Below the pieces are notes generated by a model. That model did not search any database. It worked only from the letters and a program-made list of their open reading frames with translations, and was not told where the DNA came from. From assembly GCA_027492485.1 (NCBI GenBank), contig JAPUER010000074.1:1-39458 (forward strand): a stretch of DNA of 39,458 bases. Reading direction: 5' to 3'. The translations under genes and the position numbers were made by a program. The stretch comes from Betaproteobacteria bacterium (GTDB lineage Bacteria; Pseudomonadota; Gammaproteobacteria; Burkholderiales; Casimicrobiaceae). Below are positions 1 to 39,458 of this stretch, one piece after another; the stretch's first letter is position 1, and the number at the start of each line of letters is the position of its first letter.

Positions 1-626
1 TCGGCGACAACGGCTCGGGCATGCACGTTCACCAGTCGGTCTGGAAGGACGGCAAGAACCTGTTCGCCGGCAACGGCTACGCGGGCCTCTCCGAATTCGC
101 GCTGTACTACATCGGCGGCATCATCAAGCATGCCCGTGCGCTGAACGCCATCACCAACCCCGGCACCAACAGCTACAAGCGTCTGGTTCCGGGCTTCGAG
201 GCGCCGGTCAAGCTGGCCTACTCGGCGCGTAACCGCTCGGCGTCGATCCGCATTCCGTACGTGCAGTCCGACAAGGCCCGCCGCATCGAAGTGCGCTTCC
301 CGGACCCGATGGCGAACAGCTACCTCGCCTTCGCCGCGATGCTGATGGCCGGTCTCGACGGCGTGCAGAACAAGATCCACCCGGGCGAGCCGTCCGACAA
401 GAACCTCTACGACCTGTCGCCGGAAGAAGATGCCAAGATCCCGACCGTGTGCTCGTCGCTCGACCAGGCGCTCGAATATCTCGACCGCGATCGCGAGTTC
501 CTGACCCGCGGCGGCGTGTTCAGCAACGACATGATCGACAGCTACATCGCGCTCAAGATGGAAGAAGTCACGCGTTTCCGCATGACCACGCATCCGGTTG
601 AGTACGACATGTACTACTCGATGTAA
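1..626 (+). CDS. glnA: Glutamine synthetase type I, C-terminal part
   Basis: The gene is cut by the window edge; about 207 C-terminal residues remain, in the frame starting at base 3. Glutamine synthetase makes glutamine from glutamate, ammonia and ATP in the cytoplasm. Visible family signatures are the glycine-rich [10 protein letters not shown] segment, the NRSASIRIP segment near the active site, and [10 protein letters not shown], which holds the tyrosine (codon 408-410) that GlnE adenylylates in type I-beta enzymes. The end EYDMYYSM is typical of GlnA. A strong intrinsic terminator follows at 714-737. The neighbouring ntrB and ntrC encode the regulators that normally control this gene. 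Its promoter lies outside the window. Identification is secure. Confidence 0.98.
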
Positions 627-713
627 ACGGGTTGGCGCGCGGCTCCGGCAGTGGAGCAAGCGCACCACCCGGCGAGGCGGGCGGAACCGGAAGCGGTGCC
701 GCCCACTCCAACG

Positions 714-737
714 AAGGCAGGGCAACCTGCCTTTTTT
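714..737 (+). terminator. Intrinsic terminator of glnA
   Basis: A perfect 8-bp stem AAGGCAGG / CCTGCCTT with a GCAA tetraloop runs straight into a T-tract (732-737). It lies 88 bases after the glnA stop and before the DUF4124 gene, so glnA should be transcribed apart from ntrBC. Confidence 0.9.
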
Positions 738-792
738 ATTGTCGTTTCCGCGAAATTTGCGCTAAGTGTCTGTTTTGACTAAACTTTCCGGT

Positions 793-1311
793 ATGTTCTC
801 CGTCGATCGCCCCGCCGCGGCAAGGTTCGCAGCGATGAGCCTGATGCTCGTCGCCGGCTGGGTGCAGGCGGAAATCTACAAATACGTGGACCCGGTCACC
901 GGCGCGGTGGAGTACACCAACCAGCCCAAAAAGGGTGCGGTGCGCATGAGCACCGGCGACACGCTCTCCGAGATCCCGACCGGCAACAAGCCCAACCGCG
1001 GCGCCGCGGTGAAGGTGTCGACGTCGGGCAATGCCAGCGCCGGCACCGCCGCGGCGGCGGTCGACTCCGGCACTCAGAAAACGCGCGACGGCACCCGCCG
1101 CCAGGTGCTCGCCGACGAGCTGGCATCGGAAGAAAAACTGCTCGGCGAAGCCCGCCTGTCGTACAACAACGGCAAACCCTTGCCGCTTGCCGATGAAGGC
1201 CTCGGCTCGCCGAAGTACATCGATCGCGTCAAGCAGATCGAGCAGACCATGCGCCACCACGAGCGCAACGTCGCCTCGCTCAAGCAGGAACTGGCGAACC
1301 TCAAGCTGTAA
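793..1311 (+). CDS. Exported DUF4124-domain protein
   Basis: A protein of about 172 residues. From ATG 793 it begins with an arginine-containing n-region, a hydrophobic stretch and a VQA cleavage site, which makes a plausible signal peptide. The mature part opens with IYKYVDPVTGAVEYTNQP, the DUF4124 signature (aromatic IYKYVD ... G...YT/SN.P). The C-terminal third is charged and helical (KQIEQTMRHHERNVASLKQELANL), probably a coiled coil. An in-frame GTG at 766 would add nine residues; neither start has a clear ribosome site. DUF4124 proteins are periplasmic or envelope proteins of unknown function. One lying between glnA and ntrB is, to my knowledge, a common betaproteobacterial arrangement. 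The family call is firm, the function unknown. Confidence 0.85.
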   Translation: MFSVDRPAAARFAAMSLMLVAGWVQAEIYKYVDPVTGAVEYTNQPKKGAVRMSTGDTLSEIPTGNKPNRGAAVKVSTSGNASAGTAAAAVDSGTQKTRDGTRRQVLADELASEEKLLGEARLSYNNGKPLPLADEGLGSPKYIDRVKQIEQTMRHHERNVASLKQELANLKL

Positions 1312-1365
1312 CGGCGGATCGTCACCGCGACGACACGCTGGCCCCCTTCTTGCTAAAACGGGGCC

Positions 1366-2463
1366 ATGACCGATACGGCTGGACTCGATCTCATTTCGAC
1401 TGCGGTGCTGCTGCTGAAGCGCGACCACAAGATCGTCTACGCCAATGCCGCCGCCGAAAACCTCTTTGCGCAATCGCGCCGGCAGTTGCTCGGCGCCCGC
1501 ATCGCCGACGTGCTGCGCGACGCCGACCGGCTGGTTCCCGCGCTCGAACTCGCCCTCACCCATCGCGCCAGCTACACCGAGCAGGAGCTTGAACTGCACC
1601 TCGCCAGCAAGGTGGCCGGATCGAACGGCGCGTCGCGGCTGCTGGTCAACTGCACCGCCAGCTTCCTCGACAGCGTCGGCGCCGACGAGCCGCAACTGAT
1701 CGTCGAGTTCCGCCATATCGACCAGCAGTTGAAGATTGCCCGCGAAGCAAAAATCGCCGAACAGAATCAGGCCAACCGCGAACTGGTGCGCAACCTCGCC
1801 CACGAAATCAAGAACCCGCTCGGCGGCATCCGCGGCGCCGCGCAGTTGCTCGAAGGCGAGTTGAACGAACCGCAACTGGTCGAGTACACCCAGGTCATCA
1901 TCGCCGAGGCCGATCGCCTGCAGAATCTGGTCAACCGCCTGCTGACGCCGCACAAGCTGCCGCGCTACGTGCGCACCGACATCCATGTGCTGCTCGACCG
2001 CGTGCTGCAACTGCTGAAAAACGAGTTCGGCGCCAGCCATCGGATCGAGCCCGATTTCGACGTCAGCCTGCCGGACGTCGAATGCGACGCCGAGCAGATC
2101 ACCCAGGTGCTGCTCAACATCGCCCGCAATGCCTGCCAGTCGACCGCGACGGTGAAATCACCGCACGTCACCCTGCGCTCGCGCGTGGCGCGGCAGGTGG
2201 TGCTGGCCAAGCGCCGCTATCGCATGGCGCTGGAAGTCTCGGTCATCGACAACGGCCCCGGCATTGCGCACGACATCCGCGACCGCATTTTTTATCCGCT
2301 GTTCACCACCCGCATCGACGGCACCGGCTCCGGCCTCGGTCTGTCGATTGCGCAGACCTTCGTCGCCCAACACTATGGCGCCATCGAGGTGGACAGCGAA
2401 CCGGGACACACCGAGTTCCGGGTCATCCTGCCGTTCGGCCACCCGTCGGAAGCAGACAAGTAG
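1366..2463 (+). CDS. ntrB: Nitrogen regulation sensor kinase NtrB
   Basis: A cytosolic histidine kinase/phosphatase of 365 residues that phosphorylates NtrC when nitrogen is limiting and is governed by PII. An N-terminal PAS-like domain (about 1-120) has no membrane segment, as expected for NtrB. The H-box AHEIKNPLGGIRG puts the phosphorylated histidine at about residue 146. The N-box LNIARNACQS is near 250-258, and the G-boxes VIDNGPGIA and GTGSGLGLSIAQ follow. Length and order match NtrB (GlnL) of enteric bacteria and betaproteobacteria. It lies 14 bases before ntrC, so the two are co-transcribed. PII (glnB) is not in the window. Confidence 0.97.
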   Translation: MTDTAGLDLISTAVLLLKRDHKIVYANAAAENLFAQSRRQLLGARIADVLRDADRLVPALELALTHRASYTEQELELHLASKVAGSNGASRLLVNCTASFLDSVGADEPQLIVEFRHIDQQLKIAREAKIAEQNQANRELVRNLAHEIKNPLGGIRGAAQLLEGELNEPQLVEYTQVIIAEADRLQNLVNRLLTPHKLPRYVRTDIHVLLDRVLQLLKNEFGASHRIEPDFDVSLPDVECDAEQITQVLLNIARNACQSTATVKSPHVTLRSRVARQVVLAKRRYRMALEVSVIDNGPGIAHDIRDRIFYPLFTTRIDGTGSGLGLSIAQTFVAQHYGAIEVDSEPGHTEFRVILPFGHPSEADK

Positions 2464-2477
2464 CAAAGTGAGCAGAC

Positions 2478-4019
2478 ATGAAGAACGTGTGGATCGTTGA
2501 CGACGATCGTTCCATCCGCTGGGTGCTGGAAAAGGCGCTGTCCCGCGAGGGGCTGCCCTGGCGCAGCTTCGAAAATGCGATCGACGTGCAGAACGCGCTC
2601 GACAACGAAACACCTGCCGTGCTGGTAAGCGACGTGCGCATGCCCGGCGAATCCGGCCTCTCGCTGCTGAAGAAGATCAAGGCAGCGCATCCGCAGGTGC
2701 CGGTGATCGTAATGACGGCGTTCTCCGACCTCGACACCGCCGTGCAGGCGTTTCAGGGCGGTGCCTTCGAATATCTGCCGAAGCCCTTCGACGTCGAGCA
2801 GGCGCTCGATCTGATTCGCCGCGCCGCCGCCGTCACCGAGGCGGCGCCGAGCAGCGAAGAACGCACCGCCGGCGAGCGCGAAATGCTGGGCAAGGCCGCC
2901 GCCATGCAGGACGTCTTCCGCGCCATCGGGCGGCTGTCGCAATCGCATGTGACGGTGCTGATCACCGGCGAATCCGGCACCGGCAAGGAGCTGGTCGCCC
3001 GCGCGCTGCACGAGCACAGCCCGCGCAAGGGCAAGCCCTTCATCGCCATCAACACAGCGGCCATCCCGAAAGACCTGCTCGAAAGCGAACTGTTCGGCCA
3101 CGAGCGCGGCTCGTTCACCGGCGCCGCCGCAACCCGCCAGGGCCGCTTCCAGCAGGCCGAGGGCGGCACCCTGTTCCTCGACGAAATTGGCGACATGCCG
3201 GCCGATCTGCAGGTGCGTCTGCTACGCGTGCTGCAGGACGGCGAGTATTACCGCGTCGGCGGCCAGGCACCGATGAAATCGAACGTGCGCATCATCGCGG
3301 CTACCCACCAGAACCTCGACGAGCGCGTGCGGCAGGGCATGTTCCGCGAAGATCTGCTGCATCGCCTGAACGTCGTGCGCCTGCGCCTGCCGCCGCTGCG
3401 CGAGCGGCGCGAGGACGTGCCGCTGCTGATGAAGCATTTCCTGTCGAAAAGCGCACAAACGCTCGGCGGCGAAGCCAAGGCGTTGACGCCGGCGGCGATG
3501 CAGGTGATGCAGAATTTCAATTTCCCCGGCAACGTGCGGCAACTGGAAAACATCTGCCACTGGATCACCGTGATGGCGCCGGGCAGCGTCGTCGATGTTG
3601 CCGATCTGCCGCCCGAGGTGCGCGGCGCCGTCGCCGGCGATGCGGCCGCGGAATCGGCGCCGGCCCCGACGACAGCGCCGCTCGCGGAACGGGTCGCGAC
3701 GACGGTGCCGCTCGGTCCGGACAGCGGTGTCGTCGCATCGCCACCCGTTGCCGCCAGCAACGGCGCCGGTCAAACGGCAGCTACGCCTGCGCTCAGCGGC
3801 GACTGGCAGCACGCCCTCGCGGCGGCGCTGGCCACTGCCATCCAGCAGGGCGAACGCGCGCCCGGCGAACGGCTGACGCGCGAGTTCGAAGCCACCATGA
3901 TCCGCTCCGCGTTAACGCAAACCAGGGGCCGGCGCATCGAAGCCAGCGAATGGCTGGGCTGGGGCCGCAACACACTGACGCGCAAGATTCACGAGCTGGG
4001 GATGGATGGCGAGGTGTGA
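2478..4019 (+). CDS. ntrC: Sigma-54 response regulator NtrC
   Basis: A 513-residue activator of sigma-54 promoters for nitrogen assimilation. The receiver domain starts VWIVDDD and has its phosphorylated Asp at residue 52 (VSDVRMPG). The AAA+ domain has Walker A GESGTGKE from residue 164, the sigma-54 contact loop in the GSFTGA form (211-216; the canonical form is GAFTGA) and Walker B TLFLDEIGDMP. The Fis-type helix-turn-helix (EASEWLGWGRNTLTRKIHELG) closes the protein. About 60 residues rich in Ala, Pro, Thr and Val (about 380-441) separate AAA+ and DNA-binding domains, making it longer than the 469-residue enteric protein. AGTGAG upstream of ATG 2478 may be the ribosome site. Repeat element A begins 33 bases after the stop. 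Confidence 0.97.
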   Translation: MKNVWIVDDDRSIRWVLEKALSREGLPWRSFENAIDVQNALDNETPAVLVSDVRMPGESGLSLLKKIKAAHPQVPVIVMTAFSDLDTAVQAFQGGAFEYLPKPFDVEQALDLIRRAAAVTEAAPSSEERTAGEREMLGKAAAMQDVFRAIGRLSQSHVTVLITGESGTGKELVARALHEHSPRKGKPFIAINTAAIPKDLLESELFGHERGSFTGAAATRQGRFQQAEGGTLFLDEIGDMPADLQVRLLRVLQDGEYYRVGGQAPMKSNVRIIAATHQNLDERVRQGMFREDLLHRLNVVRLRLPPLRERREDVPLLMKHFLSKSAQTLGGEAKALTPAAMQVMQNFNFPGNVRQLENICHWITVMAPGSVVDVADLPPEVRGAVAGDAAAESAPAPTTAPLAERVATTVPLGPDSGVVASPPVAASNGAGQTAATPALSGDWQHALAAALATAIQQGERAPGERLTREFEATMIRSALTQTRGRRIEASEWLGWGRNTLTRKIHELGMDGEV

Positions 4020-4052
4020 GCGCGTGCTCACAAAAAGCGCGCTTCTCCGGTT

Positions 4053-4173
4053 ATCAGCTTTTTCGTGAAAGCCCCATTACGTAAGGGTACAGCGGGCATT
4101 TTGACTGAAAGTCGACTGCGGCGATTTTCTTGGTTTAGCCCTTATCGAATGGGCACACTGGCGAAAAGTTGAT
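4053..4173. repeat. Dispersed 120-bp palindromic element, copy A
   Basis: 121 bp. The ends ATCAGCTTTTTCG and CGAAAAGTTGAT are inverted repeats. GTCGAC at 4111-4116 sits exactly at the midpoint. Each half has a small hairpin: CCCCATTACGTAAGGG on the left and GCCCTTATCGAATGGGC on the right. The element fills the gap between the convergent ntrC and IPTL-protein genes and ends 2 bp before the latter's stop codon. It has no T-tract and no ORF. Confidence 0.85.
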
Positions 4174-4175
4174 CG

Positions 4176-4919
4176 TCAAGTCGCGTCGCTTTCTCCGGCA
4201 CGTCGCGGGTCGCCGCGCGTGCCCGAACGCAAGGCCGCAACGCCGGCGAGCAGCAGTGCCAGTAGGCCCAATGCGTAGCCGCTCAACGTCGGGATGGCGT
4301 CTGACACCACATTCAGCGTGAAGACCGTCGAAGCGATGTTGCCATTCTGGTCGGTCACCCGCACCGTGAACGTGAACGCGCCCGACGCCTGCGGCGTGCC
4401 GGCCAACGCGCAACTTGCGCTCAGCGTCAGACCCGGCGGCAACGCGCCGCCTGAAATCACGCAGTTGTAAGGCGGAAAGCCGCCGGATACCGGCAGTGTT
4501 GTGTCATACGGCGTCTTCACCATACCCGGTGGCAACGCGGTCGTGGGCAACGCCAGCGGCGCCGTAATCAAATTCGTCCCGGCGCCGACCACGGCCTCGC
4601 GCCCGTCGGCGTCCGTCGCCCAGATCTGAAACGGTACCGTGGCCGGCATCGGCGTGCCCGACAGCAGTCCGGCCGGCGTCAAACTCAGGCCATTGGGCAA
4701 ACGCCCGACCTCGTTGGTGAACGTATAAGGCGCGACACCGCCGCTCGCGGTGAGGCTCACGCTGTAGCTGCTGCCGGTCGTGCCCGGCGGCAACACCGGT
4801 GGCGCAATGGTGACCGCGCCGGCCGCCGCCCACCACGAAGTGGCCGTTGCTAGCGTCACCAGCCAGCGCCAACGCCGACTGCCGGTGCGGCCGCAGCCTA
4901 ATACTTCAAGCTCGTCCAT
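4176..4919 (-). CDS. Exported Ig-like protein with IPTL-type C-terminal sorting signal
   Basis: A 247-residue protein. An N-terminal hydrophobic stretch after RRWRW (about 18-36) is a probable signal peptide. Two putative-Ig (He_PIG-type) repeats follow, each with PPG...Y...L..SGG..PY and LP.GL.L....L.GTP motifs. The C-terminus has IPTL at about residue 209, then a hydrophobic helix (YALGLLALLLAGVAALR) and a basic tail. That is the layout of the IPTL-CTERM signal, thought to direct envelope anchoring and processing; the usual following Glu/Trp are replaced (IPTLSGY). It lies 8 bases after the S74-domain gene on the same strand, so probably one operon. The binding partner is unknown. Domain assignment is by motif only. 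Confidence 0.8.
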   Translation of the reverse strand: MDELEVLGCGRTGSRRWRWLVTLATATSWWAAAGAVTIAPPVLPPGTTGSSYSVSLTASGGVAPYTFTNEVGRLPNGLSLTPAGLLSGTPMPATVPFQIWATDADGREAVVGAGTNLITAPLALPTTALPPGMVKTPYDTTLPVSGGFPPYNCVISGGALPPGLTLSASCALAGTPQASGAFTFTVRVTDQNGNIASTVFTLNVVSDAIPTLSGYALGLLALLLAGVAALRSGTRGDPRRAGESDAT

Positions 4920-4927
4920 GACGCGCC

Positions 4928-6571
4928 TTACTTGCGGTTGCCGGTGACGATTGCTTCGAGCGTCGCCATGCGTTCGCGCAACGCGGTCAGTTCGCGATCC
5001 TTTTCCGCCAGCGCCGTGCCGAGCGCCTGAATTGCGCCGAGCGCTACGCCAGCAAGATCGCCCGGCGCGATGGCTTTCGGGTTGCTGCCCAGCGAGAAAA
5101 TGCGGTGAAAGTCTTCCGCCGTCGGGCCAAGATGCTGTTCGCTCTTGGGCGCCGTGAGGTAGTTCCAGGTGTAGATCGGCAACGACTGCACCGCCAGCAG
5201 CAGTTGTTCACTACTGACCGGTACGATGTTTTCCTTCAGCGTGACCGACGACGCCTGCGTCAGCGCGCCGCCGATGTTCAGGTTGCCATTGGCGGCGAGC
5301 GTCATTTGCGGTGTGGCAGCACCGGCGAGCGCGACGCTATATCCGCCGTTGCCCGCGATCGTTTCCCAAGTCGTGACCGGTACAGCGGTGGTACTGAAAC
5401 TCAATTTGACGTCGCCGTTGTTGACGAAGCTCGCCAGCGTGCGGGTGGCCGTGGTGCTGCTCGCCTCCTCGACCAGCGACTGCGCACGGCCGTCATCCCG
5501 GCGAACATGCAGCGGCTGCGCGGGGAAGGCGGTGCCGATGCCGACATTGCCGACCGCGCTGACATCGATCGAACTGGTCGGCGCACCGGGCCGGATGCGG
5601 AACGGCAGCTTGCTTCCCGACGTCAAGTCGCGCACGAAAAAGTTAGCCTCGTTGCCGGCAACATCCCAAGTCTGGGCGACGAAGCCGTTACCGTTGGTCT
5701 GTTCCAGCCGCAGGCCTGGCGTATTGCCGTTCGTACCGTGCAACTTCATTACTGGTGTCGACGTGCCCAAACCAACACGTCCGGCCGCGTCGACGAAAAG
5801 ACTGTTGGTCGGCGCGGCTCCGATCACCTTGAACGGAACCGTCCCCGCCGTCACATCCTCGATCGAGAACTGGTTGGCACCGCCACTTGCCGAGTCGTTG
5901 GCTGTCAACTGCCAGTCGGTGCTGGGAAAGCCGATACCGGTGCTGGTGTCGTCGAACTTGATCCGTGTATTGTTTTCTTTCAGGCGAATGGTGTCGAAGC
6001 CGAAGCTCTCGTTGTTGACACAGTCAAGACCGACGCAGAGGCTGCCCTGCACAATCTGGTCGTCGGCAACGACGGCATCCTTGGCGCGTTCGCTGCTCTT
6101 CGCTCGCGCGCCGCTGCCGACAGCGTCGGCACGGTCGACCACCGTGGAGCCCGATACAGTTGTCCGCTTGCTGCCGCTCTCCGTCGGCGCCGGCGACATG
6201 GTCGCTGTATAGAGCATGCCGCCCTGCACAAGAAAGTTGGCCGTTGTTTGCGCCACCTGCGGCGGCGTGCGCGCCTCCGAACGGGCGGCCGGTGCCTGCG
6301 ACACGAACGTCACTTCCACTACATAGCTACCCGCCGCCAGCGTCGACGGATTGGCAGCGAACTGCACCGGCTCGGGGCCAAATTTCTGCTCGACAACGCC
6401 ATCGGGCCCGGAGACCCGCAGCAACGCCACGGCGTGAGGGAAAGCAGCCGTCCAGCGCAAAACGCTGCCCGCCTGCGATTGCGTGACGGTAGCGCCCGGG
6501 GGAGCAGCGAATGACGGCGATGCGACGAGCAGCGCAGCAGCGACGGCCAGCGCGAGCGTTGTACGTTTCAT
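4928..6571 (-). CDS. Exported protein with C-terminal S74 (endosialidase-type) chaperone domain
   Basis: 547 residues from the ATG at 6571, chosen because GGGGGA lies just upstream and the resulting N-terminus is a textbook signal peptide (MKRTTLALAVAAALLVASPSFA). The middle is rich in Gly, Asn, Thr and Val, with repeated VGIGT/LHV-type segments seen in trimeric beta-helical fibres. The last 108 residues match the S74 intramolecular chaperone: SSVTLKENI, YTWNY, HLGPTAEDFHRIF, GVALGAIQAL, then a terminal coiled coil. Ser441 and Lys446 keep the five-residue spacing of the self-cleaving dyad, although the usual Asp after Ser is Ser here. Such domains trimerise tail fibres. The signal peptide and lack of phage genes point to a cellular surface protein. 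Its target is unknown. Confidence 0.82.
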   Translation of the reverse strand: MKRTTLALAVAAALLVASPSFAAPPGATVTQSQAGSVLRWTAAFPHAVALLRVSGPDGVVEQKFGPEPVQFAANPSTLAAGSYVVEVTFVSQAPAARSEARTPPQVAQTTANFLVQGGMLYTATMSPAPTESGSKRTTVSGSTVVDRADAVGSGARAKSSERAKDAVVADDQIVQGSLCVGLDCVNNESFGFDTIRLKENNTRIKFDDTSTGIGFPSTDWQLTANDSASGGANQFSIEDVTAGTVPFKVIGAAPTNSLFVDAAGRVGLGTSTPVMKLHGTNGNTPGLRLEQTNGNGFVAQTWDVAGNEANFFVRDLTSGSKLPFRIRPGAPTSSIDVSAVGNVGIGTAFPAQPLHVRRDDGRAQSLVEEASSTTATRTLASFVNNGDVKLSFSTTAVPVTTWETIAGNGGYSVALAGAATPQMTLAANGNLNIGGALTQASSVTLKENIVPVSSEQLLLAVQSLPIYTWNYLTAPKSEQHLGPTAEDFHRIFSLGSNPKAIAPGDLAGVALGAIQALGTALAEKDRELTALRERMATLEAIVTGNRK

Positions 6572-6694
6572 GGTTCCCCCAAAAGAAAAGACGCGAATCG
6601 ATTGTTGCGTCCAGTTTAATGTCGCTCGCAACCTCGGTGTCGGATTATTCCTGGAATTTGAAATACAGTGGTGCGCAGCGGAGCAACCACCGGC

Positions 6695-7372
6695 TCAGTC
6701 GCGAAATTTCCACGGAGCGGCGAGCTCCGGCTTCGCCCCGCGATTGCCAAGGTCGCGGTAGTAGCCTTCGATCGCGGCGAGATCCGTGGCAGCGTCGCCG
6801 CACGGCGTGAGGAAGGTATCGACGACGACCCGCTTGTTCGGAAAGTCAAAGGCACCGAGCGCGATCGGCACCCTGGCCGCAACCGCCACGTAGTAGAAGC
6901 TCGACCGCATGTGCGGCACATAACTGCGCGTGCCCTCCGGCGCAATCACAAAGCGCATGCGCTGCTCCGCCGCGAAGCGCGCCGCCATTTCGCCAACGAA
7001 GCCGGTCGATGCCTTGCGGTTGACCGGAAAGCCGCCGACGCCGCGGAAGAACCACGCCCACGGCCACTTGAACAGGCTTTCCTTGCCGGCAAAGCGGAGC
7101 GCGTCGCGCTTCAGCGTGAGGCCGACCGCCCACTTGGTCAGCAGTCCGATCGGAAAATCCCAGTTGCTGGTGTGCGGGTACATGATGATCACGCACTTAT
7201 CCGGCATCGGCTCCGCGATTTCCATGCGCCAGCCGCGGCGATGCATCCACCATGCGGACAGGCGCGATAGCGGGCCATAACTGCCGGCCACGCGATGTCC
7301 CGGCGCCCGGTCGAGACGTGGTCCCGCTCCGGCCTCCGCGCCCGCGCCCGACAACACCGCCTGCTCCACCAT
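6695..7372 (-). CDS. PlsC-family 1-acylglycerol-3-phosphate acyltransferase-like protein
   Basis: 225 residues. Acyltransferase motifs appear in order: HTSNWD (HX4D catalytic block), GGFPVNR (substrate block) and APEGTR (glycerophosphate block). Family members transfer acyl chains to lysophosphatidate or related lysolipids at the inner membrane. The short form, with HTSNWDF and few membrane segments, resembles uncharacterised PlsC-like proteins rather than the main PlsC, so the substrate is unknown. The start is uncertain: the first 30 residues are low complexity, and a start near the conserved LSRLSAWWMHRRGWRMEI is possible. It is divergent from rsxB with 42 bases between. Confidence 0.85.
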   Translation of the reverse strand: MVEQAVLSGAGAEAGAGPRLDRAPGHRVAGSYGPLSRLSAWWMHRRGWRMEIAEPMPDKCVIIMYPHTSNWDFPIGLLTKWAVGLTLKRDALRFAGKESLFKWPWAWFFRGVGGFPVNRKASTGFVGEMAARFAAEQRMRFVIAPEGTRSYVPHMRSSFYYVAVAARVPIALGAFDFPNKRVVVDTFLTPCGDAATDLAAIEGYYRDLGNRGAKPELAAPWKFRD

Positions 7373-7414
7373 ATATGCGCCGCCGGCAACGACGGTTCCA
7401 CGATAATTTGCGCG

Positions 7415-8050
7415 ATGTTAGCCGCTGCCGAATCGCCCGACCTTGATGCAATCGATGTTTTGTTGCCGCAGACGCAATGCCAGCGTTGCGGCTACGCCGA
7501 TTGCCGCAGCTATGCCGCGGCGATGCGCGCGGGCGAAGCCGAGGTCAACCGTTGCCCGCCGGGTGGCGAGGCGACGCGCGTGGCGCTGGCGGTGTTGCTG
7601 CGGCGCGCGCCGCTGGCGCTGGCCGACGACGTCGATGCCTACGCGCCGGAACACGTGGCGCTGATCGACGAGGCCGCCTGCGTCGGTTGCGCGGCCTGCC
7701 TGCCGGCGTGCCCGACCGACGCCATCGTCGGCGCATCGAAGCGGATGCACACCGTGATTGCGGCGGACTGCACCGGCTGCGAACTTTGCATCATCGCCTG
7801 CCCGGTCGATTGCATCGCACTGGTGCCGGCCGTGACGCCTGCCAACCGCGTCCACGCGACGCTGACCGCGCGCGCACCGCAGGCGACGGCGTTGCGCAAT
7901 CAATACCTGGCCCATCAGCGCCGCTACGCCGCGCGCGCCGCCGAGAAGACCGCCGCGCATGTGCCAAAGCCGGCCAGCGACAAGCAGGCGCTGCTGGCCG
8001 CCGTCCTCGCCCGTGCCAAAGCGCGCGCGGCGCAACCGCCGCGCCCGTGA
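7415..8050 (+). CDS. rsxB: RsxB/RnfB-type ferredoxin
   Basis: 211 residues from ATG 7415. The N-terminal Fe-S domain has Cys22, Cys25, Cys30 and Cys47 (QTQCQRCGYADC...RCPPGG). Two 4Fe-4S ferredoxin motifs follow: CVGCAACLPACPTDAI and CTGCELCIIACPVDCIAL. This is RnfB/RsxB without its membrane anchor. The other rnf/rsx subunits are absent, so it is a stand-alone electron carrier; as I recall this form is common beside nth in betaproteobacteria, echoing the rsx-nth operon of enterics. It is 10 bases upstream of nth and surely co-transcribed. A GATAAT box at 7402-7407 would place transcription start at or next to the ATG (leaderless), but no -35 is seen. Confidence 0.9.
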   Translation: MLAAAESPDLDAIDVLLPQTQCQRCGYADCRSYAAAMRAGEAEVNRCPPGGEATRVALAVLLRRAPLALADDVDAYAPEHVALIDEAACVGCAACLPACPTDAIVGASKRMHTVIAADCTGCELCIIACPVDCIALVPAVTPANRVHATLTARAPQATALRNQYLAHQRRYAARAAEKTAAHVPKPASDKQALLAAVLARAKARAAQPPRP

Positions 8051-8060
8051 ACAGTTGCCA

Positions 8061-8726
8061 ATGAACGCCGAAAAACGCCGTCGCATCTTCGCCGCGCTCG
8101 CACGGGCGAACCCCGATCCGAAGACCGAGCTCGAATACGGCAATCCGTTCCAGTTGCTGGTCGCGGTGCTGCTCTCGGCGCAGGCGACCGACAAGTCGGT
8201 CAACGCCGCCACCCGCAAGTTCTTCCCGTTCGTGAAGACGCCGGCCGACCTGGTGGCGCTGGGCGAAGCGCAACTCGCGGAATACATCAAGACCATCGGA
8301 CTTTTTCGCAACAAGGCGAAGAACGCGATCGCCGCTGCGCAGCAGTTGATCGAACGCCACGGCGGCGCGGTCCCGCATGACCGCGCGGCGCTCGAAGCCT
8401 TGCCCGGCGTCGGTCGCAAGACGGCCAACGTGGTGCTCAACGAGGCCTTCGGCGAGCCGACGCTGGCCGTCGACACCCACGTGTTCCGCGTCGCCAACCG
8501 CATGCAGCTCGCGCCCGGCAAGACGGTCGACGAAGTGGAGCGCAAACTGCTGAAGTTCACGCCACCGGAATTTTTGAAATCGGCCCATCACTGGTTGATC
8601 CTGCACGGCCGCTATACCTGCGTAGCGCGTAACCCGAAGTGCGGCGAATGCGTGGTGTTCGACGATTGCGAATTTGCTGGCCGCACAGGACGAAAGACGA
8701 GTGACGGCGCTCCCGCTGGTCGCTAG
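8061..8726 (+). CDS. nth: Endonuclease III
   Basis: 221-residue base-excision repair enzyme (DNA glycosylase/AP lyase for oxidised pyrimidines). The helix-hairpin-helix LPGVGRKTANVVL carries catalytic Lys120 and VDTHVFR carries Asp138, the same numbers as in E. coli. The 4Fe-4S ligands have the standard C-X6-C-X2-C-X5-C spacing (CVARNPKCGECVVFDDC). The C-terminal 15 or so residues are a variable tail. The gene lies 10 bases after rsxB. Its stop codon overlaps the first base of an inverted repeat at 8725-8791. Confidence 0.98.
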   Translation: MNAEKRRRIFAALARANPDPKTELEYGNPFQLLVAVLLSAQATDKSVNAATRKFFPFVKTPADLVALGEAQLAEYIKTIGLFRNKAKNAIAAAQQLIERHGGAVPHDRAALEALPGVGRKTANVVLNEAFGEPTLAVDTHVFRVANRMQLAPGKTVDEVERKLLKFTPPEFLKSAHHWLILHGRYTCVARNPKCGECVVFDDCEFAGRTGRKTSDGAPAGR

Positions 8727-8791
8727 GACGCAAAGGTATGCAAACTATTTTCATCATTCTCCGCGGCACCGATTGCATAGTTTTGCGTCCT
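8725..8791. repeat. Inverted repeat starting in the nth stop codon
   Basis: 19-bp arms at 8725-8743 and 8773-8791 match at 17 of 19 positions. Both outer ends read AGGACGCAAA / TTTGCGTCCT, followed by TATGCAA / TTGCATA, with a 29-base loop. Further GCGCAAA and TTGCGTCCTTGCG motifs run to about 8830. It resembles the dispersed GGACGCAAAG-type intergenic repeats seen in many bacteria (from memory). There is no T-tract, so it is not a clear terminator. Confidence 0.7.
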
Positions 8792-8837
8792 GGCGAGCGC
8801 AAACTCGCGCCATCTTGCGTCCTTGCGCGGAGCACGA

Positions 8838-9275
8838 ATGTTTAATCCATCGCGCGATCAGGCGCGCCAGTTCTTCATCGACAGTTGGGCCAAGTTCCGT
8901 CGTGGCGACATGCTGACGCCACTCGAAGAAAAGACCGTCGCCATCATCCATCTGCACCCGGAATATCAGCGCATCCTGCAGAACCCGGAATCGTTCATCG
9001 CGACCGATTGGCGGCCCGAGGCCGGCGACATCAATCCCTTCCTGCACCTCGGCTTTCATCTGGCGATTCAGGAGCAGCTCGACATCGACCAGCCGCCGGG
9101 CATCCGCGCCATTCACGCGCAACTCGCGGCAAAACACGACGACGAGCACGCCGCCAAGCACGAAATCCTCGAATGCCTCGGCGAGACGCTGTGGCAGTCG
9201 CAGCGCACCGGGCAGGCACTCGACGGCGCGCTTTACCTGAGCCTGATGCGGCAACGCTTGCCGGCGCAGCAGTAG
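8838..9275 (+). CDS. DUF1841 family protein
   Basis: 145 residues from ATG 8838 (CGGAG just upstream). The sequence MFNPSRDQARQFFIDSWAKFRRGDMLTPLE, the central HPEYQRIL and NPFLHLGFHLAIQEQLDIDQPPGIR are characteristic of DUF1841, a small soluble proteobacterial family of unknown function. The conserved HLGFH/HEILECLGE histidines and acids could bind a metal, but this is not shown. It follows nth on the same strand, a frequent neighbour, with the 8725-8791 repeat between. Repeat element B starts 47 bases after the stop. Confidence 0.88.
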   Translation: MFNPSRDQARQFFIDSWAKFRRGDMLTPLEEKTVAIIHLHPEYQRILQNPESFIATDWRPEAGDINPFLHLGFHLAIQEQLDIDQPPGIRAIHAQLAAKHDDEHAAKHEILECLGETLWQSQRTGQALDGALYLSLMRQRLPAQQ

Positions 9276-9322
9276 TCGCCGTCGCCAACGCGTTCGTCAC
9301 GGCAACGGGGCGAATCGGTGCT

Positions 9323-9440
9323 ATAGCTTTTTCACGAAAGCGCCTTGTATAGAGGGCTTGGCTGCCTATTCGATTGAAAGTCGACTTTGACTGTTTTCAG
9401 TCTTTATGCCCTGTCTGTACGCCATTTCGTAGCAAAGCTG
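9323..9440. repeat. Dispersed 120-bp palindromic element, copy B
   Basis: 118 bp. Ends ATAGCTTTTTCACGAAAG and TTTCGTAGCAAAGCTG; GTCGAC core at 9380-9385, within 1 bp of the midpoint, in the context GAAAGTCGACTTT. The left hairpin GCGCC...GGGC and the right GCCCTG...GCC are degraded. It lies between the DUF1841 gene and the RCC1 gene pair. The remaining 9441-9528 shows no clear promoter; TTGACG near 9480 lacks a good -10. Confidence 0.8.
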
Positions 9441-9528
9441 CTTCCTAACGGCGCGCAGTTACGCGCTCGCTGACCCGGTTTTGACGCGCTGCGCTTTGTA
9501 GGTATCGGAACTCCTGTCCGTTCGCCAA

Positions 9529-10944
9529 ATGCAGCGCTTCTTTTCACTCCCGGCCAATAGTCGCCGCTTTGGTGGCGATGCCGTTCACGCCCCGCGCAAC
9601 ATGCTCGCGACACTGGCAGCGCTGGCGTTGAGCGCGTGCGCAGGCACGCTGGCCGCGCAGCCCTACACACAAATCGTGGCCGGCGAATACCATAGCTGCG
9701 CCCTGCTCGACAGCGGCGGCGTGCACTGCTGGGGCGACAACTTCCGCGGCCAGCTCGGCAATGGCATGTCCGGCAACGGGCAGGAATCGCCGCAACCGGT
9801 GCGCGTGCTCGGCCTCAACACTGCCGTGCACATCGCCGCCGGCACCTCGCACAACTGCGCCGCGCTGCGCGATGGCCGCGTGCAATGCTGGGGCTACAAC
9901 TTTCGCGGTCAACTCGGTAACGGCGGCACCACGCAAAGCAGCACGCCGGTGCTGGTCGGCACGCTGACCGACGCCATCGCCGTGGCCACCGGCGGCGACC
10001 ACAGTTGCGCCCTGCGGCAGGGCGGCGCCATCAAGTGCTGGGGCTACAACGGCGACGGCGAGCTCGGTCACGGCGGCAGCGAGCTCTATCTCGCCAGCCC
10101 GGTCGACGTTGCCGGCATCGCGACGGCCACCGCGATCAGCGCGCGCCATCTGCACACCTGCGCGCTGCTCGCCAGCGGTGCCGTCAAGTGCTGGGGCCGC
10201 AACAGCGATGGCCAGCTCGGCGACGGCAGCTACACCTCGCCACGGCGCACGCCGGTGGACGTACAGGGGCTGACCAACGTGAGCCGCATCGCGGCCGGCT
10301 GGCTGCACACTTGCGCGACCCTGCTCTCCGGTGGCGTCGTGTGCTGGGGCAGCAACACCTACGGCATGCTGGGCACGGGCAACACCACCGGCAGCAATAC
10401 CTGGGTCAGCGCGTATCCGTCGCTGACCGGGGCGACGGCCATCGCCGCGGGCGAGCAGCACAGTTGCGCCGTGCGTACCGGTGCCGGGCGCATCGAATGC
10501 TGGGGCTACAACGGCAACGGCCGGCTCGGTTACGGTGTCATCGCCGCCACCGGCATCACGGTGGGCACGGCGAAAGTGCTGGGCAACGACAGCTTCGTCA
10601 GCGTCGCGGCCGGGCGCACGCACAGTTGCGCGCTCACCACCGGCGACAGCGCCAAATGCTGGGGCGCCAACGCGGCCGGTCAGATTGGCACGACGCACTT
10701 CGCCGCCGGCGGCGATGACCACAGCGTGCCGCAATTCGTTGCGCCGCGTTGCGAGCTGGACATCGACGGCGACGGCCTCTACAGCGCCGCCACCGACGGC
10801 GTGCTGGCGCTGCGGGCGCTGGCGGGCATGAGTGGCAGCGCGGTGACCACCGGCGCCGTGGGCGGCGGCGCCACGCGCACGAGCTGGCCGCAAATTCGCA
10901 ATTTCCTCATTCGCGCCTGTGGCGTCGCGGGGCTTGCACCATGA
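9529..10944 (+). CDS. Exported RCC1-like seven-repeat protein, first of tandem pair
   Basis: 471 residues. An arginine-containing leader precedes MLATLAALALSACAGTLAAQ, a signal peptide that may also hold a lipobox (LSAC). ATG 9601 is an alternative start and neither has a clear ribosome site. Seven repeats follow, each with H(S/T/N)CA...CWGxN..GQLG, i.e. RCC1-type blades, enough for one closed propeller. Each blade has a Cys in HSCA and another in CWG, suggesting disulfides in an exported protein. The C-terminus holds DIDGDG, a Ca-binding-like loop, then TDGVLALRALAG...SW..IR..L...CG. Its stop overlaps the start of its paralogue (ATGA), so the two are translationally coupled. Ligand unknown. 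Confidence 0.85.
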   Translation: MQRFFSLPANSRRFGGDAVHAPRNMLATLAALALSACAGTLAAQPYTQIVAGEYHSCALLDSGGVHCWGDNFRGQLGNGMSGNGQESPQPVRVLGLNTAVHIAAGTSHNCAALRDGRVQCWGYNFRGQLGNGGTTQSSTPVLVGTLTDAIAVATGGDHSCALRQGGAIKCWGYNGDGELGHGGSELYLASPVDVAGIATATAISARHLHTCALLASGAVKCWGRNSDGQLGDGSYTSPRRTPVDVQGLTNVSRIAAGWLHTCATLLSGGVVCWGSNTYGMLGTGNTTGSNTWVSAYPSLTGATAIAAGEQHSCAVRTGAGRIECWGYNGNGRLGYGVIAATGITVGTAKVLGNDSFVSVAAGRTHSCALTTGDSAKCWGANAAGQIGTTHFAAGGDDHSVPQFVAPRCELDIDGDGLYSAATDGVLALRALAGMSGSAVTTGAVGGGATRTSWPQIRNFLIRACGVAGLAP

Positions 10945-12353
10945 CTACGAAATTCTCCCGATCCGCGCGGCTGCTTGCCGGCGCGGCGCTGACGACTTGC
11001 CTGGCGGCCAGTGCGCCGGCGCAGTCGCAGACGATCTACACCCAGCTATCGGCCGGCGACAGTCATGGCTGCGCCGTCACCAGCAACGGCCGGGTTCACT
11101 GCTGGGGCGCCAACACGACGTTTGGCGTGCTCGGCAACGGCGGCACCGGCGCCAGCAACGTGCCGGTGCCGGTGCGTGGCATCGGCAACGCCGTGGAGGT
11201 GCGGGCTGGCGTGTCGCATACCTGTGCGCGCCTGACCGATGGCAGCGCCCGCTGCTGGGGCAAGGGCGTCGACGGCGCGTTGGCGCAGGGCAGTTTCGAC
11301 AACAGCACGCTGCCGGTCACGGTGTGGGGTTTCGGCCCGGCGGGGCCGGCCCGGCAGATCGGCGTCGGCGCCCAGCACACCTGCATCCTGCAGCAGGGCG
11401 GCCAGGTGTTTTGCGCCGGCCGCAACGATTGGGGGCAAGCGGCGCTGGCGCCCAACCCGTCCAGTCAGCCGTGGTCCGTGCCCCTCCTCAACGTCGATGA
11501 AATTGCCGTCGGCCACTATCACTCGTGCGCGCGTGTTGGCGGCACGGTGTCCTGCTGGGGCCGGAACAGCAGCGGGCAACTGGGCAACGGCAGCGCGGTC
11601 GCGTCAAGCAGCACGCCGGTTGCCGTGACCGGCATCGGCACCGCAATCGCGCTGTCCGCCGGTGCGTCGCACACCTGCGCGCTACTGGCACCGGGCGGCG
11701 TCCTCAGTCTCAGCAGCGTGGTCTGCTGGGGCGACAACGCGTCCGGGCAACTGGGTAGCGGCGGCATCGGCGGCAGCAGCAACACGCCGCTGACGGTGGC
11801 CAGCCTCGGCGCCAGCGGCAACACGCCGGATACCATCGCCGCCGGCGCGCAACACAGCTGCGCACGTCTGCTCGATGCCACCGTGCAATGCTGGGGTCTG
11901 GCACTGTACGGCGCCATCGGCGACGGCGGCGATGGCAGCGTGGCCTATCGCCCCAGCCCAACGACCGTGGTCGGGCTTGCGCCAGCGGCAGCCGGCGTCA
12001 ATACGACCACGACGGGCATCGCGGCCGGCAACAACAGCAGTTGCGTCATCATGAACGACGGCGGCATCCGCTGCTGGGGCTACAACGAATTCGGTCAGGC
12101 CGGCCACGGGCATGGCGGCACCTATCAAACCACCCCGCAATACGTCGCCGCGCCCGGTTGCGCGCTGGACATCGACGGCGACGGTGTCGCGCGGCACAGC
12201 ACCGACGGCCTGCTGCTGGCGCGTGCGCTCGGCCTGCGCAGCGGCAGCGCAGTCACGCAGGCGGCAACCCATCCCGACGGCACCCGCAGCAGCTGGTCCG
12301 CCGTTCGCGGGCAACTTGCCGGCCCGTGCGGCATACCGGGGCTGCCGCTGTAG
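10941..12353 (+). CDS. Exported RCC1-like seven-repeat protein, second of tandem pair
   Basis: 470 residues, paralogous to the preceding gene and overlapping it by four bases (ATGA). A classic signal peptide (MTTKFSRSARLLAGAALTTCLAASAPAQ) starts at ATG 10941. Seven blades are visible, with cores HCWGAN, RCWGKG, FCAGRN, SCWGRN, VCWGDN, QCWGLA and RCWGYN; the third has lost its Trp. The same C-terminal module is present: ALDIDGDG then TDGLLLARALGL...GSAV...SW..VRG.L...CG. The proteins differ clearly in sequence, so the duplication is old. It is convergent with the kinase gene, with 22 bases between stops and no obvious terminator. Confidence 0.85.
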   Translation: MTTKFSRSARLLAGAALTTCLAASAPAQSQTIYTQLSAGDSHGCAVTSNGRVHCWGANTTFGVLGNGGTGASNVPVPVRGIGNAVEVRAGVSHTCARLTDGSARCWGKGVDGALAQGSFDNSTLPVTVWGFGPAGPARQIGVGAQHTCILQQGGQVFCAGRNDWGQAALAPNPSSQPWSVPLLNVDEIAVGHYHSCARVGGTVSCWGRNSSGQLGNGSAVASSSTPVAVTGIGTAIALSAGASHTCALLAPGGVLSLSSVVCWGDNASGQLGSGGIGGSSNTPLTVASLGASGNTPDTIAAGAQHSCARLLDATVQCWGLALYGAIGDGGDGSVAYRPSPTTVVGLAPAAAGVNTTTTGIAAGNNSSCVIMNDGGIRCWGYNEFGQAGHGHGGTYQTTPQYVAAPGCALDIDGDGVARHSTDGLLLARALGLRSGSAVTQAATHPDGTRSSWSAVRGQLAGPCGIPGLPL

Positions 12354-12375
12354 CGCCCCGCGGCCATACCGCAGA

Positions 12376-14958
12376 CTACCGGCGCGGCGCCGCAACGGCC
12401 GCAGCGACCGTGTTGCAAGCGCGCAGCTCGGCATCGGCGCCCGCGAAACCATCGGCGTCGATCAACGCCGGGTCGGCGGCAGCCAATTGCCGGGCCGCGG
12501 CGATCTGCCGTGTCGCGCCGGCGCATGCCTCGCTGCGGGCGCGGCTGCCCGCCGCCGCCTGCGCCGCTCGTTGCGTCGCCAGCCAGGCCTGCGCGAGCAG
12601 GAGCTTCAGTTGACTCTGCCGCGCGACATAGTGCCCCTGCAGCTTGGCCGCGAGCGCCGCTTGTGCGTGCTGACCGCGTTCGACCATTGCGCCGGTTTGT
12701 GCCGCGTCGCCGGCACGCCGGTAAAAGTCTGCAAGCGCAGCGATAGTCTTCAGCACGTCAAGCGCCGCATCCTCGTTGGCCGCGTCCGAGCGCTTCAGTG
12801 CGTCGAATTCGTCGAGAATCGCCCGCGCCTCGGCGATCGCCGGGCCCGGCTCTCCCGCCGCGGCATAGGCATTGGCCAGTTCCATGCGGGCGTTGAGCGT
12901 GCTGCGCCGATAGCCGACGTCGCCCGGATGCAACTGCTCGTTGCTGCGCATCAGCTCGGCACCGCGCTGGTGCCAGGCGACTGCCTTGCGGGCGCCATCG
13001 ACACCGCCGCTGCGGCGCGACGCTTCCGCCAGCGCCGTATAGCAGCGCCAGAGAATGGCACGAATCGTCTGCGCGTCGTCCGACGCCGGCGCGTAGGCGG
13101 CGAGCTTTGCCGCCAGCGCGCTCGCACTCTGCTCCATGCCGGCGCGGTCGAAACTACCGTTGCCCAGATAAAGCGCGGAAACATTGCGTGCGACGATCGC
13201 CTTTTGCACGGCGTAGAACAGGTCGGCGTCGTCCGCTGCGCGCGTCGTGGCCTCGCTGCCGAGCGCCGCCGCACGGGCAAACAGCGCTGAGGACTTCGGG
13301 AAATTGCGATACAAGCCCTGCTGTTCGGCAAACTCGGTGAGCGTCTTCAGCTGCTCGACGGCGGTTGCGGTCTGCGGCCGGATGGCGAGCGCGGCAGCGA
13401 GCGCTGTCACGGCCTTTTCGTAAGCCTGCTCGCTGGCGGCAAGCTCGCCGGTGTTGGCGCCCTGGATGCCACCGAGGATGCGCCCCAGACGGCGGTAGCC
13501 TGCCCCCACCTCATGCAGCAACGCGGCATCGCCGGCAGCATCGGCGCGCAGGCCATCGAGATAGGCGAGCGACTGCCCGATCAGTTCCTTCTGCAATTGC
13601 GTGGTGCCGGGGACGGCGGCGAGCTTGCGGTGCAGATCGAACAGCAGTTGATTGGTCATCTTGCGCACCGACGCGAAGTGCTGCTCTGCGCGGGCGCGCT
13701 GCGCGCTTGCCTCGCGCTCGGCGGCGCGCGCAAGCTGCGCCTGATACAGCGCAATGGTGGCCGCCACCAGCACGCCGAGCAGCGCCAGCGTCGCCAGCGC
13801 CGCGCCGCCGGCATGCCGCTGCACGAAGCGCCGCGCACGATAGCCGACGCCACCACCGCGCGCCTGCACCGGTTCATGCGCGAGATAACGGCGCACGTCA
13901 TCCGCCAGTTGCGCCACGCTGGCGTAGCGCTGCGAAGGCTCCGCCGCCATCGCTTTGCCGGCAATGCAGCGCAGATCGTCGTCGGCTGCATTGGCGCCCG
14001 CCGGCCCCGGCTCGTCACCCACCGCCAGCCGCAGCAACAGGGCACCGAGCGCATGCACGTCGCTGGCGGTGGTGACTGCGTCGCCGCGCAGTTGCTCCGG
14101 ACTCGCCCACCCCGGCGTCAGTGCAACGGCAGCGCCTTCGCCCGGTGCCGAACCGCCGGCGCGATCGCTGATTTGCGCGATGCCGAAATCGATCAGTTTG
14201 ACGCGCACGTCGTGCGTCACCATCACATTGGCCGGCTTGATGTCGCGGTGCACGATCAGCCGCTGGTGCGCGTACTGCACGGCGGCGCAAACATCGAGAA
14301 AGCGCGCCAGCCACTCGCGCGGCGCCGCCTTGGTGCGCGCGCACCAGCGATCGATCGCCTCGCCCTCGACCAGCTCCATGACCAGATACAGCGTGCCGTC
14401 ATCGGCCGCGCCACCGTCGATAAGCCGCGCGATGCCGGGATGCGACAGCGAGGCGAGCAGTTGCCGCTCGTCGCGAAACCATTGCTTACTGGCGCCGCCG
14501 CGTGCGCGCAACAGTTTGACCGCGACCGTCTGTTCATAGGCCGCGTCGTCCCGCCGTGCCCGATAGACAATGCCCATGCCGCCGCTGGCCAGCCACTGCT
14601 CGATGCGCCAGGCGCCGACCCGACGGCCGATCCAGTGCGCCTGCGCGTCGGCCGCCGCAGCCGCCGCGTCGTGCGCCAGCGTCGTCGCATCCAGCCAGCG
14701 CGTCGCCGGCAGCACCCAGTCGGCCTGCGCATCGGCGGCGAGCAGCGAGCGCACTTCGGCAAGCAAGGCCCGGTCGTCGGCGCAGGCGGTGTCGACGAAG
14801 GCGGCGCGTGCCGCAGTATCCGGGATAGCCAGCGCGGTTTCGATGATTTCGCCGATGCGTGACCACGTCGCCTCCGCCAGCAGCGGGCGCCCGCGGGCAG
14901 CGTCCGTCGTGCCGGTCGTACCGGTTGCCGTCCCGTCAGCTCTCGATCTCGTCGCCAT
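12376..14958 (-). CDS. Membrane Ser/Thr protein kinase with TPR-like extracytoplasmic region
   Basis: 860 residues. A helical N-terminal region (about 30-90, TWSRIGEIIETAL...VRSLLAAD) is typical of one class of bacterial kinases. The Hanks-type kinase domain (about 112-360) has glycine loop LASGGMGIVYRA, Lys148 in VAVKLL, HRDIKPANVMV (Asp239), DFG (257-259) and ASPEQL. One membrane helix (about 387-407) follows, then about 450 residues of alpha-helical TPR-like sequence, presumably periplasmic. All catalytic residues are kept. It lies 69 bases downstream of an ECF sigma gene on the same strand, so the sigma factor is a likely substrate or partner, as in the PknT/EcfP pair of Vibrio. GGGGTGG may be its ribosome site. 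Confidence 0.92.
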   Translation of the reverse strand: MATRSRADGTATGTTGTTDAARGRPLLAEATWSRIGEIIETALAIPDTAARAAFVDTACADDRALLAEVRSLLAADAQADWVLPATRWLDATTLAHDAAAAAADAQAHWIGRRVGAWRIEQWLASGGMGIVYRARRDDAAYEQTVAVKLLRARGGASKQWFRDERQLLASLSHPGIARLIDGGAADDGTLYLVMELVEGEAIDRWCARTKAAPREWLARFLDVCAAVQYAHQRLIVHRDIKPANVMVTHDVRVKLIDFGIAQISDRAGGSAPGEGAAVALTPGWASPEQLRGDAVTTASDVHALGALLLRLAVGDEPGPAGANAADDDLRCIAGKAMAAEPSQRYASVAQLADDVRRYLAHEPVQARGGGVGYRARRFVQRHAGGAALATLALLGVLVAATIALYQAQLARAAEREASAQRARAEQHFASVRKMTNQLLFDLHRKLAAVPGTTQLQKELIGQSLAYLDGLRADAAGDAALLHEVGAGYRRLGRILGGIQGANTGELAASEQAYEKAVTALAAALAIRPQTATAVEQLKTLTEFAEQQGLYRNFPKSSALFARAAALGSEATTRAADDADLFYAVQKAIVARNVSALYLGNGSFDRAGMEQSASALAAKLAAYAPASDDAQTIRAILWRCYTALAEASRRSGGVDGARKAVAWHQRGAELMRSNEQLHPGDVGYRRSTLNARMELANAYAAAGEPGPAIAEARAILDEFDALKRSDAANEDAALDVLKTIAALADFYRRAGDAAQTGAMVERGQHAQAALAAKLQGHYVARQSQLKLLLAQAWLATQRAAQAAAGSRARSEACAGATRQIAAARQLAAADPALIDADGFAGADAELRACNTVAAAVAAPRR

Positions 14959-15027
14959 CTGCCCGCCACCCCGTTGCCGCTGCGTCGCCCGCCCACAATG
15001 CTGAAAGCGCGCTGCGGCGGAATCGGC

Positions 15028-15609
15028 TCACGTCGCGCCGTCCTGCCCGGCCCGGAGGGCGGCCAGCTCGCGCAGCAGGAACAGGCGGGCCACGGTCCAT
15101 TCGCGTTTGACGGTGGACGGCGAGGTGCCCAGTTGCCGCGCGATGTCGTCGATGCCGACATCGGCGAAGAATTTGAGCTCGACGATCTCGGCCTGACGTG
15201 GGCTCTGGCGGGCCAGCGCGTCGATCGCGCGGTCCAGCGATTCCAGGTCCAGTTCACGCCCGACGCGGCGCAGTTGCGTGGTTTCGCCGGACGCCGGATA
15301 GAGCCCGTCGGCGCAGGCCTGCTCGTAGTCGTGCACCGTATTGTCGAAAGCGACCGCTGCCACCCCGCCGCCGCGCTTCGCGGCGTTGCGTTGCCGCGCA
15401 TGATCGACCAGCAGGTTGCGCATCACGCGCGCGGCCAGTCTGAGAAAGTCGGTGCGCCCGGCGGGCATGGCCCCTGCCGCCAGCCGCAGCCAGGCTTCAT
15501 GCACGACCGCCGTGCGCGACAGCGTGTGACCCGCCGCCTCATGCGCAAACACCGCCTGCGCAATCTGTCGCAGCTCGGCGTAAAGCTCGTCGGTCAGCCG
15601 GATCGTCAT
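15028..15609 (-). CDS. ECF-type RNA polymerase sigma factor, kinase-linked
   Basis: 193 residues from ATG 15609; an in-frame TTG at 15648 would lie inside repeat element C and is unlikely. Region 2 includes HTLSRTAVVHEAWLRL and the polymerase-binding FLRLAARVMRNLLVDHARQRNAAKRGG. Region 4 carries the HTH (DDIARQLGTSPSTVKREWTVARLFLLREL). The TxxVHEAWLRL segment is typical of the ECF subfamily often found beside Ser/Thr kinases. No anti-sigma gene is adjacent; the kinase follows instead, so control by phosphorylation is the simplest idea. The start is 21 bases from repeat element C, so its promoter must lie in that element or further upstream in yggU. Confidence 0.9.
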   Translation of the reverse strand: MTIRLTDELYAELRQIAQAVFAHEAAGHTLSRTAVVHEAWLRLAAGAMPAGRTDFLRLAARVMRNLLVDHARQRNAAKRGGGVAAVAFDNTVHDYEQACADGLYPASGETTQLRRVGRELDLESLDRAIDALARQSPRQAEIVELKFFADVGIDDIARQLGTSPSTVKREWTVARLFLLRELAALRAGQDGAT

Positions 15610-15630
15610 GCCGGCAGCATAGCGCAGCGG

Positions 15631-15760
15631 ATTGGCTTTTTTGCGCAAAGCCCTGCTGCATTGGGCTCAATGGCCAATTTTGCGGAAAGTCGACTTTCGC
15701 TGTAAATTTGCCTTTTGCCCATAGTGAATGCGGCTGTCAGCCCGTATTTTGCAAAAGCTG
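15631..15760. repeat. Dispersed 120-bp palindromic element, copy C
   Basis: About 130 bp. Ends TTGGCTTTTTTGCGCAAAG and TTTTGCAAAAGCTG; core GGAAAGTCGACTTTC with GTCGAC at 15689-15694. Left hairpin GCCCTGCTGCATTGGGC, right GCCCATAGTGAATGCGGC. Its right end carries the stop codon (15737-15739) and last codons of the yggU homologue (QLLQNTG); its left end is 21 bp from the sigma-factor start. Confidence 0.82.
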
Positions 15761-16036
15761 TAACAGCACGGCAGCGGGCGCAACACCCTGTACGGCAACC
15801 CGCTTGTGCCGGTTCAGTTCACCGGCGACCAGCGCGACGCGGTTTTTCGCGACGCCACAGCGGCGCGCGATGAAGGCGACGACGGCAGCGTTCGCCTTGC
15901 CTTCGACCGGCGGCGCCAGCACCCGCAGTTTCAGCGCGCCGTCGTGCTCGCCGGCCACCTCCGTCTTCTTCGCGCCCGGCTGCACGTAGAGCGTGATTTC
16001 GACGCCGTCGGCGGTGGCTTTCAGCCACGCCGGCAT
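15737..16036 (-). CDS. yggU: DUF167 (YggU-like) protein
   Basis: 99 residues from ATG 16036. A GTG at 16063 overlapping the proC stop would add nine residues and is possible through coupling. Family motifs are VEITLYVQPGAKKTEVAGEHDGALKLRVLAPPVEGKAN and VALVAGELNRHKRVAV, matching E. coli YggU (96 residues, function unknown). It is third in a yggS-proC-yggU operon, recalling enteric yggS-yggT-yggU. Its last seven codons (QLLQNTG and stop) are provided by the terminal repeat of palindromic element C. Confidence 0.9.
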   Translation of the reverse strand: MPAWLKATADGVEITLYVQPGAKKTEVAGEHDGALKLRVLAPPVEGKANAAVVAFIARRCGVAKNRVALVAGELNRHKRVAVQGVAPAAVLLQLLQNTG

Positions 16037-16062
16037 GGTTGGCGGCAGAGGCTCCGGCGTCA

Positions 16063-16872
16063 CTAACCGTCCGCCAGCGCGCCCAGCTCGGCACCGCGGT
16101 CGCGGGCGGCGCGCACGGCGTCGATCAGCGCCTGCTGCACGCCGCGGGCGTCGATCACGGCCAGCGCCGCGGCGGTGGTACCACCCTTCGAGGTGACGCG
16201 TTCGCGCAGCACCGCGGGCGATTCGTCCGAGGCCTCGGCCAGCGCCGTGGCGCCCTTGAGCGTGGCGAGCACCAGCGTGCGCGCATCGGCATCGTTGAAA
16301 CCGACGCCCTTCGCCGCCGCCAGCATCGATTCGATCCAGTGGAACACGTAGGCCGGCCCGCTGCCCGACACCGCCGTCACCGCGTCGATCATCGCTTCGC
16401 TGTTGACAGCAACGACGGCGCCGGTGGAGCGCATCAGTTCGCTGGCGGTGGCGACGTCGGCCGCGGCCAGCGACGGCGGCGCGAACAGCCCGGTGATGCC
16501 CTGCCCGATCAGCGCCGGCGTGTTCGGCATGGTGCGCACGATGCGCGCATGCCCCCCCAACCAGCGCGCGATGCTGGCGCTCCGGGTGCCGGCGGCGATG
16601 CTCACGATCAGCTCGCCGTGCAGGTGTGGCAGCAGTTCGGCACACGCCTGCTTGAGCATCTGCGGCTTGACGGCCAGCACCACGGCGTCGGCATCGGCCA
16701 CCGCCTCGCGACACGCGGCTTCATGCACCACCACGTTCATGCCGGCTAATTTTTCGCGGGCCGGCGCGTAGGGCTCGATCACATGGCATGCCAGCGCCGG
16801 ATGTTCGCGGCGCAATCCCGCCAGCATCGCGCTCGCCATGTTGCCGCCGCCGACGAAACAAATCTTCTTCAC
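16063..16872 (-). CDS. proC: Pyrroline-5-carboxylate reductase
   Basis: 269 residues. It catalyses the last step of proline synthesis, NAD(P)H-dependent reduction of pyrroline-5-carboxylate. The N-terminal Rossmann start is MKKICFVGGGNMASAMLAGL, with VVLAVKPQML and RTMPNTPALIGQG in the dinucleotide domain. The C-terminal domain has the family signature VTAVSGSGPAYVFHWIESM and TSKGGTTAAAL. Full length compared with the family (about 270). It begins four bases after the yggS stop, so the two are co-transcribed. Confidence 0.97.
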   Translation of the reverse strand: MKKICFVGGGNMASAMLAGLRREHPALACHVIEPYAPAREKLAGMNVVVHEAACREAVADADAVVLAVKPQMLKQACAELLPHLHGELIVSIAAGTRSASIARWLGGHARIVRTMPNTPALIGQGITGLFAPPSLAAADVATASELMRSTGAVVAVNSEAMIDAVTAVSGSGPAYVFHWIESMLAAAKGVGFNDADARTLVLATLKGATALAEASDESPAVLRERVTSKGGTTAAALAVIDARGVQQALIDAVRAARDRGAELGALADG

Positions 16873-16876
16873 GCTG

Positions 16877-17599
16877 TCACTCCTGCTGCTGATTCACTGG
16901 CCGCGCGCCGAACAACGCGGTGCCAACACGCACCATCGTCGATCCGGCCGCCACCGCGATTTCGAGGTCGTCCGACATGCCCATCGACAGCGTGTCGATG
17001 CTGGCAATTCCGCGCTTTGCCGCGGCGTACAGGCCCGCCAGCATGGCGAACTGGCGGCGTGTCGCATCCTCGCCGATGCCGGGCTCCGGCATCCCCATCA
17101 GGCCGCGCACGCGAAGTCCCGGCAAGGTGCTGGCCGCTTTCGCCAGCGCCACGGCGTCGTCCGGCGCGCAGCCGCTCTTGGACGCCTCGCCGCTGATGTT
17201 GACCTGAATGCAGACATTGAGCGGTGGCAGTGTGGCCGGACGCTGCGCCGACAGCCGCTCGGCGATCTTCAGGCGATCGACCGAATGCACCCAGTGCATC
17301 GTTTCGGCGACCACGCGGGTCTTGTTCGATTGCAGCGGGCCGATCAGATGCCATTCGATGCCGGCGAGATCGGCGAGGGCGACGCACTTCTGCGCGGCTT
17401 CCTGCACGTAGTTTTCACCGAAGGCGCGCTGCTCGGCGGCGTACAACTCGCGAATCTTTGCCGCCGGCTGCAATTTGCTGACGGCAAGTAGCGCAACGGA
17501 CGACGGATCGCGCCCGGCCTGTTGTGCCGCCGCGCGAATGCGCTCGTGCACGCGCACGAAGCGGTCTTTGGCTTGCGAAGCCTCTGAGCTTGCAGTCAT
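16877..17599 (-). CDS. yggS: PLP homeostasis protein YggS/PLPBP
   Basis: 240 residues from ATG 17599. This single-domain alanine-racemase-fold protein binds pyridoxal phosphate and keeps PLP balance. The PLP lysine lies in LLAVSKLQPAAKIRELY; GENYVQEA, WHLIGPLQSNK, VQVNIS-like (IQVNISGEASKSG), LRGLMGMP-like (VRGLMGMPEP) and LSMGMSDDLEIAVAAGSTMVRVGTALFG are all family hallmarks. It is the first gene of yggS-proC-yggU, divergent from pilT. The 98-bp shared upstream region holds two palindromes, 17602-17612 and 17655-17668. Confidence 0.96.
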   Translation of the reverse strand: MTASSEASQAKDRFVRVHERIRAAAQQAGRDPSSVALLAVSKLQPAAKIRELYAAEQRAFGENYVQEAAQKCVALADLAGIEWHLIGPLQSNKTRVVAETMHWVHSVDRLKIAERLSAQRPATLPPLNVCIQVNISGEASKSGCAPDDAVALAKAASTLPGLRVRGLMGMPEPGIGEDATRRQFAMLAGLYAAAKRGIASIDTLSMGMSDDLEIAVAAGSTMVRVGTALFGARPVNQQQE

Positions 17600-17601
17600 A
17601 A

Positions 17602-17668
17602 TGACAATGTCACAGTCACCACTCGAATGAAGAGCGTCGATCCGTATCTCGACACTGCAACGTTGCAG
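17602..17668. promoter_or_regulatory. Palindromes in the yggS/pilT divergent promoter region
   Basis: CTGCAACGTTGCAG (17655-17668) is a perfect 14-bp palindrome, and TGACAATGTCA (17602-17612) is a perfect dyad beside the yggS start. Both lie in the only space available for two divergent promoters, so they may be operators. No regulator is identified. AAAGGA at 17684-17689 is the likely pilT ribosome site. Confidence 0.45.
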
Positions 17669-17697
17669 GGCGCTCAACGGGGCAAAGGATTATAGGG

Positions 17698-18738
17698 ATG
17701 GACATCGCCGAGCTTCTTGCGTTTTCGGTCAAAAATCAGGCGTCGGACCTGCACCTTTCCGCCGGCCTGCCGCCGATGCTGCGCGTGCACGGCGACATCC
17801 GTCGCATCAATCTGCCGGCGATGGAGCACAAGGATGTGCACAGCCTCGTCTACGACATCATGTCGGACGCGCAGCGCAAGGTGTTCGAGGAAAACCTCGA
17901 GGTCGACTTCTCGTTCGAAATCCCGAACCTCGCCCGCTTCCGCGTCAATGCCTTCAACCAGGATCGGGGCGCCGCCGCGGTGTTCCGGACCATTCCGTCG
18001 CGCGTGCTGACGCTGGAGGATCTGGCAGCGCCGAAAATCTTCGCCGAACTGGCGCTGAAACCGCGCGGTCTGGTGCTAGTGACCGGGCCGACCGGGTCCG
18101 GCAAGTCCACCACGCTGGCGGCGATGGTGAACCACGCCAACGAAAACATCATGGGCCACATCCTGACGGTGGAAGACCCGATCGAGTTCGTGCACGAGAG
18201 CAAGAAATGCCTGATCAACCAGCGCGAACTGGGCGAGCAGACGCTCTCCTTCGCCAACGCGCTGCGCTCGGCCCTGCGCGAAGACCCGGACATCATCCTG
18301 ATCGGCGAAATGCGCGATCTGGAAACCATCCGCCTGGCGCTGACGGCGGCCGAGACCGGCCATCTGGTGTTCGGCACCTTGCACACCTCGTCTGCCGCCA
18401 AGACCATCGACCGCATTGTCGACGTGTTCCCGGCGGCGGAGAAGGACATGACGCGCTCGATGCTGTCGGAATCGCTGGTGGCGGTGATCTCGCAATCGCT
18501 GCTCAAGCGCAAGGACGGCTCCGGCCGCATCGCCGCGCACGAAATCATGCTCGGCACGCCGGCGATCCGCAACCTGATCCGCGAGAACAAGATCGCGCAG
18601 ATGTATTCGGTGATCCAGACCAGTCTGGCGCAAGGCATGCAGACCCTCGACCAGTGTTTGCAGGAGCTGGTCCGGCGCAATCTCATCACGCCGGCGGAAG
18701 CCCGGTTCAACGCCAAACAGGGCGAAATGTTCGCCTGA
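17698..18738 (+). CDS. pilT: Type IV pilus retraction ATPase PilT
   Basis: 346 residues. This hexameric cytoplasmic ATPase depolymerises type IV pili, driving twitching motility and DNA uptake. Walker A GPTGSGKS lies at 130-137 (Lys136, as in Pseudomonas). The Asp box TVEDPIEFVH, Walker B DIILIGEMRDLETI and His box ETGHLVFGTLHTSSA follow in order. The C-terminal AIRNLIRENK motif, specific to PilT, is present. N-terminal SDLHLSAGLPPMLRVHGDI is the usual PAS-like start. It is followed by pilU after 47 bases, in the same operon. Confidence 0.98.
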   Translation: MDIAELLAFSVKNQASDLHLSAGLPPMLRVHGDIRRINLPAMEHKDVHSLVYDIMSDAQRKVFEENLEVDFSFEIPNLARFRVNAFNQDRGAAAVFRTIPSRVLTLEDLAAPKIFAELALKPRGLVLVTGPTGSGKSTTLAAMVNHANENIMGHILTVEDPIEFVHESKKCLINQRELGEQTLSFANALRSALREDPDIILIGEMRDLETIRLALTAAETGHLVFGTLHTSSAAKTIDRIVDVFPAAEKDMTRSMLSESLVAVISQSLLKRKDGSGRIAAHEIMLGTPAIRNLIRENKIAQMYSVIQTSLAQGMQTLDQCLQELVRRNLITPAEARFNAKQGEMFA

Positions 18739-18785
18739 CCCATCGCCATTTCGTCATCTGGCGCCGCTGACAGGAAAGCCGTCTT

Positions 18786-19925
18786 ATGGAACGCGAACAA
18801 GCCACTACCTTCATGAATTCGCTGCTGGCGATGATGGTGCAGAAGAAGGCGTCGGACCTTTTCCTGACCGCCGGATTCCCGCCCGCGCTCAAGATCGACG
18901 GCGAAATCCAGCCGGTGTCGAAAACCGCGCTGACCGCGCTGCACACGCTCACTCTCGCCCGTTCGATCATGAACGACAAGCAGGCGACGGAGTTCGAGCG
19001 CACCAGCGAATGCAACTTCGCGATCAGTCCGGTCGGCGCTGGCCGCTTCCGCTGCAGCGCCTTCATGCAGCAAAACCAGGTCGGCGTCGTCATCCGCACC
19101 ATCAACACCACCATCCCGCGCTTCGAAGAGTTGATGCTGCCGCCGATCCTGCGCGACATCATTATGGCCAAGCGCGGCCTGGTGATCTTCGTCGGCGCCA
19201 CCGGCAGCGGCAAGACCACCTCGATGGCCGCGATGCTCGATCATCGCAACCGCAACTCGCGCGGCCACATCATCACCATCGAAGATCCGATCGAGTTCGT
19301 GCACGAGCATCGCAACTGCATCGTCACCCAGCGCGAGATCGGCACCGATACCGAGAACTGGGGCGTGGCGCTGAAAAACACGCTGCGGCAGGCACCCGAC
19401 GTGATCCTGATCGGCGAAATCCGCGAGCGGGAAACGATGGATCACGCCATCGCCTTCGCCGAGACCGGCCACCTCTGCCTCGCCACGCTGCACGCCAACA
19501 ACACCAACCAGGCGCTCGACCGCATCATCAACTTCTTCCCGGAAGAGCGGCGGCAGCAACTGCTGATGGATCTTTCGCTCAACCTGCGGTCGTTCGTCTC
19601 GCAGCGGCTGATTGCGCGGCGCGACGGCAAGGGCCGGGTGCCGGCGACCGAAGTGCTGCTCAACTCGCCGCTGATCTCGGATCTCATCTTCAAGGGCGAA
19701 GTGAGCGAGATCAAGGAAATCATGAAAAAGTCGAACGAGCTGGGCATGCACACCTTCGACCAGTCGTTGTTCCAGTTGCACGAGGCCGGCCACATCAGCT
19801 ACGAGGACGCGCTGCGCAACGCCGACAGCGTCAACGACCTGCGCCTGCGCATCAAGCTCGAAGGCCACGAAGCTCAGGGCCGCAACATACTGGCCGGGCT
19901 GGAGCATCTCGACATCGTCAAGTAG
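18786..19925 (+). CDS. pilU: PilT-dependent retraction ATPase PilU
   Basis: 379 residues, paralogue of PilT that assists retraction under load. It starts MEREQATTFMNSLLAMMVQKKASDLFLTAGFPPALKIDG. Walker A GATGSGKTTS begins at residue 137, followed by TIEDPIEFVHEH, Walker B DVILIGEIRERETM and ETGHLCLATLHANNTNQALDR. The C-terminal ENIL-type segment (GRNILAGLEHLDIVK) is longer than PilT's, as usual for PilU. All ATPase residues are intact. Repeat element D begins 48 bases after the stop. Confidence 0.97.
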   Translation: MEREQATTFMNSLLAMMVQKKASDLFLTAGFPPALKIDGEIQPVSKTALTALHTLTLARSIMNDKQATEFERTSECNFAISPVGAGRFRCSAFMQQNQVGVVIRTINTTIPRFEELMLPPILRDIIMAKRGLVIFVGATGSGKTTSMAAMLDHRNRNSRGHIITIEDPIEFVHEHRNCIVTQREIGTDTENWGVALKNTLRQAPDVILIGEIRERETMDHAIAFAETGHLCLATLHANNTNQALDRIINFFPEERRQQLLMDLSLNLRSFVSQRLIARRDGKGRVPATEVLLNSPLISDLIFKGEVSEIKEIMKKSNELGMHTFDQSLFQLHEAGHISYEDALRNADSVNDLRLRIKLEGHEAQGRNILAGLEHLDIVK

Positions 19926-19973
19926 TCGCCGCGCACGACCGCTGCATTTTCGGTTTTCCTGGCATTCCGCACT

Positions 19974-20095
19974 ATCAGCTTTTCGTTGCGACACCCATTT
20001 CATTGGGCGTAGCGCGTGTTTTCGCCAATTGTCGACTTTAGACGAAAACAACGGCTGAGCCCTTAGTCAATGGGCATTTCACGCGAAAGCCATAG
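19974..20095. repeat. Dispersed 120-bp palindromic element, copy D
   Basis: 122 bp. Ends ATCAGCTTTTCGTTGCG and CACGCGAAAGCCATAG; GTCGAC at 20031-20036, within 1 bp of the midpoint, followed by TTTA. Left hairpin ACCCATTTCATTGGGC, right GCCCTTAGTCAATGGGC, both well conserved. It fills the pilU to DMT-transporter gap, leaving 29 bp before the next start. Confidence 0.85.
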
Positions 20096-20124
20096 ACCCG
20101 CTGTCTGCCACGTAGCATTGCAGC

Positions 20125-21009
20125 ATGCTCGCTTACCTCTGCCTCGCCAGCGCGATGATGATCGTTGGCGCTTACGTCGGTTTCTCGAAATTGCTGGTCG
20201 CCGTGCTACCGGTGTTCCTGCTCGCCTGGCTGCGCTTCGGCATCGCCGCCGTCGCGATGGCGCACTGGCTGCCGCGCGGCGCGGATGAGGCGCCGCTGGA
20301 CGCGCGCTCACGGTGGCTGGTCTTCCTCGAATCTTTTCTCGGCAATTTCCTGTTCTCGATCTGCATGCTGTTCGGTATGCGCGAGGCGACTGCCATTTCG
20401 GCCGGCGTGATCATGGCCGGCATTCCTGCTGCCGTGGCGCTCTTGTCCTGGCTGTTCCTGCGCGAAACGCTGTCGCGCCGCATGCTGGCCGCCATCACGC
20501 TGGCAGTCGCCGGCATCGCGGTGCTCGCCTTCACCCGCGCCGGCCCCGACGACGCCCACACCTCGGCGCTCGGCATGGCGCTGCTGCTCGGCGCCGTGTT
20601 CTGCGAGGCGAGCTACGTGGTGATCGGCAAGCGGCTGACCGGCAATCTCTCGCCGAAGCGCATCAGCGCGCTGATCAATCTCTGGGGCCTGGTGCTGGTC
20701 ACGCCGCTCGGCCTGTGGACGGCATGGTCGTTCGACTTCAGCGCCGTCGGCGGCAAGCTCTGGCTCGGTCTGTTGCTCTACGCGCTGGCCGCCAGCATGT
20801 GGACGGTGTGGCTGTGGATGACCGGCCTCAAGCGCGTCCCCGCCGCCCGCGCCGGCGTGTTCACCGTCTTTCTGCCGCTGACCTCGGCGCTGGTCGGCAT
20901 CGTGTTTCTCGGCGAACGTTTCAGCAGTGTGCATGTGCTCGCTTTCGCCTGCGCGATTGCCGGCGTGCTGCTGGCCACCTGGCCGTCGCCGGCCGCTCTG
21001 CGAAAATAG
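20125..21009 (+). CDS. DMT-superfamily (EamA) transporter
   Basis: 294 residues with about ten hydrophobic segments in two similar five-helix halves, the EamA layout. Supporting features are AYVGFSKLLVAVLPVFLLAWLRFGIAA in helix 1-2, LRETLSRRM at the end of the first repeat, and the second-half LVGIVFLGERFSSVHVLAFACAIAGVLLATWP. Family members export or import amino acids, nucleosides or metabolites across the inner membrane; the substrate here is unknown. It starts 29 bases after repeat element D. The DUF971 gene begins 26 bases after its stop. Confidence 0.87.
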   Translation: MLAYLCLASAMMIVGAYVGFSKLLVAVLPVFLLAWLRFGIAAVAMAHWLPRGADEAPLDARSRWLVFLESFLGNFLFSICMLFGMREATAISAGVIMAGIPAAVALLSWLFLRETLSRRMLAAITLAVAGIAVLAFTRAGPDDAHTSALGMALLLGAVFCEASYVVIGKRLTGNLSPKRISALINLWGLVLVTPLGLWTAWSFDFSAVGGKLWLGLLLYALAASMWTVWLWMTGLKRVPAARAGVFTVFLPLTSALVGIVFLGERFSSVHVLAFACAIAGVLLATWPSPAALRK

Positions 21010-21035
21010 CGCCTTCACTTCCGAGGATGCGACCG

Positions 21036-21419
21036 ATGTCCGGTCTCGAGCACGACACCCCGATCCCGAGCGAGCTGACGCTGGACCGCAAACGCCACCT
21101 GCTGGTGCTCGCCTACGACGCGCCGGGCGGCGCCGGCCGCAAGTTCGAATTGAGCTTCGAGTTCCTGCGCGTCCATTCGCCGTCGGCCGAGGTGCGCGGT
21201 CACGGGCCGGGGCAGGAGATATTGCAAGTCGGCAAACGGGCCGTCGACATCACCGAACTGGAACCGGTCGGCATGTACGCCGTGCGGCCGACCTTCAGCG
21301 ACGGTCACAATACGGGCATTTATTCGTGGGACTATCTGCACAAGCTGTGCAACGAACAGGAACCGCTGTGGCGCGACTATCTGGCGCGGCTGCAGCGGGC
21401 GGGAGCGCAACGTGACTGA
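21036..21419 (+). CDS. DUF971 (gamma-butyrobetaine hydroxylase-like N-terminal domain) protein
   Basis: 127 residues from ATG 21036, chosen because GAGG (21023-21026) is nine bases upstream; ATG 21027 touches that site. The sequence holds [43 protein letters not shown] and the C-terminal [19 protein letters not shown], which define DUF971. Small proteins of this type have been linked to Fe-S cluster biogenesis and repair; the exact role here is inferred only from the family. It overlaps ubiE by eight bases, implying coupled translation. Confidence 0.9.
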
Positions 21420-22179
21420 ACCGGCCGGCAACATGGAATTCGCCGAAGGCACCACCCATTTCGGCTATCAGACGGTGGGCGAACACGAAAAGCAGCGCAA
21501 GGTGCGCGACGTGTTCGATTCGGTCGCCCGCAAGTACGACATCATGAACGACGCCATGTCGGCCGGCCTGCATCGCATCTGGAAGCGTTTCGCCGTGGCG
21601 CAACTGCATCTGCGCCCCGGCGAGCGGGTGCTCGATCTCGCCAGCGGCACCGGCGACCTGATTCGGCTGATGAGCCGCGAAGTCGGCAGCAAGGGCTTCG
21701 TGCTGCACACCGACATCAACGCCGCGATGCTGGAAGTCGGCCGCGACAATCTGCTCGATCATGGTGTGGTGGCGCCGACGGCGCAATGCAATGCCGAAAG
21801 CCTGCCGTTCGCCGACAAAAGCTTCGACGCCGTGACCATCGCCTTCGGCCTGCGCAACGTCACTCACAAGGATCGCGCGCTGGCCGAGATGCATCGCGTG
21901 CTGAAGGTCGGTGGCCGCGCGCTGGTGCTCGAGTTCTCGCGACCGAATGCGCTGCTGAAAGGCCCCTACGACTGGTATTCGTTCAACGTGCTGCCCAAAC
22001 TCGGCGCCTCGATCGCTGGCGATGCCGACAGCTACCAGTATCTGGCCGAGAGCATCCGCATGCATCCGGCGCAGGACGAACTGAAAGCGATGTTCGAGAC
22101 GGCGGGCTTTCGTCGCGTCGAATACTTCAATCTGACCGGTGGCATCGTCGCGGTTCATCGCGGCTACCGGATGGGATAA
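21412..22179 (+). CDS. ubiE: Ubiquinone/menaquinone C-methyltransferase UbiE
   Basis: 255 residues starting at GTG 21412, preceded by GGGAG at a six-base distance. It methylates the quinone ring with S-adenosylmethionine. Signatures: [41 protein letters not shown] in pieces, SAM motif [26 protein letters not shown] and the UbiE C-terminal signature [20 protein letters not shown], then [14 protein letters not shown]. Typical length. It is the first of three genes with quinone links (ubiE, Tim44-like, ubiJ); ubiB does not follow here. Confidence 0.97.
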
Positions 22180-22196
22180 CCCTGTACTTTCACCCC

Positions 22197-22225
22197 TTGC
22201 GGTTTGCCGGACGAATCCGCATATT
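22197..22225 (+). promoter_or_regulatory. Putative sigma-70 promoter of the Tim44-like gene
   Basis: TTGCGG (22197-22202), a 17-base spacer and CATATT (22220-22225) lie in the 82-base gap between ubiE and the Tim44-like gene. The match is 4 of 6 in each box. Followed by AGGAGG just before ATG 22262. Confidence 0.45.
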
Positions 22226-22261
22226 CCGCTTTGTGCGTTGATGTTTTTTAGAGGAGGACGC

Positions 22262-23161
22262 ATGCTCAAATCCCTTTCCACGGCCATCATCGCCGCCACG
22301 GTTGCCCTCAGTGCGGTCGAGGCCGATGCCAAGAAATTTGGCGGCGGCAGATCGGTCGGCGCGCAACGCAGCGCGCCAACGCAGTCCGCCAGCCCGTCGG
22401 CGACGTCGACGCCTGCCGCAGCCCCCGCCAGTGCCGCGACCGCCGCCCCCGCGGCCGGCGCCGCCGCAGCGGCGGCTGCGAAACCAAGCCTGATGTCGCG
22501 CATGGCCGGACCGCTGGCCGGCATCGCCGCCGGTATCGGTCTCGGCTATCTCTTTTCCAAGATGGGCGCCGGCGGCTTCCTCGGCTTGCTGCTGATCGTC
22601 GGCATCGCCATCGTGGCGCTGGTCTGGTTTGCGCGCAGCGCAGGGCGTCGCGGGCAGCCGGCTGCGGCGGGCGCCGGGGCGGGCGGCTCGAATTTCGACG
22701 CGGCGCCGCAAGCGCAACCGATGCAGTACGCGGGCACCAGTGCCGGCGGTGCTGCGGCACCGGTGATGGCCAGCGGGCTGGCGGGCGGCTTCGGCATCCC
22801 GGCCGGCTTCGACAAGACCGGCTTCGAAGACAACGCCAAGAAGCAGTTCATGACCCTGCAGGGCGCCAACGACAAGGGCGATCTCGACGGCGTGCGCAAC
22901 TTCGTCACCGACGAGCTGTACAACGAGATTGCCAAGGACGTTATCAGCGGCAACAAGGATGCGACTGTGGTGGACGAACTGCATGCCGAACTGCTGGGCA
23001 TCGAGACCGAGCGCAACCAGTACTGGGCGAGCGTGCAGTTCAGCGGCAAGATGCGCGAAGACGGCATGATGATGGCCTCGCCGTTCCGCGAAATCTGGAA
23101 TCTGGTGAAGCCGGTCGACGGCAGCAAGGGCTGGCTGGTCGCCGGCATCCAGCAGGCCTGA
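22262..23161 (+). CDS. Tim44-like domain membrane protein
   Basis: 299 residues from ATG 22262, preceded by a near-perfect AGGAGG. An N-terminal signal segment (SLSTAIIAATVALSAVEADA) is followed by an Ala/Pro/Ser-rich stretch, two hydrophobic helices (about 78-125, LAGIAAGIGLGYLFSK and FLGLLLIVGIAIVALVWF), a Gly/Ala linker and the C-terminal Tim44-like fold (FEDNAKKQFMTLQGANDKGDLDGVRNFVTDELYNEI ... WASVQFSG ... FREIWNLVKP) in shorter conserved blocks. Bacterial Tim44-like proteins are inner-membrane proteins of unknown function. Position between ubiE and ubiJ suggests a membrane or quinone role, but this is inference. A terminator follows at 23178-23205. Confidence 0.88.
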   Translation: MLKSLSTAIIAATVALSAVEADAKKFGGGRSVGAQRSAPTQSASPSATSTPAAAPASAATAAPAAGAAAAAAAKPSLMSRMAGPLAGIAAGIGLGYLFSKMGAGGFLGLLLIVGIAIVALVWFARSAGRRGQPAAAGAGAGGSNFDAAPQAQPMQYAGTSAGGAAAPVMASGLAGGFGIPAGFDKTGFEDNAKKQFMTLQGANDKGDLDGVRNFVTDELYNEIAKDVISGNKDATVVDELHAELLGIETERNQYWASVQFSGKMREDGMMMASPFREIWNLVKPVDGSKGWLVAGIQQA

Positions 23162-23177
23162 CGCCACTCGTTCCCGC

Positions 23178-23205
23178 AAAAAAGCTGGCCGTGCGCCGGC
23201 TTTTT
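23178..23205 (+). terminator. Intrinsic terminator after the Tim44-like gene
   Basis: Stem AAAAAGCTGGC / GCCGGCTTTTT with one T-G wobble, a CGTGC loop and five T. It is 16 bases after the stop and could work in both directions because of its A and T flanks. Confidence 0.82.
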
Positions 23206-23264
23206 CATTGCTGCGGATAACCTATCGATGCCGGCGAACGGCGCCAGTTTGCGAAAATAGCCGC

Positions 23265-23843
23265 ATGATTCCCGCCTCGCTGATCGCCCGCGCCCTGTCC
23301 CGCCTGCTCTCGCACGACGATGCCGCCCGCAAGCTGCTCGCCGCCCACCGCGGAGAAACCCTGCAGGTACGCATGCCGCCGTTCGCCACCACGCTGCGCG
23401 TGACCGACGACGGTGACTTTGTCGCGGTCGACCCCGGCTTCGACGAGCGCGACGTATCGGTCAGCGTGGAGTTCCCGTTGACCTCGCTGCCGCTGCTGGC
23501 GCAGGGCAAGGAGGCCGCGCTGCGCAGCGCGAAAGTTTCCGGCAAGGCCGCCCTGCTGCAGGACGTCTCGAAGGCGTTTTCGTCGCTGCCGCTGGCGGCC
23601 GAGGCCGAACTGGAGCGCGTGGTCGGCCCGATCCTCGCGCACGAAGCGGTGCGCTTTCTGCGCGCGCTGAAAGCGCTTGGCGACAACGCGCAGGCCAGTC
23701 TGCACGAGGCCGGCAAGCGCTATCTGCACGACGAGGCGCGACTGGTTGCCGAGCGCGACGATGTGGCCCGCTTCGCCGCCGACATCCAGCGCCTGCGCAT
23801 CGACGTGCAGCGGCTGCAAGCGCGGGTGGCGAAGCTCGCCTGA
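23265..23843 (+). CDS. ubiJ: Ubiquinone biosynthesis accessory factor UbiJ (SCP2 domain)
   Basis: 192 residues from ATG 23265. The N-terminal SCP2-type lipid-binding domain (ASLIARALSRLLSHDDAARKLLAAHRGETLQVRMPPF in pieces, DVSVSVEFPLTSLPLLAQGKEAALRSAKVSGKAALLQDVSKAF) is followed by the helical C-terminus RFAADIQRLRIDVQRLQARVAKL, as in UbiJ. UbiJ binds ubiquinone intermediates and scaffolds the soluble Ubi complex. Its place after ubiE agrees with enteric ubiE-ubiJ-ubiB, but here a thioesterase gene faces it instead of ubiB, with only five bases between stops. Confidence 0.85.
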   Translation: MIPASLIARALSRLLSHDDAARKLLAAHRGETLQVRMPPFATTLRVTDDGDFVAVDPGFDERDVSVSVEFPLTSLPLLAQGKEAALRSAKVSGKAALLQDVSKAFSSLPLAAEAELERVVGPILAHEAVRFLRALKALGDNAQASLHEAGKRYLHDEARLVAERDDVARFAADIQRLRIDVQRLQARVAKLA

Positions 23844-23848
23844 CCTGG

Positions 23849-24400
23849 TCAGGCTTTTTCAGTCGGCAGCTCGAACACCAGACAAGTCGTCGACGCATGC
23901 GCGTAGAGCGTACCGTCGGCGCCGTACAGGCGGCCTTCGGCGGTGGCGGTCTGCCGTCCGACGTGCACCGTATAGCCTTCGGCGCGCACCAGCGGCACCT
24001 TGAGCGAGATGCCTTTCACGATGTTCAGCTTGAGTTCCAGCGTCGTGTAGGCGCGGCCGACCGGCATCGCGGTGTGCACGGCGCAGCCCACCGCCGAATC
24101 CAGTAGCGTCGCATACCAGCCGCCGTGCACCGTGCCCATCGGGTTCAGCAGGCGCGGCGACGGTGTGCCCTGGAAGATGGCGCGGCCATGCGCTACCTCG
24201 ATCAAGGTGAAATCCAGCGTCTCGGAAATGGGCGGCGCCGGCGCCTTGCCGTCGAGCAGCAGTTGCATCTGCTGCAAACCCGTTAGCCCCGCCAACTGCT
24301 CGCGCGTTGCCACGCCACGGCCAACGATGCGGGCGCGCACCGCCGCCTCCTCGTCCTGCCAGCGTTTGAGGGTTTCTTCTGCGCTTGCGTCCTGCTTCAT
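23849..24400 (-). CDS. PaaI-type hotdog-fold thioesterase
   Basis: 183 residues. The N-terminal 50 residues are a helical extension (EETLKRWQDEEAAVRARIVGRG). The hotdog domain follows, with LLNPMGTVHGGWYATLLDSAVGCAVHT, the HGG(W) motif and catalytic acidic residue of PaaI/4HBT thioesterases, then TLELKLNIVKGI and GRLYGADGTLYAHASTTCLVF. It hydrolyses an acyl-CoA or aryl-CoA; substrate unknown. It is divergent from the MarR-MFS operon with 134 bases between, so that regulator may control it too. Confidence 0.88.
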   Translation of the reverse strand: MKQDASAEETLKRWQDEEAAVRARIVGRGVATREQLAGLTGLQQMQLLLDGKAPAPPISETLDFTLIEVAHGRAIFQGTPSPRLLNPMGTVHGGWYATLLDSAVGCAVHTAMPVGRAYTTLELKLNIVKGISLKVPLVRAEGYTVHVGRQTATAEGRLYGADGTLYAHASTTCLVFELPTEKA

Positions 24401-24491
24401 GCCTTCACCTTGTTCATGGTTTGCGAGTACGGCCCACGATTCCGTCCGGGCCGGGCTGGCGTTTGTTTTTGCCGCAGCATTTGTTTGCAGC

Positions 24492-24504
24492 TACAATAAT
24501 TGTA
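24492..24504. promoter_or_regulatory. Palindromic operator candidate upstream of marR-type gene
   Basis: TACAATAATTGTA is a perfect 13-bp dyad in an AT-rich island, 30 bp before the MarR-type start. It lies between a TTGCAG box (24485-24490) and CAATAT (24509-24514), an 18-base spacing. Such a position fits autorepression by the MarR protein. Confidence 0.55.
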
Positions 24505-24534
24505 TATGCAATATTATTTTGCCAGCACCAAACC

Positions 24535-24987
24535 ATGACTAGTCAACCTCGCGGCTGTACCAACTTCAAACTGCGGCAACTGCTGCGCCGGGTATCGCTG
24601 GTGTATGACCACGCGATGGCGGAGAGCGGCCTGAAGATCACGCAGTATTCGCTGCTGACCCATGTCGACCGCCTCGGGCCAATCACGCAGGCCGATCTGG
24701 CGCGCGCCATGGCGATGGATTCGTCGACGTTGTCGCGTAACCTGAAACCGTTGCAGGCCGCCGGCTGGATTGCCGTGCGCGCCGGCGACGACGCGCGCAG
24801 CAACGCGCTGGCGCTCACCGCCGCCGGTCGGCGCAAGCGCAGCGACGCGCAGGCACTGTGGAAAAAAGCGCAGTTGCAGTTGAACGAAACGGTCGGCGTC
24901 GACGACGTCATCGCGCTGCACGCGCTGATCGATCGCATCAGCGATGCGCTGACGCACGACACCAGCGACGAAAGGAACGCCGCATGA
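24535..24987 (+). CDS. MarR-family transcriptional regulator
   Basis: 150 residues from ATG 24535. The winged helix lies at about 30-100: LKITQYSLLTHVDRLGPITQADLARAMAMDSSTLSRNLKPLQAAGWIAVRAGDDARSNALALTAAGRR, given here as short blocks LKITQYSLL, DLARAMAMDSSTLSRNLKPL and WI.VR.GDDARS. The DxRS wing motif is kept. MarR dimers bind palindromes and let go on binding small ligands. A perfect palindrome lies at 24492-24504. The stop overlaps the start of the MFS gene (ATGA), so it most likely controls that transporter. Confidence 0.93.
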   Translation: MTSQPRGCTNFKLRQLLRRVSLVYDHAMAESGLKITQYSLLTHVDRLGPITQADLARAMAMDSSTLSRNLKPLQAAGWIAVRAGDDARSNALALTAAGRRKRSDAQALWKKAQLQLNETVGVDDVIALHALIDRISDALTHDTSDERNAA

Positions 24988-26237
24988 ACGGCAGCGCACC
25001 CCGATACGCTGTCTGGATGATTCTGCTCGCCGCCGCCGGCACTTTTGCGCTGACCATGGGGACGCGGCAGACGATGGGTTTGTTCCTCGCCGACGTCAAT
25101 ACGGCCACCGGTCTCGGTATCGCCAACATCAGTCTTGCCTTCGCCTTTGGGCAACTCTGGTGGGGATTGACGCAGCCGTTCGCCGGCGCTGTGGCGGACC
25201 GCATCGGCGCGGGGCGCGTGCTGCTGATCGGCGTCAGTCTGGTGGCGCTCGGCACCATCCTGACGCCGCTGATGACCAGCACCGTCGGCCTCATCTTCGC
25301 CATTGGTGTGCTCGCTGCGGGCGGCGCCGGCATGGCTGGCCCCTCGGTGCTGATGGCGGCGACCACGCGTCTGCTGCCGCCCGAGAAGCGCGGTATGGCC
25401 ACCGGCATCGTCAACGCCGGCGGCTCGTTCGGGCAGTTCGTCATGGCGCCGATCGCTGCCGGGTTGACCGCCGCGCTGGGCTGGATGACCTCGATGCAGA
25501 CGCTCGGCTTGATCGTGCTGTTCGCACTGCCCGCCGCCTGGGTGCTGCGCGGCAACTCGGCGGCTCCGGCGGCAGCCGTCCCGGCCACGGCACCGGCAGC
25601 CAGCAGTGCTGCGGCAACGCCCGCGCGCGAGGGCACCCGTGCCGCCATCGCGCGCGCGTTGGCCGACCCGAGCTATCGCCTGCTCGCCTGTGGCTTCTTC
25701 GTCTGCGGCTTCCATGTTGCATTCCTCGCGACGCATCTGCCGAACGTGGTCGCGATGTGCGGGCTGCCACCGTCGGTCAGCGCCTGGTCGCTCGCGCTGC
25801 TTGGCCTGTTCAATATCGCCGGCAGCCTGTGGATGGGCTGGGCGGTCGGCCGCTGGCGCATGAAGTCGCTGCTGTCGCTGGTCTACGCGGCGCGCGGCAT
25901 TGCGGTGCTGGTCTTTCTACTGTCGCCGAAGACGGCGACGACGATGTTCATCTTCGCCGCGGTGATGGGCTTGACCTACCTGTCGACGGTGCCGCCGACC
26001 GCCGGCCTGGTCGCCAAATTCTTCGGCCCCGCCAACATGGCCACGCTGTTCGGCATCGTCATGCTGTCGCACCAGCTCGGCGGCTTCCTCGGCGCCTGGC
26101 TCGGCGGCAAGGTGTTCACCATGACCGGCAGCTACGACACCATCTGGATCATCGACATCCTGCTCGCCTTCGGCGCAGCGCTGGTGCATATGCCGATCAG
26201 GGAGGCGGTGTTGCCGCCGAAAGCACAAGCAGCGTAA
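24984..26237 (+). CDS. MFS transporter (oxalate/monocarboxylate-like)
   Basis: 417 residues from ATG 24984, preceded by AAAGGA and overlapping the MarR gene by four bases. Twelve hydrophobic segments are visible, with a central Ala/Pro-rich cytoplasmic loop (about 190-215). The loop 2-3 motif reads GAVADRIGAGRVL. PPEKRGMATGIVNAGGSFGQ and the C-terminal LVAKFFGPANMATLFGIVMLSHQLGGFLGAWLGG in blocks fit the family of oxalate/formate and monocarboxylate carriers. Substrate unknown; the MarR partner suggests an aromatic or phenolic acid or drug, which is only inference. Confidence 0.88.
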   Translation: MNGSAPRYAVWMILLAAAGTFALTMGTRQTMGLFLADVNTATGLGIANISLAFAFGQLWWGLTQPFAGAVADRIGAGRVLLIGVSLVALGTILTPLMTSTVGLIFAIGVLAAGGAGMAGPSVLMAATTRLLPPEKRGMATGIVNAGGSFGQFVMAPIAAGLTAALGWMTSMQTLGLIVLFALPAAWVLRGNSAAPAAAVPATAPAASSAAATPAREGTRAAIARALADPSYRLLACGFFVCGFHVAFLATHLPNVVAMCGLPPSVSAWSLALLGLFNIAGSLWMGWAVGRWRMKSLLSLVYAARGIAVLVFLLSPKTATTMFIFAAVMGLTYLSTVPPTAGLVAKFFGPANMATLFGIVMLSHQLGGFLGAWLGGKVFTMTGSYDTIWIIDILLAFGAALVHMPIREAVLPPKAQAA

Positions 26238-26242
26238 GACCT

Positions 26243-26265
26243 GTAGGAGCGGCTTGCCGCGACCC
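26243..26265 (+). repeat. REP element, left of transposase gene
   Basis: A 23-bp repetitive extragenic palindrome containing GTAGGAGCGGCTTGCCGCGA, with hairpin GCGGC-TT-GCCGC. Its exact reverse complement lies at 26771-26793 on the other side of the RAYT gene. The GTAGGAGCGGCTT class is known from Pseudomonas and Xanthomonas relatives. Confidence 0.9.
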
Positions 26266-26274
26266 ACGGCAGCC

Positions 26275-26745
26275 TTAAAGCCAAGTCGAATCCCACCAGG
26301 AATAGTCGCCCAACCGGGCGACAAGCCCCGCCCGCAAAGGATTGGCCACAACGTAGCGAGCAACGGCAAGCAGATCTTCGTCGCGCCGTATAGCACGATC
26401 AAAATAGCCTGCCTGCCATACAGACGTGGCCCTCGCAGCGCCAAGCGCATCGTTGCAAGCCCCGGCGCTTGCGTTCTTCAGTCTCGCCACCAGATGGCTC
26501 AGATCATCGAGTTCGCCAAGTTCGATCAGCCAATGCGCGTGATCGTGCATCAGCACCCACGCAAGGAGTCGAGCGTCGCTATCGGCTTCAATCTTGTGAA
26601 ACGCTGCACAAGCCGTGAATGCAGCAACGGGATTCGCAAAGACGTGCAAACCCCTTTTCGTTCGCGCGGTGACGTGATAGACCTGCCCCGGGATTGACGT
26701 TCGACCTTTGCGCAGGGCTCGAGAACCGGGGCGCGTCGTATTCAT
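26275..26745 (-). CDS. REP-associated tyrosine transposase (RAYT)
   Basis: 156 residues from ATG 26745. A single-domain Y1/HUH transposase: RTSIPGQVYHVTARTKRGLHVF at the start, MHDHAHWLIEL with the HUH histidines (HAH), SVWQAGYFDRAIRRDEDL near the catalytic tyrosine, and ARYVVANPLRAGLV at the end. The end DYSWWDSTWL is also typical. RAYTs are domesticated single-copy transposases that act on REP sequences. Perfect inverted REPs at 26243-26265 and 26771-26793 flank it, making a complete REP-RAYT unit. The reading frame is intact, so it is probably functional. Confidence 0.92.
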   Translation of the reverse strand: MNTTRPGSRALRKGRTSIPGQVYHVTARTKRGLHVFANPVAAFTACAAFHKIEADSDARLLAWVLMHDHAHWLIELGELDDLSHLVARLKNASAGACNDALGAARATSVWQAGYFDRAIRRDEDLLAVARYVVANPLRAGLVARLGDYSWWDSTWL

Positions 26746-26770
26746 CGAGCTGGATTGGTCACCTACCGTT

Positions 26771-26793
26771 GGTCGCGGCAAGCCGCTCCTACA
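26771..26793 (-). repeat. REP element, right of transposase gene
   Basis: Exact 23-bp reverse complement of the REP at 26243-26265, lying 25 bp upstream of the RAYT start and 16 bp beyond the stop of the TPR-protein gene. Confidence 0.9.
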
Positions 26794-26809
26794 AACGGCC
26801 GAACAGCGC

Positions 26810-27592
26810 TTACTCCATCTCCGCCTTAGCGGCTTCCACGTCAAGGCACTCCATCGCATCCTTCGGCTCGCACGCCGCGGCTTCGCCGTACAGCCGCTCG
26901 ACGTCCTTCATCTTCTTGTCGCCGAACAGTTTGTAGAGACCATCGGCCATTTCGGTGCGGGCGACGGCCGACTCGGGATTGAGCTTGACGGCCTTTTCGT
27001 AGTTCTCGACGGCGGCTTCCTTGCTGGCGCCGTAGGTCATCTTGCCGATCATGCTGCCGACCTTTTCGATGACTTCGGCGTTGAAGGTGCCCAGCGCGAT
27101 ATGTGCGTCGGCATGCTTCGGGTCGAGCTTGATCGCGGTTTCCAGTGCGGTGCGCACCTTGCCGCCGATACCCTGCGTCAGCGCCTTGGCGACGCCGATC
27201 AATTGGCCGTAGCGGCCCAGCGCGTAAGCGGCCAGGTAGTAGGCGTTGGCGTTCTTCTTCTGCGCGGCCTGCAGCTCCTCGCAACGGGCTGCGATTTCCT
27301 CGTAAGCCTTCTGCTTTTTGGCGTCGCTGGTTTCGAGGTAGTTGTTGTAGATGCAGGCGGCCTTGTTGGCGGCGTTGTAGCCATCCAAACCCGCGGCGAG
27401 GCCCGCCTCATACGCGCCCTGGAAATCACCGGCGTGATAGAGCCGCCAGGCTTCTTCGACCGCCTTGTCGGTCGGGAACGGTTCGGCATCACCCTTGTGC
27501 AGGCGGGCCCAGTTTTTCTTGAGCGCGGCGCCATCGTAGACGAATGCGCTGTTGTCGTGCGGGAAATCCATCCAACCACCCTTTTTTGCCAT
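26810..27592 (-). CDS. TPR-like repeat protein of unknown function
   Basis: 260 residues, no signal peptide or membrane segment. It starts MAKKGGWMDFPHDNSAFVYDG with AGGAAA six bases upstream. TPR-like helices are visible in EEAWRLYHAGDFQGAYEAGLAAGLDGYNAANKAACIY and EAAVENYEKAVKLNPESAVARTEMADGLYKLFG (shown as blocks EEAWRLYHAGDFQGAYEAG and AVENYEKAVKLNPESAV). ALETAIKLDPKHADAHIALG is a third. It is a cytoplasmic, probably scaffold-type protein. I do not recognise a named family. The 155 bases upstream hold REP-like repeats rather than a clear promoter. Confidence 0.82.
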   Translation of the reverse strand: MAKKGGWMDFPHDNSAFVYDGAALKKNWARLHKGDAEPFPTDKAVEEAWRLYHAGDFQGAYEAGLAAGLDGYNAANKAACIYNNYLETSDAKKQKAYEEIAARCEELQAAQKKNANAYYLAAYALGRYGQLIGVAKALTQGIGGKVRTALETAIKLDPKHADAHIALGTFNAEVIEKVGSMIGKMTYGASKEAAVENYEKAVKLNPESAVARTEMADGLYKLFGDKKMKDVERLYGEAAACEPKDAMECLDVEAAKAEME

Positions 27593-27632
27593 TTTCAGTT
27601 TCCTTCCAGGATATGCCAGTAATCTTTCGTTC

Positions 27633-27729
27633 CCGTTCGTCCTGAGTGCAGCGTCCTTCGCAAGCTCAGGATGATCGGAGGCTTTGATCTCCCGTCCATC
27701 GAACCCTTCGACAAGCTCAGGGCGAACGG
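27633..27729. repeat. CCCTTCGACAAGCTCAGG-type intergenic repeats
   Basis: CCCTTCGACAAGCTCAGG begins the unit at 27704-27729, which ends GGCGAACGG. CCTTCGCAAGCTCAGGATGA at 27655-27674 is a diverged copy in the same direction. CCGTTCGTCCTGAG at 27633-27646 is an inverted arm of the first. This repeat type occurs between genes in many proteobacteria (from memory). The region separates the TPR-protein gene from the TetR gene. Confidence 0.75.
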
Positions 27730-27747
27730 AGAAAACACTGCGCCACG

Positions 27748-28437
27748 CTAGCGATACTCCGCTGCGAGCTTTTCAAACAACAAACGCGCGTCGCCCTGAA
27801 AATACGGCGCCAGCAGCACCATCACTTGGAACACGCCGTGCCCCATCGCCTCGGCCTCGTCCATCTTGCGCGGGTTCATCACGTAGGAATACGAGTGCCA
27901 GTAGGTGGCAAGCATCACGAGATTGGTTGCCACCGCGCGAATCTCGCCGTCGGTCGCCTGCAACTGCTTGATCGAGCGCATCTCGGTCATCAGTCGCTCG
28001 GTGTTCTTCTGCGCGTTTTGCAGGATGGTCTTGAAGTGCGTCTCGATGATGCGGTTCTTCGACAGCAGGTCGTTGAGATCGCGATAGATGAAGCGGTACT
28101 TCCAGATTTTTTCAAACAGCAGGTGCAGCCAGAACCAGGTGTCCTCCACATTGGCCGGACGGTCCTTGCCCATCGCGAACAGCTCGTCCAACTCGCGCTC
28201 GAACTGGCCGAAGATCTTGGTGACGATCTCGTCCTTGCTGCGGTAGTGGTAGTAGAGATTGCCGGGCGAGATATTCATCTCGTCGGCGATGGCATTGGTG
28301 GTGACGTTCGGCTCACCGAACGAATTGAACATGCCGAGCGACACTTCGAGAATGCGCTCTTTGGTGCGGCGGGGGGCCTTACGCTCCATAGCGGCTCCTG
28401 CGTCCGGCTCCATAGCGGCTCCTGCGTCCGGCTCCAT
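27748..28437 (-). CDS. TetR-family regulator, PhaD-like
   Basis: 229 residues if the first of three ATGs is used. The TetR HTH (RTKERILEVSLGMFNSFGEPNVTT, then AIADEMNISPGNLYYHYRSKDEIV) and the following FGQFERELDELF and WLHLLFEKIWKYRFIYRDLNDLL closely recall PhaD, the regulator of phasin genes in Pseudomonas. The start is ambiguous: a 24-bp direct repeat gives ATGs at 28437, 28413 and 28389, all in frame and each with AGGAG five bases upstream. The natural protein probably starts MERKAPRRTKERI (28389, 213 residues), the others adding MEPDAGAA once or twice. A promoter is seen at 28525-28553. Likely targets are the nearby phasin and lipid genes (inference). Confidence 0.9.
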   Translation of the reverse strand: MEPDAGAAMEPDAGAAMERKAPRRTKERILEVSLGMFNSFGEPNVTTNAIADEMNISPGNLYYHYRSKDEIVTKIFGQFERELDELFAMGKDRPANVEDTWFWLHLLFEKIWKYRFIYRDLNDLLSKNRIIETHFKTILQNAQKNTERLMTEMRSIKQLQATDGEIRAVATNLVMLATYWHSYSYVMNPRKMDEAEAMGHGVFQVMVLLAPYFQGDARLLFEKLAAEYR

Positions 28438-28455
28438 GGCGGCTCCTGCGCCAAG
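28384..28455 (-). repeat. Three 24-bp direct repeats carrying ribosome site and start codon
   Basis: Units 28384-28407 and 28408-28431 are identical; 28432-28455 differs at a few bases. On the minus strand each unit reads GCAGGAGCCGCTATGGAG at its functional part (third: CCATGG), so each holds AGGAG, five spacer bases and an in-frame ATG for the TetR gene. Confidence 0.92.
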
Positions 28456-28524
28456 CTCCAGGGCGGGTCCGTGCTTGCGGTTCCACTCGCGATCCTCCGT
28501 TGGCTGATTTCTTCCTCTACGTCT

Positions 28525-28553
28525 ATTGTCGGAGAAGCGTCGCGGGGTGGCAA
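28525..28553 (-). promoter_or_regulatory. Putative promoter of the TetR gene
   Basis: On the minus strand TTGCCA (28553-28548), 17 bases, GACAAT (28530-28525). It lies 88 bp upstream of the first ATG and 17 bp from repeat element E. Confidence 0.45.
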
Positions 28554-28570
28554 GAAATTAGAGTAAGTCG

Positions 28571-28692
28571 ATCATCTTTTTTACGGAAACGACCTACGTA
28601 CGCGGCGTAGCGGCACAAAACGTAAAAAGTCGAGTTCTCGTCAAAATGCGACCGTAGCCCTCATTGAATAAGGCTTTGACGAAAAAGCTGAT
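28571..28692. repeat. Dispersed 120-bp palindromic element, copy E
   Basis: 122 bp. Ends ATCATCTTTTTTACGG and GACGAAAAAGCTGAT. The core is AAAAGTCGAGTTC with GTCGAG at 28629-28634, exactly at the midpoint, so the second half of GTCGAC is altered. The right hairpin GCCCTCATTGAATAAGGC is kept, the left is diverged. It ends 3 bp before the stop codon of the patatin-like gene. Confidence 0.78.
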
Positions 28693-28695
28693 CGC

Positions 28696-29904
28696 TCAGC
28701 CGTGCTCGACCAGTGCCAGTTCGAGGTCGTCCAGCGTGCCGGTCAGACGCGACACCACCGCGCCGGTGCCGCCGCGCGAGACGTGACGCGCCGTCGGCAG
28801 CAGGCGACGGTGCGGATCGCGCAGCGCGTGCAGGTTGAGCTTGACGCCGTACAGCGCGAACTCCTTGCTCAGCACGTCGGCACGTGCCAGCAGTTGCTCC
28901 CGCGTGTGCTGATAGGCGTGCTCGGCGAGGCGGCGGCGATTGCCGTAGCTGAACAGGTTGGAGAAGAACAGATCGGCGTCGCCCTTCGAGGGCTCGAGCA
29001 CGATCAGCCGCGCATCGCGATAGGTCGTCGCATAGCTCGCCAGACTGCGCGCCATCCGCGAGTGGATCAGCGCGCGGAAGGTCTGCGACAGCACCGTCGG
29101 CAGCCCCTTGTCGACCAGATGCGATTGCGCGTGCCGCGCCATGGTGCTGTCGAACGGCACCAGCGGATTGACGCAGATGACCAGCTTGGCGCCGGCTTCC
29201 AGCGCGCTGGAGGCATGCAGTGTCTTGTTCAGCGCGCCGTCGACATAGTGTCGCGCGCCGATCTTGACCGGCGTATACATGCCGGGCAGCGCGGCGCTGG
29301 CCTGCACCGCCTGCGAGATCGGCACGTGGTCCATGCCTTTGGCGCCAAATTCGACGGTCTCGCCAGAGTCGAGATCGGTGGCGATCAGGAACAGCTGCGA
29401 CTGCAATTCGCGGAAGTCGTTGCTGCGCCCCGGCTTGCCCAGCAGCTCGCGCATCGCGCGCTCGATGGCGCGGTTATCAAACAACCCGGTCGGGATCGCG
29501 GCGGCCAGGCGCTGCAGCTCCGACAGCGCGCGGCTCGGCCGCAGCGATTTTGCGCTGGCCCACAAGGCGGCCAGCACGGCACCGGGCAGGTTCGCCACGC
29601 GCGACGCATACTCGCGCAGCGCCGGACGCATGAAGACGCCGGGCGACAGCGCGTCGCCGTCCTCGCCTTCGTTCTCGATGAACAGTTGCACCATCTCGCG
29701 CGGCGTGATGCCATTGGCAAGCCCGGCCGTGACGAAAGCGCCGGCGCTGACGCCGACGTAGGAATGCAGCCGCGTGAAGTCGAGTGTCGGCAGCGCGTCG
29801 TGCAGCGCCGCCAGCGCGCCCACCTCGTACACCGCGCCCAGCGGCCCGCCGCCGGCGAGGGCCAGCGCGATGGGTGGACGATCCGAAGATTTTTGCTGCG
29901 TCAT
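28696..29904 (-). CDS. Patatin-like phospholipase
   Basis: 402 residues. A cytosolic or membrane-associated Ser-Asp dyad lipase. The oxyanion loop is ALAGGGPLGAVYEVGAL (residues 16-32), the nucleophile Ser53 lies in GVSAGAF, and the dyad Asp222 in YVDGALNK. The C-terminal 130 residues are a family-specific helical extension. Patatin-like enzymes cut acyl chains from phospholipids or neutral lipids. Set beside a phasin and a PhaD-like regulator, it may act on storage lipid or granule membranes, which is inference. Repeat element E touches its 3' end. Confidence 0.93.
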   Translation of the reverse strand: MTQQKSSDRPPIALALAGGGPLGAVYEVGALAALHDALPTLDFTRLHSYVGVSAGAFVTAGLANGITPREMVQLFIENEGEDGDALSPGVFMRPALREYASRVANLPGAVLAALWASAKSLRPSRALSELQRLAAAIPTGLFDNRAIERAMRELLGKPGRSNDFRELQSQLFLIATDLDSGETVEFGAKGMDHVPISQAVQASAALPGMYTPVKIGARHYVDGALNKTLHASSALEAGAKLVICVNPLVPFDSTMARHAQSHLVDKGLPTVLSQTFRALIHSRMARSLASYATTYRDARLIVLEPSKGDADLFFSNLFSYGNRRRLAEHAYQHTREQLLARADVLSKEFALYGVKLNLHALRDPHRRLLPTARHVSRGGTGAVVSRLTGTLDDLELALVEHG

Positions 29905-29992
29905 GAAATTTCCATGTCTGGCCGGTTGTAGCGGTACCCGTCAAGCATTCGATTGCGACAAATCTGCCGCGCGTCAATCAATCATAGGTCGC

Positions 29993-30028
29993 AACGAAAA
30001 CGGCCACCGAGGTGGCCGTTTCGTTTTT
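29993..30028 (-). terminator. Terminator downstream of the phasin gene
   Basis: A 15-bp stem with one bulged A: CGGCCACC / GGTGGCCG extended by AACGAAAA / TTTCGTT, with a two-base GA spacer at the tip. T-runs lie on both strands, so it can act in both directions. It separates the phasin gene from the patatin-like gene. Confidence 0.8.
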
Positions 30029-30125
30029 GCATCTGCATGCCATTGGTGCGGTGCGCAACGACACGGACGAGACTCGAGGAGGAGGATTCGTTCGTCAACC
30101 GTTTGCGCCCGCAACGGGGCCTGGC

Positions 30126-30617
30126 TTACGCTGCTTTTTTCGCGGCCGGCTTGCGTGCCGCCGGTTTCTTTGCCGCAGCCGCCACCGCCGGAGCGGCCTT
30201 GCCACCGTTGAGCTTCTGCACCTGTTTGGTCAGCTCTTCGACGCGCTCGGTGAGCTTCTGGATGTCGACCTTGGTCGGCACGCCCAGGCGGCCCACGGCG
30301 CGGCCAACGCGCTCTTCGAACACGGTTTCCAGGCGATCCCAAGCGCCGGCGGCCTTGCTGGTCGCCTCGGTGATCTTGCCCGAGACTTCATTGGTCACGT
30401 CGCTGACCTGTGCGTCGGCGAACTGGCGGAATTTCTTTTGCAGGCCTGCGCCTTCCTTGACGAGCGCTTCAAACACTTTGCTACCTTCTTCCTGAGCTTT
30501 GGCAAACGCACCGAGACCGGCCAGCCAGATCTGGCTCGACGATTCCTTGACCGTGCCGATCAGATTGTTGTCGGACGCGCCCGCTGCGGCGGCGGCTTTG
30601 CTGAATTTCTTGACCAT
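30126..30617 (-). CDS. Phasin-family granule-associated protein
   Basis: 163 residues from ATG 30617 (GGGAG seven bases upstream). The phasin domain SSSQIWLAGLGAFAKAQEEGSKVFEALVKEG matches the PhaI/PhaF type, then a helical coiled coil (LETVFEERVGRAVGRLGVPTKVDIQKLTERVEELTKQVQKL in blocks), and a tail AAKKPAARKPAAKKAA like the DNA-binding tail of PhaF. Phasins coat polyhydroxyalkanoate granules and, in PhaF, link them to the nucleoid. No PHA synthase is in the window. The gene is divergent from the acyl-CoA reductase gene and they share a 195-bp control region with nested inverted repeats. A terminator follows at 29993-30028. Confidence 0.92.
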   Translation of the reverse strand: MVKKFSKAAAAAGASDNNLIGTVKESSSQIWLAGLGAFAKAQEEGSKVFEALVKEGAGLQKKFRQFADAQVSDVTNEVSGKITEATSKAAGAWDRLETVFEERVGRAVGRLGVPTKVDIQKLTERVEELTKQVQKLNGGKAAPAVAAAAKKPAARKPAAKKAA

Positions 30618-30675
30618 CGTGTAACTCCCTGTGATTGCCGGAATGTTGGCGGGTTGCGATAGATGAACTTTATGC

Positions 30676-30748
30676 ACTGCTCATAGAGCGCGCATCCTAG
30701 AAACCCTCGATTTCGCTAGGAGCTTGGCTCTAGAATGGATTGAGCAGT
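30676..30748. promoter_or_regulatory. Nested inverted repeats between phasin and acyl-CoA reductase genes
   Basis: Outer arms ACTGCTCA (30676-30683) and TGAGCAGT (30741-30748), inner arms TCCTAG (30695-30700) and CTAGGA (30716-30721). The two dyads have nearly the same centre (30712 and 30708). They lie in the shared upstream region of two divergent lipid genes, so they are candidate operators. Confidence 0.45.
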
Positions 30749-30812
30749 TTTCAAGCAACATTGCATCAGGCACGACGGGCAGCAGCCCGCAGCATCAACA
30801 ACAGGAGGCAAC

Positions 30813-32816
30813 ATGACTTACTTCGTTACCGGCGCATCGGGATTCATCGGCAAGCGACTTGTCCGCAAGTTGCTGGCGCGCAAGAACAGCACGGTCTACT
30901 TCCTCATTCGCGCCGAGAGCAAGAAGAAGGTCGACAAGCTGCTCGCGTTCTGGGGCGACGATGCGGCGAAGCGCTGCATCCCGATTGTTGGCGATCTGGC
31001 CAAGCCCTTCCTCGGCGTGCACCCGAACGATCGCGCCAAACTCAAGGGCAAGATCAAGCACTTCTTCCATCTCGCGGCGGTGTACGACATGACCGCGAGT
31101 GCCGAGGACAATCACACCGCCAACGTGCTTGGCACCGAGCACGCCGTCGCGCTCGCCAACGACATCAAGGCCGGCCTGTTCCATCACATGAGTTCGATCG
31201 CGGTGGCCGGCAACTACGAAGGCGTGTTCCGCGAAGACATGTTCGACGAGGCAAAGGACTACCTCGATCACCCGTACATGCAGACCAAGCACGAGAGCGA
31301 GGCTTACGTGCGCGAGCACTGCACGATGCCGTGGCGTGCCTACCGTCCCGCCATCGTGCTCGGCGACTCGAAGACCGGAGAGATCGACAAGATCGACGGG
31401 CCGTACTACTTCTTCAAACTGTTGCAGCGCATGCGCTCCATGCTGCCGCCATGGATGCCGACTATCGGCATCGAGGGCGGCCGCGTCAACATGGTGCCGG
31501 TGGATTTCGTGGTCGACGCCACCGATCACATCGCGCACAGCGCCGACAAATCGCTCAACAAGCGCGCCTTCCATCTCACCGATCCGTCGCCGCTGCGCAT
31601 CGGCGACTCGCTCAACATCTTCGCCCGCGCCGCCCATGCGCCGCAGATGACGATGCGCATCAACGCGGCGCTGTTCGGCTTCATCCCGCAGAGCGTGCTC
31701 AAGGGCATGATGTCGCTGCCGCCGGTGCGCCGCATGAAGAACGCGGTGATGAAGGATCTCGGCATTCCCGACGACGTGCTCGGCTTCATCAACTATCCGG
31801 TGCGCTTCGATTGCCGCGACACGCTGAAAGCGCTGGAAGGCACCAAGATCGCGGTGCCGGAGCTCGACAGCTATGCGGCGAAACTGTGGGACTACTGGGA
31901 ACGCAACCTCGACCCCGATCTGTTCATCGACCGCACGCTGAAGGGCCAGGTCGAAGGCAAGGTGATCCTGATCACCGGCGGCACCTCCGGCATCGGTCAG
32001 GCCACGGCGCTGAAGATTGCCGAAGCCGGCAGCGCGAAAGCGGTGATCGTCTGCGGTCGCGATCAGGAAAAGATCGACGAGACGCTCAAGATCGCGAAGA
32101 AGCGCGGCGTCAAAATCGTTGCCTACTCGGCCGACGTGTCCGACGAAGTCGGCTGCGCCGAATTCGCCAAGAAACTGCACGACAACCACGGCGGCGTCGA
32201 CATCCTGGTCAACAACGCCGGCCGCTCGATCCGCCGTGCGCTGGAAAACAGCTACGACCGTTTCCACGATTTCGAACGCACGATGCAGGTCAATTACTTC
32301 GGCGCGCTGCGCATCACGATGGCGCTGCTGCCGCACATGAGCGCGCAGAAGCGCGGCCACGTCATCAACATCAGCTCGATCGGCGTGCTGACCAACGCGC
32401 CGCGCTTCTCGGCCTACGTCGCCTCCAAGGCCGCGCTCGATGCCTGGACGCGCTGCGCATCCTCCGAGTATTCCGATCGCGGCATCAACTTCACCACCAT
32501 CAACATGCCGCTGGTGAAGACGCCGATGATCGCGCCGACCAAGATCTACAACAACGTGCCGACGCTGGACCCGGACGAAGCAGCCGACATGATCATCCGC
32601 GCCATCGTCTACAAGCCGGTGCGCATCGCCACCCGCCTCGGTGTGTTCGGCCAAGTGCTGCACGCCTTCGCCCCACGCATGGCGCAGATCGTGATGAACA
32701 CCAGCTTCCGCATGTTCGGCGACAGCGAAGCGGCGAAGGGCAAGAAGAACGAAGTGGTGGGGCCGTCGGTCGACCAGCTTGCGCTGTCGAACCTGATGCG
32801 CGGCATCCACTTCTGA
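30813..32816 (+). CDS. Two-domain fatty acyl-CoA reductase (alcohol-forming)
   Basis: 667 residues, start ATG 30813 with GGAGG four bases upstream. The N-terminal extended-SDR domain (about 1-370) has MTYFVTGASGFIG, YDM, HMSSIAVAG and YMQTK (Tyr155, Lys159), then GPYYFFKLLQRMR and TIGIEGGRVNMVPVDFVVDA. The C-terminal classical SDR domain (about 380-667) has TGGTSGIG (388-395), NNAGRSIRRA, NISSIGVLTNAPRFSAYVAS and Tyr535/Lys539. Length and order match the Marinobacter acyl-CoA/aldehyde reductase Maqu_2507, which makes fatty alcohols for wax esters using NADPH. A CDS with both domains intact should take acyl-CoA to alcohol in one protein. It is divergent from the phasin. Repeat element F starts 38 bases after its stop. 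Confidence 0.93.
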   Translation: MTYFVTGASGFIGKRLVRKLLARKNSTVYFLIRAESKKKVDKLLAFWGDDAAKRCIPIVGDLAKPFLGVHPNDRAKLKGKIKHFFHLAAVYDMTASAEDNHTANVLGTEHAVALANDIKAGLFHHMSSIAVAGNYEGVFREDMFDEAKDYLDHPYMQTKHESEAYVREHCTMPWRAYRPAIVLGDSKTGEIDKIDGPYYFFKLLQRMRSMLPPWMPTIGIEGGRVNMVPVDFVVDATDHIAHSADKSLNKRAFHLTDPSPLRIGDSLNIFARAAHAPQMTMRINAALFGFIPQSVLKGMMSLPPVRRMKNAVMKDLGIPDDVLGFINYPVRFDCRDTLKALEGTKIAVPELDSYAAKLWDYWERNLDPDLFIDRTLKGQVEGKVILITGGTSGIGQATALKIAEAGSAKAVIVCGRDQEKIDETLKIAKKRGVKIVAYSADVSDEVGCAEFAKKLHDNHGGVDILVNNAGRSIRRALENSYDRFHDFERTMQVNYFGALRITMALLPHMSAQKRGHVINISSIGVLTNAPRFSAYVASKAALDAWTRCASSEYSDRGINFTTINMPLVKTPMIAPTKIYNNVPTLDPDEAADMIIRAIVYKPVRIATRLGVFGQVLHAFAPRMAQIVMNTSFRMFGDSEAAKGKKNEVVGPSVDQLALSNLMRGIHF

Positions 32817-32854
32817 TGCCGGAAACGCCGTTCGTCATGCCATCGGAATGCGGC

Positions 32855-32976
32855 AATGACTCTCGCGTGAAAGCGGCGCCCGACAAGGGCGACAGCGCCG
32901 TTTATGCCTGAAGTCGACTTTCGGCACTTTCGGGCGCCAGGCCGCATCTCCTATCCACACGACGGGAAAAGTTGAT
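32855..32976. repeat. Dispersed 120-bp palindromic element, copy F
   Basis: 122 bp. Ends AATGACTCTCGCGTGAAAG and ACGGGAAAAGTTGATG; core GAAGTCGACTTTC with GTCGAC at 32913-32918, exactly at the midpoint. Left hairpin GCGCCCGACAAGGGCG; the right hairpin has decayed. It occupies the first half of the 369-base gap between the reductase and SWIB genes. Confidence 0.78.
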
Positions 32977-33093
32977 GCTGTTGCGGCGAGTGTTGCGCGG
33001 AGGGTACGCTTCCGCGCAACATCGCGAAAACTCTGCGCCATTCGCTGGTCACTGCACAGGAAATGGTCTTTAATCCGCGTTGAACTTGGCACC

Positions 33094-33167
33094 GCAGGTC
33101 AGAGCGAAATCGTGACCTGCAGCAGCGAGGTTCACCACACATGTGTGCACTGTTATCAATCGATTGA
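33094..33167 (+). promoter_or_regulatory. Promoter region with three palindromes upstream of SWIB gene
   Basis: GCAGGTCA / TGACCTGC arms (33094-33101, 33113-33120), CACACATGTGTG (33136-33147) and TCAATCGATTGA (33156-33167), the last two perfect. A promoter can be read as TTCACC (33131-33136), 17 bases, TATCAA (33154-33159) with an extended TG. The second palindrome fills the spacer and the third overlaps the -10. Bases 32977-33093 show nothing clear. Confidence 0.5.
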
Positions 33168-33185
33168 AATTGGGAGAATCCATCC

Positions 33186-33623
33186 ATGGCAGCCGCCAAG
33201 AAACCCGCAGCCAAAAAGCCCGCCGCGAAAAAGCCGGCAGCTAAAAAACCCGCCGCCAAAGCCGCAGCCAAAAAGCCCGCCGCGAAGAAACCCGCAGCGA
33301 AGCCGGCCGCCAAAAAGCCCGCAGCCAAAAAGCCCGCCGCAAAGAAAGCAGCCGCCAAGAAACCGGCCGCCAAGCGCAAGCCCAATGCCGCGTTCATGAA
33401 GGCGATGACGCCGTCGGCCGCGCTGGCTGCCATCATTGGCGCCACGCCGATGCCGCGCACCGAAGTCACCAAGAAGATCTGGGACTACATCAAGAAGAAC
33501 AAGCTGCAGGACGCCCTCAACAAGCGCATGATCAACGCCGACGCCAAGCTGAAGGAGCTGTTCCAGAAGGCCCAGGTGTCGATGTTCGAGATGACCAAAC
33601 TGGTCTCGAACCACCTCAAATAA
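33186..33623 (+). CDS. SWIB/MDM2-domain protein with histone H1-like N-terminal tail
   Basis: 145 residues. Residues 1-66 are repeated AAKKPAAKKP-type units, as in histone H1-like and AlgP/PhaF tails, expected to bind DNA. Residues about 70-145 form a SWIB domain: FMKAMTPSAALAAIIG, MPRTEVTKKIWDYIKKNKLQ, NADAKLKELF and MFEMTKLVSNHL. SWIB proteins of this kind occur in Chlamydia and betaproteobacteria and are thought to act on the nucleoid or in transcription. The promoter region holds three palindromes. A perfect terminator follows at 33644-33671. The low-complexity tail is real coding sequence with few substitutions between units. Confidence 0.93.
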   Translation: MAAAKKPAAKKPAAKKPAAKKPAAKAAAKKPAAKKPAAKPAAKKPAAKKPAAKKAAAKKPAAKRKPNAAFMKAMTPSAALAAIIGATPMPRTEVTKKIWDYIKKNKLQDALNKRMINADAKLKELFQKAQVSMFEMTKLVSNHLK

Positions 33624-33643
33624 CAACGTCACCGCAAAGGGGT

Positions 33644-33671
33644 AAGCCGGCGTTCGCGCCGGCTTTTTTTT
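33644..33671 (+). terminator. Intrinsic terminator of the SWIB gene
   Basis: Perfect stem AAGCCGGCG / CGCCGGCTT with a TTCG loop and eight T. It lies 20 bases after the SWIB stop and 7 bp from the end of the convergent metallo-hydrolase gene. Confidence 0.93.
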
Positions 33672-33677
33672 CGCCCG

Positions 33678-35057
33678 TCAATCCAGTTCCACTTCGTCGC
33701 GATACTCCGGCACCGAGCAGTGCCAGCCAAAACGCTCGCCGATCCGCTTGCGCAGCGCGTCGGCGGCCGCCGGCTCGCCGTGGGTGATGAAGACGTGACG
33801 CGGCGGCCGTTTGAACGCGGCCAGCCACTGCAACAGTTCTTCGTAGTCGGCATGCGCCGACATCGTCTCGATGTTCGTCACTTCGGCGCGCACCGGCACG
33901 TACTCGCCGAAAATCTTCACCACGTCGGCACCGCCGACCAGCGTCGCCCCGCGCGTGCCGCCGGACTGGAAACCAGTGAACAGGATGGTGTTGCGCTCGT
34001 CGGGCGCCATCTGCACCAGGTGATGCAACACGCGCCCGCCGGTCGCCATGCCGCTCGCCGAGATGACGATCATCGGCGTCTTCTGCTGGCAAAGCCGCTT
34101 CGACTCCTCCGGCGTGCGGATGAACTTCGCCAGCCGGCACATGCCGGAATAGTCGCGCTCGGAGAGCTTGTGTTCGTCGGCAAATTCGCGATAGATGCCG
34201 GTGGCGTCGATCGCCATCGGGCTATTGATGAAGATCGGCACCGGCGGCAGTTCGCCGCGCAACTGCAGCTGGTAGAGGTGGAACAAAATCACTTGCGCGC
34301 GCCCGACCGCGAAGGCCGGAATCAGCACGCTGCCGCCGCGCGCCACCGCGCGCGTCACCACGTCGCACAGCGTGGCCGCCGTGTCGCCGGCCGGATGCAG
34401 GCGGTCGCCGTAGGTCGATTCCACGACCAGGTAGTCGGCGCTTTCGATCGGCGCCGGTGGCCGCATCAGCGGATCGTTCATGCGACCGACGTCGCCGGAA
34501 AACGCAATCGTCACGCCGGCGTGGGCGATCTCGATGCTCGCCGAACCGATGATGTGTCCGTTCGGCCGCCAGCAGGCGCTGATCCCGTTCGCGCCTTTCA
34601 CCACCTCGATGCGATGGCGATAGTCGACCGGCGCGAGATGCCGGCATATCGCGCGGGCATCCTCGGCGGTGTACAGCGGCAGCGCCGGCTGGTGGCGCGA
34701 GAAGCGATGCTTGTTGGCAAAGTTTGCTTCTTCCTCCTGCAGATGCGCCGCGTCGACCAGCAGAATCTCCGCCAATGCCTGCGTCCCCCGCGTACAGTAG
34801 ACGCGGCGGCGGAAGCCGCGCTTGCCGAGCACCGGCAAATAGCCGCTGTGATCGATATGGGCGTGGGTCAACAGCACCGCATCCAGCGAGGACGGCGAAA
34901 ACGGCAGTTCGGCCCAGTTCTTCAGCCGCAACTGCTTCCAGCCTTGGAACAGACCGCAATCGACCAGCACGCGATGGTCGTCGGTGCTGAGCAGGTATTT
35001 GGAACCGGTGACGGTGCCGGTGGCGCCAAGAAACTGCAGGCGAAAACGGCTGCTCAT
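33678..35057 (-). CDS. Beta-CASP metallo-beta-lactamase-fold hydrolase, RNA-processing type
   Basis: 459 residues. The metallo-beta-lactamase core starts FLGATGTVTGSKYLL and holds the zinc motif THAHIDHSG (His65, His67, Asp69, His70), then NGHIIGSASIEI and FSGDVGR. The beta-CASP insert is VVESTYGDRLH...VLIPAFAVGRAQVILFHLYQL, and the C-terminal MSAHADYEELLQWL and VFITHGEPAAADALRKRI complete the family of CPSF73/YSH1-like nucleases. Such bacterial proteins are predicted RNA exo- or endonucleases. It overlaps the lipase gene by four bases (ATGA), so translation is coupled although the functions seem unrelated. Confidence 0.93.
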   Translation of the reverse strand: MSSRFRLQFLGATGTVTGSKYLLSTDDHRVLVDCGLFQGWKQLRLKNWAELPFSPSSLDAVLLTHAHIDHSGYLPVLGKRGFRRRVYCTRGTQALAEILLVDAAHLQEEEANFANKHRFSRHQPALPLYTAEDARAICRHLAPVDYRHRIEVVKGANGISACWRPNGHIIGSASIEIAHAGVTIAFSGDVGRMNDPLMRPPAPIESADYLVVESTYGDRLHPAGDTAATLCDVVTRAVARGGSVLIPAFAVGRAQVILFHLYQLQLRGELPPVPIFINSPMAIDATGIYREFADEHKLSERDYSGMCRLAKFIRTPEESKRLCQQKTPMIVISASGMATGGRVLHHLVQMAPDERNTILFTGFQSGGTRGATLVGGADVVKIFGEYVPVRAEVTNIETMSAHADYEELLQWLAAFKRPPRHVFITHGEPAAADALRKRIGERFGWHCSVPEYRDEVELD

Positions 35058-36034
35058 GGCGCATCCGCCGCGGCAGTTTTCGCCAGCGCCGCGATCAGCA
35101 CTTGTCGCGCCGCAATGCCACCGGGCATGCTGACGTGGCCGATGCCGGCCATGCGCACGTTGTCCGCCCCCGGCATCAGCGACGAATCCTGCGGCGAGAT
35201 CACCGTGTCATGCACGCTGTAGATGCTGGTGAACGGCACCGTCACCGTCACCTCGTTCAGTGCGCGCAACCAGGCGTTGCCCGGTCGCATCTGATGACCG
35301 TTCTCGCCGTTCGCAGCGTAGGCGTGAAAGGTGCCGTGATGCGGCGACCCCAGCGTGACGAGCGCATCCACCTTGCTGTCGCCGAAGCTGCGCAGATAGG
35401 CGCGGCAGACCAGACCGCCCATGCTGTGCGCCACCAGCGTCAAGCGCGGCGCGCCGGTCGCGGCTAACACTTCATCGACGCGAAGCGCCAGCCGCGCGCC
35501 CATGGCGTCGATCGAGGCGAACGCCGGCTGATCGCAGGTGAACACGCGATAGCCCATCGCCGAGAGTGCACGGGCGGTCGGGAACCAGACGCCGCTGTTG
35601 TTGAGGTAGCCATGCTGCAGCAACAGGACGCGACCGTTGGCGCCACCGCGCCCGCATTCATCCGGCGTGCGCAACAACCGACGAAACGGAATCAGTAGCA
35701 GGTTCTGCACGCAAAGCTGCCAATACTCGACGACGAAAAACCGGCACCATGCGATCGGGCCCAATCGCAGCTCGGCAGGGATGGCAATGCCCTTGGCCCG
35801 CGACAGCAGGTAGCTGGCAAAGGCAATCAGCAGCCGCAAGGCCAGCGGCGCCAGCAGCAGACAGGCCAGGCCGGCGGCGGCGCCATCGCGCTGCCACACG
35901 GGCAACACCAGCAGCCACAGCCAGAGCCCGAATTCGAACGCGAGCGCAACGCTCGCCAGCGCCCACATGGGCACGCCGCGGGCCGGTTGGATTGCCGGGC
36001 CCGGTGAATCGGGAGTGAGGTTGGTTGGCACCAT
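35054..36034 (-). CDS. Alpha/beta-hydrolase, triacylglycerol-lipase-like membrane protein
   Basis: 326 residues from ATG 36034. A longer start at 36106 would overlap the GMC gene by 38 bases; another ATG at 35968 is possible. Two hydrophobic helices near the N-terminus (WALASVALAFEFGLWLWLLVLP and a following LACLLLAPLALRLLIAFASY in blocks) anchor it in the membrane. The hydrolase domain has the oxyanion strand LLLQHGYLNNSG, nucleophile Ser204 in VAHSMGGLVCRAYLRS, TLGSPHHGT, an Asp in SVHDTVISPQDSS and His in GIGHVSMPG. It resembles bacterial lipases of the LipA/EstA permease-like class, cutting ester lipids. It is coupled to the metallo-hydrolase gene and 34 bases after GMC. Confidence 0.85.
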   Translation of the reverse strand: MVPTNLTPDSPGPAIQPARGVPMWALASVALAFEFGLWLWLLVLPVWQRDGAAAGLACLLLAPLALRLLIAFASYLLSRAKGIAIPAELRLGPIAWCRFFVVEYWQLCVQNLLLIPFRRLLRTPDECGRGGANGRVLLLQHGYLNNSGVWFPTARALSAMGYRVFTCDQPAFASIDAMGARLALRVDEVLAATGAPRLTLVAHSMGGLVCRAYLRSFGDSKVDALVTLGSPHHGTFHAYAANGENGHQMRPGNAWLRALNEVTVTVPFTSIYSVHDTVISPQDSSLMPGADNVRMAGIGHVSMPGGIAARQVLIAALAKTAAADAP

Positions 36035-36068
36035 TGCGGTCGGCGGTGGTTCGGCGATGCCGACAGTA

Positions 36069-37661
36069 TCAACCCCGGCGCAGTTCCCCCGCAAGCCGGG
36101 CGGCATTGCGCCAGGTCAAACCGTAAATCGAAAGCTGCGGGTTGGCGCCGATCGAGGTCGGAAACACCGAGCCATCCATCACGCTCAGGTTCTCGATCTG
36201 GTGATGCTGTCCGTAGCCGTTGACCACGCCGTCCTTTTCGCTCGCCGCCATCGTGCAGCCGCCCATCACATGCGCGCTGGCGACGCGGGTGGAGAACGGC
36301 CGCAAATCGAGCGCGGCAAGCCCCGCCTTCGCCTCGGCCCAATTGCGATAGCCATTGATGCGTTCGTCGACCGGGAAAACTTCCCTGGCGCCGGCCGCGA
36401 ACTGGATCTCGGCCATCGCCAGCAGCGCCCGCTTTGCCGCCTCGAAGAAATAGCCGTTGAGGCCGTAGTCCAGTTGCGGCAAACCGTCGCCAAGCAGTTT
36501 GACGGTGCCGCCCTCGCTATCGGCATGAAAGCCATCGCGGCAGATCGCGATCATTACCTGGGTATTGGTCATGTTGGTGATGCGGGCACGGTGATGCTCG
36601 GCCATGCCGTTGACCGTGATCGCGTAAAGCACCGGGTGCACCGGCGCGGCTTCGAGCTTGAAGCCCATCGGCCCGTCGACCGGCTGGGTGGCCAGAAAGT
36701 GGTCGCTGTACATGGTCTGCGGCGCGCCGGACCAGCCCTCCACCTTGCTGCCCATGTCGGCGCCGGAGATCAGCGACGGATGCAGGAAGGTACGGCGACC
36801 GAGGCGAGCATGCGGATCGGGCAGCTTCGAGCGCATCAACAGCGCCGGCGAGTTGATGGCGCCGCCGGCGACCACGAAGTGCTTTGCCGTCACCCGCACC
36901 CGCATGCCGGTTTCGTCATAGCCGGTGCCGCGCAGCGCGCTGCATTCGAGTCCGCTGACGCGGCTGCCCTGCCACAGCAGGCGATCGGCGCGCGCCCGGC
37001 TGACCAGCACCGCACCGCGCGACAGCGCTGCCGGAATGGTGGTAATCAGCATCGACTGCTTGGCGTTGGTCGGGCAGCCCATGCCGCAGTAGCCAAGGTT
37101 GTAGCAACCTTTGACGTTGCGCCGGATGCGCTCGACCTTGATGCCGATCTTCTGGCCGCCGCGTTCGAGCACGCTGTTGTTCTCGTTGGCCGGCACCGAC
37201 CAGTCGCTGATGTTGAGCAGTTGCTCGGCCAGCTTGAACCAGCCGGCCATGTGCTCGTCGGTCAGGTCACCGAGGCCGAACCGTTCGCGCCAGTATTTGA
37301 GCGTCGGCGCCGGCGTGCGAAAACTGCTGGTCCAGTTCACCGTGGTCGAGCCGCCAACGGTGCGTCCCTGCAAAATATTGATCGCCTTGTCCGCCGTCTT
37401 GCGCGAAGCCGATTCCTGATACAGCGTCGGATAGGCCTCCGCCTCCATCATGCGGAAATCGGTCGAGCTTTGCAGCAGCCCCTCCTCGATCATCACCACC
37501 TTGAGCCCGGTGCTGGACAGCACGTCCGCCGCAATGCCGCCGCCGGCACCGGTGCCGACGATGCAGACATCGGCCTCGAGCGCGGCATCCTTGCCGAGCT
37601 GCGAGGCGTCGATGTGCAGCCAGCCTTTGGCCAGACCTTCCTTGATCGGATCGATGAACAT
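36069..37661 (-). CDS. GMC-family FAD-dependent oxidoreductase (alcohol-oxidising)
   Basis: 530 residues. The FAD-binding GxGxxG is VGTGAGGGIAADVL (Gly36, 38, 41). RTVGGSTTVNWTSSFRTP is the GMC signature 1 region, and CYNLGYCGMGCPTNAKQSM is a Cys-rich loop typical of long-chain alcohol oxidase or choline-dehydrogenase-like members. FVVAGGAINSPALLMRS is signature 2. The C-terminal SAHVMGGCTM and VFPTSIGANPQLSIYGL carry the active-site His/Asn. The likely reaction is oxidation of an alcohol, possibly fatty. The next gene on the strand is a small Tat-exported protein 37 bp upstream, probably a partner subunit. Substrate is inferred from the lipid-gene setting only. Confidence 0.92.
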   Translation of the reverse strand: MFIDPIKEGLAKGWLHIDASQLGKDAALEADVCIVGTGAGGGIAADVLSSTGLKVVMIEEGLLQSSTDFRMMEAEAYPTLYQESASRKTADKAINILQGRTVGGSTTVNWTSSFRTPAPTLKYWRERFGLGDLTDEHMAGWFKLAEQLLNISDWSVPANENNSVLERGGQKIGIKVERIRRNVKGCYNLGYCGMGCPTNAKQSMLITTIPAALSRGAVLVSRARADRLLWQGSRVSGLECSALRGTGYDETGMRVRVTAKHFVVAGGAINSPALLMRSKLPDPHARLGRRTFLHPSLISGADMGSKVEGWSGAPQTMYSDHFLATQPVDGPMGFKLEAAPVHPVLYAITVNGMAEHHRARITNMTNTQVMIAICRDGFHADSEGGTVKLLGDGLPQLDYGLNGYFFEAAKRALLAMAEIQFAAGAREVFPVDERINGYRNWAEAKAGLAALDLRPFSTRVASAHVMGGCTMAASEKDGVVNGYGQHHQIENLSVMDGSVFPTSIGANPQLSIYGLTWRNAARLAGELRRG

Positions 37662-37698
37662 GAATGCGTTTGCCCTTTATGGCGTTCCGGGGTTGCGC

Positions 37699-38214
37699 TC
37701 AGGCGAGCTTCGGCGGACCGGGGTAGCCGGTGGCGGCCCAGGTCACCGGTTGCGCGTAAAAACTGCCCAGCACCATGTCGTGCAGCGCGAAGTACGCCTG
37801 CTGCTTGAGGCCGACACTGCTGTCGCGCAGCCCGGCCAGAAAGGTGCCGACCGCCTTGCCGTCGGCGTCCGGCCAGTCGCCGCCATAGCCGAGCAGCATG
37901 CGCGCCGGCTTCAGTGCGAGCAGGCCGAACAGTTCGCCCACCTCCCGCCGTGTGCTTGGCGGCAGGTTGTCGATCAGTGCGGCGCAGGCCTTAAGCACAG
38001 CGTCGATCTGCGCGTTACGCTCGGTCGCCGTCTGCGGCAGCGCCGGTGCGAGCAGCGCCAGCGTGACGGCGCGCAGCATGTCGCCGTGCGTCGCGATCAA
38101 TGCGGTTCCTGCCGGAGCCGGGCCGGAGGCGAGCAGACGCGGCAACACCACGGCGGCACCCGCCGCCACCGCGCCGGCAACGCCCACAAAAATGACCCGA
38201 CGGCGTGACCACAT
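37699..38214 (-). CDS. Small Tat-signal protein, probable GMC partner subunit
   Basis: 171 residues. The N-terminus MWSRRRVIFVGVAGAVAAGAAVVLP has the twin-arginine SRRRVIF motif and a hydrophobic stretch, so it is probably exported folded through Tat. The rest is helical: AVLKACAALIDNLPPSTRREVGELFGLLAL in blocks, then YGGDWPDADG and WAATGYPGPPKL. The ending recalls the small (gamma, subunit 3) partners of gluconate/alcohol dehydrogenases, which co-export cofactor-bound GMC subunits lacking their own signal. The GMC gene directly downstream fits that. I cannot confirm the family by search. Confidence 0.75.
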   Translation of the reverse strand: MWSRRRVIFVGVAGAVAAGAAVVLPRLLASGPAPAGTALIATHGDMLRAVTLALLAPALPQTATERNAQIDAVLKACAALIDNLPPSTRREVGELFGLLALKPARMLLGYGGDWPDADGKAVGTFLAGLRDSSVGLKQQAYFALHDMVLGSFYAQPVTWAATGYPGPPKLA

Positions 38215-38364
38215 TCCGGCATCCTCCTGCTCGTGTTGCGGCCGATTGTAGGGACGGGCGCTAGAGCTTGTGGCCTACGCAGCGACCGCCGGCATCGCCG
38301 CTGTCGCGTGGGGAGCTTGATCCAGGTCCAGCACCCGGCGCGCGCTTTGTCCTACGCTTGCCGT

Positions 38365-39075
38365 ATGTCCAGGTCAGGAACGTCATACGAATCCACGCTG
38401 CGTGCGCACTTCGCTGCCGCACGGGCCGAGCGCGCAGCCGCACGCAGCACGGCGGCGAGCGCCGACGATCGCCTTGCGGTGCGCCGCTGGCAGCAGCAGC
38501 GCCTCGCCATCACCCACGGCGACTTGCTGGCGTCCGACGAATTCGGCCCGGCGGCGCGCTTCTTCCTGTCCGAGCTCTATTCGACCGAGGATCTGACGCA
38601 GCGCGACGCCGACATCGAGCGGGTCATTCGCATCCTGGTGAAGTTTCTCCCCGACAAGGCGCTGGCCACGCTTGCCGCGGCGCTGGAAATGGATGCGCTG
38701 TCGGAGCTGCTCGATGCCCGCCTCGCGAAGGCGCTGCGCGAGCAATGCCGCAACGACGCGGCGCTGACCATCACGGCGGAAAGCTACGCGCTTGCCTATC
38801 GTGCGATGGGCGATCACGATCTGCGCCTGCGCCAGATCGCACTGACCGAGGAGATCGGCATCGCGTTGAACAAGCTGGCGCGCATGCCGCTGCTGGCGGG
38901 TCTGTTGCGCATGATGCGCGGCCCGGCCCATGCCGGCGGCGTCGGCGGGCTGCATGAATTCCTGGAGCGCGGCTACGCGGCGTTCGCGCACATGAAAGAC
39001 GGCCGCGCCTTCATTCAAACCATCGTCGAGCGCGAGCGGGCGGAACACCGGCGGCTGACGGACGGGTCAGCCTGA
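38365..39075 (+). CDS. Conserved hypothetical protein (FFLSELY motif)
   Basis: 236 residues from ATG 38365. Mostly alpha-helical and soluble, no signal peptide. The block FGPAARFFLSELYSTEDLTQRDADIERV is recognisable in an uncharacterised proteobacterial family, but I know no function. The acidic-basic DLTQRDADIERV and the later GLHEFLERGYAAFAHMKDG and FIQTIVERERAEHRR are well-formed helices. No operon partner; the upstream gene is divergent and 150 bases away. Bases 39076-39192 after it show nothing, then repeat element G. Confidence 0.75.
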   Translation: MSRSGTSYESTLRAHFAAARAERAAARSTAASADDRLAVRRWQQQRLAITHGDLLASDEFGPAARFFLSELYSTEDLTQRDADIERVIRILVKFLPDKALATLAAALEMDALSELLDARLAKALREQCRNDAALTITAESYALAYRAMGDHDLRLRQIALTEEIGIALNKLARMPLLAGLLRMMRGPAHAGGVGGLHEFLERGYAAFAHMKDGRAFIQTIVERERAEHRRLTDGSA

Positions 39076-39192
39076 CACGGTCGTTACCGCGATTGCCGAG
39101 ACGACAGGCGCAAGGCGCGACGGGCGTTTCGGGGCGGTGCTTGGGTTGTGGTTGCGGTCTGCTGCCGGCGCTGCGCGCACGGCCATAGAGCA

Positions 39193-39312
39193 ATCAGCTT
39201 TTGCGTCGAAGCCCTATTGCAATAGGGCTGCGCGCGTGTTTTCGCGTTTATCGAGTTTGCGCCGAATCGAGCGCTTTGCCCATATTGAACGCCGCTTCCG
39301 CGAAAAAGCTGT
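39193..39312. repeat. Dispersed 120-bp palindromic element, copy G
   Basis: 120 bp. Ends ATCAGCTTTTGCGTCGAAG and CCGCGAAAAAGCTGTA; core TATCGAGTTT centred at 39252.5, exactly the midpoint. The left hairpin AGCCCTATTGCAATAGGGCT (39210-39229) is a perfect 20-bp palindrome; the right is GCCCATATTGAACGCC. It lies between the hypothetical gene and the 3' end of tRNA-Arg. Confidence 0.82.
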
Positions 39313-39379
39313 ACACCAGATCGTCCCGCTGCATTCGGCAGAAATTTGTTCGCGATTCGCGATTCAAAGCAGGCTGGCA

Positions 39380-39456
39380 TGGCGCGCCCGACAGGAGTCG
39401 AACCTGTGACCCTTGGCTTCGGAAACCAATACTCTATCCAGCTGAGCTACGGGCGC
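39380..39456 (-). tRNA. tRNA-Arg (anticodon CCG)
   Basis: 77 bases including an encoded CCA. Seven-pair acceptor stem GCGCCCG / CGGGCGC, D arm GCTCAGCTGGATAGAGT, anticodon stem TTGGT / GCCAA with loop TTCCGAA (anticodon CCG, reads CGG), T arm ACAGGTTCGACTCCTGT. All arms fold, so it should be functional. The gene is read on the minus strand, its promoter lying beyond the window. Confidence 0.97.
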
Positions 39457-39458
39457 GT

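What the first reader, a model, noticed from the sequence alone, without database searches (positions are those of the whole stretch)
4053..39312. A family of seven dispersed, dyad-symmetric ~120-bp intergenic elements
Seven intergenic segments (4053-4173, 9323-9440, 15631-15760, 19974-20095, 28571-28692, 32855-32976, 39193-39312) share one plan: ends like AGCTTTTTCG and CGAAAAAGCT, a GCCC...GGGC hairpin in each half, and a GTCGAC or TCGAG core at the midpoint. In four copies the core is exactly central, in two within 1 bp and in one within 4 bp, although I set the ends without using the core. Sequence between the conserved blocks varies while pairing is often kept, which suggests selection for structure. 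The size recalls enterobacterial ERIC; the plan also recalls AGCTGCTAGCGCTT-type repeats of Comamonadaceae (from memory). No gene here explains them. They could be MITE-like relics, RNA structures or protein-binding sites.
Basis: partly seen in the sequence, partly recalled or inferred. Interest (0 to 1): 0.87.

Follow-up and report, generated by a model that had tools for sequence, protein, structure and literature searches.

The report
Evenly spaced 122-bp symmetric DNA elements
A little-known bacterial genus carries hundreds of evenly spaced, mirror-symmetric 122-base DNA elements between its genes, apparently kept by selection and written in different "dialects" in different lineages, which points to an unknown protein that binds them all along the chromosome.

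Summary
The seven segments are real members of one family. A profile built without window copies finds exactly these seven at E<1. The same genome has about one copy per 12 kb on the one long contig examined, some 360 by extrapolation. The family was found in 16 of 17 genomes of one genus, probably betaproteobacterial, and in 0 of 47 other genomes of its family.
The "conserved pairing" interpretation largely fails. Arms of one copy pair only 0-2 percentage points better than arms of different copies, and an all-pairs scan finds no helix.
A plain MITE relic does not fit either. In the sister species, 24 of 26 resolvable gaps hold a copy. Core columns are 92% identical and variable columns 36%, against about 65% at four-fold codon sites. 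Length stays near 122.
Copies are spaced more evenly than chance (pooled CV 0.60 against 0.94). The same plan carries lineage-specific dialects (126 of 128 held-out copies assigned correctly).
Best explanation: composite binding sites for an unidentified, co-evolving, chromosome-organising protein. The protein and its function are inferred. The window's RAYT has its own, different REPs.

The parts
4053..4173 (.). 122-bp dyad element, copy 1 (convergent gap)
9323..9441 (.). dyad element, copy 2; element also in the orthologous gap of G005
15631..15761 (.). dyad element, copy 3, with an insertion of about 10 bp in one arm; element also in the orthologous gap of G005
19974..20095 (.). dyad element, copy 4, between PilU and EamA genes; element in the same gap in G005, G013, G015, G002 and G007
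28571..28692 (.). dyad element, copy 5; element also in the orthologous gaps of G005, G013 and (30 bits) G004
32855..32976 (.). dyad element, copy 6 (partly degenerate); copies of 25-26 bits in the orthologous gaps of G005 and G004, none found in G013
39193..39312 (.). dyad element, copy 7, beside a tRNA-Arg gene; no element found in the corresponding G005 gap
26242..26859 (-). NOT part of the family: RAYT gene (26275-26859) with its own inverted REPs at 26242-26272 and 26763-26793; used as a negative test for a RAYT origin

Best explanation
Each element is a composite, two-fold symmetric DNA binding site of nearly fixed length (about 122 bp). It has outer AGCTTTT blocks, an inner GCCC..GGGC block centred about 33 bp from the dyad, A/T-only patches, and a central TCGA palindrome. 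A dedicated protein (dimer or higher oligomer) made by this genus binds the blocks along one face or wrap of the DNA, partly by DNA shape. Hundreds of such sites, one per 6-13 kb in intergenic DNA in the stretches examined, would act as chromosome-wide anchor points (loops, supercoil domains or segregation). Shown here: anatomy, near-fixed length, near-independence of columns, purifying selection on core columns, vertical descent, even spacing, and lineage-specific dialects shared by the copies of a genome. Inferred: that a protein binds, which protein, and the chromosome-organising role.
For: Length: 83 of 87 full hits deviate from the model by -2 to 0. Selection: 24 of 26 resolvable gaps in G005 hold a copy (20 of 22 if gaps over 2 kb in G005 are dropped; my count). 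Core identity is 0.92 (376 cells, 17 pairs) against 0.36 at variable columns (null 0.31), and in-register flanks are 0.40 (null 0.28), while four-fold sites are 0.67 (0.65 by my arithmetic without two probably misframed ORFs). Vertical descent: at four A/T-only columns all 17 ortholog pairs keep A/T and 54 of 68 cells keep the same base. Indirect readout: columns 48-49 are A 0.45-0.53, T 0.47-0.55, G+C at most 0.01. Near-independence: 2 of 6786 column pairs exceed z=3 (9 expected), and the best helix (2.6) is below 12 of 12 nulls. Even spacing: pooled CV 0.60 against 0.935, reached by 0 of 4000 shuffles; 6 of 7 genomes individually P<0.04. Dialects: 126 of 128 held-out copies of five genomes go to their own profile, while the sister pair G000/G005 is not separable (25/36, 14/36). 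At the copy-4 and copy-5 loci each copy fits its own genome's profile best in 8 of 9 rows, the exception being a G005 copy that fits its sister G000; 6 of 6 in the less certain copy-2/3 region (profiles include the copy itself). Intergenic: the centre of 0 of 78 copies lies in a called gene, with 78-88% of the stretches called coding.
Against: No binding protein was identified and nothing was tested in vivo. G016, a small genome of the same genus, shows no element with either model and G009 few, so the system is dispensable or not detectable there. Copies are gained or lost over longer times: the PilU-EamA gap lacks one in 9 of the 16 genomes where it could be read. Some copies are halves or degenerate. 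Copies were found by profile, which inflates apparent conservation and dialect fit. Part of the dialect signal may follow base composition. Arms of one copy do pair very slightly better than chance in some genomes (z 2.5 in G007, 1.3 and 1.7 in G000 and G005). Even spacing could have other causes, such as selection against nearby repeats; G013 alone is not significant. The nucleoid role is only a reading of the spacing.
Confidence: 0.5

Rival explanations
1. Old MITE family: ends and blocks were needed for a transposase that is now lost or unseen, and the copies are immobile relics.
For: Inverted ends, about 120 bp, intergenic, hundreds of copies by extrapolation, half-copies. AT..AT at the ends could be a duplication.
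Against: Core columns stay 92% identical between orthologous copies while four-fold sites do not. Length is nearly fixed. Closest paralogs among 56 copies of this genome are 78% identical, so no recent amplification was seen. The consensus differs between lineages at shared loci. The one small gap lacking the element in G005 is not a clean excision.
Confidence: 0.16
2. Gyrase (topoisomerase) anchor sites, comparable to BIME-2 of E. coli: gyrase wraps a symmetric stretch of about 130 bp and relieves supercoiling between genes.
For: Size, two-fold symmetry, alternating A/T and G/C patches, intergenic place and spacing resemble the symmetric 130-bp gyrase motif (PMC6379681, passages read).
Against: That motif has a 10.75-bp GC period in its flanks. 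In the G000/G005 profile power at 10.75 is not significant (0.091, P 0.13) and the flank peak is at 7.45 bp; whole-element peaks in the other genomes lie at 9.3-9.6 or 7.5 bp. Gyrase is universal, whereas the elements were found in one genus only and have sharp sequence cores and dialects.
Confidence: 0.1
3. Self-recognition or DNA-uptake signal with species dialects, like the DUS of Neisseriaceae.
For: Dialects shared genome-wide and many copies; the window has T2SSE-type genes read here as pilT/pilU. DUS dialects: PMC3630211 (passages).
Against: DUS occur in thousands of copies and commonly also inside genes; here 0 of 78 centres lie in a gene, and a 122-bp site is far larger than a DUS (its short size is recalled). 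Competence was not tested.
Confidence: 0.08
4. RNA structure (terminator, mRNA 3' end, small RNA).
For: Several single copies fold better than shuffles (z to -4.7). A slight excess of within-copy pairing (z -0.1 to 2.5 in seven genomes).
Against: No consensus pairs with double changes, no helix in the all-pairs scan, the excess is 0-2 percentage points, 16 of 78 copies lie in divergent gaps, no Rfam match at elements searched. The single-copy folding is explained by the symmetric consensus.
Confidence: 0.07
5. REPIN mobilised by the RAYT found in the window.
For: A RAYT lies in the window (NF047646). Y1_Tnp is absent from exactly the two genomes with no or few elements (G016, G009).
Against: The RAYT is flanked by a different REP, GTAGGAGCGGC... 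At 9 RAYT stretches of 8 genomes the six profiles used give no element, only one 6-bit hit of 22 bp. No compensatory structure and no near-identical copies. Both genomes lacking Y1_Tnp are small, which can explain the co-loss.
Confidence: 0.03

Closest known systems
DNA uptake sequence dialects of Neisseriaceae
   Same: Many dispersed sites; consensus shared within a genome and different between related species; a trans-acting reader (ComP) is known there (abstract in the listing).
   Different: DUS are short (recalled), number in thousands and are commonly intragenic; here one 122-bp two-fold symmetric site, intergenic in 78 of 78 copies checked, about 1 per 6-13 kb.
REP/BIME and REPIN elements
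   Same: Intergenic, symmetric, fixed length, hundreds of copies; a Y1 transposase is present in 15 of 17 genomes.
   Different: No GTAG tag in this element's consensus, no compensatory structure, no near-identical copies; the RAYT here has another REP.
ERIC / bacterial MITEs
   Same: Size about 120-127 bp, inverted ends, intergenic, copy number in the hundreds (ERIC up to 711, passage in PMC10969869).
   Different: No sequence match of the one copy tried in 5,426 E. coli genomes; selected core with nearly saturated spacers; dialects.
DNA gyrase motif / strong gyrase sites of E. coli
   Same: Symmetric, about 130 bp, A/T-G/C alternation, indirect readout.
   Different: No 10.75-bp period here; strong base-specific blocks; found in one genus only.

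Membership tests
REPIN (REP doublet) / RAYT system | Two inverted REPs that pair, compensatory changes common in the spacer (PMC3116915 passages) | tested here: not met
   (at most a 2-point excess of pairing)
REPIN (REP doublet) / RAYT system | Same REP flanks the genome's RAYT gene | tested here: not met
   RAYT flanked by GTAGGAGCGGCTTGCCGC; no 122-bp element at 9 RAYT stretches
MITE | Terminal inverted repeats, about 100-400 bp | tested here: met
MITE | Recent or near-identical copies, precise empty sites | tested here: not met
   closest of 56 copies 78% identical; one site looked at, no clean empty site
MITE | Target-site duplication | not tested
   Not formally tested; AT..AT at the ends is ambiguous because it is self-complementary
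MITE | Parent transposon with the same ends | not tested
   No dedicated search was made
ERIC | Sequence similarity to ERIC copies in E. coli | tested here: not met
   no match for one copy, blastn, E<=0.01; at the family's divergence a distant relation could be missed
Gyrase motif / BIME-2 | Symmetric about 130-bp pattern with 10.75-bp GC period | tested here: not met
   symmetric, but the period was not found
Gyrase motif / BIME-2 | Gyrase cleavage in vivo | not testable with these tools
   Needs Topo-Seq
DNA uptake sequence | Species dialects shared by the copies of a genome | tested here: met
DNA uptake sequence | Thousands of copies, commonly also in genes | tested here: not met
Rfam RNA families | Match at the element | tested here: not met
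   window, gathering scores; 8 loci, E<=0.1, hits only outside the elements

The most novel reading that the evidence does not exclude
A new kind of chromosome architecture signal: a genus-wide, evenly spaced set of hundreds of 122-bp symmetric multi-block sites read by an undiscovered fast-evolving DNA-binding protein, with the sites of a genome shifting dialect in place as the protein's specificity changes.
Probability: 0.35. Interest if true: 0.9.

Novelty: new variant of a known kind. Interest (0 to 1): 0.72.

Why it matters
Many bacterial dispersed repeats are read as mobile relics or RNA hairpins. Here hundreds of copies look like selected, vertically inherited DNA sites whose consensus changes genome-wide while the plan stays. 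That makes a concrete, testable case of co-evolution between a trans-acting factor and hundreds of sites, and a handle on how bacterial chromosomes might be divided at the 10-kb scale.

Tried and rejected
RNA or cruciform structure: folding of single copies looks good for several, but alignments show no covariation worth the name. My first seven-genome pairing test used only copies of exactly 122 bp and had the G015 copies out of register; it was redone by model columns, which I rely on. There the whole-element z values are 1.3, 1.7, 0.6, 0.0, 2.5, 0.8 and -0.1. The best local hairpin has P 0.04 in G000, 0.07-0.98 in the others, before correction for seven genomes, and not at the GCCC/GGGC spacing. 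Because of this slight excess I moved the RNA rival from 0.06 to 0.07 and the MITE rival from 0.17 to 0.16.

Accelerated or replaced interiors: ortholog interiors first looked more diverged than their flanks. In-register counting gives 0.36 against 0.40, and A/T-only columns show vertical descent, so replacement was dropped.

Preference for gene 3' ends: 15 of 25 tandem copies in G000 (P 0.42) and 19 of 26 in G005 (P 0.03) lie nearer the upstream stop; too weak to claim. Gap types follow the available space.

Terminators and promoters: of the consensus matches in the window a few touch elements (4107, 28701, 15706); no excess at elements was tested or claimed.

RAYT origin: rejected. Gyrase periodicity: not found. 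One exact pattern in viral contigs, one copy in plasmids, one in E. coli, one in phages: no match. Named relatives: 0 of 26 genomes with model R1 (no positive genome in that call, but R1 finds G000). Most of the 80 named PilU relatives are labelled as Betaproteobacteria or their families; a guess at Casimicrobium or Usitatibacter is from memory only.

Literature: the searches listed no paper that I recognised as describing this family; only the top of each ranking was seen and most subscription papers are not held, so this does not show that it is unpublished.
Full report
WHAT WAS CHECKED. The seven segments were read and aligned. A profile from 24 copies elsewhere in the genome finds these seven and no other place in the window at E<1, and nothing in the reversed window. 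One copy alone used as a blastn query matches 44 places in the genome at E<=10, itself included. In 439 kb of the genome (window, a 359-kb contig, and two 20-kb stretches chosen because they held copies) a profile that includes the window copies finds 44 places, against 1 under 10 bits in the reversed sequence. On the 359-kb contig there are 31 copies after merging half-copies, mean spacing 11.8 kb, which extrapolates to about 360 per 4.12-Mb genome. The genome-wide search scored only 150 of 1132 candidates (both strands listed), all with E at or below 1.9e-15, so no full count was made.

WHERE IT OCCURS. With a sequence-only model of 31 copies (R1), 16 of 40 genomes match at E<=0.01, all in one genus (16 of 17, G016 being the miss); 0 of 7 others in the family and 0 of 16 in the order match. 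With a second model from three distant species of the genus (R2), again 16 of 17 in the genus and 0 of 47 others in the family at E<=0.001. 26 named genomes, mostly labelled betaproteobacterial, gave 0 with R1. PilU relatives suggest Betaproteobacteria; the genus name is not known to me. No match in viral contigs (one exact pattern), plasmids, E. coli or phages (one copy each), nor in Rfam at the elements searched.

ANATOMY. 91 full copies from two species align to 122 columns. 83 of 87 full hits have length -2 to 0 relative to the model. From each end: A-T-C-A-G-C-TTTT, a soft TGAAA, a C-rich stretch with CATT, GGGC at 33-36, an A/T-only patch at 47-50, and a central AAAGTCGACTTT. Columns 48 and 49 are about half A and half T, with G and C together at most 1%, which suggests shape readout rather than base pairing. 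The A/T-G/C profile is correlated between six genomes (0.46-0.87).

LITTLE PAIRING. If the arms paired, the arms of one copy should match each other better than arms of different copies. They hardly do: 0.316 against 0.294, sd 0.0115, at 17 variable mirrored pairs; whole-element z of 1.3, 1.7, 0.6, 0.0, 2.5, 0.8 and -0.1 in seven genomes, an excess of 0-2 percentage points (which replaces the faulty per-genome test). All-pairs scan: 2 of 6786 pairs above z=3 (9 expected) and a best helix of 2.6, below all 12 permuted controls. RNAalifold finds 3 pairs without double changes in one set and none in the other. Good folding of single copies follows from the symmetric consensus. The slight excess could come from weak structure or from mutations templated by the other arm; it was not followed further.

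SELECTION AND DESCENT. G005 is the closest genome held (window genes 85% identical at nucleotide level). Of 37 copy rows in the window and the 359-kb contig, 27 had resolved synteny, that is 26 gaps because two half-copies share one; 24 of 26 gaps hold a copy in G005, 2 do not. Four of the occupied gaps are over 2 kb in G005; without them it is 20 of 22. In 17 ortholog pairs (one copy with two candidate partners was dropped) the 25 core columns are 92% identical, variable columns 36% (null 31%), the first ten flanking bases 40% (null 28%), and four-fold sites 67% (about 65% without two ORFs that look misframed). A/T-only columns keep the same base in 54 of 68 cells, so the copies descend from a common ancestor in place. 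The closest pair among 56 copies of the window's genome is 78% identical: no recent burst among them. The core is chosen from the same copies and copies are found by profile, so the 92% is an upper estimate; the synteny count is less affected.

PLACE AND SPACING. With a simple codon-usage gene caller, 0 of 78 copy centres lie in a gene (copies scoring 20 bits or more with a called gene on both sides); 51 lie in tandem, 16 in divergent and 11 in convergent gaps, close to the share of available space. Spacing is more even than random placement in intergenic gaps (CV 0.63 against 0.91, P 0.009; and 0.70 against 0.92, P 0.053) and than uniform placement in seven genomes pooled (0.60 against 0.935, 0 of 4000 shuffles; 6 of 7 individually P<0.04, G013 P 0.42). 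The genomes share some loci, so they are not fully independent.

DIALECTS. Iterated profiles give the same plan with another inner block in other species, written from G013 as CATCCATAACGGGCTTG, from G007 as CCCNATTTAATTGGGCGA, from G011 as GCCNTATNAAATANGG. Held out, 126 of 128 copies of G013, G015, G007, G002 and G011 go to their own genome's profile; the sisters G000 and G005 are not separable (25 of 36, 14 of 36) (the copies had been found with their own genome's profile, and G015 copies were cut 1-2 bases off). In the PilU-EamA gap an element is present in G000, G005, G013, G015, G002 and G007; each fits its own profile best, except that the G005 copy fits G000 best (profiles not held out there; G002 and G007 scores are modest, 28 and 31 bits). 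The same gap lacks it in 9 of the 16 readable genomes, G010 is unclear, and G001 could not be read. So copies are kept for long times but also gained or lost. Base-composition differences between genomes may help the classification.

MECHANISM. Near-independent columns, shape-type columns, fixed spacing of blocks and a genome-wide shared, lineage-specific consensus are what sites for a diffusible DNA-binding protein would show. Even spacing and the intergenic position without preference for a gap type point to a chromosome-wide rather than gene-specific job. This is the committed reading (0.5); the protein is not identified. The rivals and their tests are listed in their sections. A RAYT in the window is a neighbour with its own REPs, although RAYT absence coincides with element scarcity in two small genomes.

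LITERATURE SEEN. PMC3116915, PMC3630211, PMC6379681, PMC10969869: passages only; all other papers: search listings with abstract starts.

Noticed in passing
window 26242-26859: A RAYT gene (REP-associated tyrosine transposase, NF047646) with its own inverted GTAGGAGCGGCTTGCCGCGACC repeats; the only Y1_Tnp match at E<=1e-5 in this genome; no match in the two smallest genomes of the genus.
   Followed up: yes
window 9529-12353: Two neighbouring genes for RCC1-repeat proteins (WD40_RLD/RCC1), with internal repeats.
   Followed up: no
window 4176-6631 (-): A putative-Ig (He_PIG) protein with an IPTL-CTERM sorting motif, beside a Peptidase_S74 (endosialidase chaperone) protein at 4928-6631.
   Followed up: no
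window 12376-15648 (-): A large protein-kinase gene next to an ECF sigma factor gene (Sigma70_ECF).
   Followed up: no
window 34737-34837 (-): ARAGORN tRNA-Ser call (anticodon act) inside a beta-CASP gene; not found by Rfam at gathering score, probably false.
   Followed up: partly
G000 C79:196063-196129 and 196317-196379: Two half-elements in one gap where G005 has one full element; half-length hits occur elsewhere too (C79:327122, L024).
   Followed up: partly
G011 (several contigs): Seven Y1_Tnp matches in one genome of the genus, against one in most.
   Followed up: no
window 15631-15761: Copy 3 carries an insertion of about 10 bp in one arm; one of the few length exceptions.
   Followed up: no
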